Shown in pieces: positions 1-64,000 of a stretch of 64,000 nt of DNA. The notes beneath the pieces are model-generated. The model saw nothing but the letters and a program-made list of their open reading frames with translations. It did not search any database and was not told the origin of the DNA. The DNA is taken from the NCBI RefSeq assembly GCF_029767755.1, contig NZ_JARUQS010000001.1, positions 1,574,502 to 1,638,501 of the forward strand, in the 5' to 3' direction. The position numbers and the translations under genes were made by a program. The stretch comes from Thiomicrorhabdus sp. zzn3. Lineage in GTDB: Bacteria; Pseudomonadota; Gammaproteobacteria; Thiomicrospirales; Thiomicrospiraceae. Each line of letters opens with the position of its first letter. The stretch's first letter is position 1.

Positions 1-860
1 AAGATCGGCTTACCAATTTTTTTCAAAACCGGTTCAATTACCTCCAACTGTATCGGTGAATCCGGAAACAGGTCGCGAATCGTCGACTGATCCCGGATAA
101 ATTGTTTGACGATGCGATCCTCCAACGAGTGAAAGCTGATCACCGCCAAACGTCCTTCCGGCGCCAGAATTTCCACGGCGGCCTGAAGCACATTCTTCAA
201 TACATCCAGCTCGCGATTCACCGCAATTCGAATCGCCTGAAACGTTCGCGTAGCCGGGTGTTTATTTTTTTCGGTTTTGGGAGCGACCTTTTTGACCACC
301 TCTGCCAGGTCCAAAGTAGTGTGTAGCTGATCTTTTTCACTGGCCTCTTTAATGACTCGGGCAATACGTCCGGCGAATCGCTCTTCACCATACTGTTTCA
401 ACACCTTGGCGAGGGTTTTCTCATCCACCTGTTTCAACCACTCTTTGGCGCTTACCCCCTCTTCGGGGTTCATGCGCATATCCAATGGTCCCGAGCGCAT
501 AAAACTGAATCCGCGTTCCGCCTCATCCAATTGCGGAGAGGAGACGCCCAAATCGAGCAACAGGCCGTCAACCTTTCCAAGCAGGCCGCGCGCTTCGCAG
601 TATTCCTGAACTTTTTCGAAGCTGCCGTGCTGAATTTCAAATCTCGGATCGTCAAAATGCGTTTTAGCGTACTCCACTGCCTGCGGATCTTGATCAATTC
701 CGATCAAACGTCCTTGAGGGCCAAGCTTTTGCAAAATAACGCGACTGTGTCCGCCTCGTCCGAAAGTGCCATCTATATAAATGCCATCCGGCTTAATGTT
801 GAGCGCCTCAATCGATTCATTGAGCAACACCGAATAGTGAATCGACTGACTCTCTTCCAT
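1..860 (-). CDS. rsmH: 16S rRNA (cytosine-1402-N4)-methyltransferase RsmH, 3' part beyond the window
   Basis: Methylates N4 of C1402 in 16S rRNA using S-adenosylmethionine, in the cytoplasm. The reading frame is open from an ATG at 860 down to base 1 (286 codons), so the C-terminal end is outside the window. Visible family signatures are the SAM-binding stretch [14 protein letters not shown] near residue 30, [15 protein letters not shown] near residue 105 and [11 protein letters not shown] near residue 210. It starts 19 bp after the mraZ stop, which is the standard mraZ-rsmH order at the head of the division and cell wall cluster, so it is probably cotranscribed from the mraZ promoter. Its partner RsmI, which methylates the same nucleotide on the ribose, is encoded at 9520-10383. 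Confidence 0.95.
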
Positions 861-879
861 AAGCTATCCGTTTTCCAGA

Positions 880-1338
880 TTACAAACTCAAATTCGCCAG
901 TGACTCGGACACTTCGCCTGACAGTGCGCTATCCAACATCTCTGGTCGACTGGCATCCCAGGCCTCCTGCGACCAGAGTTCAAACTTATTCCCCTGCCCG
1001 AGTAAAATTGCCGACTTCTCTAACTGGGCATGCTCTCGCAGCAGGCTTGGCAGCAAAACTCGACCCTGCGCATCCATCTCCATCTCAGAAGCGTGCCCCA
1101 ACAGCAAACGCTGATAAAGTCGTGCCTGAGGATCGACATTGGGGAGTGACATCAATTTACGCTCAATCACTTCCCACTCATCCAGGGTATAAATCAACAA
1201 ACAGGGGCTATGCAGATCAATGGTGGCAACCAGTTGATTGTCGCTGGCTTCTGAAATCGACTCACGATAACGCTTAGGGACCGCCAAACGCCCCTTAGCG
1301 TCAATATTGATTGAGTTGATTCCACGAAAGAACAGCAT
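880..1338 (-). CDS. mraZ: Transcriptional regulator MraZ
   Basis: MraZ is a ring-forming DNA-binding protein that regulates its own division and cell wall operon. The 152-residue protein carries two SpoVT/AbrB-like repeats, each with the hallmark D-x-x-GR: NIDAKGRLAVPKRY near residue 10 and EMDAQGRVLLPSLL near residue 82. An in-frame ATG exists 33 bp further upstream (1371), but it falls in the middle of the operator repeats and within a few bases of the predicted transcription start, so I use the ATG at 1338, which gives the usual N-terminus MLFFRG. It is followed by rsmH. Confidence 0.95.
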   Translation of the reverse strand: MLFFRGINSINIDAKGRLAVPKRYRESISEASDNQLVATIDLHSPCLLIYTLDEWEVIERKLMSLPNVDPQARLYQRLLLGHASEMEMDAQGRVLLPSLLREHAQLEKSAILLGQGNKFELWSQEAWDASRPEMLDSALSGEVSESLANLSL

Positions 1339-1340
1339 TT

Positions 1341-1380
1341 TAAAAACCCACTTTTCACCACCTTTCCCCACTTAACGCCA
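1341..1380 (-). promoter_or_regulatory. MraZ operator: four 10-bp direct repeats
   Basis: Read on the minus strand, four decamers follow each other with no gap: TGGCGTTAAG, TGGGGAAAGG, TGGTGAAAAG, TGGGTTTTTA. MraZ is known to bind TGGG-type direct repeats with a 10-bp period upstream of its own gene. The array lies between the predicted transcription start and the mraZ start codon, a position suited to autorepression. The first repeat (TGGC) is the least like the consensus. Confidence 0.85.
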
Positions 1381-1408
1381 CTATATTGATCTTGCTCACC
1401 ACTGTCAA
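1380..1408 (-). promoter_or_regulatory. Sigma-70 promoter of mraZ-rsmH
   Basis: On the minus strand there is a perfect -35 box TTGACA at 1408-1403, a spacer of 17 bp, and a -10 box TATAGT at 1385-1380 (5 of 6 consensus bases). Transcription would start near 1373, immediately before or inside the MraZ repeats. Confidence 0.8.
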
Positions 1409-1819
1409 CCCCTTGCAAGCGTAGCTTTTAAGAAATTTCCATTACAGGACAACAACTTAGCGACACACCCAGATAACCAAATACGCATATTAGCAACTGG
1501 TAATAACACCTATATTTCAACTGGTTACAACACTAAAACAAAGTTATTTTTTAACTAAATGCCACAAGAACTTGTATAAAAAACAAAAGAAAAGCACAAA
1601 ACCAGAAGAAAGAATGCAGTACCACATATAGTGTAATTAAAAAAATAAAGCACAATATAGATGCAAAAAAATGCGGAGAAACACTTATCAAACGAAAATG
1701 TGGGGCAAAATCCCTAAAATTTTAAAAAAATGAATTTTTGAGCAACATTTTGGCAAAAAAGAAAAAAACACTCAGGGAAATTTAAAATAAAAACGAAGAG
1801 AAAAAGTCGGGAGAAAAAA
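1409..1819. other. AT-rich gap without a recognised gene
   Basis: About 410 bp between the mraZ promoter and the 3' end of rnpB. The plus strand is very rich in A, so the strand carrying both neighbours is rich in T. I found no convincing reading frame. The T-rich part next to 1820 could help end rnpB transcription, but I see no strong hairpin. Confidence 0.5.
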
Positions 1820-2210
1820 GCAAAAGCGGATCTATAAGCCGGGTTCTGTACTTCCTGAAGTTCAGAAAGTGACAATCATTCATCTGGGAAAAGCATCACT
1901 GCCCTCCTCAAGCGATCTACCCGAAAACCTGCGCGAGCCACGCAGCGCACTGGCGAACCAGCGACCTGTTTTCCTATTTGATCTTGCACCGGATGGGGTT
2001 TACCATGCCGTTTTTGTTACCAAAAACGCGGTGCGCTCTTACCACACCATTTCAACCTTACCTGTACGCGCGAACGCGCCATCGGCGGTATATTTTCTGC
2101 TGCACTTTCCGTCGGCTCACGCCGCCCAGCCGTTAGCTGGCATCCCGCTCTGCGGTGCCCGGACTTTCCTCCGAAGGCAAGCCTTCCGCGATTGTCCGAT
2201 CCGCTTTTGC
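1820..2210 (-). ncRNA. rnpB: RNase P RNA, bacterial type A
   Basis: Catalytic RNA of ribonuclease P, which matures tRNA 5' ends. Read on the minus strand, the conserved 5' block GAGGAAAGTCCGGGC lies near 2173-2157 and the 3' block AGAACCCGGCTTATAGATCC near 1851-1830. The ends pair as helix P1: GCAAAAGCGGATC at the 5' end against its reverse complement at the 3' end, which fixes the limits near 2210 and 1820. The central conserved region reading GGTAAGGTTGAAATGG is also present near 2064. The length of about 390 nt fits type A RNAs. A translatable frame on the opposite strand is not a gene. Confidence 0.95.
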
Positions 2211-2218
2211 GTGGGCGT

Positions 2219-2247
2219 ACAATACTGCAAAGACCGAAAAAAGTCCA
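2219..2247 (-). promoter_or_regulatory. Probable promoter of rnpB
   Basis: On the minus strand, TGGACT (2247-2242) and TATTGT (2224-2219) are separated by 17 bp, each matching 4 of 6 consensus bases. The predicted start, near 2212, agrees with the start of helix P1 at 2210. Confidence 0.45.
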
Positions 2248-2333
2248 TTATTGTTATATACTTCTACAGCCGGTTTAGAAAAATGGGGAGACCCCTGACA
2301 TCACCTTTTCACTCACAAAAGCCAAAAAGTGAC

Positions 2334-2360
2334 TAAAGCATTCAAAAAGCCGGCCGATAT
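2334..2360 (+). promoter_or_regulatory. Sigma-28 (FliA) type promoter upstream of the motility gene
   Basis: TAAA at 2334-2337 and GCCGATAT at 2353-2360 are separated by exactly 15 bp. The flagellar sigma-28 consensus is TAAA-N15-GCCGATAA, so only the last base differs. The start codon of the downstream gene is 56 bp beyond the -10 element. Confidence 0.75.
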
Positions 2361-2415
2361 CAGGATATAGTAGAAATACCTTCACTTCTCGCTAAATAAT
2401 CATTAAGGTATACCA

Positions 2416-2628
2416 ATGGAAATCTCAGCAAATGCCGCCGTATCAGCTGCGGTCATGCAACAACAGGCCAATACCCAAGAACAAGTTCAGGTGGGAATGT
2501 TAAAAAAAGCGATTGATACGCAAACCAACAATGCTTTAAGCTTAATCACCGCCCTACCTCAACCGGTTGCGACAGCGAACAGCACCCCCGTTGGCAGTTT
2601 AGGTCAGAACATCAGTACTTACGCCTAA
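2416..2628 (+). CDS. YjfB-type putative motility protein
   Basis: Small protein of 70 residues, rich in Ala and Gln, similar in layout to the YjfB family of putative motility proteins: a helical N-terminal half (MEISANAAVSAAVMQQQ), then a conserved-looking core VGMLKKAIDTQTNNALSLI and a Pro-containing tail. The biochemical role of this family is not known to me. The FliA-type promoter directly upstream supports a link to flagella or chemotaxis. A ribosome binding site (TAAGGT) precedes the ATG. It converges on dacB with an 18-bp gap. Confidence 0.75.
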   Translation: MEISANAAVSAAVMQQQANTQEQVQVGMLKKAIDTQTNNALSLITALPQPVATANSTPVGSLGQNISTYA

Positions 2629-2646
2629 CTTAACAATCATCAAGCG

Positions 2647-3903
2647 CTAGCGCAAAGCCTGACTCAATTCTGCAGCGATGCGGTTGCGGAAATGATAATA
2701 AGGAATCGGCTCGTTCATCATCACGGCAAACGGCAGCCATTCCTGCTCCCTTTCAATGTAACCCGCCAGGGTACTCACACCGATCAGTGAACCGGACTTG
2801 GCGTAGACATACATTTCCACTTCTGGCAGCAGATGCCTCCAAGGGCGAAACGCCTCGAGCACCTCAACCAGATATTGCGGACTCAAACGGTTATTCCGGG
2901 AAAGGCCGGCGCCATCTTCCAAATAGGCGTCCCGCCAACCGAAACGGCCACTCAATTCTTTCGCAAAAAACTGCACCACTTTGTCTTCATCGGCAGGCGG
3001 GCCGTAACGCTCCGCAGCAAGCATCAGAACCAACTGATTGGCAATGAAATTAGTCGAGTACTTCATCATCGGCTCAACCACCTGAGCCAGGGTATGGCTA
3101 TTGTAATGACGATAAATCAGGCCATCAGCATTCCTATGCCTTTGCCAACGCACCCCCTCACCTATATCAACCCCTTGCCCTCGCAGAAACGCCGCCAACA
3201 GCTCGGCAAAATAGCGTTGTGCCGTTTTTGGGTCCGCACCGGTATTCACCCTCTGCGGCTGATCCATTAACGACCGTCCTAATTGCTCGGCCAGTGGCGT
3301 CAACGGGGTTTGCGGTTCCGCCGACACCACCCGGCCACTCTTTTTTTGCAAAAACACCGTATTAAAATTGGCGGCAATCGCGGATGGAATGGCATCATAA
3401 GGGTTGTCGCTATGCTGTGTGCCCGGCAACACCAAACCCTCTGAAAAATAACTCGCATCCAGCGCGATGGCATCCAACCGTTGAATCCTCAACTCGGAGA
3501 GTTTTTGTTTGAGCTGTTTAGCGACTTCAAGCAACTCTTCCGAAGTCAAAAACGGATCGCCGTAGCCTTTTACCACCAACTGATTTCGTTCGCTCGTCTG
3601 CTCTAGAAAAAAGTCGGTATGAAATCGATGCTCCGCGCCCCAATGACGCAAGGCCAGATAGGCGGTCACGAGCTTGGTGGTGGATGCCGGCACCAGAAGG
3701 CGCTGCGCAGACCGGGCCTGTAAAGTTCTCCCCTGCTCATCCAGCAGAAGCCACCCCGCCTCTTTCATTTGCGTCAATTGCGGTAGGTTTTGTAGCGCCT
3801 TCTCGATATTGGCCACCGGATTCGCCGCGGCCGCATAAGCCCACAATCCCCACACACCCAACAGGCCTGTACAAACAAGTTTGAATAAAGTTTTTACATT
3901 CAT
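2647..3903 (-). CDS. dacB: D-alanyl-D-alanine carboxypeptidase/endopeptidase (PBP4, DacB family)
   Basis: Periplasmic class C penicillin-binding protein that trims or opens peptidoglycan crosslinks. The 418-residue protein has a signal peptide (about residues 1-26), the nucleophile motif S-T-T-K at about residues 74-77, the S-T-N motif in KYSTNFIANQL, and the K-S-G motif near the C-terminus (YAKSGSLIGVSTLAGYI). All three active-site motifs are intact. It is somewhat shorter than E. coli PBP4 (477 residues). It is transcribed alone, convergent with the motility gene. A copy of the CAGGCCTG repeat lies inside the signal peptide codons. Confidence 0.93.
   Translation of the reverse strand: MNVKTLFKLVCTGLLGVWGLWAYAAAANPVANIEKALQNLPQLTQMKEAGWLLLDEQGRTLQARSAQRLLVPASTTKLVTAYLALRHWGAEHRFHTDFFLEQTSERNQLVVKGYGDPFLTSEELLEVAKQLKQKLSELRIQRLDAIALDASYFSEGLVLPGTQHSDNPYDAIPSAIAANFNTVFLQKKSGRVVSAEPQTPLTPLAEQLGRSLMDQPQRVNTGADPKTAQRYFAELLAAFLRGQGVDIGEGVRWQRHRNADGLIYRHYNSHTLAQVVEPMMKYSTNFIANQLVLMLAAERYGPPADEDKVVQFFAKELSGRFGWRDAYLEDGAGLSRNNRLSPQYLVEVLEAFRPWRHLLPEVEMYVYAKSGSLIGVSTLAGYIEREQEWLPFAVMMNEPIPYYHFRNRIAAELSQALR
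3862..3869. repeat. CAGGCCTG palindrome in the dacB signal peptide
   Basis: Context AACAGGCCTGTA. Read in the gene it gives T-G-L-L. Confidence 0.8.
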
Positions 3904-4010
3904 ATTTTTAGTTTATTGTCGAAACAGACATTTAGACCGCGCCTTTAACAGAGTTGCGCATAAAATTATCAAAAACCACCATAGCTCTTTTCTAAGCCTT
4001 CACCAACAAA

Positions 4011-4039
4011 TAAACACCCGTGTATAGAATGGTTATAAT
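4011..4039 (+). promoter_or_regulatory. Probable promoter of rsmJ
   Basis: A perfect -10 box TATAAT (4034-4039) sits 17 bp after TAAACA (4011-4016; 4 of 6 matches to TTGACA). The rsmJ start is about 57 bp downstream. Confidence 0.55.
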
Positions 4040-4095
4040 AGCCATCTTAATCACTTGCCTGCCAGGGGTTAAGCTTACCTTATTAGCTTCATCCG

Positions 4096-4953
4096 ATGGA
4101 ACTGAAAATAGCCATGTCACTAAGCGTCTGCAGCCAAATTTATCCTGATAAAGCCAAAGTCTTAAGCGAGCGACTGCAACTCCCCCTGATCGCCACCATG
4201 CCAGCACAAAAAGCCTTGGACAATACCCTGCTACTGAGCTGGTATCGTGAGAAAAACCAAACCGATGACACGCCCGCCAAGCTTGGACTTTTCAGCGCTT
4301 TTAGCGGTCCGGTCAGCATTGATTTCACCGGCGGCAAAAAGCAGCACCGCCGCCAGTTCGGTGGAGGCAAGGGACAACCTTTGGCGCGCGCTATTGGCTT
4401 AGGCAGCTACGACGCCCCGAGCGTGCTTGACGCCACCGCCGGTATGGGCGGAGACGCTTTTGTATTTGCGACTCTGGGGTGCCAAGTCACCATGGTGGAA
4501 CGTTCGCCAATTGTCGCCGCTCTGTTGGAAGACGCTCTCAACCGAGCCCGACAACCGGTTGAAAACGCTGATAACCCGCCCGAAGATCAAGAGCTTAAAG
4601 GCATTATTCAACGCCTCTCCCTGGTGAATGCCGATGCCGCGGATTATCTGCTCAGCCAGAAACCCGAGGTCGACGTCATTTATCTTGACCCGATGTATCC
4701 GGAAAAGAAAAAGAGCGCTTCCGCCAAAAAAGAGATGAAGGTCTTGCAGCACCTGCTTGGCCCGGATCTGGACAGCGAACGCTTGCTGGATGCGGCGCTT
4801 CACACCGCGCGCTTGCGTGTTGTGGTCAAACGTCCGGCCAAAGCCCCCACCATCGCCGGCATTCAACCGACTGCGCAAATCAACAGCCCTAACACCCGCT
4901 ACGACCTCTATTCGATTAAAGCACTGAAAGCCTCCGGAAAACTGGCCGACTAA
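4096..4953 (+). CDS. rsmJ: 16S rRNA (guanine-1516-N2)-methyltransferase RsmJ
   Basis: SAM-dependent methyltransferase that modifies G1516 of 16S rRNA. The 285-residue frame shows the family landmarks: FTGGKKQHRRQFGGGKGQ near residue 76, the SAM-binding motif LDATAGMGGDAFVFATLG near residue 112, VERSP near residue 135, and the catalytic-type motif VIYLDPMYPEKKKSA near residue 195. Two starts are possible, 4096 and 4114 (MSLSVC); neither has a strong ribosome binding site, so the first six residues are uncertain. It converges on recQ, with an extended palindrome between the two stops. Confidence 0.92.
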   Translation: MELKIAMSLSVCSQIYPDKAKVLSERLQLPLIATMPAQKALDNTLLLSWYREKNQTDDTPAKLGLFSAFSGPVSIDFTGGKKQHRRQFGGGKGQPLARAIGLGSYDAPSVLDATAGMGGDAFVFATLGCQVTMVERSPIVAALLEDALNRARQPVENADNPPEDQELKGIIQRLSLVNADAADYLLSQKPEVDVIYLDPMYPEKKKSASAKKEMKVLQHLLGPDLDSERLLDAALHTARLRVVVKRPAKAPTIAGIQPTAQINSPNTRYDLYSIKALKASGKLAD

Positions 4954-4970
4954 ATGCATCGGGTTTGCAT

Positions 4971-4998
4971 TAAAACCTAACAGGCCTGTTAAGTTTTA
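4971..4998. terminator. Bidirectional terminator built on the CAGGCCTG palindrome (rsmJ/recQ)
   Basis: A 28-bp palindrome with one mismatched pair, centred on the CAGGCCTG core at 4981-4988. The arms end in AAAA and TTTT, so either strand gives a hairpin followed by U residues (if GGCC forms the loop). It lies between the convergent stops of rsmJ (4953) and recQ (5013). Confidence 0.75.
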
Positions 4999-5012
4999 GT
5001 ATGCACAAACAA

Positions 5013-6860
5013 CTAAGACGCTAATTGGGTGAAAAACCGCAAGAACTCGTAACCGTAGCGCGCCAGCTTGGTTTCACCGACGCCGTTGATTTTCAACAAT
5101 TCGGCATCGTTTGCCGGGCGTTTAACCGCCATTTCCAGCAGAGCCGCATCGCCCAGTACGACATAAGCCGGCACCCCTTCGCTTTCGGCAATGTCGCGTC
5201 GTAGCGCACGCAGCCCTTCAAAGACTTCAAACTCTTCGGAAGTAAGCGCCTCTTTGCGTAAGCGGTTGGCAGCGCGTGCACCCGGCCTGTTGAGTTTTTC
5301 CAACGTGGTTTTCGGCCGCGCCAAAGTCAAATCGGCCTGGCCCTTGAGGGCCGAACCGGAGCGCTCCGTCAGGCGCAATACCGAAAAATTTTGAATATCC
5401 TGATACAAAAACCCTTGATGAATCAGCTGGCGCAAAAAGCTCAACCATTCCGACGCACTGTACGCCTGGCCAATGCCGTAGGTGCTAAGCTGCTGGTGCC
5501 CCTGTGTACGGATACGTTCATTATCCTGACCGCGCAGCACCGCAATAACATGCTGCAAGCCAAAACGCTGCTGCAACCGGTAGACGCAGGACAATGCCAT
5601 TTGCGCCACCACCTTTGCCTCCTCTTCGGGCAACCACTGCGGCGGGTTCAGGCAGATATCGCAGTTTCCGCACGCCGTATTCGACGGTTCGGAAAAATAG
5701 TTCAACAGCACGGTACGCCGACAGGTCAATGATTCAGCAAAATCGACCATACTGCTGAGCTTAAACTGCTCAATGCGCCGCTGCGTTTCATCGCTGATCT
5801 GTTCTACAAAATGGCGTGCCGTGGCCACATCCTGCATTGAATAGAGCAACAGCACCTCGCTCGACAACCCATCGCGCCCGGCGCGGCCGGTTTCCTGATA
5901 ATAGCCTTCAATGTTTTTCGGCAGGTCGTAATGCACCACAAAACGCACATTGGGCTTGTCGATTCCCATACCGAACGCCACGGTGGCGACGACGATGTCA
6001 ATTTCATCGCGCAAAAACTGCTGATGCACCTTCTCGCGAATTTCCGCCGGCAGTCCGGCATGATACGCTTTGGCCGCATAGCCCGCTTCCTGCAGTTTCA
6101 GCGCGACCTCTTCCACCCGCTTGCGGCTCAAGGCATAAACGATCCCGCACTCCCCGCCTTGCCGCGCTTGCAGAAACTGCAACAGCTGCTGCATCGGCCG
6201 CTGCTTCTCCAGCACCCGGTAAAAGATATTCGGGCGGTCAAAACTGCTGATATGGATGCGGGGATCCCGCAACTGCAAACGCTGCACGATATCCTCGCGG
6301 GTCGCGTGATCAGCGGTCGCGGTCAGCGCGATAAACGGCACCTGCGGAAAGGTGTTTCGCAATTGGCCGATCTGACGGTATTCCGGGCGAAAGTCGTGCC
6401 CCCACTGTGACACACAATGCGCTTCATCAATCGCAAACAAGGAAATAGGCAAGGTTTGCAAACGCTGCAGAAAACCGCTGTTGAGCAACCGCTCCGGCGA
6501 TACATAGAGCAACTTTAACTGCCCTTGATGCAACTGCTGCCAAATCGCCCGCGCTGAATCCGCATCCAATGCCGAATGATAACAGGCCGCAGCGACGCCG
6601 TTCGCCTGCAAAGCCGTCACCTGATCCTGCATCAACGCAATCAACGGCGACACCACGATGGCCGTCCCTGTACGCATCAACGCCGGGATCTGGTAACACA
6701 GCGACTTGCCTCCCCCGGTCGGCATCAGCACAAAGCAATCGTTTGCGTTCGCCACATCTTCAATAATCGCCGACTGCAACGGCCTGAAGGATTCATACCC
6801 GAAGACATTTTGCAAAATCTGTTGTGCGTAACTGACAGAACTCAAAGGGGGTAAAGACAT
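5013..6860 (-). CDS. recQ: ATP-dependent DNA helicase RecQ
   Basis: 3'-5' DNA helicase of recombination and fork repair. The 615-residue protein has Walker A ([16 protein letters not shown], about residue 44), the DEAH box ([19 protein letters not shown]), helicase motif VI ([13 protein letters not shown]), the RecQ zinc-binding cysteines (C-R-R-T, then ACGNCDIC) and a C-terminal HRDC domain ending in [12 protein letters not shown]. All domains of a full-length bacterial RecQ are present. The open frame extends upstream to 6953, but that extension has no family resemblance; the ATG at 6860 gives the usual N-terminus just before [18 protein letters not shown]. Confidence 0.95.
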
Positions 6861-7027
6861 AAAAATAAAATTGGCTAAGCGGGATTGCCCAAAGGAAAGT
6901 GAGCAACTTAGACTAATTGTGAGCAAATAACAAGTCTTGACAGGTCCGTTCAATTTCAGACTAAATAACTCAACCTCTAATCCGCTGACAAAGTAAAAAA
7001 CACACCCAAAAGGACGGGAGAGTCATT

Positions 7028-7474
7028 ATGAAAGACCGTATAACTCGTTGGATGGCGCCATTATTAAACACAACAGGCCTGCTGTTACTATTAATGCTGA
7101 CGGCAAACAGCCATGCTCAAGACTTTAAACCTTCCTCGCCAGTCACCGCCCTCATGCCGATTGTGATGGACAACCTGGAATTGCTTCAACTGACACCTGA
7201 ACAACTGGATCAAGTACGGGCGATTGCGCGCAGCAACTTTGCTGAAGTGGAATTTATTAATGCCAAATATCACGATATCAAAAGTGAGTTAAAAGAAAAC
7301 ACTCTGGATGGTGCAGGAGATAAAAACCACAGTTTACAGTTAATTCAGGAATTGAGCGAACTGGATAAAAAACGTATGGCGCTAACCATCGAATGTGTCT
7401 TTGGCCTCAAACAGATTCTGACGGAAGAGCAATATCAAGAAGTCATCTCACTGCTAAGCTTTCAAAATTCGTAA
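7028..7474 (+). CDS. Spy/CpxP-like periplasmic protein
   Basis: Exported protein of 148 residues with a signal peptide (hydrophobic stretch at about residues 11-30, ending near ANSHAQ). The mature part is helical and contains two L-T-x-x-Q motifs, LTPEQLDQV and LTEEQYQEV, which mark the Spy/CpxP group of periplasmic chaperones and stress sensors. A good ribosome binding site (GGGAGAG) precedes the ATG. The gene stands alone between recQ and a LysR gene. Assignment rests on the motifs and topology only. Confidence 0.65.
   Translation: MKDRITRWMAPLLNTTGLLLLLMLTANSHAQDFKPSSPVTALMPIVMDNLELLQLTPEQLDQVRAIARSNFAEVEFINAKYHDIKSELKENTLDGAGDKNHSLQLIQELSELDKKRMALTIECVFGLKQILTEEQYQEVISLLSFQNS
7074..7081. 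repeat. CAGGCCTG palindrome in the signal peptide of the Spy-like gene
   Basis: Context AACAGGCCTGCTG; read as T-G-L-L. This is the second signal peptide in the window to carry a copy. Confidence 0.8.
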
Positions 7475-7496
7475 CCGAACTGCCAGCGCCCGCATA

Positions 7497-8405
7497 TTAA
7501 TCCAACGGCTCATCCCAATAAGCCCGATTGCCAAACCGCTCTACCAAAAAATCGATAAATGCACGCGCTTTGGGGGCAAGAAAACGATTTTGTGGATAAA
7601 CCGCGTAAGCATTCATTTCCGGCAATGTGTAGTCACTGAGAACGGGGACCAGCTCTCCATTTTTTATCGCTTCCCAGGCAATAAACGTGGGCGAAAAAAC
7701 GATCCCATGACCGGCCATGGCCATACGTTTCAAGAAATCACCATTATTCGCCTGAATCTGTGAATCAAAATGGACCTGATGCGCATTTCCTTGAGGATCC
7801 ACCAACGGCAACACCCCATTACTGGCGGTATAACGCAAAATTTTATGCGATCTCAGGGTTTCGTGATCGTGCGGTTCTCCATATTCAGCCAGATACTCGG
7901 GGCTGGCACACAAGACAAAGCGGATCGGCACAATGCGCCGCGCCTGAATCGCAGACTCCTTTAAGTCGCCGATACGAAACGCCAAGTCAAACCCCTCTTC
8001 AACCAAATCAACCTGACGGTCAGAAAAGTCGACATTCAATTTAAGCTGCGGATGACGCTTAGCAAATTCATCCAACACCGGAGTGAGGTGGGATAACCCA
8101 AAAGAGAGCGGAACAGCGATCCGTAAAGACCCGCTTAAAGCCTGTTCACCCTGTAGAATCGCCTGGTTCATCGCCTCGTACTGTTCGACCAGTTTCAATG
8201 CTTGCTCGTAGTAGATGCGACCGGCATCGGTTAAACTCAGGCTACGAGTCGTGCGTTGGATCAGTTTACAAGCCAAGCGTTCTTCCAGATCAGAAAGGCG
8301 GCGACTCACCGCCGATTTCGCCAGACTCATCTGCTCTGCCGCGCGACCAATTCCGCCGGCTTCGACAATACGAATAAAAATTTGAATCTCTTCCAGGCGT
8401 CCCAT
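7497..8405 (-). CDS. LysR-family transcriptional regulator
   Basis: Regulator of 302 residues. The N-terminal winged helix-turn-helix is typical (FIRIVEAGGIGRAAEQMSLAKSAVSRRLSDLEERL, residues about 10-44), followed by a periplasmic-binding-like effector domain (IRIAVPLSFG onward). It is divergent from the pirin gene with a 138-bp gap containing a good inverted repeat. LysR-pirin pairs in proteobacteria usually mean that the regulator controls the pirin gene. The effector is unknown. Ribosome binding site TAGGGTTGG. Confidence 0.92.
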   Translation of the reverse strand: MGRLEEIQIFIRIVEAGGIGRAAEQMSLAKSAVSRRLSDLEERLACKLIQRTTRSLSLTDAGRIYYEQALKLVEQYEAMNQAILQGEQALSGSLRIAVPLSFGLSHLTPVLDEFAKRHPQLKLNVDFSDRQVDLVEEGFDLAFRIGDLKESAIQARRIVPIRFVLCASPEYLAEYGEPHDHETLRSHKILRYTASNGVLPLVDPQGNAHQVHFDSQIQANNGDFLKRMAMAGHGIVFSPTFIAWEAIKNGELVPVLSDYTLPEMNAYAVYPQNRFLAPKARAFIDFLVERFGNRAYWDEPLD

Positions 8406-8438
8406 GAACCAACCCTACCATCCGTCACTCATTGTATT

Positions 8439-8457
8439 TGTTCTCATTTCAAGAACA
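8439..8457. promoter_or_regulatory. Candidate LysR operator between lysR and pirin
   Basis: Perfect inverted repeat TGTTCT-N7-AGAACA. It contains a T-N11-A core (8442-8454), the usual shape of a LysR site, and lies 34 bp upstream of the regulator start in the divergent promoter region. Confidence 0.5.
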
Positions 8458-8543
8458 TTTAGTTGGCATTTTGGCGGTTTTTCATCGAACAAGCAACGTC
8501 TAATATAGACAGTATAAAAATGATCACAAACAGGAATACCGCT

Positions 8544-9395
8544 ATGAGCACACCACGCACCCTGCAACAGGTTTATACCGGCCTCCCCGCTTCAGACGGT
8601 GCCGGAGTCAAGTTAACCCGCATCATCGGTCAACCGCAGTTAAAAAACCTGGATCCCTTTTTAATGCTTGATGCCTTTGGCACCGACCAGCCACAGGATT
8701 ACATCGGAGGCTTTCCCCCGCATCCTCACCGCGGCTTTGAAACCGTGACCTATCTTCTGGCCGGACGCATGCGCCACAGCGACAACCAAGGTAACCAAGG
8801 CGTGATCGAACCGGGAGGCGTGCAATGGATGACGGCTGGACGCGGGATTATCCACTCGGAAATGCCGGAACAGGAAGAAGGTCTGTTAATGGGATTTCAA
8901 CTATGGGTCAACTTGCCTGCACATGCGAAAATGACCACTCCGAGCTATCAGGAATATGCCCCAGAGCAAGTCCCGGAAGAAGTCTGGCCCAACGGCACCC
9001 GCATTAAAGTCATTGCCGGCAAAACCGAACGCGGTACGCAGGGCGTTATTCAGAATAACTTTATCAACCCCACCTATCTCGATGTCCAGCTTCCGCCCGG
9101 GGAGCGGTTGGTGCAAACTTTTCCAATGCAGCAAACGGCGTTTATCTATCTGCATGAGGGCCAGCTTAAAGTGGGGAAACCTGCCTCAGAACGGACTTTG
9201 CAAGCTGGCCAACTGGGCGTCCTCAGTCATGGGGAACACGTCACCATTGAAAACCGTGCCAAACAGATCAGCCGTTTTTTGCTGGTTGCCGGCAGCCCAC
9301 TGAATGAACCGATTGTTCAGCGCGGTCCGTTTGTCATGAACACCCAAGCCGAAATCATGCAGGCGTTTGATGATTATCAAAATGGCCGTTTCTGA
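8544..9395 (+). CDS. Pirin family protein
   Basis: Bicupin metalloprotein of 283 residues. The metal site of pirins is visible: HPHRGFETVTYLL near residue 57 and MTAGRGIIHSEMP near residue 98. The pirin C-terminal cupin follows (LPPGERLVQTFPMQQTAFIYLHEG). Some bacterial pirins have quercetin dioxygenase activity and others bind metabolic enzymes; the sequence alone does not say which applies here. The frame is open from 8463, but the ATG at 8544 follows an AGGAAT ribosome binding site and starts the conserved part. Probably regulated by the divergent LysR protein. Confidence 0.92.
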   Translation: MSTPRTLQQVYTGLPASDGAGVKLTRIIGQPQLKNLDPFLMLDAFGTDQPQDYIGGFPPHPHRGFETVTYLLAGRMRHSDNQGNQGVIEPGGVQWMTAGRGIIHSEMPEQEEGLLMGFQLWVNLPAHAKMTTPSYQEYAPEQVPEEVWPNGTRIKVIAGKTERGTQGVIQNNFINPTYLDVQLPPGERLVQTFPMQQTAFIYLHEGQLKVGKPASERTLQAGQLGVLSHGEHVTIENRAKQISRFLLVAGSPLNEPIVQRGPFVMNTQAEIMQAFDDYQNGRF

Positions 9396-9418
9396 TCACG
9401 CCTGTTAAGTGTTCACTC

Positions 9419-9439
9419 GCCACTCACCGATTGAGTGGC
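9419..9439. terminator. Hairpin after pirin
   Basis: Perfect 8-bp stem GCCACTCA / TGAGTGGC with a 5-nt loop, 24 bp past the pirin stop. It has no clear T-run, so termination is possible but not certain. Confidence 0.45.
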
Positions 9440-9489
9440 ATAGAAAACCACTGAGGCTTTTAGCGGTTCTTTGATTTGTGAGTTCCACG

Positions 9490-9506
9490 GCTGTTTGTTG
9501 AACAGC
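9490..9506. terminator. Hairpin between pirin and rsmI
   Basis: Stem GCTGTT / AACAGC with a 5-nt loop followed by TTTAAAG, in the convergent gap just downstream of the rsmI stop. Confidence 0.4.
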
Positions 9507-9519
9507 TTTAAAGATGACT

Positions 9520-10383
9520 TTAGGTTTCCTTAAGTTGCAGCACACGGTTATAGACCGCTTTTTTCTTCTGTCCGCTGTAATCGGCGACAATTTCAGAGAT
9601 CTGTTTTACCGGTAAGTTCTGTTTAAGCAGCGCCAAAATCAGTTCATCCTGTTCGCCAATTTCATGCTCTGCTTCGACCACATCGCCCATCACCATCAAA
9701 ACGAACTCTCCGCGCACTTTATCCACGTGCGTATCAAAATAGGTAATGACCTCGCTCACCGTACCGGAGACAAACTGCTCATAGGTTTTAGTCATTTCAC
9801 GGGCAGCGACCATGTACCGCTCGCCGCCGAATACGTCATGCAACGCTCGCAGCGACTCCATTAAGCGATGCGGGGATTCGTAAAACACCAAAGTGCGCGG
9901 ATCGGTTTTTAATCCTTCCAGCACCTGTAGACGTTTTTGGTTTTTAGCCGGCAAAAAACCCTCGTAGCTAAATCGGTCGGTCGGCAACCCTGCGGCGCTC
10001 AAGGCGGTAATGACCGCCGAAGGCCCCGGAATCGGCACCACCTTAATCCCATTCTGACGCAGCAGCTTGACCAGATGAAAACCGGGATCATTAATCAACG
10101 GTGTACCGGCGTCGGACACCAAAGCGCCGTGCTCACCCTGCTGAAGTTTTTCCAACAGCTGACTGCTGCGCGCTTGCTCGTTATGATCATGCAGGCTCAG
10201 CAAAGGCCGTTGTATCGCCATCGCTTGCAGCAGCTTCTGCGTATGCCGGGTATCCTCTGCGGCAATCCAGTCCACCGCACTCAGCGTTTCCAGTGCACGT
10301 TGGGTAATGTCTTTCAAGTTGCCGATCGGCGTGGCCACAATATAGAGGGTGCCGCCCTCGGCCAAGGTTGTGTTATGCTCCAT
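9520..10383 (-). CDS. rsmI: 16S rRNA (cytidine-1402-2'-O)-methyltransferase RsmI
   Basis: Methylates the 2'-OH of C1402 of 16S rRNA. The 287-residue protein has the tetrapyrrole-methylase fold signatures VATPIGNLKDIT at about residue 15, EDTRHTQKLL near 41, LVSDAGTPLINDPG near 87 and PGPSAVITALSAAGLPTDRFSYEGFLP near 119. It starts after a good AAGGTG ribosome binding site. It is divergent from the LpoA gene, the arrangement also found in E. coli (rsmI/lpoA). RsmH, which modifies the same base, is encoded at the left window edge. Confidence 0.95.
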   Translation of the reverse strand: MEHNTTLAEGGTLYIVATPIGNLKDITQRALETLSAVDWIAAEDTRHTQKLLQAMAIQRPLLSLHDHNEQARSSQLLEKLQQGEHGALVSDAGTPLINDPGFHLVKLLRQNGIKVVPIPGPSAVITALSAAGLPTDRFSYEGFLPAKNQKRLQVLEGLKTDPRTLVFYESPHRLMESLRALHDVFGGERYMVAAREMTKTYEQFVSGTVSEVITYFDTHVDKVRGEFVLMVMGDVVEAEHEIGEQDELILALLKQNLPVKQISEIVADYSGQKKKAVYNRVLQLKET

Positions 10384-10528
10384 GAATCACCTTATTGCGA
10401 ACCTCTGCGAGTCAGAACTCAAAACACAGGGTTCGATTGAATGCTGTGGCTGACTATTTAGACCTACTTTACGGGGTCCGATTCGTTATAATCAGCGTTA
10501 CGATTAATTGTGAACATTCTATAGAAAA

Positions 10529-12268
10529 ATGCACATGCGCACCCCTTTAATTGCCACCTTCATTACCTCATTGAGCCTGAGTGCGTTTACACTGGGTTTA
10601 ACCGGGTGTACCACACCCCAAAAGGCAGCAAAAGCCCCGTCCGACATCGTTCTCAGCGAAACCCCGCTCAAGCCTGCTGAGGCCATGAGCCGCGAGGAAC
10701 TGCGTGCGCAGCGTTTAAACGCACAAACTCAACAGGCCTGGTCAGATTATCTGCAACTGACCGAAGTCCTGTGGCACCAAGCCAATGACCGGGAGCAGGC
10801 TGAAATTGAACGCCAAACATGGCAAACTCTGGCGGCTGAATTTAAAGACATCCGCCGTCTTCAACGCCTGCGCCAAGCAGGCGATTTGCCCGCTCAACAA
10901 TGGGCGGACCTGCTCGAGGCGATGCAACAACCTGGACTGTACGCTTACAGCGCGTTACAGACATTAAAAGAGTGGCGACCCAACGCGATTTACCAGCACC
11001 ATTTGCTGGCCGAACTCAGCGAAACCTTCAAGCAGCCGAGCGTGAAACAGCTTGCGGTCCTGTTGCCATTGAGCGGCAAATATCAAGAGGTCGGCGAACA
11101 GATTCGTAACGGTTTGCTCAAAGCCTATATGATTTCCAACCGCCAAACGGGGGTACGTTTTTACGATACCAGTGATCCTCAGCAGGTCGTGGAACGCTAT
11201 CAACAAGCCGTGCATGAGGGCGCCGATTTTGTCGTCGGCCCACTCACCAAAGAGAGCGTCGAACGTCTGGCACAATACTTAAAACAGCAAGATGGTTTAG
11301 AAAACACGCAGACCACACAAGACGGTTCGACGGATCTAAAACCTTTCGACACCGCAAATTCCTCAACCGATTTGCCAGTAATCACCTCAAGCCCGTCAGA
11401 CCAGGGTAGCCATACGGCTCCGGTAAAAGTATTGGCGCTCAATGAAACCGAACAGGCCGGACTCAATAGCCCGCTGTTTCTCAGCTTTAACTACCGTTCG
11501 CAGACAGAAAGCCAGCAAATCACCCAACAGCTGGAAGCCAACCGCTATCAGCGCATCGGCATTCTAAGCAGTGAAATGTCCCGCGACATGAATAATGCGC
11601 AATCGCTGCTCAGCCAGTGGCTCAGCAATCCGCAGAACCAGGCGGTGTTCAAAAGCTACCCCGTGGAAAAACTTAATCTGCGCAAAGCGTTGGGCGACCT
11701 GATTAATGAAGAGGCGAGCCAGGCACGCTATAACAATCTGCGCTGGCTTTTGGGCGAGAAACTGGAGTTTTTCCCGCGTACCCGTCAAGACCTCCAAGCC
11801 ATCGTCTTAATCGGTAACGCCAAGCAAGTCGCGGTCTTCCACCCGCAGTTCGAATTTTTCCAGCTGCAACTGCCAGTGTATGCCACTTCGAACCTCACCC
11901 CGGCCAACCTACAAAAGATCGAAAACAACCCCGATCTGGCGAATGTGATCTTTCCGACCATTCCGGCGATCTTTACTCCGCATGCTCTGCAAAGTCCTCT
12001 GGAAGCCTTTGGCTGGGACAGCTTTATCCTTGCTATGCAGCACCATAAACTGGCCGATAACCTGTGTCTGAACCAGGGACAAAGCGGCATTCTCTATCGC
12101 AATCCTGACTACACCATCGATAAAAAACTGGTTTGGGCGCACTACTCACCGATCGGTCAACTGACTCGATGGGTTCCTCCACCGGAACCGCAAGAGGCGG
12201 ATGCTGAAGCGGTCAGTGATGAGAAAGCGGCTCCCCCCACCATAGAGAGGCAGCCGGTTAAACCATGA
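10529..12268 (+). CDS. lpoA: Outer-membrane lipoprotein activator of penicillin-binding protein 1a (LpoA)
   Basis: Outer-membrane lipoprotein that reaches through peptidoglycan to activate the synthase PBP1a. The 579-residue protein has a lipoprotein signal with lipobox L-T-G-C (Cys at about residue 27), a helical TPR-like N-terminal part and a C-terminal type I periplasmic-binding fold beginning near KQLAVLLPLSGKYQEVGEQIRNGLL. A low-complexity Thr/Ser/Asp insert lies inside the binding fold (about residues 258-300). It overlaps yraN by 4 bp, as expected for the conserved lpoA-yraN pair. The start is M1 or M3; no strong ribosome binding site is seen. Confidence 0.9.
   Translation: MHMRTPLIATFITSLSLSAFTLGLTGCTTPQKAAKAPSDIVLSETPLKPAEAMSREELRAQRLNAQTQQAWSDYLQLTEVLWHQANDREQAEIERQTWQTLAAEFKDIRRLQRLRQAGDLPAQQWADLLEAMQQPGLYAYSALQTLKEWRPNAIYQHHLLAELSETFKQPSVKQLAVLLPLSGKYQEVGEQIRNGLLKAYMISNRQTGVRFYDTSDPQQVVERYQQAVHEGADFVVGPLTKESVERLAQYLKQQDGLENTQTTQDGSTDLKPFDTANSSTDLPVITSSPSDQGSHTAPVKVLALNETEQAGLNSPLFLSFNYRSQTESQQITQQLEANRYQRIGILSSEMSRDMNNAQSLLSQWLSNPQNQAVFKSYPVEKLNLRKALGDLINEEASQARYNNLRWLLGEKLEFFPRTRQDLQAIVLIGNAKQVAVFHPQFEFFQLQLPVYATSNLTPANLQKIENNPDLANVIFPTIPAIFTPHALQSPLEAFGWDSFILAMQHHKLADNLCLNQGQSGILYRNPDYTIDKKLVWAHYSPIGQLTRWVPPPEPQEADAEAVSDEKAAPPTIERQPVKP
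10733..10740. repeat. CAGGCCTG palindrome in lpoA
   Basis: Context CAACAGGCCTGGTCAG, read as Q-Q-A-W-S. Confidence 0.8.
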
Positions 12269-12657
12269 AAGCGTTCAAATCGATCAAACAACGCCTTGCC
12301 AGCAAACTGATTGGTCGAGAAAAAGAGCGCCAAGTAGCCGATTGGTTACAGAGCCAGCAGGTTGAAATCATTGAAAGCAACTATCTATGCCGTGGCGGTG
12401 AGATTGACCTGATCGGCTACCAGGCCTGTTCAAACTCCTTGATCTTTTTTGAAGTCAAATACCGCCAATCCACCGACTTTGGCCATCCTCTAGAGCTGGT
12501 GACCTCAGCGCAATGGCAGCGCATTTACCGCTGTGCCGAACAGTTTTTGCTGCGCCACCCCAACTATCAGGACTGCCAAATGCAATTTGACCTGATTGCT
12601 TTGACGGAAGACCAAACCGTTCCACTGCGCATTGAAAACGCCTACGGCCAGTTTTAA
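12265..12657 (+). CDS. YraN family endonuclease-like protein (UPF0102)
   Basis: Protein of 130 residues with the restriction-endonuclease-like core of the YraN/UPF0102 family: GREKERQVADWLQSQQVEIIESNY, then RGGEIDLIGYQ and FFEVKYRQSTDFGHP, in which E, D and the ExK pair mark the putative nuclease site. The cellular role is unsettled. Its ATG overlaps the lpoA stop by 4 bp, so the two are translationally coupled, and a DedA-type membrane gene follows after 11 bp. Confidence 0.9.
   Translation: MKAFKSIKQRLASKLIGREKERQVADWLQSQQVEIIESNYLCRGGEIDLIGYQACSNSLIFFEVKYRQSTDFGHPLELVTSAQWQRIYRCAEQFLLRHPNYQDCQMQFDLIALTEDQTVPLRIENAYGQF
12421..12428. repeat. CAGGCCTG palindrome in yraN
   Basis: Context ACCAGGCCTGTTCAAAC, read as Y-Q-A-C-S. 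Confidence 0.8.
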
Positions 12658-12668
12658 CGATTGCCCCT

Positions 12669-13109
12669 ATGGAAACCTATTTAGACGCTTACCTTTCGCT
12701 GTTTTTACTCTCTTTTCTCGCCGCTACGCTGATTCCGGCGGGCTCCGAAGTCCTGCTCAGCAGTCTGCTGCTGGAAGGTTATGATCCGTTTAGCTTATGG
12801 TTGTGGGCGACCTTGGGTAATACGTTAGGCGCGGTAGTCAACTACCTGTTGGGGCGTTATCTGCTGCACTTCCAGAGCCGACGCTGGTTTCCCTTCAAGG
12901 CGGACAGTCTGCATAAAAGTCAGGCATGGTTTGGGCGTTACGGTGTATGGAGTCTGCTGTTTTCCTGGGCCCCCTTATTGGGCGATGCCTTGACCTTTAT
13001 TGCCGGGGTCATGCGCGTGCGTTTCTGGTTGTTTTTGCTGCTGACCGCCTTGGGGAAAGGAGCGCGTTATGCCATCTTGGTAGGCCTGGTGGATCTGTTA
13101 GCGGCTTAG
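12669..13109 (+). CDS. YqaA/DedA-type membrane protein (VTT domain)
   Basis: Integral membrane protein of 146 residues with about four hydrophobic segments and the DedA/VTT features G-S-E-V-L-L near residue 26 and LGNTLGAVVNYLLGRYL near residue 56. The length and the pattern match the YqaA subgroup. The family is linked to lipid carrier recycling and membrane homeostasis; this member is not assigned. Last gene of the lpoA-yraN run. Confidence 0.85.
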   Translation: METYLDAYLSLFLLSFLAATLIPAGSEVLLSSLLLEGYDPFSLWLWATLGNTLGAVVNYLLGRYLLHFQSRRWFPFKADSLHKSQAWFGRYGVWSLLFSWAPLLGDALTFIAGVMRVRFWLFLLLTALGKGARYAILVGLVDLLAA

Positions 13110-13168
13110 GCTTTTTGCTTGGCGATCCCTTTTTCCATAAGATTGGCTGATTCATTGTGGAAAAGCAA

Positions 13169-13176
13169 CAGGCCTG
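13169..13176. repeat. CAGGCCTG palindrome between yqaA and ppsA
   Basis: Intergenic copy in the convergent gap, context AACAGGCCTGTTCAAAT. The palindrome does not extend beyond 12 bp here. Confidence 0.85.
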
Positions 13177-13276
13177 TTCAAATGAGACCTGTCCACCTTA
13201 AAAGCAAACATAATCGGTTTATTTTCAATGCGATAGAAACAAAACCCCATTCAAGAGCTCGTAAATTTAAGATCTT

Positions 13277-15769
13277 TTAGCCACTTATCCCAAAGTTATC
13301 CACAGGATTTACTAACAGCTTATCCACCGTTTCCCGGCCGTTAATCTTGCTTTCGGTTTGCAAAATTTTGGGCAGGGTTTTCAGCATTGAATCCGGGTTG
13401 AGGCTCATCGCATCAATGCCGATCTCCACCAAAAATTCGGCAAATTCAGGATAGTCGGACGGCGCCTGTCCGCACAGGCTGATGTGTTTGCCGTTGCGAT
13501 GCGCCCCTTCCACCGCCATACGCACCATCTGCAAGACCCCCGAATCACGCTCGTCATAGTCAAACGCGACTTTTTCCGAATCGCGGTCCACACCAAGCAC
13601 CAACTGGGTCAAATCGTTAGTGCCGATAGAGAAGCCGTCAAAATACCCGGAAAATGCATCGATCTGCAGCACGTTATTGGGAATTTCCACCATCATATAT
13701 ACTTGCAAGCCGTTGCTGCCTCGTACCAGACCGTTTTCCGCCAGGGTTTCAATCACCGCGCGCGCTTCCTCGACCCGCCGGCAGAACGGAACCATAATAA
13801 TGACGTTATCCAGCCCCATGACCTCTCGAACCCGCTTAATCGTCTGACACTCCAAGGCAAACGCCGCTTTGTAATCCGGATCGTTATAACGGGAAGCGCC
13901 GCGAAATCCGAGCATCGGATTCTCTTCTTTCAATTCAAAAAACTTACCGCCAATCAACTCGGCGTATTCGTTGGACTTAAAATCCGATAAACGCATCACC
14001 ACCGGTTTGGGGTAAAACCCGGCGGCAATGGTGCCAATGCCTTCGGCGAGCTTCTGTACAAAATAATCCGCGCCGCTGGCAAACCCGGCGGTAAGCGTTT
14101 CGATTTGATTGCGGGTTTTCTCACAAGCGACTTTATCGGGATAGAGCAAGGCCTGAGGATGCACCTGAATACTGTTGTTGATAATAAATTCCATGCGCGC
14201 CAAGCCAATCCCATCATTAGGGATACTATTGACCTGAAACGCCAGCTCCGGATTCCCTAAATTCATTAACATTTCGGTTTTAGGACGCTGCATATCAGCC
14301 AGATCAACACGGTGAATCTCAAACGGCACTTCCCCTGGATAAACATGCCCTTCATCCCCTTCTGCGCAAGAAACCGTCAATAGCTGGCCGGTCTCTATGC
14401 GCTCGGTGCCCTGCTGAGTACCGACCACCGCAGGAATGCCGAGTTCTCGGGAGATGATCGCCGCATGACAGGTACGCCCGCCGCGGTTGGTGACCAGCGC
14501 GGCCGCTTTTTTCATCACCGGCTCCCAGTCCGGCGTAGTGATATCGGAGACCAGGATCTCGCCCTCTTGAAACTCATGCAGATAGTGCACAGAATGAATC
14601 ACCCTGGCTCGACCAACTGCAATTTTGGCGCCAACCGAACGCCCGCTGACCAGTGGCAGAGGGTGTGATGGGCTAATTTCATAGCGTTCCAACACCGTGC
14701 CTTTGCGTTGCGATGCCACGGTTTCCGGGCGTGCCTGCACCACAAACAACTCGCTGGTGATACCGTCTTTGGCCCACTCCATATCCATCGGCCTTTTGCT
14801 TCCAGCTTTGTCGCTGTAATAACGCTCGATTTTGATTGCGTAATCGGCCAGCTTCAGAGCTTCGGCATCGCTGATACAAAATTGCTTACGCTCGAGTTGC
14901 GAGGTCGGTACATTTTTGACCGGTTGGCGGCGGTTACTGTCAGAGGCGTAGATCATCTTGATCTTTTTTGCCCCCAAGTGGCGTTTTAAGACACTGCGGT
15001 GCCCCTTTTCAAAGGTCGGCTTATGGACATAAAATTCATCCGGATCCACCGCCCCCTGCACCACATTCTCACCTAACCCCCATGCGCCGGTAATCAGCAC
15101 CACATCCTCAAACCCGGTTTCGGTATCAATTGAGAACATCACCCCGGAAGCGGCCAGATCGGAACGCACCATCAGCTGTACGCCGATGGACAGAGCGACA
15201 TCAAAATGGCCGAACCCCTGATCAATCCGGTAGTGGATAGCGCGGTCGGTAAACAAGCTGGCAAAACAGTGTTTGCAGGCATCGATATAGGCGGACAGTC
15301 CGGAAATATTCAGATAAGTGTCCTGCTGTCCGGCAAAACTCGCGGTGGGTAGATCTTCTGCTGTCGCCGAACTGCGCACCGCCAGAGAGATCGAATCATG
15401 GTATTGACCGGTAAGCGCTTCGTAAGCCTGAACCATCTCTTCATACAAAGCATCGGGCAGTTTAGCGGAATAGATCAGTTCACGGGCTTGGGCGCCACGG
15501 CGCTGCAAATCTTGCGTGCTGTCCGCATCCAGGTGGTCGAGCAATTCATGCAACTTATCCCACAGGTTGTTTTCATCCAGAATCGCACGATAAGCGTCTG
15601 CTGTAATGGCAAATCCGTTGGGAATCGGCACGCCTTGGGGTACCAGACTTTGATACATTTCACCTAAAGAGGCATTTTTCCCGCCTACCAATGGAATGTC
15701 TTCAATATGCAATTCTTCAAAAAAACGGACATAACGACAAGACGAATCACATGAGACATGCTCACTCAT
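13277..15769 (-). CDS. ppsA: Phosphoenolpyruvate synthase
   Basis: Converts pyruvate, ATP and water to PEP, AMP and phosphate in the gluconeogenic direction. The 830-residue protein has the N-terminal nucleotide-binding domain (LVGGKNASLGEMY; AVRSSATAEDLPTASFAGQQ), the phosphorylated His domain (GGRTCHAAIISRELGIPAVVG) and the C-terminal PEP/pyruvate TIM-barrel (EFIINNSIQVHP; NPMLGFRGASRY; CGQAPSDYPEFAEFLVEIGI). Length and all domains are as in E. coli PpsA. A perfect AAGGAG ribosome binding site precedes the ATG. An atypical pyruvate kinase is encoded at 39206-41077. Confidence 0.96.
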   Translation of the reverse strand: MSEHVSCDSSCRYVRFFEELHIEDIPLVGGKNASLGEMYQSLVPQGVPIPNGFAITADAYRAILDENNLWDKLHELLDHLDADSTQDLQRRGAQARELIYSAKLPDALYEEMVQAYEALTGQYHDSISLAVRSSATAEDLPTASFAGQQDTYLNISGLSAYIDACKHCFASLFTDRAIHYRIDQGFGHFDVALSIGVQLMVRSDLAASGVMFSIDTETGFEDVVLITGAWGLGENVVQGAVDPDEFYVHKPTFEKGHRSVLKRHLGAKKIKMIYASDSNRRQPVKNVPTSQLERKQFCISDAEALKLADYAIKIERYYSDKAGSKRPMDMEWAKDGITSELFVVQARPETVASQRKGTVLERYEISPSHPLPLVSGRSVGAKIAVGRARVIHSVHYLHEFQEGEILVSDITTPDWEPVMKKAAALVTNRGGRTCHAAIISRELGIPAVVGTQQGTERIETGQLLTVSCAEGDEGHVYPGEVPFEIHRVDLADMQRPKTEMLMNLGNPELAFQVNSIPNDGIGLARMEFIINNSIQVHPQALLYPDKVACEKTRNQIETLTAGFASGADYFVQKLAEGIGTIAAGFYPKPVVMRLSDFKSNEYAELIGGKFFELKEENPMLGFRGASRYNDPDYKAAFALECQTIKRVREVMGLDNVIIMVPFCRRVEEARAVIETLAENGLVRGSNGLQVYMMVEIPNNVLQIDAFSGYFDGFSIGTNDLTQLVLGVDRDSEKVAFDYDERDSGVLQMVRMAVEGAHRNGKHISLCGQAPSDYPEFAEFLVEIGIDAMSLNPDSMLKTLPKILQTESKINGRETVDKLLVNPVDNFGISG
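13285..13328 (+). promoter_or_regulatory. Cluster of DnaA-box-like nonamers at the 3' end of ppsA
   Basis: Three nonamers in the same orientation: TTATCCCAA (13285-13293), TTATCCACA (13296-13304, a perfect strong DnaA box) and TTATCCACC (13320-13328). They lie inside the last codons of ppsA. Binding by DnaA is inference. Confidence 0.35.
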
Positions 15770-15921
15770 ACCAAACTCCTTTGCTTATTCGCAGCGCGGA
15801 TTCGAAGTGACTGATGAAAATTCAGCTTACGCTTTTTAAGTCTAATTATCTAGCCAAAAACGAATTCTGAAACAAAAATGTCACTCAAACCCAAACGGGC
15901 CGGCCAAGCGAATTGTCAGCC

Positions 15922-16605
15922 CTATTTTTCCGCCACGATACGCACCTGGCGACCGTCACGTAACGGAGTCTTTTCAATCACCTTAAAATCAAGCGCTTCC
16001 AACATGTACACCAAATCATCGGCATGATAGCGGTTGTGCTCCAAGAAATGTTGAAAGACGTCTTCAATGACATCTCGCTGCAAATTTTCCGTCCACAACG
16101 CTTTATCGGGATATTTATGATTCAGGTAATCGGCCAAGGGTTGGCGAACCAGGTCGATAATGCAGAAACGCCCACCCGGTTTTAACCAACGATAAACGGC
16201 CTTAAACATATTCACCGGCTGGGGCAGTTCATGCACCAACATATTCGCCATTACCGTCGCGACAGAACCGGCTTCAATATTAGCTTGCGGTTCATTCAGG
16301 TCTTCCTTGACCAGATGCGCATTGTCAGGCAAAGGCAACTGCGCGGCCAACATATAGGGTGCCGCTTCAAAACCGACAACGGGATTATGCGGATAACGCA
16401 GAGCTAAGTCGTTGATGAATTGACCTGTTCCGGCTCCGAGATCAATCAACCCCTCTTTCCTGCCGACAACACTTCCCATCTGCGCATTCCAGAATTCCCA
16501 AAAATCGTTATCATGTCGTCGCTCGTAGGTGGAAGTGATCATTTCACGTGCCTGTTCACCATCCCCTCCGTGGTGTTTAAGAATTTGTTGCTCGGTCTTT
16601 TCCAT
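15922..16605 (-). CDS. Class I SAM-dependent methyltransferase
   Basis: Protein of 227 residues with a standard SAM-binding motif LIDLGAGTGQFINDLALRYP at about residue 55, an acidic loop (GFEAAPYML), and KPGGRFCIIDLVR near residue 145. The substrate cannot be told from sequence. It has a good GAGGAGAAGGG ribosome binding site. It is divergent from the PhnD-like gene and lies downstream of nothing obvious; 152 bp separate its stop from the ppsA start. Alternative: a methyltransferase for a small molecule or quinone. Confidence 0.85.
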   Translation of the reverse strand: MEKTEQQILKHHGGDGEQAREMITSTYERRHDNDFWEFWNAQMGSVVGRKEGLIDLGAGTGQFINDLALRYPHNPVVGFEAAPYMLAAQLPLPDNAHLVKEDLNEPQANIEAGSVATVMANMLVHELPQPVNMFKAVYRWLKPGGRFCIIDLVRQPLADYLNHKYPDKALWTENLQRDVIEDVFQHFLEHNRYHADDLVYMLEALDFKVIEKTPLRDGRQVRIVAEK

Positions 16606-16824
16606 GCCCTTCTCCTCGGTAAAATATTCCTTCCAATCCCTTTACATTGGATTTTATACGTATAAAGTATTAGAAAGCATCTCAACAACCGACATAAAAC
16701 CCTAAAAACAGTAGGATTAAACGCCTATACAAGAGGGTTTATGGTACTATTTGAGAGAACTCAAAGAAACGCAATTTCTTTTAAAAAGATCAAATACAGT
16801 TAAGCGGTTTGCCAGGGAAAAATT

Positions 16825-17688
16825 TTGAAAGGGACTTCGGTTTTTGCCATTCTATTTATCTTGTTCAGCCCTGTGCTCAACGGCTTGTCTTGGGCCCACG
16901 CCTCCGAAGTCGAGCCGCTGTATTTTGCGCCGCTTCCGGTCAGCAATCCGAAGTTGAGTTTTGCCAAATCTCTGCCCCTCGTTAAGCTGATTGAAAACAC
17001 GCTAAACCGCCCCGTCATCCCTAAGCTCTATAACGACTACCATGACATTATTAACGGTTACGTTCAGGGGGAAATTGACTTCGTTGAACTTGGCCCCATG
17101 GTCTTTCTTCAGCTCAGCAAACAAACGGACCACACGTTTCCTTTGGCGTCCATTAATCATGAAGAAGGCCAGCGTTTTTACCACTGTGTATTGGCCGCTC
17201 CCATTGACGGCATCAAAGATATCGATCAATTAAAACACAATAAAACCATTAAAGTGGCCCTAACCCAACCGCTATCAACCTGCGGCAACCTGATGACCGA
17301 GCACCTCCTGAGGCAACATGGCCTTGAACTGTCAGAACTCTCCTACGACTATCTGGGATCCCATGAAAAGGTGGCGATGGCACTGATGCGCAACGAATAC
17401 CAAATCGGCGGACTGGCTAATTTTGTGGCCAAGCGCTATCACTCATTTGGGTTAAACACCTTATCGGTGTCAGACTCCTTACCCTCTTTTACCATAGTCG
17501 GCAACCCGCAAAAGGTGTCACCAGACGAGTTACGCAAATTACAACAGGTTCTGCTGAATTATCGTCCACAAACCGGCTGGGGGATTGGCGCCCATGGTTT
17601 TAGTCCCTTTTCGCAAAGTGCTTTTGACACCCTCAAACGCATCGAGGCACAAAGTCATACTCTGCCTCTGAGTGGAGACACTCCATGA
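16825..17688 (+). CDS. PhnD-like periplasmic substrate-binding protein
   Basis: Exported binding protein of 287 residues of the phosphate/phosphite/phosphonate-binding (PhnD) type. It has a signal peptide (hydrophobic segment at about residues 5-25) and the family-like elements VQGEIDFVELGPMVFLQL, KTIKVALTQPLSTCGNLM and LGSHEKVAMALMRNEYQIGGL. It appears to start at TTG after an AGGGA ribosome binding site. No ABC permease or ATPase lies nearby; instead its stop overlaps the start of a GGDEF-EAL sensor by 4 bp. The likely job is to present a ligand to that sensor rather than to transport it (inference). Confidence 0.82.
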   Translation: MKGTSVFAILFILFSPVLNGLSWAHASEVEPLYFAPLPVSNPKLSFAKSLPLVKLIENTLNRPVIPKLYNDYHDIINGYVQGEIDFVELGPMVFLQLSKQTDHTFPLASINHEEGQRFYHCVLAAPIDGIKDIDQLKHNKTIKVALTQPLSTCGNLMTEHLLRQHGLELSELSYDYLGSHEKVAMALMRNEYQIGGLANFVAKRYHSFGLNTLSVSDSLPSFTIVGNPQKVSPDELRKLQQVLLNYRPQTGWGIGAHGFSPFSQSAFDTLKRIEAQSHTLPLSGDTP

Positions 17689-20600
17689 TGTCAAGACAGA
17701 ACCAATCCAAACGCACCAGCCTATACAAAGACGGCCTAATATCGTTGGCCATCACCTTTATTATCTGGTTTACTCTTTTTTCCGGAATGCATAACGAACA
17801 CACAAAAGAGATTCAACGAAACCTTAAACAGGTGACTGAACAGCAGGATCTGGTGTGGCGCTCCGTGCAAAAAATCTTTAAGCAGGGCGTTGATGTGCAT
17901 TTTTTTTCAACCATCTATCAACCAGATGTCATTGTTTTATTGCAACAGGCCCAGAACCCGGAACTGCGCCAGCAGGCCAGAATTGAACTTTATCGCCTGC
18001 TTTATCCCTATTATCAGAAACGCCTGAGACAAAACGACGGTCATTTTCATCTCCACTTCCATACCCCGGATAACCACAGTTTTCTGCGCTTCCACCAACC
18101 AGAAAAGTTTGGCGACGACTTAAGCAAGGCGAGGCCTTCCGTTGTCAAAACCAACCAGACGTTAAAACCGGTGCATGCATTTGAAACCGGAAAAATCATC
18201 TCCGGAATGCGCCACATCTATCCCATTGTCTATGAAGGCAAACATTTAGGCAGTGTTGAATTCGGACAAAAATTTGAATCCCTGCGCCAGGAAATAAACC
18301 AGTTTAATCCGGCTCTGGAGTACACCATTATCTATCAGCGCACGCCTTTGGAGCGTAAAACTTTCAAAGAAATGGCTTATTTGTATGGACCAAGTCTGTT
18401 TTCCGACCAGTGGCTGGAAGAAGATCCTTACCGCGTCCTGCCACAAAGCCCTCTGCCCCATTCGCCAGAAATGCAGGCCGTTGCCAATCAAGCGAGGCAG
18501 GACGACACATTGAATGCCTCTCTAGAACAAGGGGGCTCTTTTGCCCGTGTCTACTCCAGCAATGGACAATACTATTCGCTCTGCTTCACCCCAATCCACG
18601 GCATCCAAAACCAGAATATGGCCTACCTGGTCTCGTTAAGCAAAGACGATCAAATCGCAGCAGTCAACCGCCGCTTTGAAACCTTTGCCGTTGTTTTGAC
18701 TCTTTTCATGCTTCTCGGCTGGCTGATCATCTGGCGTTTAATGCACTCTCATCGCCGGCAACGTGAACAGCACAGCTATTTACAGAGCATTACCCACACG
18801 ATCAACGAAGGGTTAATCGTTCTTGATGCTCAATGCCGCATCACCATGTTGAATGCGGCCGCTGAAAAACTGCTTGGTTACCCTGAAGAGGCATTGCTGG
18901 GGAAAGTGCTGTTTGAACACTTCGTCAATCAAGACGAAAATCAACAACCACCGGAAACTTTGATTAAAAATGCCACATTTCAGGGCTTGTCATATCAGGG
19001 TGAGCTGGACATTTATAATAAAGATCAGCAACCATTTACCGCTTCCGTTTCCAGTCAACCGCTCTATATAGACGGCAAACTTAAAGGCGCGGTCATCAGC
19101 TTCTACGACATCACAGCAGAAAAGCAGCAACAAGAAGCGCTGCGCATTGCCGCTACCGCCTTTGAGACTCAAGAAGGAATCATGATCACCGATCCGAACG
19201 GCACCATCCTTCGAGTTAATAAAGCGTTCACGGTTCTCACCGGATACGCATCTGAAGATGTCGTAGGACAGACACCCAGCCTGTTGAACTCCGGCAGACA
19301 AGATCAGGCTTTCTACCAAAAAATGTGGAATAGTCTGGTCAAAGACCATTTTTGGCAAGGTGAAATTTGGAACAAACGCAAAGACGGCCAAGTGTATCTG
19401 GAGTGGCTCACCATTACCGCCGTAGTTGACGATCGAGGCAACATCACCCAGTTTGTCGCCAACTTCTCCGACGTCACCGAACGCCATCAAGCTCGTGAAG
19501 AGATTCAGAAACTGGCGTTCTACGACCCTCTTACTAAGCTCCCGAATCGACGCCTGCTGATCGACCGTCTGGAGCACGCGATTCTGTACACTCAAAGAAC
19601 GCATCAGTGTGGTGCACTCTTCTTTATCGATCTCGACAATTTTAAAACCCTGAACGATACCAAAGGACACCTGGTAGGAGACTTGCTGCTCAAAGAAGTG
19701 GCCAAACGTCTGATACTCGCGGTGCGCGACGTGGATACCGTGTCACGTATTGGCGGCGATGAATTCGTTATTCTGTTGGAAAACTTAGGCGATAACCCTA
19801 GCATCGCCGCGCAACATGCCGAACATTTGGCACTGAAAATTTTAGAGCTGTTCAACCAACCCTTTATGTTGGAAAACGAGCAGTTCCATACCAGCCCGAG
19901 CATCGGGGTCGAGGTGATTCACTGTCAACACACCAACTCCGATGAACTGTTGACGCATGCGGACTTGGCGATGTATCAGGCGAAAAAACACGGCCGAAAT
20001 ACAATTCGTTTCTTTGATCCGCAAATGCAGATCAACGTCGAACGTATCGCCAGCCTCCAAAACGATCTCCGCGAAGCGCTGGAACACGAGCAGTTTGAAC
20101 TTTATTATCAACCTCAGGTCAATCAGCATGCCGAAGTGGTCTATGCGGAAGCGCTCATCCGTTGGAATCACCCTGAACGCGGCTTTGTATCGCCGGCGGA
20201 ATTCATTCCGATTTCCGAAGAGTCCGGCCAGATCATTTACATTGGCGATTGGGTTCTGAAAAAAGCCTGTGAAACGCTGGTTCGTTGGCAACAAGACCCA
20301 TTGCTGCACCACATCAAGCTCGCGGTGAATGTCAGTGCCAAACAGTTTGCACACCGCGATTTCGTGTCTAATGTCAAAAACGCCCTTCAGACCAGCGGGG
20401 CACGCCCCGACTTCCTAAAACTGGAACTCACTGAATCGGTGGTGGTCAAGGAAGTGGAAAAAACCATTGAAACCATGAATGCCTTGCGCGATATCGGCGT
20501 ACGTTTCTCGATGGATGATTTCGGTACCGGCCACTCCTCGCTCTCTTACCTGAAACGACTGCCACTGTCACAACTGAAAATCGATCAGTCGTTCATCCGA

Positions 20601-20834
20601 GACCTGACCGTGGATTCGGACGATGCCACCATCGTTAAAACCATTATCGCCATGTCCAATACCCTGAAATTGGAGGTCATCGCCGAAGGCGTGGAAACGA
20701 TTGAGCAGCGCGAATTCCTCAAAGAAAACCAGTGTTACATCTATCAGGGCTATCTCTTCAGTCGCCCACTGCCGATAGACGGCTTTGAAAATCTGGTAAA
20801 AACCGCACAAGACATTAACCTGATTGACTTTTAA
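17685..20834 (+). CDS. Membrane sensor diguanylate cyclase/phosphodiesterase (PAS-PAS-GGDEF-EAL)
   Basis: Cyclic-di-GMP enzyme of 1049 residues anchored in the inner membrane. Order: transmembrane segment near residues 14-32, a periplasmic Cache-like domain of about 300 residues, a second transmembrane segment near 333-352, two PAS domains (about 370-480 and 490-605), GGDEF (motif at about residue 690) and EAL (motif at about residue 822). The cyclase motif GGDEF and the inhibitory-site motif R-D-V-D five residues before it are intact. The EAL domain keeps E-A-L, the Glu of LELTE, DDFGTG, KIDQSFI and EGVET. Both activities are therefore possible. Translation is coupled to the PhnD-like gene. 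Confidence 0.92.
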   Translation: MMSRQNQSKRTSLYKDGLISLAITFIIWFTLFSGMHNEHTKEIQRNLKQVTEQQDLVWRSVQKIFKQGVDVHFFSTIYQPDVIVLLQQAQNPELRQQARIELYRLLYPYYQKRLRQNDGHFHLHFHTPDNHSFLRFHQPEKFGDDLSKARPSVVKTNQTLKPVHAFETGKIISGMRHIYPIVYEGKHLGSVEFGQKFESLRQEINQFNPALEYTIIYQRTPLERKTFKEMAYLYGPSLFSDQWLEEDPYRVLPQSPLPHSPEMQAVANQARQDDTLNASLEQGGSFARVYSSNGQYYSLCFTPIHGIQNQNMAYLVSLSKDDQIAAVNRRFETFAVVLTLFMLLGWLIIWRLMHSHRRQREQHSYLQSITHTINEGLIVLDAQCRITMLNAAAEKLLGYPEEALLGKVLFEHFVNQDENQQPPETLIKNATFQGLSYQGELDIYNKDQQPFTASVSSQPLYIDGKLKGAVISFYDITAEKQQQEALRIAATAFETQEGIMITDPNGTILRVNKAFTVLTGYASEDVVGQTPSLLNSGRQDQAFYQKMWNSLVKDHFWQGEIWNKRKDGQVYLEWLTITAVVDDRGNITQFVANFSDVTERHQAREEIQKLAFYDPLTKLPNRRLLIDRLEHAILYTQRTHQCGALFFIDLDNFKTLNDTKGHLVGDLLLKEVAKRLILAVRDVDTVSRIGGDEFVILLENLGDNPSIAAQHAEHLALKILELFNQPFMLENEQFHTSPSIGVEVIHCQHTNSDELLTHADLAMYQAKKHGRNTIRFFDPQMQINVERIASLQNDLREALEHEQFELYYQPQVNQHAEVVYAEALIRWNHPERGFVSPAEFIPISEESGQIIYIGDWVLKKACETLVRWQQDPLLHHIKLAVNVSAKQFAHRDFVSNVKNALQTSGARPDFLKLELTESVVVKEVEKTIETMNALRDIGVRFSMDDFGTGHSSLSYLKRLPLSQLKIDQSFIRDLTVDSDDATIVKTIIAMSNTLKLEVIAEGVETIEQREFLKENQCYIYQGYLFSRPLPIDGFENLVKTAQDINLIDF

Positions 20835-20844
20835 GCCGCACCTA

Positions 20845-20870
20845 CAAACTGAACAGGCCTGTTCAGTTTG
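20845..20870. terminator. 26-bp perfect palindrome with CAGGCCTG core (GGDEF-EAL/addA gap)
   Basis: Perfect inverted repeat over 26 bp, centred on CAGGCCTG at 20854-20861. The arms begin CAAACTGAACA and the loop would be GGCC. It lies in the 53-bp gap between two convergent stops, so a bidirectional terminator is the simplest role, although the T-run is only three bases. Confidence 0.75.
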
Positions 20871-20887
20871 AGCGCCCGTCAGAATGG

Positions 20888-23800
20888 CTAATTGAGCTCC
20901 ACCCAGCGATCCATATCGGTAAAATACAGTACCCATTTCTGGGCACGGCTCCGGCCCGCGGCACGGTCTATTTCGGCAAGCAGCTTTCCATAGCGCTCCA
21001 GTTGTGGACGATAGACCTCAACCTGTTTCTCGACAAACGCATCCACCTTCTCTGCGGCATCGCTGGCCAAGTGACTGGTTTTGTAATCGACAATCCAGCG
21101 CACCTCTCCCTCATCCACAAAGGTGCGGTCCACAATGTGGTTGGCCACCCCATCGTCTTCCAGCGACGTCAATGGATATTCGCACTGAGCTTCACGGTGT
21201 TTCTGATCCAAAGCCCATACCAGCTTCGCGTTGCCGCGTGCGTGCGTCAGGGAACGCAGTACCCGTTCAATCGCCTGTTCCAATAAGGTGCCTTCCACCC
21301 CCTGATTACGCAGCCAGTAACGATAAAAAGGCAACTGTTCACGCACCTCTGGCCAACTTTCCAGACTCGCCCACTGCTCCAACACCAGGTGCACCAGATT
21401 CCCCACCGACGTATTCAATAACGCCTGTTCTGGCGAACTCTCATAGAACGCAGCGTCCGGTGCACTGGCGCTCAATGCAACCGGCTTGGAAGCCGTCGGT
21501 GTCTCGTCCGGTTTTTGCACGGCCGCGCTATGCCGCTCGGAGGCAAACGTCAACTGATCCAATAAATAAGCGCGTTGCAATGGCAAACGCCGGATTTTGG
21601 GCGCAAACTCAAACGCCTCGATCGCTTCATCCACTTCGTCATAGTCGGCCGCCAACTTCACAAAGTCGTTTTGCACGCAGGGCCAAAGCGCTTCCAGCAG
21701 GCTGCCTGAATTGGGCAGAGGACGCGGACTTTCCTCCCTGTCGGAAATGCGGTAACGCACCTCGCCAAACAGATGCAGCTGACGCTTGGCCCGGGTGGCG
21801 GCCACATAGAGCAGGCGACCCAACTCATAATCCTGCTTTTCCTGCTCAAAGCGTCTCAGCAGGCCTGTCAGCAAAGAGTCTCCCTGCCCCTTCTGGTCGA
21901 GCGGCGCCATCACCAGCCATTCGCGCATAGTTTGTGCGTCAGTTTTCACTTCTGTTTGCGGCCCAAGAAACGACATCCATGACAGCAGCTGCTTGTCGTC
22001 GGAACGCGGCTTGCGCCCCAAGCCCGGCAAAATGACCGTATCGAATTCCAGCCCTTTGGATTTGTGCATCGTCATCAATTCAATACGCTGGCTTTCCTGG
22101 GCAGCATCGGGGCTGGCGTAAAGATTGGCAATCATCTCTTCCAGACGTTGAGCGTCCACCACTTCACCATCCAAGCCGGCAAGGGTTTCCCAGAACACGG
22201 TGACATTATCCAAAGCCGTCTGGTTTTCTACGCTATGCGCACCGTCAAGTTGCAACCAGCATTCACGTACCAGCAGCGAAAACGGCATACTGCCCAGACG
22301 CTGCAATGCGGTGTGCAAAACAGGCAAGGCAAATGCCAGCCGTTGACGAGCCCTTTCGCTCAGGCTCTCCGGCCACTGTTTCGGCTGAATCTGTTGCCAG
22401 GCGGGGGTCGAAAAATGTTCGCCCAGCAGCGCATGCAGGTCCGGCAGATTCAAGCCGACCAGCGGCGAACGCAATAACGCAATCCACGCCGGACGGTCCG
22501 CCAAATGCAGTAAAGCGCGGCTTAAGGCCAAGACATCCTGAATCTCCTGACGCTCCGCCAAGCCTTCCAGCTCCACCGCACGGAATCCGATCTCCTGCTG
22601 TTTCAGCAAGCTCGCGATCGTCATCAGACTGGAACGCGTGCGCCCCAGTACGGCGATTTTGGCCGCCGAGTCCAACTCGCGCAAACGCTGTTTGATCAAC
22701 TGCACCACGTCCACCGCTTCACTTTCCGCAGTTTGGTTGAGTTGCCAATGGGTAAACACCGCCGGTGTGTCATCTTCGGAGGACGCCAAAGAGTCGCTGT
22801 AACACACCGCCCCGCTGGCGATCCGGTTCTGTTTTGGAAAGACCTGTTTGAATTGGCGATTGACCCAATCGATCACTGCCCGGCTGGAACGGAAGTTCAC
22901 CTGCAGGTTCAACGGCGTCAGCTGTACATCACCGATGCGTCCCTGCCAGGCATCCAAAAAGTTGCCTACTTCCGCTTCGCGGAAACGATAGATGGACTGC
23001 ATCGGATCCCCGACGATAAACAGGGTACGGGCATCTCCAGGCTGCCAACCGGCTACCAGTTTGCGAATCAAGGCATACTGTTCACGACTGGTGTCCTGAA
23101 ACTCGTCCACCAACAGATGTTCGATGCGATAATCTAGATGTTGCGCCAGTTCGGTCGGTTCTTCTTCACGGCCGAGCGCCTGCGAGGCCGCTTGGGCAAT
23201 TTCGATAAAATCCGCTTCTCCGCCATGACGAAACGCCACCTTGAGGTAAGCCGCCGCCATTTTCAACAGATGAATCAATGATTGCAGACTCTGCCACTGC
23301 TCGTCACTGTAATGTGGTTCGGGCAGGCCTTTGAGCACCGCCAGACTCAGACGAACTTGCTCGGCATCAGGTGCATCGCGCAGTCCGGCCAAGGCATTGA
23401 CAAAGCGCTCCTTGTTCTCTTTGGCTGCTCCTTTTCCGGCAGGAAAACCGTTATTTTTGGTGACCGATTTACGAATCTGATCCTGGCCGGTTAACAGCCA
23501 GTCCGCCAGACTGCGCCAGGCGGCGAGCGAGTCAATACCATTGCCCAGTTCACCAGCGCACAGGGGTTGCAGGTTCTCGGCGCCATTGGCGCGCGCATAA
23601 TCGGCCAACTCGGCGGCTTCAGTCAATAAAGCGCGCACCGCACTCAAATGCGCCAATTGGCTTTGCATCTCCTGCTCGACTACCAATTGCAACGCCCATT
23701 CCAGCTCGTCGCGCGCGGCCTCGTCCTGAACGGATAACAAATTCTGCATCCACTGATCGCGCTTGCCGAGCATACTTACAATCAACGCCTCGGCGCGTTG

Positions 23801-24463
23801 ATAGCGGCCGTTGACCAGACGCAGCAGGTCGGCCATTGCCGCCTGACAACTGTCGTCTTTGAGCGCCATGCGCGCCGCCTGCTGGTAATAGCGTGTCGCT
23901 TGGTCGGTGACGCGCGGCTGCGCCCCCATTTTAGAGAGCAGCGGCATCTGTCCAACCAAAAAGCCGTTAATACCGTCGATGGTTTTAATGCGCAGTCGGT
24001 TAGGGTTTTGCAAAAGTGACCAGGCCTGTTCGGAATCGCGCTGCAACGCCTTCTGCGCCAGCTTCCAAGTATTACGCTCAAACAGCGAGGCGTCCGCGGA
24101 TGGTGCGGACTGCAAGCCGGTTTTCAAAGCCCCCAAAATCCGTTCGCGCATCTCCGCTGCCGCTTTTTTGGTAAAGGTCATGGCAACAATTTTTTCCGGT
24201 TGGTTCACCTGTGATAACAAGGCGAGAAACCGTTGCGTCAATAGCGCGGTTTTACCCGAACCGGCCGGTGCCTGCACAATGTAGGAAGAAAATGGATTGA
24301 CCGCTTCAAAACGCTGCGCACCATCCGCCAACTGCACATCCACTTCCAAGCCAAACAACGTCTGCAAATCGGGCACGCCGGTTGAATATTCACATTCGTT
24401 CACCGGGTCATCCACAGCGCCAAACAGACCGGCTTGCATACCTAGCCTACCTTGCGTACTCAT
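20888..24463 (-). CDS. addA: AddA-like UvrD/Rep helicase-nuclease
   Basis: Large subunit (1191 residues) of a two-gene AddAB-type double-strand-break processing enzyme. It has Walker A (VQAPAGSGKTALLTQRFLAL, near residue 64), TFTKKAAAEMRERI, the helicase motif LLVDEFQDTSREQYALI, VNFRSSRAVIDWVNRQF, TMHKSKGLEFDTVILPGL, and near the C-terminus a RecB-like nuclease motif around EGEVRWIVDYKTSHL (D and K of D-x-K present). Its ATG overlaps the stop of the upstream AddB-like gene by 4 bp. In other gammaproteobacteria RecBCD does this job; assignment to AddA is by architecture. Confidence 0.85.
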   Translation of the reverse strand: MSTQGRLGMQAGLFGAVDDPVNECEYSTGVPDLQTLFGLEVDVQLADGAQRFEAVNPFSSYIVQAPAGSGKTALLTQRFLALLSQVNQPEKIVAMTFTKKAAAEMRERILGALKTGLQSAPSADASLFERNTWKLAQKALQRDSEQAWSLLQNPNRLRIKTIDGINGFLVGQMPLLSKMGAQPRVTDQATRYYQQAARMALKDDSCQAAMADLLRLVNGRYQRAEALIVSMLGKRDQWMQNLLSVQDEAARDELEWALQLVVEQEMQSQLAHLSAVRALLTEAAELADYARANGAENLQPLCAGELGNGIDSLAAWRSLADWLLTGQDQIRKSVTKNNGFPAGKGAAKENKERFVNALAGLRDAPDAEQVRLSLAVLKGLPEPHYSDEQWQSLQSLIHLLKMAAAYLKVAFRHGGEADFIEIAQAASQALGREEEPTELAQHLDYRIEHLLVDEFQDTSREQYALIRKLVAGWQPGDARTLFIVGDPMQSIYRFREAEVGNFLDAWQGRIGDVQLTPLNLQVNFRSSRAVIDWVNRQFKQVFPKQNRIASGAVCYSDSLASSEDDTPAVFTHWQLNQTAESEAVDVVQLIKQRLRELDSAAKIAVLGRTRSSLMTIASLLKQQEIGFRAVELEGLAERQEIQDVLALSRALLHLADRPAWIALLRSPLVGLNLPDLHALLGEHFSTPAWQQIQPKQWPESLSERARQRLAFALPVLHTALQRLGSMPFSLLVRECWLQLDGAHSVENQTALDNVTVFWETLAGLDGEVVDAQRLEEMIANLYASPDAAQESQRIELMTMHKSKGLEFDTVILPGLGRKPRSDDKQLLSWMSFLGPQTEVKTDAQTMREWLVMAPLDQKGQGDSLLTGLLRRFEQEKQDYELGRLLYVAATRAKRQLHLFGEVRYRISDREESPRPLPNSGSLLEALWPCVQNDFVKLAADYDEVDEAIEAFEFAPKIRRLPLQRAYLLDQLTFASERHSAAVQKPDETPTASKPVALSASAPDAAFYESSPEQALLNTSVGNLVHLVLEQWASLESWPEVREQLPFYRYWLRNQGVEGTLLEQAIERVLRSLTHARGNAKLVWALDQKHREAQCEYPLTSLEDDGVANHIVDRTFVDEGEVRWIVDYKTSHLASDAAEKVDAFVEKQVEVYRPQLERYGKLLAEIDRAAGRSRAQKWVLYFTDMDRWVELN
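21860..21867. repeat. CAGGCCTG palindrome in addA (C-terminal part)
   Basis: Read in the gene as T-G-L-L. Confidence 0.75.
24021..24028. repeat. CAGGCCTG palindrome in addA (N-terminal part)
   Basis: Context ACCAGGCCTGTTCGG; read in the gene as S-E-Q-A-W-S. Confidence 0.8.
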
Positions 24464-27243
24464 CCGCCATTCTCCTCCGATGTGATCCCGATTTCCGCCA
24501 TCTGCGCCTCCACTTCCGGCAGACGCAGCGCCAACTTCCCGGCGGCATAAGCCACATCCGCTGGTTTATCAAAGCGCATATCCGCCTCCCCCCTCTGGAT
24601 GCTCTGGGCCAGTTGCAACACCTCATCGCGCAGGGCCTGCAAAAAATCGTTCCATGCCACCTGATGAAATGGCCCCTCTTTTTCCGCCAGCTTGGCAAAC
24701 ACGGTGATGGAACGTGTCGAACAAAGCACCTCCTCCTCTTCGACTAACGCATTGAGCTTAACGCCGTCGTCGGTGTGCAGCAAACCGTAGCCAATGCCCG
24801 CCACCGGCTCGGACACGGCATGCAGATACACCGCTAACTGCGGCGCCTTCAGCGGCGTTTTCAGCAAATTATTGATACTGGCCCGCCCGGTTTTGTAATC
24901 CAAAATAACCGTTTGCCCCGCCACCGAATCAATGCGGTCAATAATCAGCTTGAATTCAATCCCGGCCAGCGTCACCAGCTGTTCCTGCTCGGTCTTTGCC
25001 ACGGAGAAACTTGGACGATTTTTCTCGACCTCGAGCCACTGCCACAACAGCTGAAAAATGCGGGCCTGTTCAAGTTGCAGATAGTGTTCGTTAAACTGGC
25101 TTTGCAACGCTTCAAAACCCGCTTCAATCTGGCTGTTTAAAGCCTGCTTGAGTTCGGTCTCGTCCATGGCCAACAAACGGCTCTGTGTCTTGGTTTCCTC
25201 CCAGAAATGCTGCAGAATCTCGTGAATTAGCGTTCCCTGATTGGTACTCGGCAAGCCCTCTTCCACAGTTTGCAGCTCCTGACGGGCGCCGAGCCGGTAA
25301 TCGATAAAGGCCATCAGCGGGCACTGGCTTTGTGCCTGCAAAATCCCGGTTCCTCCCGGTGCGCGCGTACCGGCGGGAATTTCAGGCCCTCGATTATCCA
25401 GCTCCCAAAGACTCTCGCTGTGCTGGAGGTAGTGCCACTGCGCCAAACTTTGATACGCATGAGCATGGTAAGACTGCGCCCCATCCAGCGGCGCAGATTC
25501 CAGCAACGGGCTTGGCAAGAGTTCGGCCTCGCCTTGATGACGCGCAAAACTCCACACCTGAAGCGGTGCCGTCCAATGCAGACGCTGCATCACCTGACGC
25601 GCGTATTCCAGTTCGCGCTGGGCGTCACAACGCGGCAGACGCTGCTGCCGCTGCAATTCCAGTGGCAAAAACGGATTGGGGTCCGGCATTCGCGGCCAAG
25701 CCTCGTCGGTCAGCCCCAGTACCCATAGCGCATCAAACTGTTGGCCACCCGCCTCAAGAAATCCCATGATTTGGATTGGCTGCACGCCGCGGCTTTGTGA
25801 CTGATGAACGGTTTCACCAATGTAACGCTGTAAGGCATTCAGCCATTGTGAAATCTGCTGTTTTTTATGCGGTGCGCTAAGATGGGCAAAATCGGCCAAG
25901 CGCTGCTGAAAGGTTTGCTGCTGCTGGTACTCATCACTGTTCAATTCACGCGCACTGCACCAGCCCAGCGCCTGCAGACAGGATTGCGCCAAATCAACAA
26001 ATTCGGGCAGTGTGAGCGACTCTGATGCCCTAGCGCCAAGCGACCTCTGCCACTTCTGCAGACGCTCCAACAAACTTTGCGGCAACAGCCTACAGGCCTG
26101 TTCGGATGCTATCAATGAAGGCCACTGAAAACTGGCCCACTGCAGACGCCGTAGTCCGGCGTCTGCCCGTTGGCGTCGCCATAAGGACGCAACGCTATAA
26201 GGCGAAATCAACCACTGACTCCAATCCGCATAGCTGAGCGTCCGTCTGGGCTGCAGGAAGATCTGCAACGTCAGCAGCGCATTTTGCACCAAGGCTTGCT
26301 GCGCCAAGGAGTCCCCGAGCGAGAAGTTATACAGCCGATTCATTGCGCTCTGCTGCAGGTTAAGCGGCTGTTGCCGTGCAATCGCTAACTGCTCGTCCAG
26401 CGCAAGAGTGAGAGCTGTTTTACACTCGCTGACATTCGGCGCCACCACGCCGATTTTGATCGCGTGTACCGGCTTTTTCTCCTGCAATTGCAGCCACTGC
26501 TGGACACACCAGTAAGCCACCTGCTGAGCCTCGTCCAACGGGTCTTTTGCATCATAACGATAGAGTTGCGGCGCAGCCTCCCCCGGTTTGTTTGCCTCTG
26601 ACTGCTCTCGCGCTTGAAGTTCATTAACCAGAATCACTTCGGTGCCGCGCGCTTCGACCGCACGCTGCCAACGCTGCATGGCGGGGGTCATTTCATCAAA
26701 CCCATGCAGTTGAAAACGTTGCGGCAACTCACCCTTACCCATCTCCAGCCAGGCTAACCTCTGTTGCTGGCGACCCACACTGTCTTGCCAGCCTTGCACC
26801 TGTAAACGTTGCTGATAGCGCTGCATCGCTGAGAAAAACAGTTGCGTTTCGTCGCTGGGATAAAAGGCAGACTGCGCCTGTTCCCGCTGCTCATCACTCA
26901 GCCACTCCATCCATAACGCCCAGGCCTGGTCAAGCTGCTTGGCGGTGGCGGGCAGATTCAGCAGCGATAAAGGCTCGCCGTTTTCGTCAAGGCGCTGTGC
27001 GCTCTCCTCTTCCAATACCTGCTCCCACAACCATTGCGCCTCAAACGCAGACAGCAATTTGGCTTGCAGCGCTTCCAGCGGCAGTTCGCCACGCAACAGC
27101 AATGCTTCTTCCCACTGTTGCCACCACTGTGGCAGCGTCATAATTGACGGGGTTTCAATGACCTGACACGCTTGATCGGCCAACGCCTGCTGCTTCAAGG
27201 TCTGGGTTAGTCGGCTATTGGAAGTAAGGTGAATAACGGACAT
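24460..27243 (-). CDS. addB: AddB-like PD-(D/E)XK nuclease subunit
   Basis: Protein of 927 residues that pairs with the AddA-like gene. The N-terminal two thirds resemble an inactivated helicase; IMGFLEAGGQQFDALWVLGLTDEAWPRM and NPFLPLELQRQQRLPR are typical of this group. The C-terminal part carries a PD-(D/E)XK nuclease core: GTLIHEILQHFW, then IEFKLIIDRIDSVAGQTVILD followed by YKTGR. Only one of the four cysteines of the AddB iron-sulfur cluster position is evident (SQCPLMAF); no cysteine cluster is seen after the nuclease core. The gene could equally be named a probable DNA repair protein of the same family. Confidence 0.8.
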   Translation of the reverse strand: MSVIHLTSNSRLTQTLKQQALADQACQVIETPSIMTLPQWWQQWEEALLLRGELPLEALQAKLLSAFEAQWLWEQVLEEESAQRLDENGEPLSLLNLPATAKQLDQAWALWMEWLSDEQREQAQSAFYPSDETQLFFSAMQRYQQRLQVQGWQDSVGRQQQRLAWLEMGKGELPQRFQLHGFDEMTPAMQRWQRAVEARGTEVILVNELQAREQSEANKPGEAAPQLYRYDAKDPLDEAQQVAYWCVQQWLQLQEKKPVHAIKIGVVAPNVSECKTALTLALDEQLAIARQQPLNLQQSAMNRLYNFSLGDSLAQQALVQNALLTLQIFLQPRRTLSYADWSQWLISPYSVASLWRRQRADAGLRRLQWASFQWPSLIASEQACRLLPQSLLERLQKWQRSLGARASESLTLPEFVDLAQSCLQALGWCSARELNSDEYQQQQTFQQRLADFAHLSAPHKKQQISQWLNALQRYIGETVHQSQSRGVQPIQIMGFLEAGGQQFDALWVLGLTDEAWPRMPDPNPFLPLELQRQQRLPRCDAQRELEYARQVMQRLHWTAPLQVWSFARHQGEAELLPSPLLESAPLDGAQSYHAHAYQSLAQWHYLQHSESLWELDNRGPEIPAGTRAPGGTGILQAQSQCPLMAFIDYRLGARQELQTVEEGLPSTNQGTLIHEILQHFWEETKTQSRLLAMDETELKQALNSQIEAGFEALQSQFNEHYLQLEQARIFQLLWQWLEVEKNRPSFSVAKTEQEQLVTLAGIEFKLIIDRIDSVAGQTVILDYKTGRASINNLLKTPLKAPQLAVYLHAVSEPVAGIGYGLLHTDDGVKLNALVEEEEVLCSTRSITVFAKLAEKEGPFHQVAWNDFLQALRDEVLQLAQSIQRGEADMRFDKPADVAYAAGKLALRLPEVEAQMAEIGITSEENGG
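26093..26100. repeat. CAGGCCTG palindrome in addB (middle)
   Basis: Context TACAGGCCTGTTCGG; read in the gene as S-E-Q-A-C-R. Confidence 0.8.
26921..26928. repeat. CAGGCCTG palindrome in addB (N-terminal part)
   Basis: Context CCCAGGCCTGGTCAAG; read in the gene as D-Q-A-W-A. Confidence 0.8.
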
Positions 27244-27429
27244 AAGCTCTCACATTAATCGCCCTGGTTGAAATGACGAACAAGGACGTAAAAATCAAAA
27301 ACGGACAATGACGCAAAGGGGCAAATGCTCTCTCCGAACCACGGACTACCTTAGCAAAATTCCATAGTCTGCGGGCGTCAAATTGAAGGTTTAAACGCAT
27401 CCTCTGGTTGAGTGAAAATCCGCTCATCG

Positions 27430-28308
27430 CTACGACGTCTGCAAAAACCCGATCAGTTCGGGACCTTGTTGGCGCAGCCAGCGTTTGGCCTGTTGGGTTT
27501 GAGGATAATGATGGGCCACCAACGCCCAGAAATGGGCGGAATGGTTGGCGTGAACCCGGTGACACAGTTCGTGCACAATCACATAATCGATCACCCAGGC
27601 AGGCGCTTGCAGCAAGCGCCAGTTAAATTGAATACGACCGTCCGGGTAACAACTCCCCCAGCGTGACTTATAGCCTTTGACGGTGATCGAGGCGTAATCG
27701 ACGCCGATGCGTTGCGCCCACACCAACACCTCGCTCTCAAAATAATGCCGCGCCTGCTCACTAAACCACTCCTGCAACACTCGCTGCCGAACGGGCTGCA
27801 TGCTCTGCGCTTCAAGCGTCCCCTCCGGAGACAACATCGTTTCATCCAGGGTAAATCTGAGCAGGCCTGATGATTCGCTATCGGCCGAGTCCGTCCGGTT
27901 ATCATCGCTCCCTTCTCCTTGCAGCAGCCGATCCTGGTTTACGAGCTCCGCCATAAACCGGTCGCCCGTTTGCCAAAGCAAGCGATAGGTTTGCCCCTGA
28001 AAACGCACCGCTTCTCCACTCAGGGCATAGAATGGTGACACCGGCGTCAACGAGAGAGTTTCCAATTTGCGGCCAATCCACGAGGCATGTTGATCCAATA
28101 CTTTTTGCAGGGCGCGTTCGGAGAGGTGACGCGGTACATGCAGTTCCACGCCCTGCGCTTTGGGCTTGAGACCGATCGACTTTTTGCGTGACGTACGCAC
28201 CACCGGCAACCACTGTTCACCGACCTGGTAATGGCGGATTCCTTCAGCCGAAGCGCTCTTCTCTATTCTGCGTGGCACCTGGCGTCTCCAACGAAACATT
28301 TTTTTCAT
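27430..28308 (-). CDS. YgjP-type zinc metallopeptidase (DUF45/M48-like)
   Basis: Protein of 292 residues of the YgjP group. The C-terminal half contains the zinc site: VIDYVIVHELCHRVHANHS (H-E-L-x-H with a downstream His) preceded by GYKSRWGSCYPDGRIQFNWRL, the family's most conserved stretch. The N-terminal part has the typical KKSIGLKPKAQGVELHVP strand region. Substrate unknown. Two ATG codons lie at 28308 and 28299; the AAGGG ribosome binding site is better spaced for the second. It is divergent from the pseudouridine synthase gene. Confidence 0.88.
   Translation of the reverse strand: MKKMFRWRRQVPRRIEKSASAEGIRHYQVGEQWLPVVRTSRKKSIGLKPKAQGVELHVPRHLSERALQKVLDQHASWIGRKLETLSLTPVSPFYALSGEAVRFQGQTYRLLWQTGDRFMAELVNQDRLLQGEGSDDNRTDSADSESSGLLRFTLDETMLSPEGTLEAQSMQPVRQRVLQEWFSEQARHYFESEVLVWAQRIGVDYASITVKGYKSRWGSCYPDGRIQFNWRLLQAPAWVIDYVIVHELCHRVHANHSAHFWALVAHHYPQTQQAKRWLRQQGPELIGFLQTS
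27862..27869. repeat. CAGGCCTG palindrome in the ygjP-like gene
   Basis: Read in the gene as S-G-L-L. Confidence 0.7.
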
Positions 28309-28416
28309 CCCTTATTGCGTGATTCCCATTTTAAAGCAGATGGCGATTTGTTTCTAAGCGTGAGTCGCTTAAAATGGATCTATTGTTTCCTATTCTTTTA
28401 TTTATGCCCACTCACC

Positions 28417-29397
28417 ATGACCAACACCTGTACCGAACCCCATCCGGACCGTCCAACGGAACCGGCTGAAAAACAGCATTTCCGCTACCAAGTTGACGCA
28501 ACGCAAACCGCTTTGCAGGCTTTGCAACAGGCCTGTTCACTTTCGGTGAGAGAACTGAAAGCGGCGTTCGATAAAGGCGCGGTGTGGCTGACGGCCGCTT
28601 CGGCAAAAGCCAAGCCGGTGCGACTGCGGCGCGTGAAAAGGCCGCTCAAGCCCGGCGAGGTGATCGAACTCTATTATTTTCCGAAGCTGCTGCACAGCGA
28701 ACCGCCGGCACCGAGATTGCTGCTGGACCGCCAGCAATACAGCGTCTGGTTTAAACCGCGGGGCATGCTCTCCCAGGGTTCCAAATGGGGAGACCATACG
28801 GCACTCTATCGCTGGGTGGAACGTCACCACCGCTTTAACGGTGAAAACCAAAACCGGCAGACCTGGCTAGTGCACCGTTTGGATCGCGCCACCGCCGGAG
28901 TGCAGCTTCTCGCCCACAACAAGAAAACGGCGCAAACACTCACCCAACTGTTTGCGGAACACCGCATTGAAAAACACTATCAGGCCTGGGTGCACGGGCA
29001 CTTTCCGCAGCGACGGCAAACCTTTACGGACGCCATCGACGACAAACCGGCCGTGACCCACGCGCAGGGCCTCCACTACGACGCGAAACACCAACTCACG
29101 CTGGTGGAGATTGAGATCGAAACCGGACGCAAACATCAGATTCGTAAACATCTCTCCGGCGTAGGATTCGCCGTCGTCGGCGACCGCCTGTATGGCGATG
29201 TGGCACGTGACCTGAAATTGGCCGTGTCTCTCCCAGAAAACCGCCGTCCCGATCTGCAACTGACCGCCTATCAGCTCAAGTTTGTCGATCCGCTGAACGG
29301 CGAACCCATTGACGTGGTGTTAGCGGACGCGCAACGTGCCTTGCTTAAGGTGCGTGCAGACTCGCAAAGTCGCGTCGCATTCTCTCAAAACACTTAG
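28417..29397 (+). CDS. RluA-family RNA pseudouridine synthase
   Basis: Isomerises uridine to pseudouridine in rRNA or tRNA. The 326-residue protein has an S4-like N-terminal region (FRYQVDATQTALQALQQ), then the catalytic motif WLVHRLDRATAGVQLLAHNK, where D is the nucleophile, and the downstream family blocks KHYQAWVHGHFP, GRKHQIRKHLSGVGFAVVGDRLYG. The exact target (RluA, RluC/D, TruC group) cannot be fixed by eye. The frame is open far upstream; the ATG at 28417 begins the protein-like region but lacks a clear ribosome binding site. The HIRAN gene follows after 10 bp. Confidence 0.88.
   Translation: MTNTCTEPHPDRPTEPAEKQHFRYQVDATQTALQALQQACSLSVRELKAAFDKGAVWLTAASAKAKPVRLRRVKRPLKPGEVIELYYFPKLLHSEPPAPRLLLDRQQYSVWFKPRGMLSQGSKWGDHTALYRWVERHHRFNGENQNRQTWLVHRLDRATAGVQLLAHNKKTAQTLTQLFAEHRIEKHYQAWVHGHFPQRRQTFTDAIDDKPAVTHAQGLHYDAKHQLTLVEIEIETGRKHQIRKHLSGVGFAVVGDRLYGDVARDLKLAVSLPENRRPDLQLTAYQLKFVDPLNGEPIDVVLADAQRALLKVRADSQSRVAFSQNT
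28528..28535. repeat. CAGGCCTG palindrome in the pseudouridine synthase gene (1)
   Basis: Context CAACAGGCCTGTTCACTTT, read as Q-Q-A-C-S. Confidence 0.8.
28981..28988. repeat. CAGGCCTG palindrome in the pseudouridine synthase gene (2)
   Basis: Read as Y-Q-A-W-V; flanks depart from the wider consensus. Confidence 0.65.
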
Positions 29398-29407
29398 CGA
29401 CAGAAAC

Positions 29408-29857
29408 ATGGCTATGCTCCGCGCTTACCGTTTTCCGATTAAAGGCAGTTACTATTACGATGCCGCCGATGCCTTTCAACAAGACCTGTTGCCGGTGGAA
29501 ACCGAACTGACCCTGAAGCTGGAAGCGGACAATCCGCACGATGCCAATGCGATTCAGATTTGGCTGCCCGTTCACCCAGATAACGGTGCAGAGAACCACT
29601 CGGATAACAGCGACAACCCATCCGAACTGCTCATCGGCTATGTGCCGCGACAGCTCGCTAAACGCTGGCACCCGAAGCTTCGCACACTCTCCAAGCCGAC
29701 CGTCCGCCTGGTCACCGCCAAAGCCAAAGGCAAACTGCTGAGACTGGAGTGCGAAATGGCTTTACCGCTTGGCTGGACGGACCATCTCTGCAGTCTGTTG
29801 TGGAGCCAGTTGACGCTATGGAAACAACGCTTGAAACAGCTAGGCTTATTCAGCTAA
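29408..29857 (+). CDS. HIRAN domain protein
   Basis: Protein of 149 residues that is essentially one HIRAN domain: a start YRFPIKGSYYYDAADAF, the conserved LKLEADNPHDANAIQIWLP, and IGYVPRQLAKRW after a polar insert. HIRAN domains bind single-stranded DNA 3' ends in eukaryotic HLTF and occur as stand-alone proteins in bacteria with no settled role. The C-terminus is amphipathic and basic. It sits between the pseudouridine synthase gene (10-bp gap) and an exonuclease gene (104-bp gap), which makes a link with DNA end processing plausible. Confidence 0.8.
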   Translation: MAMLRAYRFPIKGSYYYDAADAFQQDLLPVETELTLKLEADNPHDANAIQIWLPVHPDNGAENHSDNSDNPSELLIGYVPRQLAKRWHPKLRTLSKPTVRLVTAKAKGKLLRLECEMALPLGWTDHLCSLLWSQLTLWKQRLKQLGLFS

Positions 29858-29961
29858 ATCGGCATGAAACATTGGTTTCCGTACGTTTAAATGGAGTTTG
29901 TTACAATAAGTATAAAATACGATTACGATACGCGAATACTTAACCACCAGGACCCCATACG

Positions 29962-30864
29962 ATGTCTCAAACCATGCCCCAAGCCCCAAATTCATCCACA
30001 CTGGAACAGTGCATCGAACGCCTGAATCAATCGGGCGACTATCAGGTACTGCGCAAATTCTATCCCAAAAGCGAATTCAACCCGCATTGCGGCCAGGTTT
30101 TGCACAAGGTCTGCATTATCGACACCGAAACCACCGGTCTGGATACCGATGTCTGCGAGATCATTGAACTGGGTTATCAGATTGTGGAATTTGATTCGGA
30201 AGGCAACTTCTATCGGGTTCTGGAAGCACGCAACTACTTGAACGAACCCGAAGGGGAAATCTCCGCAGAAGTCACCAAGGTCACCGGCTTGACTCTGGAT
30301 GACGTCAAAGGGCAAGCCATTCCGTGGGATCAGGTCGAGCACGAACTGGCCAGTGTTCAGCTCTGCGTGGCGCACAATGCGGCCTTTGACCGCCCGGTGC
30401 TGGAGCGTTATTCGGATGTGTTTATCGACAAGATCTGGGGCTGTTCGGTGGCGCAGGTTGACTGGCTTAATTTAGCGGATGTCGGGTCGCGCAGCCAGGA
30501 ATTCCTGTGCTGGAAAATCGGCGAGTTTTACTATGGCGCCCACCGTGCGCTGGACGATGTTCAGGCATTGACCGAGCTCCTCTCCCTGCCGGTCTCCGAT
30601 GAAAAGCGCCCTGCGTTTCATTATCTGCTCAAGGCGGTGCGCGTGAGCAAATCGCTCATCAAGGCCACCGGCGCCCCCTTTGAAATCAAGGATGATTTGC
30701 GCGCCCGCGGCTATCGTTGGAATGTGGGAGAACGCGTCTGGCAAAAAGTATTGGACGACTCCAAACTGCAAGAAGAGCTGAGCTGGCTGCTTGAAAACAA
30801 CACCCCTAACCCGAATGTGATCAAGCTCAAAGCGACCGACAGCTTCTCGGTGCGTGCGCGTTAG
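29962..30864 (+). CDS. DnaQ-like 3'-5' exonuclease
   Basis: Protein of 300 residues with an Exo domain of the DEDD type at about residues 45-215: Exo I VCIIDTETTGLD, Exo II AHNAAFDRPVLERY, Exo III HRALDDVQALTELL. All four acidic residues and the His of the DEDDh subtype are visible. The C-terminal 80 residues contain ATGAPFEIKDDLRARGYRWN and RVWQKV, a small motif found after several bacterial exonuclease domains. It is larger than the DNA polymerase III epsilon subunit, so a repair or RNA role is more likely than replication proofreading. Confidence 0.87.
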   Translation: MSQTMPQAPNSSTLEQCIERLNQSGDYQVLRKFYPKSEFNPHCGQVLHKVCIIDTETTGLDTDVCEIIELGYQIVEFDSEGNFYRVLEARNYLNEPEGEISAEVTKVTGLTLDDVKGQAIPWDQVEHELASVQLCVAHNAAFDRPVLERYSDVFIDKIWGCSVAQVDWLNLADVGSRSQEFLCWKIGEFYYGAHRALDDVQALTELLSLPVSDEKRPAFHYLLKAVRVSKSLIKATGAPFEIKDDLRARGYRWNVGERVWQKVLDDSKLQEELSWLLENNTPNPNVIKLKATDSFSVRAR

Positions 30865-30890
30865 TTCAACATTACATTTTAAAAACTCAA

Positions 30891-30898
30891 CAGGCCTG
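30891..30898. repeat. CAGGCCTG palindrome between the exonuclease and histidine phosphatase genes
   Basis: Intergenic, context CTCAACAGGCCTGGTCAAAT. Confidence 0.85.
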
Positions 30899-30958
30899 GT
30901 CAAATCCATTCCTGGCCGTTTAACAATGCCGTTTTCTATCCACTTTCAGGAGCTTGCT

Positions 30959-31531
30959 ATGAAAATAACATGGGGTTTATCTGTCTTGATGTTCTTTGCG
31001 GTTCACTCGGTTTTTGCTGATGAAAACAAAGAAGAAGCGTTCTGGCAGGCTCTACAGGAAGGCGGTAAAGTGGTGTTGATTCGTCACGCCGAGATCGACC
31101 GCGAATTCGGCGACGCTTTCATTCTCGACGACAGCTGTTTTAGCGAACGCAACCTCAATGCCACCGGCAAGCAACAGGCGAAACGCATTGGCGAAGCCTT
31201 CCGCCAACACCGCATCAAAATCAACCAAGTACTCAGCAGTCCGCACTGCCGCACCCGGGATACGGCTCAAGAAGCGTTTGGAACTTACCACGTCGAACCG
31301 AAACTGCGTCTTATCAAAGCACTGAGCACGCAACAGGCAGAAGCCAATATGCACGCTATTCGTTCGCTGATTGCCAATTACCAAAGCCAAGGAAACCTGA
31401 TTCTGGTCACCCATCGTCCCAATATCGGTGAACTGATTTACCAACGCGTGGAACCGGCCGAAATGGTCCTAATTGAACCGCTGGGTGACGGGCAATTTGA
31501 TCTGATTGCCCGGCTGCGCCTGCAAGACTAG
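30959..31531 (+). CDS. Exported histidine phosphatase family protein
   Basis: Protein of 190 residues with a signal peptide (about residues 1-19, ending near VFA). The histidine phosphatase core is present: VVLIRHAEIDREFGD with the catalytic R-H, LNATGKQQAKRIGEAF, VLSSPHCRTRDTAQEAFG and VTHRPNIGEL with the second His. The RHG motif is R-H-A here, as in the SixA-like and related branches. A periplasmic phosphatase is therefore likely; the substrate is unknown. The start at 30959 follows an AGGAG ribosome binding site. Confidence 0.88.
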   Translation: MKITWGLSVLMFFAVHSVFADENKEEAFWQALQEGGKVVLIRHAEIDREFGDAFILDDSCFSERNLNATGKQQAKRIGEAFRQHRIKINQVLSSPHCRTRDTAQEAFGTYHVEPKLRLIKALSTQQAEANMHAIRSLIANYQSQGNLILVTHRPNIGELIYQRVEPAEMVLIEPLGDGQFDLIARLRLQD

Positions 31532-31644
31532 CGGACATTTCCTTAGAAGCCTCTCCTCTTTCTCGCGTAATAAAAGCGTCATACAGGCCTATTCAAAACC
31601 GATTCATAATTAAAAACACCTTGTATTACATACTGTTATTTTAT

Positions 31645-31673
31645 TTGACGGTATTCAACCTCTCACATAGTAT
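31645..31673 (+). promoter_or_regulatory. Probable promoter of the HD-GYP gene
   Basis: TTGACG (31645-31650) and TAGTAT (31668-31673) with a 17-bp spacer, 57 bp before the start codon. Confidence 0.5.
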
Positions 31674-31729
31674 GGTAAATATTCATACGTAAACATTTGA
31701 CAGGTTTACCCATAAGCAGGAGAGCGTTT

Positions 31730-34700
31730 ATGAAAGGCTTTGACTGGCTACCACTTAATCATCAACGACTGTCCATTCGTGTGACCGTAGTCAGTGTTTT
31801 TGTCTTTGCCACCCTTTTAGTGGCCTCTATTGCCATTGGCTTGCAATACCATTTTTCCAAAAAGATGGCGACCGAAGCGGCGGTTTCCCAATACCAGCTC
31901 AGCGCTTCGAGTACTAAAGACTATCTGGCCAGCCTAGACCAAAAGGCGATTCAGACGACTCGCATTCTCAGCAAATACCCACACCTCACCGCCAACAACT
32001 GGGTTCACTCCGACACGCGCCGTTTATTCGCGGAAATCATGCAAAACAATCCGGTGTTTTATGCCATCTATATTGGTTTTGCCAACGGTGACTTTTATGA
32101 ACTGGTGAACCTGGAAACCAGCCCTGCGGTTCGCCAACAACTTAATGCCTCGGAACAAGACCGCTGGGTCGTGATTCAGGTTAAAGAGCAAAAAGGCCAA
32201 CGTCAAAGGCAATTCGACTACTATAACGATCGCTTTGAACTGCGCACTTCCAAATCAGAGGCCAGTCAGTATTTCGCCAACCAACGCCACTGGTTTAAAA
32301 ACGCCACGGAAGACAAGATTCATAAAACCGCGCCTTACCTGTTTCAGCACCTTCAGGCCCCTGGACAGACTTATTCAACCGTTCTTCCGACAACCGGAGC
32401 GGTACTGGCGGTTGATATCGCCCTCTCATCCCTTTCGGAATATCTCGGTTCACAACCGTTAAACCCAATCAGTCGCAACAGTCAGACCTTTATCTATCAG
32501 CAAGATGGCTACCTGATCGCCTCCAGCGAAGTCCGCAGCGAGACTCAAAGTCTGTCCGAGCTCAAACCTATCACGCTGAGCGATTATGAAAAAGCCATTA
32601 TTAAACAGACCGGGCGCTTGAGAGTCTCCAATGAGATGAACTGGCCGCCAGTGGACTATGCGGTTTCAGGCGAACCTCGAGGGTATGCCATTGATCTGAT
32701 TCGCGCTATAGCTCAAATCACCGGGCTGCAGATCGAGTTTGTCAACGGCTACAGTTGGCCGGAATTACTTGAACTGTTTAACAATAACGAATTAGACCTA
32801 CTGCACCCGGTTCTGTATAACCCGAACAGTCAACTGGGAGCCTTTAGTGAACCGCTTCTCAGTCTGCCATACGCCGTGGCGACACGGCCGGAACACGCCC
32901 CCATTCAATCGCCCTCTCAACTCGACGGTCTGAGCGTTGCCATTCCACAAGGGTGGTCGATTATTCCGGTTTTAAAGAAACTGATTCCAAGTGTGAACAT
33001 CGTCGAAGTGAAAAGCACCAAAGACGCCTTGGAGTCGGTCGTGCAAGGTCGGGTTGATGCCGCCCTAGACAATGAGATTATTCTCAGACAAACCGCTTCC
33101 CAGTTTTTTATCCACGGGCTGCAGTTCCATGAATTGAAACAACCAAATGATCCTTTTGCTCTGCCGCAGACGTTCCACCTGGTTACGTCCAAACAACATG
33201 CAAAGCTACTGCCCATTCTAAATAGAGCGCTAAAATCTCTGCCGGAGGACTACCGGCAGAAATTGCATCAGAAATGGCTGGGGGATTACCTTGCTAACGA
33301 TAAAACCTCGGTCAAATCCACGCAAACCTCCGCTGTACCCATTCCAGAAATGATTGAATGGAGCCGCGACCCAGAACGCTTTAACCGCCTTAACGCATTT
33401 ACCGTGGATGGCCAAAAACAGTATCTCTTCATCACCCCCCTCAAGGACGACGACGCTAACGGTGAGTTCTTTGCGGCCATGATCCCTGAGCATGTGCTGT
33501 TGGCACCAAGTCTGCAAAAAGTAATCTGGTCAATCCTGCTGACGGCTATGGCTCTGCTACTGGTTATGCCTGTGTCCTGGTTATTTGCTTCCCCGATCGT
33601 CGACCCGATTAAGCGCCTCATGCACCAGGCCAAACACATCCAAAACCGCCAATACGATGACATCACCCCTTTAGACACCAATATAAAAGAAATTCATAAT
33701 CTTTCTGCGGCGATTATTGAAATGGCGCATGCCATCCGTCAACATGAGGTGGATCAAAAAGAGCTTATGGACTCTTTCGTGCGCCTGATCGCCCAGGCCA
33801 TTGATGAAAAATCACCCTATACGGCCGCCCACTGCGCGCGCGTCCCGGAACTGGCGATTTTAATCGCAGAAGCCGCTCATAAATCGACAGCGCCGCCATT
33901 CGAGCAGTTTCATTTTACTTCCGAAGATGAGTGGCGAGAATTCCGCTTAGCGGCTTGGTTGCATGACTGCGGAAAAATCACCACACCGGAACACATTGTC
34001 GATAAGGCCACCAAATTAGAGACCATTTATAACCGCATCCATGAAATTCGCACCCGCTTTGAAGTGTTGTGGCGAGATGCCGAGATCGATTACCTGAAGC
34101 AAAAAATGCAAACGCCTGAGAAAGAAGAGGAACTCTACAAACAACTGACCGACAAACAACAGAAACTTAGAGAAGACTTTGCCTTCATCGCCGAGTCCAA
34201 TATTGGTCAAGAAGCGATGAACCCAGAACATATTGAGCGCCTTCATAAACTGGCTCAAACCACTTGGCTGCGTCACTTTGACAATACCCTGGGATTATCA
34301 CGTGCAGAATGCCTTCGCATGCCCCCTATTGCCGAACTACCGGTTGAAGAGCCGTTATTGAGTGACCGTCTGGAACACCGAATCCCCCGGCAACGTGCAC
34401 TCCAGTTCGAGCCGGAATTCGGCATCAAGATGAGCGTGCCTGACGACCTCTACCATTTAGGCGAACTGCATAACTTGAGCATCACCTACGGCACGCTCAG
34501 CCCCGAAGATCGCTTCAAGATCAATGAACACGTCATCAGTACGATCAGAATGCTGGAAAGCCTTAAATTCCCGGCAGAACTCTCGAAAATCCCTAGATAT
34601 GCGTCAACCCACCACGAAACCTTAAACGGCGAGGGTTACCCGCGTAAATTGACGGCCAATGAACTGACAACTCCGGAACGCATTCTCGCCGTCGCCGATA

Positions 34701-34915
34701 TCTTTGAGGCGTTAACCGCTTCAGACCGCCCATACAAAGAGGCGAAAAAGCTCAGTACCGCAGTCGAGATACTTTACTCAAAAGTGGAACAACAGGAACT
34801 TGATCGGAATGTGTTTGAACTGTTTTTAACCAGCGGTGTCTATTTGGAATACGCTAAGCGCTATTTGAATCCCGATCAGATCGACGAGGTGGATATCAAC
34901 CACTATTTAACATAG
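31730..34915 (+). CDS. Membrane HD-GYP phosphodiesterase with Cache-like and solute-binding (SBP_bac_3) sensor domains
   Basis: Sensor of 1061 residues. Order: transmembrane segment near residues 20-45; a Cache-like periplasmic region (about 50-290); a domain like bacterial family 3 solute-binding proteins (about 300-530, with LRVSNEMNWPPVDYA, GYAIDLIRAIAQITG and QSPSQLDGLSVAIPQG); a short return to periplasmic sequence; a second transmembrane segment (about 597-620); HAMP (PIVDPIKRLMHQ); and an HD-GYP domain with the metal pair in WLHDCGK (about 744) and HHETLNGEGYP (about 960). The HD-GYP motif is intact, so cyclic-di-GMP hydrolysis controlled by a small ligand is likely. AGGAGA ribosome binding site. 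Confidence 0.9.
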   Translation: MKGFDWLPLNHQRLSIRVTVVSVFVFATLLVASIAIGLQYHFSKKMATEAAVSQYQLSASSTKDYLASLDQKAIQTTRILSKYPHLTANNWVHSDTRRLFAEIMQNNPVFYAIYIGFANGDFYELVNLETSPAVRQQLNASEQDRWVVIQVKEQKGQRQRQFDYYNDRFELRTSKSEASQYFANQRHWFKNATEDKIHKTAPYLFQHLQAPGQTYSTVLPTTGAVLAVDIALSSLSEYLGSQPLNPISRNSQTFIYQQDGYLIASSEVRSETQSLSELKPITLSDYEKAIIKQTGRLRVSNEMNWPPVDYAVSGEPRGYAIDLIRAIAQITGLQIEFVNGYSWPELLELFNNNELDLLHPVLYNPNSQLGAFSEPLLSLPYAVATRPEHAPIQSPSQLDGLSVAIPQGWSIIPVLKKLIPSVNIVEVKSTKDALESVVQGRVDAALDNEIILRQTASQFFIHGLQFHELKQPNDPFALPQTFHLVTSKQHAKLLPILNRALKSLPEDYRQKLHQKWLGDYLANDKTSVKSTQTSAVPIPEMIEWSRDPERFNRLNAFTVDGQKQYLFITPLKDDDANGEFFAAMIPEHVLLAPSLQKVIWSILLTAMALLLVMPVSWLFASPIVDPIKRLMHQAKHIQNRQYDDITPLDTNIKEIHNLSAAIIEMAHAIRQHEVDQKELMDSFVRLIAQAIDEKSPYTAAHCARVPELAILIAEAAHKSTAPPFEQFHFTSEDEWREFRLAAWLHDCGKITTPEHIVDKATKLETIYNRIHEIRTRFEVLWRDAEIDYLKQKMQTPEKEEELYKQLTDKQQKLREDFAFIAESNIGQEAMNPEHIERLHKLAQTTWLRHFDNTLGLSRAECLRMPPIAELPVEEPLLSDRLEHRIPRQRALQFEPEFGIKMSVPDDLYHLGELHNLSITYGTLSPEDRFKINEHVISTIRMLESLKFPAELSKIPRYASTHHETLNGEGYPRKLTANELTTPERILAVADIFEALTASDRPYKEAKKLSTAVEILYSKVEQQELDRNVFELFLTSGVYLEYAKRYLNPDQIDEVDINHYLT

Positions 34916-34972
34916 ATAAACAGGATCATTTGCCACAACCGCGACAAAAAATCCTGTGATGAATAAAAGCAA

Positions 34973-37168
34973 TCAGCCATTCTTTTTGCTGGCCAAAGCA
35001 AGCGGTTTTCTCCCCGAGGGCTCAATAGCTTCACCCGTATTAAAGAAGGCCATATCCTCCTTAAGAATCTCCGCCTGCTCGCTCATACTTTGCGAAGCCA
35101 CAGACGTTTCTTCCACTAAGGACGCATTTTGCTGCGTCACTTGGTCAATCTGGCCAATGGCTTTATGAATTTGTTGGATTCCTTCAAATTGTTCGCTGGA
35201 GGCCTGTGCAATCTGATTGACCATTTGCGTAAAAGTATTGATCGATTCATTAATTGAATCCAATACCTGGCTTGAATCGCCTGCCAGGCGCGTTCCCAAA
35301 TCTATCCGATTAACACTCTCTTCGATCAGCGTGCGAATATCTTTTGCCGCTTCCGCCGATTTCTGGGCCAAAGCGCGTACCTCTCCGGCAACCACGGCAA
35401 ACCCTCTGCCATGCTCACCGGCACGGGCAGCCTCTACAGCGGCATTCAAGGCCAGCAAATTAGTCTGGAAGGCGATACTGTCAATCAAGGTGACAATGTC
35501 GGCGATTTTATGGCTCGACTCCTGAATCTGATTCATGGCTTCAATGGTTTTACGCATCACATCCGCACCTTCATTCGCCTTGGATTCGACTTCGTTGGCC
35601 ATTTGTGAAGCCTGCTGTGCATGTTCTGAATTTGACTGCACAACCGAGCTCATCTCATTCATGGTACCGGCGGTTTCTTGGAGCGCTGAAGCCTGCTCTT
35701 GGATACGCGTACTCAGATCACTGGCACCTTGGGAAACATCCTGAGCGGCATGACTCACAATGTCGGATGCCTTTGCCGCTTTGCCGACGATTTCTTTAAG
35801 CTTGGTACTGGAGGCGTTTATCGCATCTTTCAGATCTTTTAATTGACCATCAAAGTCTTCTACGCATTCTTTCGTCAGGTCGCCTTGAGACTGGGCGGTA
35901 ATAATCACAGTAATCCCGTTCAGGGCTTCCTGAATCGTATCAATCGCTCCATTAATGTCATTTTTAATACTTAAGAAAGCCCCTTCTGCCTCTGCTTCTA
36001 CGCGCTTGTCGAAATTGCCATGCCTCATCGCATCCACAACACCGGCAATTTCACTGACGATATTGGCCTCAATGGTATGATCCAGCCACTCCACTACATA
36101 CCCTAGACGCTGACCGTTCATTTCAATCGGCGTGACGGTTAAACGAATAATCAGCTCGCCAATTTCCAAATTCGCTGTATAGGCCTCTTTGAGCGCTTCG
36201 AGCATAGTACGCTGGTGCACTGAATTTTGATGAAAGATATCCATATTGGCCCCCACAATGCCGTCAACCGCAAAGTTGGGTAATACCGCCTGCAGCTTGG
36301 ACTCGTTTCGGGTAAACATGTCGCGCAAGCTGCGGTTGATGCTGACAATATTGAACTGGGCATCGGCAATCATAATATTGGTCGTCGCCGCTTCCAGTGC
36401 AGTTGCCATCACTTGCGCGCGACGTAAAGCATCAAAGTTCCGAGCGGCTTGTTCGCCAACACGAGAGCGGATCATATTCAACGCCGCCCCCCACTTAGAA
36501 TCGTCTTCAATACGGCGTTCAAAACGGCCGCTGGCGATCTCTTCAATCCCTTTTTGCAACTCCGGTTTGATGTGGTGACGCTGTAATGCTTGATAGAGCA
36601 GGAAGCCAACCCCAGTAATCCCGATCGCCCCCATAGCCATCTGCACCCAAAGCGGCAACTCTAAATTAAATTGCAGTAACGCCATGGGAACCAGCGCCGC
36701 CAGTGTAGCAATAGCGGCAGTCAACGGTCGGCCATTATGACGACGGGTCCAAGGAAACTGGGCACGTCCGGCTTTAACATCAGCATACAGTTTTTGCGCT
36801 TCAGCGATCTGTTGGCGGGTGGCTGGATAACGTACTGAAAGATAGCCGGTAATCTTGCCCTGTTCTATAATCGGACTGGCATTGGCAGCGACCCAGTAAT
36901 ACCGCCCATCTTTGCGCTGGTTCTTAACGATCCCGTACCACGGGCGTCCGGCCTGAATCGTTTGCCAAAAATCTTTAAACGCCTGTTTTGGCATATCAGG
37001 ATGACGCAGAATATTATGCGGCTTGCCAAGCAACTCCTCACGGCCATATCCAGAAGCGATTTGAAACCCTTCATTAAATTCAACAATATTGCCATGCAAG
37101 TCCGATGTAGAAAGAATCACCACATCTTCTGACAGTTTATATTCTTGCTGATCAGGCTTATCCGCCAT
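34973..37168 (-). CDS. PAS-containing methyl-accepting chemotaxis protein
   Basis: Chemoreceptor of 731 residues. Order: N-terminal PAS domain like the Aer redox receptor (about residues 15-115), two membrane segments (about 148-166 and 171-194) with almost no periplasmic loop, a HAMP-like stretch, a second PAS domain (about 255-360), another HAMP-like stretch, and the MCP signalling hairpin with the tip sequence [20 protein letters not shown]. It therefore senses from the cytoplasmic side, probably redox or energy state. Ribosome binding site GGCGGAG. I see no FliA-type promoter in front of it. Confidence 0.92.
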
Positions 37169-37300
37169 TCTATTCTCCGCCCATCTAACTTCCGACTGTT
37201 TGATGGGGAATTTTATACTAACTAATACATATTGGTAAAATTTATAACAAATCTATAAACAATTAAATAATTTAATGACCACAATAAAACCAGGGGAATG

Positions 37301-39055
37301 CTAACGAATCTGAAAAACGCGAGCCTCGCCTCGCCCGCGATAATCGGCCGCGGCTTCCAATACATGCCGCTGTTTAACAATCAATTGAATATCCCCCATA
37401 TAGTTATTGCGCTTGAGCGTATAGCCCATCACGCTAAGTTCCTCTTTGACCTCCTCAGGCAAATCGGGGTGATACGCGATCTGATCTTTCGGCAGAAGCT
37501 GATGATGCACCCTCGCCGCATCAACCGCCTGCTGGGCACTCATTCCTTCATCCACCACATTCACAAGGGCCTGAAACACGGAAGTGATGATCGTCGAACC
37601 GCCCGGCGTTCCCACCACCATTTCCACTTGACCGTTTTTCAGCACAATGGTGGGTGACATGGAGGAAAGCATACGCTTATGTGGAGCAATCTCGTTCGCC
37701 TTGCCGCCGACGACACCAAAAATATTCGCCACACCGGGTTTGGTACTGAAATCGTCCATTTCGTCGTTCATTAAAAATCCGGCTTGAGGAATGACCACGC
37801 CACTGCCAAATGGCATATTCAGAGTATAGGTATTGGACACCGCATTACCGTCGGCATCGATGATCGAAAAATGCGTGGTTTCCGGGGACTCGATTTTGCC
37901 CGGCTTGATCGTTTCGGACTCCGAAATCGCATCCAACATCACCCCTTGGACCCGTTGTGCCAAATAATCCTCCGCAATAAGCCGGCTCACGGGCACTTCG
38001 ACAAAATCTGGATCACCTAAATAATGGGCGCGATCGGCATAGACCCGTTTTTCCAATTCCGCATAAACGTGCGTCTTCACCGCCTGTAAGGGCACGCCCT
38101 CTTTTTTCGCCTGCTGTAATGCTTGATCTAATTTAGGCCGCAATAACTGTTTCATCTTTAACAGTTGCGCAATCGCAATGCCGCCCGAACTTGGCGGTGG
38201 TGCTGAAACCACCTCGCGCCCCTGCCACTGCACGTGGATCGGCTCTCGCCATTTGGCTTCGTAGCCGGCCAAATCCTCCAAGGTAATCAAACCATCATGT
38301 TTTTGCATCTCTGCGACCAGCAGCTTCGCCGTTTTTCCGTGGTAAAAATCCAAAGGACCTTGTTCGGCAATTCGCATCAAAGTTTCCGCCAAGCGCGGTT
38401 GCTTAAAACGCTGCCCCGCTTTTAACTTCCCAAAGAAGTCGCTGAAGTTGAGCGGCTCGGGTGATTTTCCGGCAATCCACTGTTCAAACCACTGCACATT
38501 ACGCGCTAGATGCTCCGAAACCGTAAACCCATGTTGCGCATAACCGATCGCCGGCTGAAGCAGCTGCTTCCAAGGAAAAGAGCCGAAGCGCTGATGGGCC
38601 TGCCATAACCCCATCACCGTTCCCGGCACACCGGAGGCCTGGTAACCGACGAGAGAGCGATAAGGAATGACTTGCTTATCCTGATCCAGATACAGATCAC
38701 GGTGAGCCGCTTTGGGTGCGGTCTCGCGATAATCGAGGAAATAGGCCTGTTTATTTTCCGGATGGTTCTGCGAAGCCGTATATAGGGTCATAAAACCACC
38801 CCCGCCCAAATTTCCCGCTTCCGGATAGGTCACGGCCAATACGAAAGCGGCGGCCACCGACGCATCAATTGCATTACCGCCCTGAAGCAACACTTGCTCA
38901 GCCACTTCGGCGCTGTAAACATCGGGCATCGCTACCGCGGCTTGACGGTTTGTTAAGGTTTGTGAAGACTGGACTGTGGTAGAAAAAAAGCTGGCTAAAA
39001 AAATGAACAACCAGAACGGCATTCGTATGCGACTTAATAAACGTACTGACGGCAT
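37301..39055 (-). CDS. ggt: Gamma-glutamyltransferase
   Basis: Periplasmic enzyme that cleaves glutathione and transfers gamma-glutamyl groups. The 584-residue precursor has a signal peptide (about residues 10-30), PEAGNLGGGGFMTLY, and the self-cleavage site before the catalytic Thr in ESPETTHFSIIDADGNAVSNT (about residue 390). Downstream GSGVVIPQAGFLMNDEMDDF and SSMSPTIV are typical small-subunit motifs. Full length for the family. AAGGGTGGG ribosome binding site. It lies after the pyruvate kinase-like gene on the same strand but behind a hairpin. Confidence 0.95.
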   Translation of the reverse strand: MPSVRLLSRIRMPFWLFIFLASFFSTTVQSSQTLTNRQAAVAMPDVYSAEVAEQVLLQGGNAIDASVAAAFVLAVTYPEAGNLGGGGFMTLYTASQNHPENKQAYFLDYRETAPKAAHRDLYLDQDKQVIPYRSLVGYQASGVPGTVMGLWQAHQRFGSFPWKQLLQPAIGYAQHGFTVSEHLARNVQWFEQWIAGKSPEPLNFSDFFGKLKAGQRFKQPRLAETLMRIAEQGPLDFYHGKTAKLLVAEMQKHDGLITLEDLAGYEAKWREPIHVQWQGREVVSAPPPSSGGIAIAQLLKMKQLLRPKLDQALQQAKKEGVPLQAVKTHVYAELEKRVYADRAHYLGDPDFVEVPVSRLIAEDYLAQRVQGVMLDAISESETIKPGKIESPETTHFSIIDADGNAVSNTYTLNMPFGSGVVIPQAGFLMNDEMDDFSTKPGVANIFGVVGGKANEIAPHKRMLSSMSPTIVLKNGQVEMVVGTPGGSTIITSVFQALVNVVDEGMSAQQAVDAARVHHQLLPKDQIAYHPDLPEEVKEELSVMGYTLKRNNYMGDIQLIVKQRHVLEAAADYRGRGEARVFQIR

Positions 39056-39091
39056 ATCCCACCCTTAAATGAGCCTTGGTATCCCTCCCGC

Positions 39092-39117
39092 AAACTGAGC
39101 AGGCCTGCTGCGTTTTT
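39092..39117. terminator. CAGGCCTG-centred hairpin between the pyruvate kinase-like gene and ggt
   Basis: Core at 39100-39107 in an inverted repeat of about 24 bp with two mismatched pairs, starting CAAACTGAG and ending CGTTTTT. It follows the pyruvate kinase-like stop (39206), on whose strand the T-run is not at the 3' side, so read as a terminator it would work best on the plus strand; on the minus strand the tail is only TTTG. Confidence 0.45.
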
Positions 39118-39205
39118 CTGCCCGGCAAGCTCGATGGCGAAAGTTCCACTCTTTAGTAAAAACCGCGACTATTTTCTCAAATAGCATCAAATGATTGGAA
39201 ATAAG

Positions 39206-41077
39206 TTACAACCCGTCCCATTTTAACGGCTTCAACACACTGACTTTCTTGCTGGTGTGTTGCTGCATACGATTTAAGATATTGCTCAAGACCCTGAGCG
39301 CATCGGCAATATAAGGCCCCTTGTTCAACATGACACATTCGGCACGCACGCTCATCGCCGCATCGGTGAGTTCCGGCCGGGAGGTGACACCTTTTTTCGC
39401 CAAGGTTTCCAGCACTTGCGTCGCCCAAATGACGGGAGTATGCGCCGCTTCGCACAGCCACAAGATTTCGTCTTGCAACTCTGCCATGCGCACCGCCCCC
39501 AGCTCAACGGCCAAATCACCGCGGGCGATCATCACCCCTAAATCGTGCCGGCCAAGAGTGTGCAATAAAATCTGCGGCAGCTGATGTACCCCTTTGGCGG
39601 TTTCAATTTTGGCCAAAATCGGCAGATCCGTCCGTCCACGACTGTGCAACTCGTCGATCAATTCGTCGATATCCTGCGGACTTTGAACAAAAGAAAGACC
39701 GACCAAATCCGCTTCTTGACTAATCCAGTCGAGATATTCTCTGTCTTCTCTACTCAAACCGCGCAAATCGAGTTCGCTGCGGGGGAAATTCAATCCCTTA
39801 TCCTCTTTCAGGCGCACCCCGCCCAGACCGGATTCAATAATTTTGAGGAGAACACCGTCAGAACGCATTCCAACAATCTGAGCACCCAGCTTTCCGTCAT
39901 CGATCCATACCGGATCACCCAAAGCCAAATTTTGCAATGCTTCCGGGGTTTGACAACTGATTTTAGCGATTTGCTGCCACTGTCCGTTCAACTCGATCTG
40001 AGTCCAGCCTCCGGCCTCTTCACCGTGACTGAGCAGAAGGTAGTCGCCGCAAAATAGACGGATATCCACCTCTCTTCCCATCCACTCGGGCAGCATAAAA
40101 CGTTTAATCAATTTATAACGCTTTTTCTTTTCCCGGCGCACCCAGTCCACTTCGGTCCCCGGCATAAGATAAGCGGGTTTAAAGCACAATGCTTTCCACT
40201 GAAAAGGGCCGTGATTCTCCACCAGGACAATCTCTCGGGCTTTGCCTCGACTGTCGGTAAACAACAGTTTGTCACCCGACTTGAAACCCCTTAATACCGC
40301 ATAAGGCACCGGCAAAGGCTGATAATCTTTAACGTCGGACAGAGCACCCGGTTTGCCGTGCTGATCGCTGTAAAGCAAAATCTTCGCAGGTTCATGGGTC
40401 AAGCCCAGCAAATTTCGCTGCACTTTTAAATGCAATGCGGCGGACTCCCTCTCCAATGGCCCGGTTCTCAATTTTGGCCCACACAAATCCACCATAATAC
40501 GGCACGGTTTGTTCAGATCTAAGGCGAGACGACGCACACGCTCGACCATTTCCTGCCACAGCTTCGGGTTATCATGAGCCGTGTTAATACGTGCCAAATT
40601 CATACCCTGCTGCAAAAGTAGCGTTACCAACTCATCACTCCATGCCGCCTCACTCGGCAGGGTCACCATAATGCTGACTTTGCGATTTTCAGAAGCCCCG
40701 CCAAACAGCGTACGCGCCCGCTCTTCAAGCAATTCGGCACTCTGTTGCGGATCGGGACGCGGGAAATCCGATTGAGATTCCGATGCGGGCGTATTTTCTG
40801 GCTGAGCCTTTTCCAAAATCTGAAGCATAGATTGCAAAGAACTCATCACTCCCGACTCGACACGGCTCAACGACGCTAAGCCGGCTTGCATTAAAGAGGG
40901 CTGCAGATCGCTTAAATCCTCTTCCCTGAGATGCAAATAATCCAGAAGATTGCTGCGACTCATCATCACCTTTGGGTTTTGCGTTTCGGGAAGCGTCTGC
41001 AAGACGGTTTGCGTGCGCACGTCGATTTTGTGTTGCAATTCACTCAAACGGCGATATAGCGTTTCTAAGTCATTCAT
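39206..41077 (-). CDS. Atypical pyruvate kinase family protein
   Basis: Protein of 623 residues. The first 130 or so residues are a helical extension with no resemblance I recognise. The barrel follows, with the pyruvate kinase motifs in altered form: RINTAHD, DLCGPKLRTG, ILAKIET (catalytic Lys-Glu), MIARGDLAVELG and WATQVLETL. The region between the two halves of the barrel is about twice the usual size and has two GD-x-x-x-x-D/T-D type segments (GDKLLFTDSRGKA and GDPVWIDDGKLGA), as if the B domain were duplicated. The C-terminal allosteric domain is missing. The reaction is likely PEP to pyruvate, but this is not a standard PykA/PykF. Confidence 0.75.
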   Translation of the reverse strand: MNDLETLYRRLSELQHKIDVRTQTVLQTLPETQNPKVMMSRSNLLDYLHLREEDLSDLQPSLMQAGLASLSRVESGVMSSLQSMLQILEKAQPENTPASESQSDFPRPDPQQSAELLEERARTLFGGASENRKVSIMVTLPSEAAWSDELVTLLLQQGMNLARINTAHDNPKLWQEMVERVRRLALDLNKPCRIMVDLCGPKLRTGPLERESAALHLKVQRNLLGLTHEPAKILLYSDQHGKPGALSDVKDYQPLPVPYAVLRGFKSGDKLLFTDSRGKAREIVLVENHGPFQWKALCFKPAYLMPGTEVDWVRREKKKRYKLIKRFMLPEWMGREVDIRLFCGDYLLLSHGEEAGGWTQIELNGQWQQIAKISCQTPEALQNLALGDPVWIDDGKLGAQIVGMRSDGVLLKIIESGLGGVRLKEDKGLNFPRSELDLRGLSREDREYLDWISQEADLVGLSFVQSPQDIDELIDELHSRGRTDLPILAKIETAKGVHQLPQILLHTLGRHDLGVMIARGDLAVELGAVRMAELQDEILWLCEAAHTPVIWATQVLETLAKKGVTSRPELTDAAMSVRAECVMLNKGPYIADALRVLSNILNRMQQHTSKKVSVLKPLKWDGL

Positions 41078-41292
41078 GTTTACTGTCCCGATACCGAAGT
41101 GCTTTACTCTTTTATAGCGAAAAAAGCCGATGACAAAATGACAAATCGGTGAACATTTATGACGACTGAAAGTCAGCTAAATCCGTTCTGGGCCATCGAA
41201 ATTTCGCTTGCACTTTTCAGAAACTTTGATTCTAATCAAACCTGATAGACACGACTTAATCTGCTGTGTTTAGTTGAGGTTGCACATCGGAT

Positions 41293-41300
41293 CAGGCCTG
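41293..41300. repeat. CAGGCCTG palindrome upstream of the RMD1 family gene
   Basis: Intergenic, context ATCAGGCCTGCTCAAAACAG, in the divergent gap. Confidence 0.8.
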
Positions 41301-41359
41301 CTCAAAACAGACTTGTCCAAGCACCTTTCGCTCCCTTGCTTTTAAGACGGATCGCGCCC

Positions 41360-42166
41360 GTGAACAGTGAACATGTGAACTTAGTTTCTATCTATCTCCC
41401 GCCGGACTACAGTCGTTTCGAGATCATGCAACGCCTCGGGATTCAGCTGAAAAAAGGCATCGAAGCCTGTTTTTATGTGGAACCGGAAGATAATCGATAC
41501 CTGTTCTTTACCGAATTCGACGTCATCACCTTTGTCAATTGGCCGCGTGAACAGATCGTCGAAGCCCTGCATCAGCTTGATCTGCAACAGGCAGACCGCT
41601 ATGAAGAACACTACCTGTTTCAGGATTACCCGATTCGCATTCGGCCCGACACCTTATCCCCTTATACCGTAGACAATGAATGTATTGAACTGAGCGAGCT
41701 GACCTTATGGCCATTGATGATTGTCGCCCTAGTGATTTCACAAAGCGTCGGTTTGGAAAAGTTTGAACAGGAAGTCGACCACTTTTTCAATCAAGGCCGA
41801 CAGATGGTCGAAACATCGGGGCGTCTCGACTGGATGAAGCGCCAGAGTTTTGCTGCCTATGCCAAACAGATCACACTGCTGCGCCATGACATGGTGCTGG
41901 ATCTGTTATTACTGGACAAGCCGAATATCCTGTGGGACAACCCCGACTATGAGCGACTTTATAACCGTCTGGCCGAACTTCTGGAGCTGCAGGAACGCTT
42001 TGAAGTGGTGACCTTTAAGCTCAATACGCTTAAAGAAGACATTGCGATGATGCTGGAACTTTATAACCACCAACACAGCTCGTTTTTAGAGTGGATCATC
42101 ATCATCCTGATCCTGGTGGAAGTGGTCATGGGTTTTCTAGGTATTTTTGGCGTGATTGACCATTAA
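41360..42166 (+). CDS. RMD1/DUF155 family protein
   Basis: Protein of about 268 residues of the RMD1 (DUF155) family, known from yeast sporulation and mitochondrial proteins and widespread in bacteria with unknown function. Seen here: FTEFDVITFVNW near the start, SELTLWPLMIVALVISQSVGLEKFE, then LLDKPNILWDNPDYERLYNRL and a C-terminal membrane anchor WIIIILILVEVVMGFLGIFG, the usual tail of the family. GTG at 41360 is my preferred start; the frame continues upstream to a TTG at 41336 and neither has a strong ribosome binding site. Confidence 0.82.
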   Translation: MNSEHVNLVSIYLPPDYSRFEIMQRLGIQLKKGIEACFYVEPEDNRYLFFTEFDVITFVNWPREQIVEALHQLDLQQADRYEEHYLFQDYPIRIRPDTLSPYTVDNECIELSELTLWPLMIVALVISQSVGLEKFEQEVDHFFNQGRQMVETSGRLDWMKRQSFAAYAKQITLLRHDMVLDLLLLDKPNILWDNPDYERLYNRLAELLELQERFEVVTFKLNTLKEDIAMMLELYNHQHSSFLEWIIIILILVEVVMGFLGIFGVIDH

Positions 42167-42186
42167 ACACCAATCAAAAAACTCAA

Positions 42187-42194
42187 CAGGCCTG
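42187..42194. repeat. CAGGCCTG palindrome after the RMD1 family gene
   Basis: Intergenic, context CTCAACAGGCCTGTTCTCTG, 21 bp past the stop, in a convergent gap. Confidence 0.85.
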
Positions 42195-42235
42195 TTCTCT
42201 GAGGCGGCACAAGGTGCCAACGACTCTGGATAAAC

Positions 42236-42255
42236 GGGCTCCAAGCGGGGAGCCC
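42236..42255. terminator. GC-rich hairpin in the convergent gap before the oxygenase stop
   Basis: Stem GGGCTCC / GGAGCCC with a 6-nt loop. It follows the RMD1 family gene and lies downstream of the oxygenase gene. No long T-run. Confidence 0.5.
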
Positions 42256-42282
42256 TTGCGACCCAAGTCTGCTTTAACCCGC

Positions 42283-42927
42283 TTAATACGCAGGATCAAT
42301 CTGTCCGGCAATACTGGCGTTACAGCGGAACCAGCCGGCAATACTGACTCGCGCCTGCCGGGTAGGCAGCACTTCATGCGGCACCTGCTCACTCATAAAC
42401 ACCGCCATTTTTCCCATTTCCGGGGTAATGACCGCCAGCCGTTGAGACGAATCTTCACTATAAACCACCAGCTCTCCCCCCCAATCCGGCTGCCAGTCCG
42501 GATTTAAATACAGTACCGTCGTCACCATGCGGTTGGCTCGACCACGAAAACTGTCTAGGTGTTTTTTATAAAAATCGCCTTTTTTATAGAGCGCAAAATG
42601 ACATTCATATTCCAACAAGCCTAAAAACAGTGCGCGATTGAGTTGATATTGCAATTCCGCCATCTGCTGCAAATAAATCTGCTGCGTGGTGGTGTTACCA
42701 TCGAGCCATTTGATCTTGTCGCGGCGCACGTCCTGGTTGAGTTGGTGTTTATCACCACGGCCAATACCGGCCCGCTTCAGCTCACCTTCTTCATCGTAAC
42801 TTTCAACTTCGGCCAACAGTGCACTGCACAAATCATCCGTTACCGCATTGGGCCATTCATACCATCCCTGTTCCACCAGGGCATCCAATAGTTGTTCAAC
42901 GTGATTCTTCGTTAAATCGAGCGCCAT
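42283..42927 (-). CDS. 2-oxoglutarate-Fe(II) oxygenase (prolyl 4-hydroxylase-like)
   Basis: Protein of 214 residues with the 2OG-Fe(II) double-stranded beta-helix. The iron ligands are visible as H-x-D in YKKHLDSFRGRANRMVTTVLYLN (about residue 118) and a distal His in SEQVPHEVLPTRQARVSIAGWFR, where the Arg that binds 2-oxoglutarate follows. The layout fits the P4Hc/PKHD branch that hydroxylates protein or small-molecule substrates; the substrate is unknown. Good ribosome binding site GAGGAATG. Stands alone. Confidence 0.87.
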   Translation of the reverse strand: MALDLTKNHVEQLLDALVEQGWYEWPNAVTDDLCSALLAEVESYDEEGELKRAGIGRGDKHQLNQDVRRDKIKWLDGNTTTQQIYLQQMAELQYQLNRALFLGLLEYECHFALYKKGDFYKKHLDSFRGRANRMVTTVLYLNPDWQPDWGGELVVYSEDSSQRLAVITPEMGKMAVFMSEQVPHEVLPTRQARVSIAGWFRCNASIAGQIDPAY

Positions 42928-43023
42928 TTCGCATTCCTCATCCCCCTCAAAATTGAGGTGCGCGAATTATGCGCCCAACCTTTTGTTTTGGCAATAAAAA
43001 TAACGCCTCAGCACAACTTAGAA

Positions 43024-44946
43024 CTAACGCCAGCGAGGCAAAGGCATATCCACCGTTGCCGCCAGAGCGGTCACCAGTTCACGCTCCACCTCAGAAACCT
43101 TGCCGTCGTATTCGGCACAGGCCAGCATCGCCTGCAAAATCCGATCTTTCAATTCCGGCGAACAGAGCGCTAGTTTGTCGCTGGCTCGCGAAAAATCCTG
43201 ATCCTGATAAACGCTTATCTCGGCCATATCACCTGGATGCAAACCCGCCGTTTCCATACCCAAAGCATAGGCACGATGCGCCACCTGTCGCTGATGCGGA
43301 TCAGCCAGATCATGACCATAATAGGCCAGCATGGACAGCAGCAGCTGGACTTCCACACTGACAGCGGCAAGCTTGCGATAGCGGACCCGGTAAGGCTTGG
43401 CCAAACCAAAATGCACATCCAGAACCCGAGTCACCAATCGATAAAGCGTTTGCTCATAGAGATCGCGCTGGCCATCAAATTGCATGATGGCGTCTAATGC
43501 TTGTTTGAATTGCAAGTACTGGGTTTGTGACAGGTTTTTCAACGCCGGCATGGCCAATTCGACCACCAACAAGCTGTGATCTTCACGTAATTGGCTGAGT
43601 CGAGACGGCCACTTTTGCATAACAGGCTTTAAAGCGGCCAACCAAGACGCGTCGTCAATCTCGGCAAAGACGGCGTTTAACTCAATCAGGTTCTCTGGTT
43701 GACGCTGTACGAGCAGAGCTAAAATCAAAGCCACCACTTCGGTGGGCTCATCAATCGCTTGCCGCCAGTTTTCAGAATCGCTGGATGCGTCATCACCAAG
43801 CACGGTACCCAGCGTGGCCAGCATCGCTATTGCGGCTTCACTTTGGTCAGCACCCCCTTGGCTTTTCCGCTCCCCAGGTTGAGAAGAAGACTGGACTTCA
43901 ATGGGCTTGGCCGGAGGCAAAAACTGGCCGTCCCACATCGGTTGCAATTCTCGAATCCTATCCTCTAAAGGCGGGTGGGTGGCGAACAACAAATTAAAGT
44001 GGGTTTTAAAAGTCTGCCCAAAAAACAGATGTGCCGCTTCTAAAGCGTCGGTATTTTTCAGCCGGCTGCCCTGCATTTCTCCGCCAATGACTTTGAGCGC
44101 ATTGGCCACTGCGTCCGGGTTGCGGGTAAATTGCACCGCCGACGCATCGGCCAGATATTCCCTCTGACGACTCACCGCCGCTTGAATCAAACGACCAAAC
44201 AGCACCCCAATCCAGCCGAGTAGCCTCAATACCAAGCCGGCTAACACCACCGCGCCGCCGCCTTTGCCGCGGGAGCGTCGTGAAGAGAAACGGCGCGAAG
44301 AGCGTGAACTTTGGGTAAAAATGCGCCCGATCACCCCGACAAATTCAATGCCGCTAATCAGCATCATCAAACGGATATTCAAGCGCATGTCGCCATTTAA
44401 GATATGACTGAATTCGTGCCCCACAACACCTTGCAATTGGGCTCGATTGAGTTTTTCAATGCAACCTTGGGTCAAACCGATCACCGCATCATTTGGAGTC
44501 AGCCCTGCCGCAAAAGCGTTAATCGCGGTTTCGTCGGGCAGCAAATACACTTCCGGAACGGGCATGCCGGAGGCAATGGCCATCTCTTCGACCACATTCT
44601 GCGCGCGGCGCTCATAAAAATTGCGGCTGTTCGGCTGAAGTTTGCGACCTCCCAACGCCGACGCCACCACTCGACCGCCTTTGGAGAGCTCCCGCGCCTT
44701 GAGATACGAACTGATCAGAGCGCCACCAACCACAAACACAGTCACACCGACAAACAACCAGAGATCCTCTGGAGTCAAGCGATAAAAGGCCTCTGAAGTC
44801 GGGCCATGAGCCAAGCCGATGACGCGCAACAGAATCAATAATACCCAACTACTGACACACGCCAACGCCGCCAAGGCAACCAAATAGCTGAGCACCAGCC
44901 AGCGCGTGGCTTTACGCGCCCGGTCCTGCGAAATATAAAAGTTCAT
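43024..44946 (-). CDS. M48 family membrane metallopeptidase with TerB-like C-terminus
   Basis: Protein of 640 residues. Two N-terminal membrane segments (about 15-45 and 60-85) precede an HtpX-like M48 domain with the zinc motif VVGHEFSHILNGD at about residue 177, a further hydrophobic stretch near 240 and AVSRQREYLADASAVQFT with the third ligand. After a linker the C-terminal 300 residues are helical and end in ILQAMLACAEYDGKVSEVERE, which resembles TerB/DjlA-like domains. It sits directly after a LemA gene (48-bp gap), a common pairing. Likely role: membrane protein quality control. Confidence 0.88.
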   Translation of the reverse strand: MNFYISQDRARKATRWLVLSYLVALAALACVSSWVLLILLRVIGLAHGPTSEAFYRLTPEDLWLFVGVTVFVVGGALISSYLKARELSKGGRVVASALGGRKLQPNSRNFYERRAQNVVEEMAIASGMPVPEVYLLPDETAINAFAAGLTPNDAVIGLTQGCIEKLNRAQLQGVVGHEFSHILNGDMRLNIRLMMLISGIEFVGVIGRIFTQSSRSSRRFSSRRSRGKGGGAVVLAGLVLRLLGWIGVLFGRLIQAAVSRQREYLADASAVQFTRNPDAVANALKVIGGEMQGSRLKNTDALEAAHLFFGQTFKTHFNLLFATHPPLEDRIRELQPMWDGQFLPPAKPIEVQSSSQPGERKSQGGADQSEAAIAMLATLGTVLGDDASSDSENWRQAIDEPTEVVALILALLVQRQPENLIELNAVFAEIDDASWLAALKPVMQKWPSRLSQLREDHSLLVVELAMPALKNLSQTQYLQFKQALDAIMQFDGQRDLYEQTLYRLVTRVLDVHFGLAKPYRVRYRKLAAVSVEVQLLLSMLAYYGHDLADPHQRQVAHRAYALGMETAGLHPGDMAEISVYQDQDFSRASDKLALCSPELKDRILQAMLACAEYDGKVSEVERELVTALAATVDMPLPRWR

Positions 44947-44994
44947 ACTGGCCCTGAAAAGAATTTACGCGACGTCGACTTGCCGTGCGCTGCA

Positions 44995-45591
44995 TCAAAA
45001 CTGTACTTTGGGGGCCTGCTGAATCTGTTCACTGTCGGCAAATTCCAGCAGTTTGGCATCCATAGGGTGGCCAAAAGTAGCGGCAAACAGAATCGGCGGG
45101 AAACTTTGGCGATAGCTGTTGTAGTTCATCACCGCATCATTGAACGCCTGGCGTGCAAAAGCCACTCGGTTTTCCGTGGTGCTCAACTCTTCGGTCAACT
45201 GCATCATATTCTGGTTGGTTTTCAGATCGGGATAGGCTTCCATCACCACATTAAGACGGGAGAGCGCGCCGTTGAGCAGGCCTTCGGCCTGAGCAAGGTG
45301 CTCAATCGCAGCCGGCTCGGACGGATTGGCGGCGGCGGCTTTTAAAAAGGTCGCGGCTTCATTACGCGCCTCTATCACCGCTTGCAGGGTTTCGCGCTCG
45401 TGCGTCATCGCCTTTTTGGCCACTTCGATCAGGTTGGGAATCAAATCGTGACGGCGTTTTAGCTGCACTTCTATCTGCGCAAACGCATTTTGAAAGCGAT
45501 TCTTTAAACTCACCAAGTTATTGTAAATGCTGATTAAGTAGATCAACAAAATAACAAGCAATCCTAAAATAACAAGCAAAGCAGTTCCCAT
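44995..45591 (-). CDS. LemA family protein
   Basis: Protein of 198 residues with an N-terminal membrane anchor (MGTALLVILGLLVILLIYLI) and a helical body with the family motif YNNLVSLKNRFQNAFAQIEVQLKRRHDLIPNL and ARQAFNDAVMNYNSYRQSFP near the end. The exact role of LemA is not known. It is cotranscribed with the M48 protease gene. The open frame continues upstream to 45744, but the ATG at 45591 follows a G-rich ribosome binding site and starts the anchor. Confidence 0.92.
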   Translation of the reverse strand: MGTALLVILGLLVILLIYLISIYNNLVSLKNRFQNAFAQIEVQLKRRHDLIPNLIEVAKKAMTHERETLQAVIEARNEAATFLKAAAANPSEPAAIEHLAQAEGLLNGALSRLNVVMEAYPDLKTNQNMMQLTEELSTTENRVAFARQAFNDAVMNYNSYRQSFPPILFAATFGHPMDAKLLEFADSEQIQQAPKVQF

Positions 45592-45649
45592 AAGCCCCCC
45601 AAGGTTTACCGCCGGTTCACGCGAATCAAAAATGTAACATAAAACTGAA

Positions 45650-45657
45650 CAGGCCTG
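45650..45657. repeat. CAGGCCTG palindrome upstream of lemA
   Basis: Intergenic, context CTGAACAGGCCTGGTTAATT, between divergent genes and 59 bp before the lemA start. Confidence 0.85.
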
Positions 45658-45847
45658 GTTAATTGAACCCGTACCCAAAGCAAGATGCAAGTCCGACAAA
45701 GGTATTTCTTTGACCAATCTCGCATTTGGATAGACACAGTCCAACCCAAAATGACTATAATGAGAAAATTAGTATAAGCACTCACAGACTCATCACGGTT
45801 CTGTGAGCCCTTACTCAGAGAAATCAAGAGACAAAGAGGTACTCACC

Positions 45848-46432
45848 ATGTTACGAGCACGCACTGGTATTCACATTCTGTTTTTAAGCCTGTTGACCCT
45901 GTTTGGATTTATGGCCCCGGCCTACGCGGATTCTTACAACGATACGGTTCAACGTTTTCATAAGGCCAACCAGTCTAAAGACTTTTTTAAAGACGCCTAC
46001 GGCTTTGCCGTCTTCCCTACCGTGGGTAAAGCTGGAATCGGGTTAGGCGGAGCCTACGGTGAAGGTCGTGTTTACCGCGGACTGAAACACGTTGGCGACA
46101 CCACTTTGACCCAATTGAGTTTCGGCTTTCAGCTCGGAGGCCAAGCCTACAGCCAAATCATTTTCTTCAAGGACAAACGCGCCTTTGACGAGTTTACCAG
46201 CGGTAACTTCGAATTTTCGGCACAAGCCTCCGCTGCCGTAATTACCGCAGGTGCAACCGCCGAAGCCTCTACCAAAGGAGTCAGTGCATCGGGCGGACTA
46301 ACCCAAGACAGTAATGAAACCGCAGGCCGTTATTACAAAGGCATGGCGACCTTTATTATTGTTAAAGGCGGCTTGATGTACGAAGTGGCCATTTCAGGTC
46401 AAAAATTCAGCTACACGCCAAAAGGCGAGTGA
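45848..46432 (+). CDS. SYLF domain (Ysc84-like) exported protein
   Basis: Protein of 194 residues with a signal peptide (about residues 1-27, ending near AYA). The mature part is one SYLF/Ysc84 domain, a fold that binds phosphoinositides in eukaryotes: AYGFAVFPTVGKAGIGLGGAYGEG, then GFQLGGQAYSQIIFFKDKRAFDEF and ending in GGLMYEVAISGQKFSY. The role in bacteria is unknown. The ATG at 45848 follows AGAGGT. Two small membrane protein genes follow on the same strand, the first after 41 bp. Confidence 0.9.
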   Translation: MLRARTGIHILFLSLLTLFGFMAPAYADSYNDTVQRFHKANQSKDFFKDAYGFAVFPTVGKAGIGLGGAYGEGRVYRGLKHVGDTTLTQLSFGFQLGGQAYSQIIFFKDKRAFDEFTSGNFEFSAQASAAVITAGATAEASTKGVSASGGLTQDSNETAGRYYKGMATFIIVKGGLMYEVAISGQKFSYTPKGE

Positions 46433-46473
46433 TCGACGCTCGCTAATTCGATTAATTGTTGTGGAGTGAAACG

Positions 46474-46812
46474 ATGGATTTAAGCTTTATCGCCGATTTT
46501 TTATCTGTGATTGCCGGCTGGATGAAACCCTATCTGGGTGAAATCGGACTTTCAATGGCAGCAACCCTATTGGTTATTTATGGCGACAACATCACGCAAA
46601 TGGTCAAAACCCAGATCGGCTCATTGCAGATGTTTCTCAAAATCACTCTGTTTGTGTTGTTTTGCGCATTTGGCTTCGCGCTTATCACCTCGTTCATCAC
46701 TCCGTTGCTGGTCAACGTGTTAGCCGGCGTTAATGACGCCTGGCTGCCGATCGTGATCATCGGTGGTTTTTATCTACTGGGCATGGGCGCACAGAAGAAA
46801 GGCATGATTTAA
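46474..46812 (+). CDS. DUF3392 family membrane protein
   Basis: Protein of 112 residues with about three hydrophobic segments: near residues 20-36 (LSMAATLLVIYGDNI), 50-75 and 85-107. The pattern, ending in a short Lys tail after GFYLLGMGAQKKG, matches the DUF3392 family of small inner-membrane proteins common in gammaproteobacteria; no function is known. GGAGTG precedes the ATG. It is 41 bp after the SYLF gene and is probably in the same transcript. Confidence 0.8.
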   Translation: MDLSFIADFLSVIAGWMKPYLGEIGLSMAATLLVIYGDNITQMVKTQIGSLQMFLKITLFVLFCAFGFALITSFITPLLVNVLAGVNDAWLPIVIIGGFYLLGMGAQKKGMI

Positions 46813-46829
46813 CCTCCCCATAAACCGAA

Positions 46830-46837
46830 CAGGCCTG
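46830..46837. repeat. CAGGCCTG palindrome after the DUF3392 gene
   Basis: Intergenic, context CCGAACAGGCCTGCTCAATGG. A partial copy (GGACAGGCCGTTCACC) begins 6 bp later, so this is a tandem of one full and one degenerate copy. Confidence 0.85.
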
Positions 46838-46930
46838 CTCAATGGACAGGCCGTTCACCTCAAGTTTCTATCCCTAGCCTAGGGCAAATACTTAAGCTTT
46901 TCGGACCTCATTAAAGAATCAGGATTTTAT

Positions 46931-47161
46931 ATGGATCAATGGAGTAAACTCTTCTGGCAAGTCGGCGCAATCTTGAGCCTGATATTACTGGTCACTGCGA
47001 TTATGGCTCTTTCAACCTCCGAAAACGGCCGCTTAACGGTGGACGGTTTGCAGGGCATGTCGGGCACCTTCACCCTGCTCTATGATGCCTTGCAATGGGT
47101 GGTCTATCCGTGGCTGGGGTTAGGACTCTATCTGCTGATTCGCTGGTTTCGCCGGCGTTAA
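46931..47161 (+). CDS. Small membrane protein of unknown function
   Basis: Protein of 76 residues with two hydrophobic segments (about 9-28 and 54-70) and a basic end (RWFRRR), so both ends are probably cytoplasmic. I do not recognise a family. AGGA precedes the ATG by 9 bp and the codon choice is similar to that of neighbours, which supports a real gene. It follows the DUF3392 gene after 118 bp and is closed by a hairpin terminator. Confidence 0.6.
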   Translation: MDQWSKLFWQVGAILSLILLVTAIMALSTSENGRLTVDGLQGMSGTFTLLYDALQWVVYPWLGLGLYLLIRWFRRR

Positions 47162-47191
47162 CCCTTTTGGTACCTTGAGTGAAGCCAATAA

Positions 47192-47227
47192 AAAAGCCCG
47201 AGTGCCATCAAGAGCTCTCGAGCTTTT
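47192..47227. terminator. Bidirectional rho-independent terminator
   Basis: Stem of 11 bp with one mismatch (AAAAGCCCGAG at 47192-47202 against CTCGAGCTTTT at 47217-47227), 14-nt loop, with A-run before and T-run after. It separates the small membrane protein gene from the convergent parvulin gene. Confidence 0.75.
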
Positions 47228-47265
47228 GTCATACCAAGGCTCCCGAAGGCGCCTCTTTGTAAGGC

Positions 47266-47544
47266 TTAGCTTCGGCTCGTTACCTGCACCAGGTGGTAAC
47301 CGAACTGGGTTTTCACCGGTCCTTCCACAGAGCCCACTTCGGCGCTGAAGACGACCTTGTCAAACTCGGGCACCATCATCCCTGGACCAAATTGCCCTAA
47401 ATCGCCGCCATTGCGGGAAGAGGGGCATTGCGAATGTTCTTTGGCCACCTCAGCAAAATCCGCACCCTGTTCAATCTGTGCTTTCAATTCATTACATTTC
47501 TCTTCCGAGTCCACCAAAATATGACGTGCCGTAGCTAAGCTCAT
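47266..47544 (-). CDS. ppiC: Parvulin-type peptidyl-prolyl cis-trans isomerase
   Basis: Cytoplasmic single-domain parvulin of 92 residues, the same size as E. coli PpiC (93). The domain is complete: ARHILVDSEEKCNELKAQIEQGADFAEVAKEHSQCPSS is split here only by normal variation, followed by GGDLGQFGPGMMVPEFDKVVF and TQFGYHLVQV. GGAAA precedes the ATG. It is divergent from the mevalonate cluster. Confidence 0.93.
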   Translation of the reverse strand: MSLATARHILVDSEEKCNELKAQIEQGADFAEVAKEHSQCPSSRNGGDLGQFGPGMMVPEFDKVVFSAEVGSVEGPVKTQFGYHLVQVTSRS

Positions 47545-47693
47545 TGCGTTTCCTTTGTATATTGAAAATAGACGTCTCTTAATCGAGATGCCTCTTTTAT
47601 AAAGTCCTTTTTACAAAATTCAACTTTTTAACCACTTTTTAGCCTTTTAAGTTCCGCTTAGATGCCCTTTTCGAGCGTCTACTCACTTAATTT

Positions 47694-47722
47694 ATGACGG
47701 AACCTGTCCTGTCCTTTATAAT
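47694..47722 (+). promoter_or_regulatory. Promoter of the mevalonate cluster, possibly leaderless
   Basis: A perfect -10 box TATAAT at 47717-47722 and ATGACG at 47694-47699 (4 of 6 matches to TTGACA) are 17 bp apart. The ATG of mvaA at 47730 lies only 7 bp after the -10 box, at the expected transcription start, and no ribosome binding site is seen. Confidence 0.55.
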
Positions 47723-47729
47723 AGCCGCT

Positions 47730-48791
47730 ATGAAAAATAACACAGACGTTCAAACCACTTACGCCAGCATTCCAATGCAATCGGTTGGCCCGTTCAAGCT
47801 CATCGGTGACGTTGAAACCGACGACTTGATGGTGCCGATGGCGACCTATGAAACGCCATTATGGCCGTCAGTGGCACGCGGCGCCCGCGTGACCGCCCGC
47901 GCCGGAGGCATTCGCGTGACCGTCGTGGACGAACGCATGACCCGTTCTATTCTGCTCGAAGCGCCTAATGCCGGCATCGCCGCTCTGCGCCTGCGAGAAA
48001 TTCAATTGCGTCATCCAGACTTGCAGGCCGTAGTGGCACAGAGCAGCCGCTTTGCCAAACTGATCGACACTCACTTTCAGGTGGTCGGCAACTTGATTTA
48101 CCTGCGTCTGGAATTCACTACCGGCGATGCCTCCGGCCACAACATGGTCACCAACGCCGCCGACCGTTTGATTCCTTGGCTATTGGAACAGTATAGCGAC
48201 CTGGAGTATGTCTCCATCTCGGCCAACTACTGTACCGACAAAAAAGTGTCCGCCGTCAACGGCATCCTCGGGCGCGGCAAATATGTGGTGTGCGAAACGA
48301 CGATTCCGCGCAAACTGTGCCAACGCTACCTGAAAACCACACCGGAAGCGATTACCGACCTCCACATCAAAAAAGACCTGATCGGCAGCATTGTCTCCGG
48401 AGGACTGCGTTCGGCGAATGCGCATGTCGCCAATATGCTGCTGGGTTTCTATCTGGCAACCGGTCAGGACGCCGCCAATATTGTCGAAGGATCGCAAGCG
48501 ATCAATCATGTTGAAGTCACTGCAGATGGCGACCTCTATTTTTCGACCACGCTGCCCAACCTGATTGTGGGTACAGTCGGTAATGGTAAAGGCCTTGATT
48601 TTGTCGTGGATAACCTGCAGCAGCTCGGCTGCGACGACAAGCAGGCTGAACCCGGTGCCAATGCTCGCCGTTTAGCCTGTATTGCCGGAGCCACCGCGCT
48701 GTGCGGCGAACTGTCGCTGCTGGCGGCCCAGACCAATCCCGGCGAATTGATGGCCGCTCATATCAAGCTGGAACGCGCGGCCCAGAGCTGA
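47730..48791 (+). CDS. mvaA: Hydroxymethylglutaryl-CoA reductase
   Basis: Reduces HMG-CoA to mevalonate with NAD(P)H. The 353-residue protein shows catalytic and cofactor elements in an unusual spelling: the Glu region MATYETPLW, the dinucleotide motif TTGDASGHNM (usual form D-A-M-G-x-N), SANYCTDKKVSAVNG with the catalytic Lys, GQDAANIVEGSQ with the Asp, TVGNGKGL and a C-terminal His in MAAHIKLER. The D-A-S-G-H-N spelling is outside the classic class I and class II patterns I know. The frame opens at 47694, but the promoter position argues for the ATG at 47730. First gene of the mevalonate cluster. Confidence 0.9.
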   Translation: MKNNTDVQTTYASIPMQSVGPFKLIGDVETDDLMVPMATYETPLWPSVARGARVTARAGGIRVTVVDERMTRSILLEAPNAGIAALRLREIQLRHPDLQAVVAQSSRFAKLIDTHFQVVGNLIYLRLEFTTGDASGHNMVTNAADRLIPWLLEQYSDLEYVSISANYCTDKKVSAVNGILGRGKYVVCETTIPRKLCQRYLKTTPEAITDLHIKKDLIGSIVSGGLRSANAHVANMLLGFYLATGQDAANIVEGSQAINHVEVTADGDLYFSTTLPNLIVGTVGNGKGLDFVVDNLQQLGCDDKQAEPGANARRLACIAGATALCGELSLLAAQTNPGELMAAHIKLERAAQS

Positions 48792-48806
48792 CCGTCGGAG
48801 AGTGGA

Positions 48807-49835
48807 ATGAGCCAAATTACCCAGCGTAAACAGGATCACATCGATGCGGTTCTAAACGATCCACAGGTGGAGCGCCAACAGAGCGAATTCGACTCAATTC
48901 GCCTGGTTCATCGCGCCCTACCGGAACTGGATTTTAACACGCTGGATACTTCCATTGAATTTCTGGACCGACGCATTGCGCTTCCATTTATGATCGCCTC
49001 GATGACCGGCGGAGCGGCCGACAATCTGCAACAGATTAACCGTCACCTGGCGGAAGCCGCCGAAGCATGTCAGGTGCCGATGGCGGTCGGGTCGCAGAGA
49101 ACGATGATCTTAGATTCATCGGCGCAAAAGAGTTTTGATATTCGCCGCTATGCACCGAGCGTGCCTTTGATCGCCAACCTCGGTGCGGTACAACTCAATT
49201 ACGGTTTTGACCTCGATGAAGCACGCCGCGCCGTCGATTTTCTGCAAGCCGATGCCCTGTATTTACACCTCAATCCACTGCAAGAACGTATTCAGCCGGA
49301 GGGCGACACCAATTTTGCCGGACTGGCAGAGAAAATCCATCGACTCACCTCTGAGCTTGAGGTTCCGGTGATTCTGAAAGAAGTCGGGTGCGGACTCTCC
49401 GCCGCCGACATTGAACTTGGCCTGCAAGCGGGCATCACGCACTTTGATGTTGCTGGCCGCGGCGGCACCTCTTGGAGCCGAATTGAAGCACACCGTGCCG
49501 ACAACAACCTCGGCCTCCTGTTTCAGGACTGGGGATTAACCACACTGGAATCGTTACAGCAGGCCCGAGACTATCAATCTCAAGCGACTTTTATCGCCAG
49601 TGGCGGCATACGAAACGGGCTGGATATGATAAAAGCTGTTATAATGGGGGGTCGGTTGTGTGGTGTTGCTGCACCTTTGCTGGCCCCGGCCATGGATTCA
49701 ACGCACAGCGTGATCACACTGATTGACCAATTTAAGCAGGAATTTGCGACGGCGCAATTCCTGTTAGGTATCGGACAAGCCGATGCCCTTCACCTAAACC
49801 ATTCCTTGGTTCTATCCCAGAACACTGCAAGGTGA
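48807..49835 (+). CDS. fni: Type 2 isopentenyl-diphosphate delta-isomerase
   Basis: FMN- and NAD(P)H-dependent isomerase of isopentenyl and dimethylallyl diphosphate. The 342-residue protein has the family blocks RKQDHIDAVL at the start, FMIASMTGGAADNLQQINRHLAEAAE, MAVGSQRTM, LYLHLNPLQERIQPEGDTNF (His and Gln of the active site) and VILKEVGCGLSAADIELGLQ. It starts 15 bp after mvaA behind a GGAGAG ribosome binding site. It is the last step of the pathway, placed second in the cluster. Confidence 0.95.
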   Translation: MSQITQRKQDHIDAVLNDPQVERQQSEFDSIRLVHRALPELDFNTLDTSIEFLDRRIALPFMIASMTGGAADNLQQINRHLAEAAEACQVPMAVGSQRTMILDSSAQKSFDIRRYAPSVPLIANLGAVQLNYGFDLDEARRAVDFLQADALYLHLNPLQERIQPEGDTNFAGLAEKIHRLTSELEVPVILKEVGCGLSAADIELGLQAGITHFDVAGRGGTSWSRIEAHRADNNLGLLFQDWGLTTLESLQQARDYQSQATFIASGGIRNGLDMIKAVIMGGRLCGVAAPLLAPAMDSTHSVITLIDQFKQEFATAQFLLGIGQADALHLNHSLVLSQNTAR

Positions 49836-49937
49836 AACGGTGAAGCGTACGCGGAATGACGCCAGACAAAATACAATAGGCCCATTCGAAAACAGACCAA
49901 ATTTAAGCGAATAACGGCTTTTTAAACAGCTTGAAAT

Positions 49938-51101
49938 ATGAACGTAGGCATAGACTTAATCCATTTTTCCACTTCAGACTACTACTTAGGCCTTGATGTC
50001 TTTGCTGAAGAAAAAAATATCGACGTTGATAAATTTTATATTGGAATCGGCCAGGAAAAAATGTCCATCGCCCCGCCGGACGAGGATGTCGTCAGTCTTG
50101 CCGCGAAAGCCGCCGCCCCGATCCTGCAACAGGTCGAAAAAGAACAGATCAGTGCCATTTTGTTTGCCACCGAATCCGGAGTGGATCAATCCAAATCCGC
50201 AGGCGTCTTCCTGCACGGTCTGCTGGGGTTGTCGCCACGTTGCCGAGTGGTTGAATTCAAACACGCCTGTTATTCCGGCGCGGCGGCTCTGCAAATGGCT
50301 ACGGCTATGGTGCGCGCCAATCCGAAAGAAAAAATTCTCGTGATTGCGGCCGATATCGCCAAATACGATGTCGACACTTCAGGTGAAGCCACTCAAGGCT
50401 GTGGTGCCGTGGCCATGCTGATTACCGAATCGCCGCGAATCATTGCCATTGAACCCGGTTCAGGCTACCACACCGAGGACGTCATGGATTTTTGGCGGCC
50501 TAATCAGCGCAAAACCGCACTGGTAGATGGCAAGTATTCAACCAAAGTTTACCTGAACAGTCTCAAACAGGCGTGGCAACACTTTACCGAAGAGACTGGT
50601 CGCACCTTTGCCGACATCAATCATTTCTGCTACCACATTCCATTTACCAAAATGGCTGAAAAAGCCCACCAAACCCTGGCTAAAGTTGCAGGTGTCAAAC
50701 TGACTCCGGAAACATTCAAGGCACAGACTCTGCCAAGCCAAGTTTATAACCGTGTCGTGGGCAACAGCTACAGTGCTTCGCTGTTTGTCGGTTTCTGCTC
50801 CTTGCTGGATAATCTCAAAGAGGACCTGGCGGACCGTCGAGTCAGCTTTTTCAGCTACGGTTCCGGATGTGTCGCCGAATTCTTTACCGGTTTGATGCAA
50901 CCTGGTTATCAGACCGTATTGATGAGCAGCAGCCATCAAACACAGATTGAACAGCGTCAACCTTTAACCTATCAGCAGTATCTGGCGTTTTACCACCAGG
51001 TCGACGATAACGTGGACAATATTGAGTTTGAACACCTGAACAAGGGGCCTTACCGCTTGGCTGGAATCAAAGATCATAAACGCTACTATGAGGCGGTGTA
51101 G
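49938..51101 (+). CDS. mvaS: Hydroxymethylglutaryl-CoA synthase
   Basis: Condenses acetyl-CoA and acetoacetyl-CoA to HMG-CoA. The 387-residue protein has the catalytic triad at the same positions as the well-studied Gram-positive enzymes: Glu79 (FATESGVDQSKSAG), Cys111 (EFKHACYSGAAAL) and His233 (HFCYHIPFTKMAEKA). YSASLFVGFCSLL and SYGSGCVAEFF follow near the C-terminus. It begins 102 bp after fni with a weak ribosome binding site; the gap contains a degenerate repeat copy near 49878. No acetoacetyl-CoA thiolase gene is seen in the window. Confidence 0.95.
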   Translation: MNVGIDLIHFSTSDYYLGLDVFAEEKNIDVDKFYIGIGQEKMSIAPPDEDVVSLAAKAAAPILQQVEKEQISAILFATESGVDQSKSAGVFLHGLLGLSPRCRVVEFKHACYSGAAALQMATAMVRANPKEKILVIAADIAKYDVDTSGEATQGCGAVAMLITESPRIIAIEPGSGYHTEDVMDFWRPNQRKTALVDGKYSTKVYLNSLKQAWQHFTEETGRTFADINHFCYHIPFTKMAEKAHQTLAKVAGVKLTPETFKAQTLPSQVYNRVVGNSYSASLFVGFCSLLDNLKEDLADRRVSFFSYGSGCVAEFFTGLMQPGYQTVLMSSSHQTQIEQRQPLTYQQYLAFYHQVDDNVDNIEFEHLNKGPYRLAGIKDHKRYYEAV

Positions 51102-51193
51102 CGCCAATCAGCATAACAGGGTTCAGTACATAAAGCCTGCCCTGTGAAAACGTCAACAGGATGGACTACCGGGTATTCGTGAGGAAATTGGGC

Positions 51194-52246
51194 ATGACAA
51201 CACGCTGTACCGTTCCGGCCAAACTGATTCTCAGCGGTGAACACGCAGTACTCTACGGTGTGCCCGCTCTCAGCCTGGCGATCGATCTGCCTACACGCTG
51301 TACCATCGAACACCTGCCGACAACGGATGCCCAAACTACTCCGCTTTCCTTCACGGCCAATCTCACAGATTTCGCCCAATCCAAAACGCTTTCCGCGGAG
51401 CAATGGCTAACGCGTGTTGACGAGATTAAACATCGTTTCAAGCTGTTTAAACAGGGAAAGCTATCCATCGATCAGGTTTTAAAAACGCCTTTTGACCTTA
51501 TCTGGGTCACTTTGGATGCGTTTTATCAACACCACCACCTGGCCTCTGGCACCTGGAAGATTCATATTGAATCCGATTCTTTGATCGGACGGGGCCTGGG
51601 GAGCTCTGCGGCGGTCATCGTCAGCTTGCTTTCAGCTCTTAAAACACAGCACGGTCTGGCATTATCCAAACAGCAATTGCTGTCGCTCTCTAAAGAGGTG
51701 GAGACTTACCAACACGGCCGTTCCAGCGGAGTGGATCCGGCCACCTTGATCTATGCTGGTCTGCTCAAATATCGCATGGATGCCGAACCGGTACCACTGG
51801 CACAGACCTCATCCCTTCCGCTACCAGCTTGGCTGATTGATACCGGCAGACCGCAAAGCGGCACCGGCGAGTGCGTCGAATTCGTAAAACGCTTTACTGA
51901 CGATGCCAACCTATGGGGATCCTTTGCTCAGGTGGAGGAGCAAATTGAACAGGCCTGGTCAGAAAACAATGCTGCCGGATTAAAAGAAGGCATCCGTATG
52001 AATCAACGTTTGTTAAAGCAGGTTGGTGTCGTCCCGAACTCCATCGATGGTTTCATTCAACGCTTGGAAAACGACTATGATGCGGCAGTCAAAGTCTGCG
52101 GTGCCGGTGCCATCTATGGTGCCAGTGCCGGCATTCTGCTCTGTTTGAGCGACCAAGATCCGACAGAGCTTTGTCAGCAGAACCACTACCGCTGCTATCG
52201 GATTCAGTCTCAAAGCCACGGAGTGCAATGTGAAACCCTCAATTAA
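51194..52246 (+). CDS. mvk: GHMP kinase, probable mevalonate kinase
   Basis: ATP-dependent kinase of 350 residues. GHMP motifs: CTVPAKLILSGEHAVLYGVPAL (motif 1, shortened here by first residues), GRGLGSSAAVIVSLL (phosphate-binding motif 2) and KVCGAGAIYGASAG near the C-terminus (motif 3). HGRSSGVDPATLIYAG holds the catalytic-type Asp. Motif 1 with G-E-H-A-V-x-Y-G is typical of mevalonate kinase. The ATG at 51194 follows GAGGAAA. The next gene overlaps by 17 bp and also looks like a mevalonate kinase, so which of the two is the phosphomevalonate kinase is not certain. Confidence 0.85.
   Translation: MTTRCTVPAKLILSGEHAVLYGVPALSLAIDLPTRCTIEHLPTTDAQTTPLSFTANLTDFAQSKTLSAEQWLTRVDEIKHRFKLFKQGKLSIDQVLKTPFDLIWVTLDAFYQHHHLASGTWKIHIESDSLIGRGLGSSAAVIVSLLSALKTQHGLALSKQQLLSLSKEVETYQHGRSSGVDPATLIYAGLLKYRMDAEPVPLAQTSSLPLPAWLIDTGRPQSGTGECVEFVKRFTDDANLWGSFAQVEEQIEQAWSENNAAGLKEGIRMNQRLLKQVGVVPNSIDGFIQRLENDYDAAVKVCGAGAIYGASAGILLCLSDQDPTELCQQNHYRCYRIQSQSHGVQCETLN
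51950..51957. repeat. CAGGCCTG palindrome in mvk
   Basis: Context TTGAACAGGCCTGGTCAGAA, read as E-Q-A-W-S. Confidence 0.85.
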
Positions 52247-53267
52247 AGAACCGTTCGACAACTGGATCAGCCGCGCTCCCGCCAACCTCATGCTGCTCGG
52301 CGAACACAGCGTAGTCTACGGCCAACCCGCGTTGGCGTGCAGCGTGGACCGTTTTATTGAAATGGAGTGGCAACGCACGGACGACAGTATCATCTGCATC
52401 GATTCCGCTCTTGGGCAATACAGTTTTACCCTCACGGAACTGAAAAACGAGAGTAGCAAACTGGATCACCCCAAGCTACGCTTTGTGCTGCATGCGTTAA
52501 AAACCTTTGCCGGCGATCTTGAGCACGGTTTGCAAATTGAGATCCGCAGTGAATTTTCAGATACCATCGGGTTAGGCAGTTCCGCCGCAGTCCTCGCCGC
52601 GACGCTGGTCGGGCTAAACCAAATCACCCAACTGAATCATGACCTGGCCGCCCTGTTTGCGCTGGGGCACCAAATTATTCTGCAAATTCAAGGACGTGGT
52701 TCCGGCACGGATCTGGCGGCGAGCCTCAACGGCGGTGTGCTGTTTTTCGAACCTCAAAATTCGAACAGGCCTGCTCAATTTCACTCCATCGAACAACATC
52801 CGCTTGAACGGATCACGCTGATTTACAGCGGTTACAAGACCTCAACCGCCGAGGTATTGCAGCATGTCGCCGAACATTGGCAGTCACAGCCCGATTTACT
52901 GGAGCAACTTTATGCGTTGATGGGCAACACCACACGTCAAGCCATGCAGGCGTTGACTGAAGGGCAGTTCAAGGAGTTTTTTGCACTGTGCAACGTCTAT
53001 CAAGGATTGATGGATGCTTTGGGGGTTAGCGACGCAACTCTGTCACAACTGGTTTATCAACTGCGCGCCAGAAATAACATTCAGGCCGCCAAAATTTCCG
53101 GTTCCGGGCTGGGTGACTGCGTCATCGGTTTCGGCAGCCTGGATACTCACAACGCGCCGAGCTCTCAATCTAATCCTCTTTTAAACGATTACTTACAGCT
53201 TGACGTTGGAGTCACGCCTGTTGGCGCCCACTGTGACCCTCTGACGACAAAACGTTCAGCTGACTAA
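52230..53267 (+). CDS. GHMP kinase, probable phosphomevalonate kinase
   Basis: Kinase of 345 residues, a paralogue of the preceding gene. Motif 1 is SRAPANLMLLGEHSVVYGQ, motif 2 TIGLGSSAAVLAATL, then QGRGSGTDLAASLNGGVLFF and motif 3 AAKISGSGLGDCVIGFG. By elimination it should supply the phosphomevalonate kinase step, and RGSGTDLAAS is closer to that group than the equivalent in the first kinase. However, motif 1 is of mevalonate kinase type. It starts at GTG after GGAGTG, inside the last 17 bp of the previous gene, so translation is coupled. Confidence 0.75.
   Translation: MKPSIKEPFDNWISRAPANLMLLGEHSVVYGQPALACSVDRFIEMEWQRTDDSIICIDSALGQYSFTLTELKNESSKLDHPKLRFVLHALKTFAGDLEHGLQIEIRSEFSDTIGLGSSAAVLAATLVGLNQITQLNHDLAALFALGHQIILQIQGRGSGTDLAASLNGGVLFFEPQNSNRPAQFHSIEQHPLERITLIYSGYKTSTAEVLQHVAEHWQSQPDLLEQLYALMGNTTRQAMQALTEGQFKEFFALCNVYQGLMDALGVSDATLSQLVYQLRARNNIQAAKISGSGLGDCVIGFGSLDTHNAPSSQSNPLLNDYLQLDVGVTPVGAHCDPLTTKRSAD
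52766..52773. repeat. CAGGCCTG palindrome in the second GHMP kinase gene
   Basis: Context TCGAACAGGCCTGCTCAATT, read as N-R-P-A-Q, the only copy in this frame. Confidence 0.85.
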
Positions 53268-53299
53268 CTCATATAAATAATGGCTGCAAAATAACGACT

Positions 53300-54337
53300 A
53301 TGAAAGACTTCTCTCAAAGCGCCTCACTTTCGCCACAAGCTTTTGTCAACCAGGTGATTGGTCACCGTAGCGGTGTGAATGCCTTCAGCCAAGCCAAAAG
53401 CCGCGGTTTTGGCGAAGCGCCGGTCAATATCGCTTTAAGCAAATACTGGGGAAAACGGGAAACCTCCCTCAACCTGCCGATTAATGGCAGCGTTTCCATC
53501 AGCTTACCGGGCCTGGGCACCCAGACAGAACTGGCGCTTTCCGAGGGAAAACACGACCAAATCGTGCTCAACGATCATACGCTTGAACCGCACGCAGCCT
53601 TTGCTCAGCGCTTGAGTCGTTTTTTGAACCTGTTTCGCCCGACAGAACACACCATTTTCCAGGTCGACACCCATAACACGGTACCCACGGCGGCCGGACT
53701 GGCATCCTCCGCCTCCGGCTACGCCGCCCTAGTACTGGCCCTGGACGACCTGTTCCAATGGCAATTGTCCACAGACAAGCTCTCTTTGCTGGCCCGACTT
53801 GGCAGTGGCAGCGCCTGCCGCTCACTCTATCCGGGGTTTGCTATTTGGCACCGCGGTGAGCGCAGTGATGGATTGGACAGCTATGCAGAAGCGATCGACA
53901 CCACTTGGCCCGATCTGTGTATTGGCTTACTCAAAGTGGATATTGGCGAAAAAGCCGTAGGCTCTACCGTCGGCATGCAGCAAACCGTAGAAACCTGTGA
54001 ACTCTACCAGGCCTGGCCGGAACAAGCGGAAAACGATCTGAAAAGCATCCAAGCCGCCATTCTTGAGCAGGATTTTGAACGTCTTGGACAAACGGCAGAA
54101 CACAACGCCATGAGCATGCACGCGACCATGATGGCGACTTGGCCGCCTATCCTATACTGGCAACCGGAATCAGTAGCGGCCATGCAACAGGTTTGGCAAC
54201 TTCGCCAGCAGGGAGTTGCGGTCTACTTCACCATGGATGCCGGACCGAACCTAAAACTGTTGTTCCTAAAACAAGAAAAGCCTGCAATTATGCAGGCTTT
54301 TGGAAAGATTGACGTCATTGAACCGTTTGCAATTTGA
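53300..54337 (+). CDS. mvaD: Diphosphomevalonate decarboxylase
   Basis: Converts mevalonate diphosphate to isopentenyl diphosphate. The 345-residue protein has all signature blocks: VNIALSKYWGKRETSLNLP near residue 40, TAAGLASSASGYAALVLAL near residue 130, GSGSACRSLYPGFAIW, HNAMSMHATMMATWPPI and YFTMDAGPNLKLLF (catalytic Asp). It closes the mevalonate cluster. A perfect hairpin lies inside its last codons (see the terminator entry). Weak ribosome binding site, 32 bp after the second kinase stop. Confidence 0.95.
   Translation: MKDFSQSASLSPQAFVNQVIGHRSGVNAFSQAKSRGFGEAPVNIALSKYWGKRETSLNLPINGSVSISLPGLGTQTELALSEGKHDQIVLNDHTLEPHAAFAQRLSRFLNLFRPTEHTIFQVDTHNTVPTAAGLASSASGYAALVLALDDLFQWQLSTDKLSLLARLGSGSACRSLYPGFAIWHRGERSDGLDSYAEAIDTTWPDLCIGLLKVDIGEKAVGSTVGMQQTVETCELYQAWPEQAENDLKSIQAAILEQDFERLGQTAEHNAMSMHATMMATWPPILYWQPESVAAMQQVWQLRQQGVAVYFTMDAGPNLKLLFLKQEKPAIMQAFGKIDVIEPFAI
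54008..54015. repeat. CAGGCCTG palindrome in mvaD
   Basis: Context ACCAGGCCTGGCCGG, read as Y-Q-A-W-P. Confidence 0.7.
54276..54301. terminator. Perfect hairpin inside the end of mvaD
   Basis: AAAAGCCTGCA (54276-54286) and TGCAGGCTTTT (54291-54301) form an 11-bp perfect stem with a 4-nt loop and a terminal T-run. It lies 36 bp before the mvaD stop and works in both directions, so it can end mvaD transcription early or stop antisense reading from the sspB side (sspB ends at 54368). Confidence 0.7.
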
Positions 54338-54367
54338 TCACAAATAGGTTCTTCACTATCGGCTTGG

Positions 54368-54847
54368 CTACTTCACAATAGAAAGACTGGGCTTTTTGCC
54401 GTTTTTGCCGTTTTTCGTCGCCTTAGCGGTTTTGTCTGACGAAGAAGCGTCGCCCTCGGATGCCTTCTCCGCCGATTTGACCGCACTTAGGGTCGTGGCT
54501 CGAGAGGTCTCATGCTCACCTTCGATCTCATCGGGATAAGGCTCTGGAGGAAATGGCATCCCTTGACCGTTTTCACGCGCAAAAATCGCCAATACGGCTT
54601 CAGGTGGAAAACCGACTTCCTGCTCAATGCCCTGGAAACGGGCCTTGAATGAAAACCAATCATTATGCATCTGCAGGCCCACCACGGCCGAAGGCGAGAC
54701 ATTCAGCACAATCACGCCGTCCTGGGCGAACTGCTGCGGCACACGAATCCCCGGATAATTAGCATCCACCTGAACGTGCGGAGTCCATTCATTGTCCACC
54801 ATCCACTCGTACATTGCGCGGATAATATAAGGACGATTGGAAATCAT
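54368..54847 (-). CDS. sspB: ClpXP protease specificity-enhancing factor SspB
   Basis: Adaptor that binds ssrA-tagged proteins and delivers them to ClpXP. The 159-residue protein has the conserved N-terminal domain (RPYIIRAMYEWMVDNEWTPHVQVDANYPGIRVPQQF shortened here by its ends: start RPYIIRAMYEWM, middle DANYPGIRVP), then GVIVLNVSPSAVVGLQMHND and FKARFQGI. A long polar linker with many Ser and Lys leads to a short tail ending KPSLSIVK, the ClpX-binding peptide. Overlaps the sspA stop (TGATG), as in other gammaproteobacteria. Confidence 0.95.
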   Translation of the reverse strand: MISNRPYIIRAMYEWMVDNEWTPHVQVDANYPGIRVPQQFAQDGVIVLNVSPSAVVGLQMHNDWFSFKARFQGIEQEVGFPPEAVLAIFARENGQGMPFPPEPYPDEIEGEHETSRATTLSAVKSAEKASEGDASSSDKTAKATKNGKNGKKPSLSIVK

Positions 54848-55485
54848 CAGATGACATCCCTCATATCCAACTCGTCGTCCGACAAGCTTTCGGAGAACAT
54901 CTCTCTCTGCATCACTTTCTCGGCGTAATCCAGAATCGGCTTGGCTGATTTTGGCAAATCAATGCCCAATGACGGCAAACGCCATAGCAGCACCGCCATG
55001 CTGATATCCACCAAAGAATATTCATCGCTCATAAAGTACGGCTTGTGCTCAAACACAGGAATCAGTTGAATCAAACGCTCCAGCAAGTCACGGCGTGCTT
55101 TCTTAACGGCCTCTTCATCTTCGCTTTTGGTCACCGTCTCCACCAGCGGATACCACTCACGTTCAATTTGACGCAGCATTTGACGCGCACGGGCTTTGGA
55201 AATCGGGTCTACAGACATCAATGGGGGATGCGGGAAACGCTCATCTAAATATTCAATAATGACTTGCGGATCGTACAAGACCAGATCGCGATCCACTAGG
55301 GTTGGCAAAGTACCATAAGGATTCAACTCCAACAAATCTTCCGGAAGATTATCTTCTTCAACCGAAACAACTTCCAAAGGAATATCTTTCTCTTTGGCTA
55401 CCAAACGCACGCGGTGCGAACTTGGGCTTTTAGGATCAGAAAACAGCACCATTACAGAACGTTTGGTAATTGGAATATCGGTCAT
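54847..55485 (-). CDS. sspA: Stringent starvation protein A (glutathione S-transferase fold)
   Basis: RNA polymerase-associated protein of 212 residues, the exact length of E. coli SspA. N-terminal thioredoxin-like part: VMVLFSDPKSPSSHRVRLVAKEKD; then LVDRDLVLYDPQVIIEYLDERFPHPPL and a helical C-terminal domain (SLVDISMAVLLWRLPSLGIDLP). The frame opens at 55503, but the ATG at 55485 follows AGGAGTG. SspA acts in stationary phase and acid stress; it is paired with sspB. Confidence 0.95.
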   Translation of the reverse strand: MTDIPITKRSVMVLFSDPKSPSSHRVRLVAKEKDIPLEVVSVEEDNLPEDLLELNPYGTLPTLVDRDLVLYDPQVIIEYLDERFPHPPLMSVDPISKARARQMLRQIEREWYPLVETVTKSEDEEAVKKARRDLLERLIQLIPVFEHKPYFMSDEYSLVDISMAVLLWRLPSLGIDLPKSAKPILDYAEKVMQREMFSESLSDDELDMRDVI

Positions 55486-55705
55486 GCAAGCACTCCTATG
55501 CAAAGCAAAAATTAGACAAAACAGTTCTTACTAGTATACACCCCTTGTCAAGTCCCTGATTTAGCCGAAAAAATCGCAACAGCTGATTCCGCATCATGAT
55601 TTTGCTTTATCCCTAAATCCCCCCCTGTTTCTCCTCAATCCATCCGGAATGATTTGGCATTGATCGCAAATAAAGAACACTGTATTTCAGGATTGGAGGT
55701 TTTTC

Positions 55706-55754
55706 CCTATCGAAAAATTCAATAAAGTTTGCACTACTACACTCCAACGATAGG
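55706..55754. promoter_or_regulatory. Inverted repeat in the azoR promoter region
   Basis: CCTATCG (55706-55712) and CGATAGG (55748-55754) are perfect 7-bp inverted repeats 35 bp apart. The flanks extend the match (TTTTC before, AAAA after). The right arm is 8 bp from the azoR ATG and covers its ribosome binding site AGG. Candidate operator or mRNA structure; no regulator is encoded next to it. Confidence 0.4.
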
Positions 55755-55762
55755 AAAACACC

Positions 55763-56425
55763 ATGACAACACAGACCGATCACGCTTATACACTGCTTCG
55801 CATTGACGCCAGTGCACAAGCAAACGATGCATCACAATCCAAAAAGCTGGCCGACCGTTTTCAACAGGCCTGGTTAAAACAACATCCCGAAGGGCAAGTC
55901 ATTCATCACAACCTGGCCGACATGTCCCTGAAACATATCAACTCGGACTTTATCGGCGCCATGTACACCCCCGAAGCACAACGCAATGATGCACAAAAAC
56001 AGATCTTGGCCGAATCGGATCAGTGGGTAGCAGAACTGAAAAACGCCGATGCTCTGGTGATCAGTACACCGATGTATAACTTTTCCATTCCCTCTTATCT
56101 GAAAAGCTATCTGGATACGGTGACGCGAGTTGGAGAGACGTTCCGCTATGGTGAAAACGGACCAGAAGGATTACTTAATATTCCCAAAGTGGCAGTGATC
56201 ATGACTTCAGGTGGTGACTACACCCAGCCACCCTTGGATGCGATGAACTTTGTCACCCCTTATCTGCAAACGGTCTTGAGCTTCAACGGCCTGGATAACG
56301 CCATAATGATTGAAGCCCCTGGCATGAATATGGGAGGCGAAAAACAATTGCAGGGACTGAAACACGCCGAAGAGCAGATTGATCAGCTGTTTAACGAACC
56401 GTTAAATTCGCGTCAGTCGGCTTAG
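55763..56425 (+). CDS. azoR: FMN-dependent NADH-azoreductase/quinone reductase
   Basis: Flavodoxin-fold enzyme of 220 residues that reduces azo compounds and quinones with NADH. The AzoR features are LLRIDASAQANDASQSKKLADRF (phosphate loop of FMN, shown in part), LVISTPMYNFSIPSYLKSYLD and VIMTSGGDYTQPPLDAMNFV. AGGAAAA precedes the ATG. Its stop overlaps the stop of epmA by 4 bp in tail-to-tail arrangement. The likely role is detoxification of quinones; regulation may involve the upstream inverted repeat. Confidence 0.9.
   Translation: MTTQTDHAYTLLRIDASAQANDASQSKKLADRFQQAWLKQHPEGQVIHHNLADMSLKHINSDFIGAMYTPEAQRNDAQKQILAESDQWVAELKNADALVISTPMYNFSIPSYLKSYLDTVTRVGETFRYGENGPEGLLNIPKVAVIMTSGGDYTQPPLDAMNFVTPYLQTVLSFNGLDNAIMIEAPGMNMGGEKQLQGLKHAEEQIDQLFNEPLNSRQSA
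55865..55872. repeat. CAGGCCTG palindrome in azoR
   Basis: Context CAACAGGCCTGGTTAAAAC, read as Q-Q-A-W-L. Confidence 0.8.
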
Positions 56426-57420
56426 GCTTGCTGTATGCCGAACGCCATGCCCTGTTGAATATTATTCAAAGCTTGCTGTAACGCGAACAATCGATCTACT
56501 CCCAAGGCGACGCCGCTGCAATCGGGCAGCGGTCGCGCCTCTAGCGCCTGCAGCAGATTTTCATCCAAAGGGACACTCGGCAATCCCAACTCGGCGCGCT
56601 GTGCCAGAGAGGCTTCAAAGCGCTGACGGTAGGTGTCGGCATCGGCTAACTCATGATAGCCGTTTGCCAACTCCATGCCATTGACAAACACCTCAAAACG
56701 CTCGGCCACTTGCGGGTCATCCTCACACAACTGTGCCAAAGCGGCATCACGTGCCGGATAGTGATAAAGCAACGTAATGCCCATCTTGCCCTCGACCAAG
56801 CCCAGATTGGGTTCAATCACCTCAGTCAGCACCAGCTGCTCCCATAACGCTTTGTCGTCGGCATCCACGCCGACCACATCCGCTACTTGGTGAGCCTTGA
56901 GTACCGCTCGACACGTCTCGGCCGAGGCGGTGAAAATATCTTCAACCCCTGCATAACGCCGAAAAGCGTCCTGATAAGAGATCGACTCCACCGCCAAATC
57001 GCCGAGAACGGTTTTCAACAGGCCCGCGACCTCTTCCATCAGATCAAACATGGAAAAACCAATTCGGTACCACTCGAGCATCGTAAATTCGATTTGATGG
57101 CGCGGACTCAAGTCCCCGTCCCGGAACACCTTGCCGAGATAAAAAATATCCCCGCTGCCGGCGCACAACAGGCGTTTCATCGGATATTCCGGCGAAGTGT
57201 GCAAGTAAAATCGCTGCCGTTGCGCCTCACCGGGAAGGCGCACCTCCGTCGACAGTGCATGCAGATGCACATCCGGCACCCCTGCAGCAGACAGAATCGG
57301 CGTATCCACCTCGGTCACACTCCGGGCATAAAAAAACGCCCGCAGCGTTTGCACCAGCTGCGAGCGTTTTTTAAGGCGATCCGCCAATGAATGGGTTGTT
57401 AGTCCCGCCTTATTTGGCAC
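56422..57420 (-). CDS. epmA: Elongation factor P--(R)-beta-lysine ligase EpmA
   Basis: Class II lysyl-tRNA-synthetase-like enzyme that attaches (R)-beta-lysine to Lys34 of EF-P. About 332 residues: [22 protein letters not shown] near the start, then [59 protein letters not shown] and [16 protein letters not shown]. No tRNA anticodon-binding domain, as expected. The frame runs to 57465, overlapping efp; GTG at 57420, which overlaps the efp stop by 11 bp, gives the normal N-terminal length. It is downstream of efp in the same operon. Confidence 0.93.
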
Positions 57421-57976
57421 GCGACACGTACTCGCCTTTTTCAGTGTTGACGATAACTTTTTCACCGATCTGGACGAACAGTGGAACTTGAACCACCGCG
57501 CCCGTTGACAGAGTCGCTGGTTTACCGCCGGTTCCAGCCGTATCGCCTTTCAGCCCAGGATCGGTTTCGGTGACTTCCAACGTCACTTGCTTGGGTGGCG
57601 TCACCGAAATCGGCTGACCGTTAAACAACGTCACCGTGCACATATCCTGCTCGATCATCCACTTGCTGACATCGGCGACTGCCGCTTCAGAAGCTTGGTA
57701 TTGGTCGAAAGTTTCAGGATCCATAAAGTGCCAGAATTCACCGTCATTGTAGAGATATTGCAATTCGGTATCGACGACGTCAGCGGCATCGACTTTCTCA
57801 CCGGACTTAAAGGTGTTTTCCAATACGCGACCCGTCATCAGGTTGCGGTATTTTACCCGGTTGAACGCCTGGCCTTTTCCTGGCTGAACAATGGTGTTTT
57901 CAATAATTGAGCAAGGCTGACCGTCCATTAAGAACTTCAAACCGGCCTTAAATTCGTTGGTGCTGTAAGTTGCCAT
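57410..57976 (-). CDS. efp: Translation elongation factor P
   Basis: Relieves ribosome stalling at proline runs. The 188-residue protein has the three beta-barrel domains; the modified residue is Lys34 in [18 protein letters not shown], matching E. coli. C-terminal [18 protein letters not shown] is typical. AGGTAAAG precedes the ATG. The gene overlaps epmA and is divergent from epmB, so the whole beta-lysylation system is clustered at 56.4-59.1 kb. Confidence 0.97.
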
Positions 57977-58114
57977 ATCTTTACCTGAGGGTTTACCTTA
58001 AAATAATCATTTGCAAATCCAGTTATTTTAACCGAAAACCCCACAAACAGAAAACCAAACCGAAAACACACTGCAAGAACCGCCTAAACGATATCAAATC
58101 AGCGCTTAATCATA

Positions 58115-59050
58115 ATGGATACCAAACTCAAGCAACTTTGCCAAACCCTGCAACTCGACCCCGCTTCCCTCGGACTGGTAAAAAGTAACTTTCCATTTAA
58201 GGCGCACGCGGATTTTATTGAGCAGATTGAAACCGGCCAGCCAGACGACCCGCTTCTAAAACAGGTTTTACCGATTGAGGCGGAGTCGCAGGTTCATCCT
58301 GAGTTTTCGCACGATCCGGTTGGCGACCTGAAGGCCAACCCTACACCGAGCTTAATCCACAAATATCACGGCCGGGTCTTGCTGATGGCCAGTCCGCGCT
58401 GTGACATTCATTGCCGCTACTGCTTTCGTCGCCACTTTCCGTATGAAGCCCAGATCAACCAACGCCACTGGGACAGCGCACTGCAAACCATTGCCGCTGA
58501 TGAAACCATTCATGAAGTGATTTTAAGCGGCGGCGACCCGTTTACCTTGGGGGAAACCGCTTTAGTGACACTGATTGAAAAAATCGAAACCATTAAACAT
58601 GTCCAAACGTTGCGCATCCATACGCGTACGCCGATCGTGGCACCAAGCAAAGCGCCGATAGACGCCTTTTTAAACTGGGCACAGCAGAGCCGGCTGAATA
58701 AAGTAATGGTGGTGCATTGCAACCACCCGCATGAACTCAGCAATAAAACTCAATATTGCCTTAACGCTTACCGTCAGGCCGGATTTCAACTGCTGAATCA
58801 GAGTGTGCTGCTCAACGGGGTAAACGATCGTGAAGATATCCTAATCGAATTGAGTCACAAGCTGTTTGCACAAGGGGTTTTGCCCTACTATCTACATCAA
58901 CTTGACCGGGTTCAAGGAGCGGCACATTTTGAAGTGACGTTGCAACGCGCGCAGGCATTGATGGAAACACTCAGAAAGCAACTGCCAGGTTACCTGGTGC
59001 CTAAGCTGGTCCAGGAAATGGCCGGCGAGCCCTACAAAACCCCGCTTTGA
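58115..59050 (+). CDS. epmB: EF-P beta-lysylation protein EpmB (lysine 2,3-aminomutase family)
   Basis: Radical SAM, PLP-dependent aminomutase that converts (S)-alpha-lysine to (R)-beta-lysine for EF-P. The 311-residue protein has the radical SAM cluster motif C-x3-C-x2-C in SPRCDIHCRYCFRRHFPY (about residue 96), EVILSGGDPF, LRIHTRTPIVAP and GVLPYYLHQLDRVQGAAHFEV. The last includes the PLP-binding region seen in this group. It is divergent from efp with a 138-bp gap that must hold both promoters. Confidence 0.95.
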   Translation: MDTKLKQLCQTLQLDPASLGLVKSNFPFKAHADFIEQIETGQPDDPLLKQVLPIEAESQVHPEFSHDPVGDLKANPTPSLIHKYHGRVLLMASPRCDIHCRYCFRRHFPYEAQINQRHWDSALQTIAADETIHEVILSGGDPFTLGETALVTLIEKIETIKHVQTLRIHTRTPIVAPSKAPIDAFLNWAQQSRLNKVMVVHCNHPHELSNKTQYCLNAYRQAGFQLLNQSVLLNGVNDREDILIELSHKLFAQGVLPYYLHQLDRVQGAAHFEVTLQRAQALMETLRKQLPGYLVPKLVQEMAGEPYKTPL

Positions 59051-59083
59051 TATCAACTTTTTTCAACCAGCTGCTAGACAGGC

Positions 59084-60661
59084 CTATTCCAAACCGTATT
59101 TGGCTTTAAAACCGCAATTCCCCTGCGGCAACCAAGCCGGCCCCGTATAGTATTTTTCATACACCGGTTCGAGTATCTTTTCCCGATAATAAGCGTAGTT
59201 AAACTTCTGTCCTGTTACCAGATAATAGATCACGCTGGCATCGCCGCTTTTAAGCGGCTTCAATGCCGTTACGTTTAGAGATTCAAAAAACGGTTCGATT
59301 TTTTTCAGGTCTTTCTGACTCGTTACAAATAGAGTTAAGTCGGTGCCATCCAGAGCCTTGAAATCGGTCAACTTATCGTCTTCGCGGCCGTATTTGGAGC
59401 GACTCATAAACACATGAATATCGTCGTTACCGCAGTAGTAAGCCAAGGTGGATTGACTGCTGTAATCCAAGGTAAACAGCGTCTGTTGCGGCAGTTGCTC
59501 GCACACTTGTTCGGTCTGCAGATACAATGCCACCTGATGCTGCTGCGCCGGCGACACCACCCGTTCCACAAACGGCAACAGCCCCAGCAGCACCGCCGCG
59601 ATCAGCAGCGACGACACCCCGTTAAACACCAGCAAGCCCTTAAGTCTGGCGGATGACAATCCGGCATACAACAGATACAGAATTGGGATGGAAAGCAGCG
59701 GCCAGTGCAAGCCGACCGGATTGGAGAGACTCACCACCAACAAGACCAACAATAGCGGCAAGGCAGCATAGAGTACCAGCGGCTGTAGCCAGGCCTGCTC
59801 ACTTTTAGCAAAGCTGCGATACGCCTTTTCTTTGACCCAGTCATAAACGCCTTTTGGCGACAGCATCGCGATCAACATCGCAATCAAAACCGCGGTATTG
59901 GTCAAGTCAATCTCGCTGTCACGGGTGCGCGAAAAGAAGTTAAACAGAACATTGTTCCAGCAGTGCGTCCAGTTAAACCACAGGTTTTCGGCGACAAACG
60001 CGAGTACGATCAGCGCCATCACCAATGGGCGCTTCCAGCCGTAACGGCGCGCATAGACCACACTGAAAACCAACAGGCCTGCCAGCATAAAGGCGGCGAA
60101 GTACTTGGACAAAAACGCCAAGCCTAAAAATAGTCCGCCCCACAAAACCGGCCACAATGACGAACTGTGCAACGCGCGTGCAAAGAAGTAGAAACCGAGC
60201 ATGGCGAACAGCGCCAGTACGGTGTCATTGGCATTAATGACAAACATCAAGGAGACCGGCGAAACAAAAAACGCCAGCGCCACGTAGAAAGCGCGTTTGG
60301 CGGTGGCATGACCCACGCCCGAATGGTTGTCTTGCGGAACAAAAACCAGCAGGCGATAAAGCAGCCAACTCATCAATACCGAAGCCGCAAAGGCAAAACC
60401 TCGGTAGACATAAAGATGATCGCCAAGCTGACTCAAGACGGCATTGACCCAGCCGACAGCCGGCGGATGATCGTAATGCCCCCAAGCGGGATTTTGCCCC
60501 CACCAGATAAAGTAGGCCTCGTCTCCGGTCAGCGGAATCCACACCAGCAATGCGACTTTCAAGACAATAAACGCCCCGATCAAACGCTTTTCAAAAACGG
60601 ACAGGCCTGCCCAAAGTTGAGCCTTGGAAGGAGAGGCTAAGGAAGAATCGGAACGCACCAC
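59084..60661 (-). CDS. GT-C family polyprenyl-sugar glycosyltransferase (GT39/PMT_2-like)
   Basis: Integral membrane protein of 525 residues with about ten hydrophobic segments and a C-terminal periplasmic part. The N-terminal catalytic loop has TGDEAYFIWWGQNPAWGHYDHPP, where Asp-Glu and His-Tyr-Asp-His are the hallmark of ArnT/PMT-like enzymes that use lipid-linked sugars. It starts at GTG behind AAGGAATC, 6 bp after the PAP2-like gene, so it belongs to the ubiA operon. Given the arabinose-precursor genes around it, it is a candidate arabinosyltransferase, but the sugar and acceptor are not proven. A repeat variant (CAGGCCTA) overlaps its stop. Confidence 0.85.
   Translation of the reverse strand: MVRSDSSLASPSKAQLWAGLSVFEKRLIGAFIVLKVALLVWIPLTGDEAYFIWWGQNPAWGHYDHPPAVGWVNAVLSQLGDHLYVYRGFAFAASVLMSWLLYRLLVFVPQDNHSGVGHATAKRAFYVALAFFVSPVSLMFVINANDTVLALFAMLGFYFFARALHSSSLWPVLWGGLFLGLAFLSKYFAAFMLAGLLVFSVVYARRYGWKRPLVMALIVLAFVAENLWFNWTHCWNNVLFNFFSRTRDSEIDLTNTAVLIAMLIAMLSPKGVYDWVKEKAYRSFAKSEQAWLQPLVLYAALPLLLVLLVVSLSNPVGLHWPLLSIPILYLLYAGLSSARLKGLLVFNGVSSLLIAAVLLGLLPFVERVVSPAQQHQVALYLQTEQVCEQLPQQTLFTLDYSSQSTLAYYCGNDDIHVFMSRSKYGREDDKLTDFKALDGTDLTLFVTSQKDLKKIEPFFESLNVTALKPLKSGDASVIYYLVTGQKFNYAYYREKILEPVYEKYYTGPAWLPQGNCGFKAKYGLE
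59790..59797. repeat. CAGGCCTG palindrome in the glycosyltransferase gene (1)
   Basis: Context GCCAGGCCTGCTCACTTTT; read in the gene as S-E-Q-A-W-L. Confidence 0.8.
60074..60081. repeat. CAGGCCTG palindrome in the glycosyltransferase gene (2)
   Basis: Context CAACAGGCCTGCCAG; read in the gene as A-G-L-L. Confidence 0.75.
60602..60609. repeat. CAGGCCTG palindrome in the glycosyltransferase gene (3)
   Basis: Context GGACAGGCCTGCCCAAAG; read in the gene as W-A-G-L-S. Three copies in 1.6 kb is the densest run inside one gene. Confidence 0.75.
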
Positions 60662-60667
60662 GATTCC

Positions 60668-61099
60668 TTAAAAAACCAGAATGTAAGAAACGCTGTTAAG
60701 CACAAGTGCACTGACAATGCCCACCGCAATGCCGGCGAGGATTTCCAGTTTGGAATGTCCCATACGTTCCCGCAGAATCGTATGCTCCACCCCCACATGC
60801 AGGTTCAGCGCATTGATGCGCTCGGCATGGCGGCCGATTTGACGGCGCAGACTGTTGGCATCCAGCATCACCACAAACGCCACCCCAACGGCAACGCCAA
60901 AGGCAGGATGATCCAGACCTTCGCGCAGTGCAACCATCGCCGCGACACTGCTGACAATCGCGCTGTGGTTGCTCGGCATGCCGCCGTAACCGATCAGATC
61001 AAACGCCAAACGGCGCTCGCGGATGCAGTTAACCGCAAATTTGGTGACGCCGGTGACCAGCCAGGCAAAAAACGGGGTCAACGCATAGGTTAAATCCAT
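60668..61099 (-). CDS. Divergent PAP2 family membrane phosphatase (DUF212), candidate DPPR phosphatase
   Basis: Membrane protein of 143 residues of the divergent PAP2 (DUF212) family: GYGGMPSNHSAIVSSVAAMVALREGLDHPAFGVAVGVAF, given here in two parts, GYGGMPSNHSAIVSSV and GLDHPAFGVAV, then MLDANSLRRQIGRHAERIN, and HTILRERMGHSKLEILAGI. The SNH motif with its His is the core of the PAP2 superfamily site. In mycobacteria a PAP2-type protein is the proposed phosphatase of decaprenyl-phosphoryl-5-phosphoribose; the position between the ubiA-type and glycosyltransferase genes suggests the same job. GAGAGG precedes the ATG. Confidence 0.82.
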   Translation of the reverse strand: MDLTYALTPFFAWLVTGVTKFAVNCIRERRLAFDLIGYGGMPSNHSAIVSSVAAMVALREGLDHPAFGVAVGVAFVVMLDANSLRRQIGRHAERINALNLHVGVEHTILRERMGHSKLEILAGIAVGIVSALVLNSVSYILVF

Positions 61100-61125
61100 G
61101 TTCGCTTTACCTCTCCATCATGCGA

Positions 61126-62022
61126 TTATGCGGCCGCAGGCCACAGGGCCCAGACGGATGCAATCACCCAGCCTAAAACCGTCAGCATCAATTGTTTATC
61201 CGCCAACAAGGCATCGGTCGGGGATTCGCCTTCGCCGATAAACTCCACAATGTACCAGTAACGGAACAGACCAAACAGCACAAACGGCACTGTCACCACC
61301 AGCTCGGGGCGCGCCGACATCACAAAAAAGCTGTAGAACAACAAGGCGCCGGTGGCGGAAATCTCTGCAAACTTATCGACAATCGACACCGAATACATTT
61401 TTAACACCTTGCGCGCGCCATCGCCGCTCTGCATTAACTCCTGGCGGCGTTTAATCGCCGCCAGAAACAGCGCCAAACTCAAGGTGGTGACAAACATCCA
61501 GGAAGAGACCGGGACCTCAATCGCCATGGCGCCGGCATACACCCGCAACACAAAGCCGATGGCGATGGTAAAAATATCCAGCACCGGCTGGTGTTTCAAA
61601 AAATAAGAGTACGCCAGATTGAGGAGCAGATAGGCGAGAATCACCGCCATCACTTGCGGCTGTAAAAACACCCCGCCGATCAACAGCGCATAAAGCCCTA
61701 ACAATAATGTCACCGCTTGACCTGGCTTGACTTGACCGCTGGCCAGCGGGCGCTTCAGCGATTTAACCGGGTGCTTACGATCATCCTCAATGTCGCGCAG
61801 ATCGTTGACAATATAGGTCGCCGACGACGCCAGACTGAACAGCACAAACGCCAGTACCGCCTGTGAAACCGCTTCCCACTGCAAAAACAGACCGGCAAAA
61901 ATCAACGGCGCGAACACAAAACCGTTTTTAACCCATTGACGCGGTCGCATCAATTTGAAAAGACCGAAAAGCGCCGCGGACGAAACCGATTTATTCGCCG
62001 TGTGATCGGTGTTAGAATTCAT
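61126..62022 (-). CDS. UbiA-family polyprenyl-phosphate phosphoribosyltransferase (DPPR synthase type)
   Basis: Membrane prenyltransferase-fold enzyme of 298 residues with about eight hydrophobic segments. The first Asp-rich motif is TYIVNDLRDIEDDRKHPVKS, followed by LKRPLASGQVKPGQA. This N-D-x-x-D-x-x-x-D-R-x-H-P-x-K spelling is that of mycobacterial Rv3806c, which makes decaprenyl-phosphoryl-5-phosphoribose, not of ubiquinone UbiA. The second motif region is SIVDKFAEISATGALLFYSF. The ATG at 62022 is used; the frame extends upstream without family resemblance. First gene of the minus-strand arm, divergent from gtrA. Confidence 0.85.
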   Translation of the reverse strand: MNSNTDHTANKSVSSAALFGLFKLMRPRQWVKNGFVFAPLIFAGLFLQWEAVSQAVLAFVLFSLASSATYIVNDLRDIEDDRKHPVKSLKRPLASGQVKPGQAVTLLLGLYALLIGGVFLQPQVMAVILAYLLLNLAYSYFLKHQPVLDIFTIAIGFVLRVYAGAMAIEVPVSSWMFVTTLSLALFLAAIKRRQELMQSGDGARKVLKMYSVSIVDKFAEISATGALLFYSFFVMSARPELVVTVPFVLFGLFRYWYIVEFIGEGESPTDALLADKQLMLTVLGWVIASVWALWPAAA

Positions 62023-62125
62023 GACAATTATTGAACCTTGGATAAACCGTGAACAGCCTCGTTCGCAGCGACTCTTTTCATGTATTGCCGCAAAATGCGC
62101 AAAGAGCCTGCAAAGAACCATCACT

Positions 62126-62533
62126 ATGAAGATTGCGCTAATTTACACGATTTTTGCGGTCATCGCCACCGCCGCCAACATTCTCAGCCAGGATATCACC
62201 CTGCGACTTTACAGCGGTCTGTATACGATCACCCTCTCCATTCTCGTCGGAACTGCGGTCGGCCTGGTGGTAAAGTATGTCCTGGACAAAAAATACATCT
62301 TCCAATATCAAACCCAAAACCTGCAACACGACAGCCGCACGTTCATGCTCTATAGCTTGATGGGCGTGTTGACCACGGTCATTTTCTGGGGCTTTGAGTT
62401 CGGCTTCGACGCACTGTTTGCCACCAAAGAGATGCGCTACCTCGGCGGCGTCATCGGCTTGGCGATCGGCTACTTTATCAAATACCAGCTCGACAAACGT
62501 TTTGTATTTGTCCACAAGGAAGCCACCCCATGA
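62126..62533 (+). CDS. GtrA family membrane protein
   Basis: Protein of 135 residues with four membrane segments, the size and pattern of GtrA-like flippase-type proteins (ILSQDITLRLYSGLYTITLSI; VGLVVKYVLDKKYIF; GFALFATKE-type loop; GYFIKYQLDKRFVF). In mycobacteria the GtrA-like Rv3789 lies beside dprE1 and was linked to flipping or delivering decaprenyl-phosphoryl-arabinose. It overlaps dprE1 by 4 bp. The ATG at 62126 starts the first membrane segment; the ribosome binding site is weak. Confidence 0.85.
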   Translation: MKIALIYTIFAVIATAANILSQDITLRLYSGLYTITLSILVGTAVGLVVKYVLDKKYIFQYQTQNLQHDSRTFMLYSLMGVLTTVIFWGFEFGFDALFATKEMRYLGGVIGLAIGYFIKYQLDKRFVFVHKEATP

Positions 62534-63912
62534 CGCCACTCTACAATCAGCTTCCTCAGCAGAGCGTCAGCGGCTGGGGACAGTATCCGAAAATGGAATC
62601 GGTACAGATTGCCGTGCACTCCAAACGCAAAATCCGCGAACTGTTTTCAGAGACGAAACGCAACGGCCTCGACCAATATGGCTTGATCACCCGCGGTCTT
62701 GGCCGCAGTTACGGTGACAGCGCTTTGGCCGAGCAGATTCTGCACACCGAACACCTCAACCATTTTATGCAATTTGATGCCGACAGCGGCGACTTGACCT
62801 GTGCCGCCGGCGTCACCTTGGCGGACATTCTGGACATTTTCGTGCCGCGCGGCTGGTTTCTGCCTGTCACCCCCGGCACCAAATTCGTTACCGTCGGCGG
62901 CGCCATTGCCAGCGACGTCCACGGCAAAAACCATCATCTTCACGGCTGCTTCAGCGAGCACGTTTCCTCCTTGAAACTGGTCGTTGCTTCCGGCGAAGTG
63001 ATGTCCTGTTCACCGCAGGAAAACGCCCCGCTGTTTCATGCCACTTGCGGCGGCATGGGACTGACCGGGGTGATTGTTGAAGCCACCTTGAGGTTGATTC
63101 CGATTGCAAGTGCACTGATTGCCGAATCGAGCTATAAAACCGCCAATCTGGAAGAGACGCTGACGCTGTTTGAAGAACACGACAACGCCACCTATTCCGT
63201 GGCCTGGATCGACTGTCTGGCCACCGGCAAAAAACTGGGGCGTTCGCTGCTGATGCTGGGCGAGCATGAAAGCCGTGAAGAAGCGGTTAAAGAAGAACAA
63301 TCTCAGGAATCAGCACTGCAAGCCCACAAAAACGGCAAAATGAACGTGCCCATAAATATGCCGTCGATGCTGCTAAACCGCTACTCCATCCAGGCGTTCA
63401 ACACCCTCTACTACCACAAGCAGACGCGCACCCATCAAACCCGCAGCGTGCATTACGATCCCTACTTCTATCCGCTGGACGGTCTGCATAACTGGAACCG
63501 CCTCTATGGCAAAAACGGCTTTGTGCAATATCAGTTCGTCATTCCAAAGTCGGCAGGCCTGGTCGGTATGAGCCGCATTCTGGAAGCGATTACCCGCTCC
63601 AAACGTGGTTCGTTTCTGGCGGTACTCAAAGCCTTCGGCCCGCAAAATCAGAACTATTTGAGCTTCCCGGTGGAAGGCTATACTCTGGCACTCGACTTTA
63701 AAATCTCACCAGGCCTGTTTGAATTTCTGGACGAGCTGGACCGCATTGTGCTCGATTGCGGCGGACGCCTCTATTTGACCAAAGACGCTCGCATGTCCGA
63801 AGCCACCTTCAAACAGAGTTATCCGCAATGGGAAGTGTTTCAGGAAGTGCGCAGCCAATACGGTGCCGACCGTCTGTTCCGTTCACGGCAATCGCAACGT
63901 CTTGGACTGTAG
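62530..63912 (+). CDS. dprE1: Decaprenylphosphoryl-beta-D-ribose 2'-oxidase (DprE1 type)
   Basis: FAD enzyme that oxidises the 2'-OH of polyprenyl-phosphoryl-ribose, the first half of ribose to arabinose epimerisation. The 460-residue protein has ITRGLGRSYGDSAL (about residue 53), PVTPGTKFVTVGGAIASDVH followed by GKNHH, HATCGGMGLTGVI, and LYLTKDARMSEATF, with Lys418 in the active-site position. The residue equivalent to mycobacterial Cys387 is Ala387 (GYTLALDF). It overlaps gtrA by 4 bp and is followed 53 bp later by a dprE2-type gene, the expected partner. Confidence 0.92.
   Translation: MTPLYNQLPQQSVSGWGQYPKMESVQIAVHSKRKIRELFSETKRNGLDQYGLITRGLGRSYGDSALAEQILHTEHLNHFMQFDADSGDLTCAAGVTLADILDIFVPRGWFLPVTPGTKFVTVGGAIASDVHGKNHHLHGCFSEHVSSLKLVVASGEVMSCSPQENAPLFHATCGGMGLTGVIVEATLRLIPIASALIAESSYKTANLEETLTLFEEHDNATYSVAWIDCLATGKKLGRSLLMLGEHESREEAVKEEQSQESALQAHKNGKMNVPINMPSMLLNRYSIQAFNTLYYHKQTRTHQTRSVHYDPYFYPLDGLHNWNRLYGKNGFVQYQFVIPKSAGLVGMSRILEAITRSKRGSFLAVLKAFGPQNQNYLSFPVEGYTLALDFKISPGLFEFLDELDRIVLDCGGRLYLTKDARMSEATFKQSYPQWEVFQEVRSQYGADRLFRSRQSQRLGL
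63554..63561. repeat. CAGGCCTG palindrome in dprE1 (1)
   Basis: Context GGCAGGCCTGGTCGG, read as S-A-G-L-V. Confidence 0.7.
63710..63717. repeat. CAGGCCTG palindrome in dprE1 (2)
   Basis: Context ACCAGGCCTGTTTGAATT, read as P-G-L-F. Confidence 0.75.
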
Positions 63913-63965
63913 CCTCGGACTGTAAAGAGACGGCCATTCAATAGCAAAGATTTCAGGAACCAATC

Positions 63966-64000
63966 ATGCAAAAAATACTCATCATCGGCGCCACCTCCTC
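63966..64000 (+). CDS. dprE2: Start of a short-chain dehydrogenase gene, probable DprE2
   Basis: Only 11 codons are in the window: MQKILIIGATS. The G-A-T-S start of a Rossmann fold is that of DprE2-type reductases (in the mycobacterial protein the motif has the same form), which reduce the 2'-keto intermediate made by DprE1. AGGAA precedes the ATG by 7 bp. The assignment leans on the position after dprE1. Confidence 0.7.
   Translation, partial: MQKILIIGATS

Follow-up and report, generated by a model that had tools for sequence, protein, structure and literature searches.

What is the function, if any, of a short palindrome, CAGGCCTG, that recurs throughout a segment of the Thiomicrorhabdus sp. 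zzn3 genome? The window, i.e., the whole stretch of 64,000 nucleotides that was analysed, contains 29 exact copies of this octamer, and every start position given in the first-pass annotation was found to be exact. One hundred dinucleotide-preserving shuffles of the 64 kb returned a mean of 0.92 copies and a maximum of 4, which agrees with the earlier estimate of about one chance occurrence, and an order-2 Markov model placed CAGGCCTG as the top over-represented octamer of the window (58 occurrences on both strands versus 4.1 expected, z 26.6). The enrichment extends beyond the window: the 2.37-Mb genome, designated G000 in the genome comparisons, carries 859 copies versus 21 of the reversed control, while 324 kb sampled from it yielded 123 copies versus 8.3 expected. 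The over-represented palindrome is thereby confirmed as a real feature, neither of the refuting outcomes named in the first-pass annotation having been observed. It shares its massive genome-wide excess with DUS and USS elements, and its nature as a GC-rich, highly iterated palindrome with HIP1 and the alternate HIPs.

The octamer forms the centre of a longer element, a ~24-bp palindrome (AAACTGAA-CAGGCCTG-TTCAGTTT) that has a sharp edge and an A-tract located about one helical turn out from its centre. The wider sequence context described previously represents one side of this longer symmetric consensus; a recount confirmed that 19 of the 29 cores are directly preceded by AA or followed by TT. 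Coding and intergenic sites display a common flank pattern, which is weaker in coding DNA. A perfect 24-bp palindrome, AAACTGAACAGGCCTGTTCAGTTT (20846..20869), is positioned between convergent genes, as are the 24-bp elements at 4973..4996 (core 4981-4988) and 13161..13184 (core 13169-13176) and the core at 42187..42194, while intergenic cores also occur between tandem genes (39100..39107 and 46830..46837) and divergent genes (41293..41300). A crude ORF caller (at least 60 aa) assigned 7 of 29 copies to such regions, versus the nine given in the first-pass annotation. Further exact matches, like all 29 sites listed without strand, were located at 3862..3869, 7074..7081, 12421..12428, 26093..26100, 27862..27869, 28981..28988, 45650..45657, 52766..52773, 54008..54015, 55865..55872, 59790..59797, 60074..60081, 60602..60609, 63554..63561 and 63710..63717, and two are embedded in the oriented 14-mer AACAGGCCTGGTCA (10733..10740 and 30891..30898). 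The flanks in the window seemed to favour one orientation on the plus strand; a clear chromosome polarity did not emerge, however, as AACAGGCCTGGTCA occurs genome-wide in 29 forward and 16 reverse copies, of which 18 and 9, respectively, are mixed along the main contig C1.

Among the 123 sampled G000 sites, 83 are located in coding DNA and 40 are intergenic, representing a 3.0-fold intergenic enrichment (p 8e-11), with values of 2-3.5-fold across the compared genomes. The density amounts to 3.47/kb in convergent intergenic, 0.50/kb in divergent intergenic and 0.29/kb in coding DNA. A role as dispersed bidirectional transcription terminators would suit the contrast between convergent gene ends and coding DNA, as well as the self-complementarity of the element with its A and T ends, yet it is very unlikely in view of the asymmetric form of the motif in a related genome (G020, see below), which lacks self-complementarity and nevertheless occupies 11 coding and 9 intergenic places. 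Because 83 of 123 sites are coding and bear the same, albeit weaker, flanks, the terminator reserve suggested by the first-pass annotation accounts at most for the density at convergent gene ends.

Within the family, 32 of 62 genomes were shown to possess 236-1173 copies of CAGGCCTG (motif-rich genomes), the remaining 30 having 0-74 (motif-poor genomes), while the maximum among 365 sampled genomes of the class outside the family is 338. On a single-gene tree (30 rows, 23 labelled) the motif-rich label requires 2 changes versus 7.7 when shuffled. The motif is spelled in lineage-specific dialects, including TTTACCAGGCCTGGTAAA and TTGACCAGGCCTGGTCAA, which appear to follow phylogeny as do those of DUS and USS, agreement with the single-gene tree having been judged by eye. 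Genome G023 exhibits a whole-genome switch to TTTACCGGCCGGTAAA, with 1025 copies of ACCGGCCGGT versus 12 of CAGGCCTG, ACCGGCCGGT being present 0-15 times in the other 61 family genomes; its core, CCGGCCGG, is without adenine. The G020 dialect, ACCCGGCCTGTTGAGTTTTTT, is asymmetric and occupies two places where G000 carries palindromes, namely those aligned with 13161..13184 and, as the CCGGCCTGTTGAGTTT dialect, with 20846..20869. A comparable motif was not seen in 40-120 kb samples of motif-poor G003, G010, G012, G013, G019 and G024, nor in 20 kb samples of G053, G054 and G059, where a weaker one is possible; this sampling left out G001 and G005 (<10 kb each). Furthermore, CAGGCCTG was not found in 22 kb each of Thiomicrorhabdus marina and Hydrogenovibrio sp. 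JE_KL2.

Individual sites are conserved over the permuted control in two relatives, beyond which such conservation is unproven. The core is identical at 4 of 11 aligned places in G017 (versus 4.0% of permuted 8-mers) and at 5 of 12 in G041 (versus 7.2%), the counts in other relatives being 1/4 in both G014 and G008 and 0/3 in both G042 and G021. For example, cores at 21860..21867 and 24021..24028, both within ORF 20888-24463(-), and at 26921..26928, within ORF 24460-27243(-), are identical in G017 and G041, the second also in G008 and the third also in G014; the core at 28528..28535 is identical in G017 and that at 51950..51957 in G041, in which the place aligned with 4973..4996 likewise reads CAGGCCTG. 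Decayed sites, i.e., those with a one-mismatch core and strong flanks, number 15 in 444 kb of G000 versus ~1 expected. Sites are sixfold rarer on a plasmid-like contig, G018:C2, than on its chromosome (5 in 60 kb versus 49 in 100 kb, p 3e-6), a depletion seen on this one plasmid-like contig; density is normal on contig C2 of G015, and for contigs C4 and C5 of G000 the evidence of depletion is weak (p 0.014).

The first-pass annotation had also listed a methylation site as a possible role. A genus-wide search for three methyltransferase families, PF00145, PF01555 and PF02086, returned no enzyme common to the motif-rich genomes. Some motif-rich genomes match PF00145 (e.g., G018, G008, G042, G002, G006, G005 and G007) and G000 matches PF01555, while motif-rich G009, G014, G017, G021, G023, G040 and G041 are without a match to any of the three. 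As far as these three families go, the seven genomes contradict methylation as the cause of the enrichment, and with it a model of the HIP1 type. It is also extremely unlikely that a restriction-modification system or an orphan methyltransferase acts on the palindrome: its centre does contain GGCC/AGGCCT, which are restriction-type sites, and several motif-rich genomes have the above matches, but the seven others do not, the G023 core offers no adenine, and genomes would be expected to avoid restriction sites, not to accumulate them.

A related and rather unlikely explanation is that the motif is a functionless, HIP-like by-product of some repair or mutation bias that makes and protects the palindrome, comparable to Elhai's model with a hypothetical enzyme. 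Near-miss octamers in excess are essentially only TAGGCCTG/CAGGCCTA (3.0x, the rest 0.6-1.5x), i.e., at the outer base of the octamer, as has likewise been reported for HIP1, whereas PMC1939737 describes a graded near-miss excess in DUS and USS. The palindrome itself, its density and the swap to another GC-rich palindrome similarly recall HIP1 and the alternate HIPs as presented in the accessible part of PMC4390886. A by-product of this type is difficult to reconcile with the seven genomes lacking a methyltransferase match, flanks conserved across 24 bp with A-tracts included, scarcity on a plasmid-like contig within the same assembly, the intergenic enrichment, and an asymmetric dialect in G020.

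The symmetry of the element also bears on an abundant intracellular dimeric DNA-binding protein, such as a chromosome organiser, as proposed in the first-pass annotation, or a segregation factor, for which selection would keep ~900 target sites. Half-site scores correlate positively in G000 (0.27), G018 (0.51) and G021 (0.48), which fits a symmetric dimer, and the correlation is clear in these 3 of 6 genomes, the values for G008 (0.25) and G023 (0.18) being not clearly over shuffles. The sharp-edged 24-bp element, slightly under-dispersed spacing (var/mean 0.80-0.98, a descriptive figure), the rarity of sites on G018:C2 and the low divergent intergenic density, with the exception of G023 (1.64/kb, from 4 sites), point in the same direction. 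Such a protein is nevertheless unlikely, as 30 of the 62 family genomes are motif-poor, the oriented 14-mer lacks strict strand polarity, and a requirement for ~900 sites is hard to square with the respelling of G023 and the asymmetry of G020.

As regards machinery for DNA uptake, ComEC/Rec2 is present in G000 and in 28 of 32 genomes of the genus, its occurrence being alike in motif-rich and motif-poor genomes; a ComEC match was not found in motif-rich G005 (82% complete). Pilin-like proteins were detected in 9 of 9 genomes examined, with 8 chromosomal matches each in motif-rich G018 and motif-poor G019. A pilin receptor candidate was sought among the N_methyl pilins of these nine genomes, where no set specific to motif-rich ones was seen. 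G000 also encodes an orphan pilin (L302), whose neighbours we take to be xerC and hslV; among the listed pilins of motif-rich G018, none is an obvious equivalent of it.

From these sequence data, the best-supported reading, with a probability of roughly one half (0.48), is that the family possesses an uptake-signal-like sequence, with CAGGCCTG as its core, that is spread by biased DNA uptake, and the motif may serve as a ‘self’ tag for taking in kindred DNA. A hypothetical surface DNA receptor, probably part of a type IV pilus and competence apparatus, would favour fragments with the ~24-bp element, recognising a GGCC centre, an inner flank that differs between lineages, and A/T-tracts at a distance of one helical turn, which would ease bending. 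Since fragments bearing the motif would enter the cell and recombine with the chromosome more frequently than others, copies born by point mutation would spread and be restored by homologous replacement (molecular drive), building up where coding and regulation tolerate them, chiefly at convergent gene ends. Drift in receptor specificity would be followed by genome-wide respelling, and hence by dialects. Counted in favour of uptake were copy number and family-wide distribution, dialects, the flank pattern shared by coding and intergenic sites, intergenic enrichment, conserved cores, decayed sites, G018:C2 depletion, A-tract spacing and ComEC/Rec2. Counted against it were the palindromic core, near-misses without graded excess, ComEC and pilin sets showing no specificity to motif-rich genomes, the divergent density of G023, conservation supported in two relatives only, a single depleted contig and the missing motif in 22 kb of two relatives. 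More tentatively, the motif may represent one more group of DNA uptake signals that arose independently, in which a symmetric receptor would read the palindrome, G023 would have respelled about a thousand sites and the G020 lineage would carry an asymmetric form at places of a relative's palindromes.

To our knowledge, uptake signals have been proven in the Neisseriaceae and Pasteurellaceae only. Chi sites are likewise an over-represented octamer, but the present motif has a palindromic core, long flanks and dialects. The first-pass annotation aptly likened the motif to uptake sequences and HIP1, and its interpretation is supported in part. According to the available portions of PMC1626085 and PMC1939737, the USS of Pasteurellaceae similarly has many genome-wide copies within and between genes, a strong core, AT-rich flanking segments spaced at roughly one helical turn (PMC1626085) and subclade-specific variants; the G020 form, an asymmetric core followed by a T-tract, is the most alike, while the other dialects are palindromic, sequence and family differ, and uptake is putative here. 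In the accessible text of PMC3630211, the DUS of Neisseriaceae also has dialects consistent with phylogeny, members without an obvious motif and a dialect of indel type (wadDUS) that parallels the G023 case, yet it is non-palindromic, in contrast to the core of G000 and of the remaining main dialects, mostly more numerous (943-5918 copies listed) and proven in its effect on uptake. In PMC12616744, co-variation of proteins with dialect was examined for ComN. Cyanobacterial HIPs are very frequent palindromic octamers, sometimes swapped for another GC-rich palindrome, but are generally paired with matching methyltransferases and have reported extensions of 1-2 bases per side in the portion available of PMC4390886, as opposed to no enzyme shared within the families searched and extensions of eight bases, an A-tract included, here. 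The open-access literature searched did not contain CAGGCCTG as a whole word, nor anything joining Thiomicrospira to a DNA uptake sequence or uptake signal, or Thiomicrorhabdus to natural transformation; in the available text of PMC6501319, which mentions Thiomicrospira, ‘palindrom’ appears only in the CRISPR abbreviation.

If the motif is not an uptake signal, it would resemble HIPs while lacking a methyltransferase common to its carriers, weakening the leading HIP explanation as a general one. If the uptake reading is true, a palindromic dialect system in another family would make it possible to test independently whether uptake bias is sufficient to build such motifs, there would be a new receptor to find, species exchanging genes could be predicted, and the birth and drift of DUS/USS-type signals would become open to study in G023 and G020.

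All 29 core positions of the palindromic octamer CAGGCCTG listed for the window in the first-pass annotation are exact, against an expectation of 0.92, and the over-representation it claimed extends to the whole genome, in which the core occurs 859 times compared to 21 times for its reversed control. In 324 kb of own sequence (the window and 13 further 20-kb stretches), 123 copies are found where 8.3 are expected. The core ranks first among octamers under an order-2 model. Among its one-mismatch neighbours, TAGGCCTG/CAGGCCTA alone is clearly enriched (3.0-fold), the rest ranging from 0.6- to 1.5-fold. Symmetric profiles of the 123 own sites define a 24-bp element, AAACTGAA-CAGGCCTG-TTCAGTTT, whose flanks are conserved over positions -8 to -1 but not from -9 on. 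The frequency of A at -8 to -6 is 0.49-0.57 versus 0.25 in the window's own genome (G000); the family genomes G021 and G018 likewise show raised A at -7 and -6, as does G023 at -8 to -6, despite differing inner flanks. Half-site scores are positively correlated in G000 (0.27; shuffled sd 0.09), G018 (0.51), G021 (0.48) and G014 (0.56, from 13 sites), while the values for G008 (0.25) and G023 (0.18) are not clearly above shuffles. This correlation may partly reflect the pooling of coding with intergenic sites; the flank pattern is common to both, being weaker in coding sites.

The spelling of the element differs between groups in samples of 20-100 kb, being TTACCAGGCCTGGTAA in G008, G021, G014 and G015, TGACCAGGCCTGGTCA in G018 and AACAGGCCTGTT in G017, with a looser form, G or A adjoining the core, in G041. 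CCGGCCGG occurs 47 times in 100 kb of G023, whose genome holds 1025 copies of ACCGGCCGGT (the other 61 genomes of the family hold 0-15 each) and only 12 of CAGGCCTG; its half-site TTTACCGG equals TTTACCAGG minus one base. G020, grouped on the tree described below with G000, G041 and G017, exhibits the asymmetric dialect ACCCGGCCTGTTGAGTTTTTT (pattern NCCGGCCTGTTS, 20 per 140 kb; 11 coding, 9 intergenic), which is present at the places aligned to window sites 20854 and 13169. A comparable motif was not seen in samples of G003, G010, G012, G013, G019 and G024. The iterated element with its dialects is real and strong, and among the genomes sampled it has so far been seen only in the window's family, which we take to be the Thiomicrospira group.

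Motif-rich genomes, i.e., those with at least 236 core copies, account for 15 of the 32 genomes in the window's genus, 7 of the 11 in genus g18 (taken to be Hydrogenovibrio), 9 of 9 in g21 and the single g22 genome, while none of the nine genomes of g17, g19 and g20 reaches that number; the remaining 30 of the 62 family genomes, including G059 of g18, carry 0-74 copies each. Outside the family, the highest count among the 365 of 369 class genomes sampled is 338, in a 4.1-Mb genome. Thiomicrorhabdus marina provides the closest relative of a window protein among the best 80 named loci (74% identity), a list that may omit records very close to G000, and CAGGCCTG is absent from the T. marina and Hydrogenovibrio sp. 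JE_KL2 loci (22 kb each). On a single-gene tree built from 30 PEP-synthase-like proteins (23 labelled rows and seven then uncounted, G005 and G009 without a usable row, G018 and G010 on long branches), the motif-rich label requires two changes versus 7.7 in shuffles, with 0 of 500 shuffles as low; its motif-poor label takes in G023 and G020, both with other spellings. Other repeats were also observed: a TCCGCGGCTAGG-containing repeat present 28 times in 20 kb (L293, G053:C1:1-20000), probably a CRISPR array, and a CGCCTTACCCCT-containing repeat present six times within 20 kb (L295, G059:C1:1-20000; genome taken as Hydrogenovibrio).

Aligned to the window with gaps allowed, the syntenic stretches of G017 and G041 carry an identical CAGGCCTG at 4 of 11 and 5 of 12 places, respectively, whereas 4.0% and 7.2% of permuted octamers are identical (Fisher p about 0.001 each). 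Identity to other motif-rich relatives is 1/4 (G014), 0/3 (G042), 0/3 (G021) and 1/4 (G008), and none was found at the aligned places of G020 (0/8), G019 (0/4) and G023 (0/2). In 444 kb of G000 there are 15 one-mismatch cores within strong flanks, where about 1 is expected, and the pooled stretches from six other genomes hold 21, where below 1 is expected. The second contig of G018 (96.8 kb) contains 5 sites in the 60 kb sampled, whereas 100 kb of chromosome contains 49 (p 3e-6); the contig is taken as a plasmid because its ORFs, by reading, resemble replication, ParA/ParB and thin-pilus genes. The thin-pilus-like genes on this contig (G018:C2, L273-L274) adjoin, by eye, long FNQPIGSWNTS-type repeat proteins, with which they may form a surface module. 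Density is normal (0.36/kb) on the 443-kb second contig of G015, and thus second-contig status alone does not imply depletion. In G000, contigs C4 and C5 carry 2 sites over 21 kb (p 0.014).

Using a crude ORF caller, 40 of the 123 own sites were called intergenic versus 13.3 expected, with densities per kb of 3.47 in convergent, 1.21 in tandem and 0.50 in divergent regions and 0.29 in coding sequence; the coding sites fall in frames 0, 1 and 2 in numbers of 36, 41 and 6. Between-gene enrichment in five other genomes is 1.96-3.55-fold, and divergent regions carry 0-0.40 sites per kb in four of these, versus 1.64/kb (4 sites) in G023. The number of sites per bin appears slightly under-dispersed, at a var/mean of 0.80-0.98. 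Among the window's genes, that at 49938-51101 is HMG-CoA synthase-like (PF08540, PF01154), which suggests a mevalonate-type pathway, unusual in this class.

The cyanobacterial iterated palindrome HIP1 shares its palindromic nature with the window's element, yet the methyltransferase link described for it (PMC4390886) is not borne out here. A methyltransferase-driven model finds no support within the families searched, as seven motif-rich genomes, G009 (86% complete) and G014, G017, G021, G023, G040 and G041 (99% or more), lack matches to all three, PF00145, PF01555 and PF02086. Other motif-rich genomes, e.g., G018, G008, G042 and G000, match at least one of the three. PF01555 is matched in 9 of 32 genus genomes, the sole match in G000 (G000:C1:1303927-1304880) lying inside a 1125-aa frame. 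The hexamer TCCGGA, counted as the reversed control of AGGCCT, is near-absent from some genus genomes (G016, 20; G042, 24; G022, 31) yet frequent in others (G044, 1343); its scarcity looks like avoidance, perhaps due to restriction.

The Pasteurellaceae uptake sequence (USS) comprises a core and AT-rich segments at roughly helical spacing, with subclade types (PMC1626085); the Neisseriaceae uptake sequence (DUS) has dialects that track phylogeny, some family members having no obvious motif (PMC3630211). Since both are non-palindromic, the window's palindromic element is not filed with either, but it may work like them. ComEC is encoded by 28 of 32 genus genomes, both motif-rich and motif-poor, that of G000 scoring above the ComEC/Rec2 equivalog cut-off; part of an uptake machinery therefore exists, without tracking the motif. 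A comparison of pilins across nine genomes returned no candidate receptor. The motif-poor state of the named relatives, and the divergent regions of G023 not being spared, render an uptake role slightly less likely. Uptake is nevertheless proposed as the likeliest function of the element, at a probability of roughly 0.48. The motif would spread through exchange of chromosomal DNA, which fits its over-representation with dialects, the places persisting in the nearest relatives, its decay products and its rarity on a plasmid-like contig.
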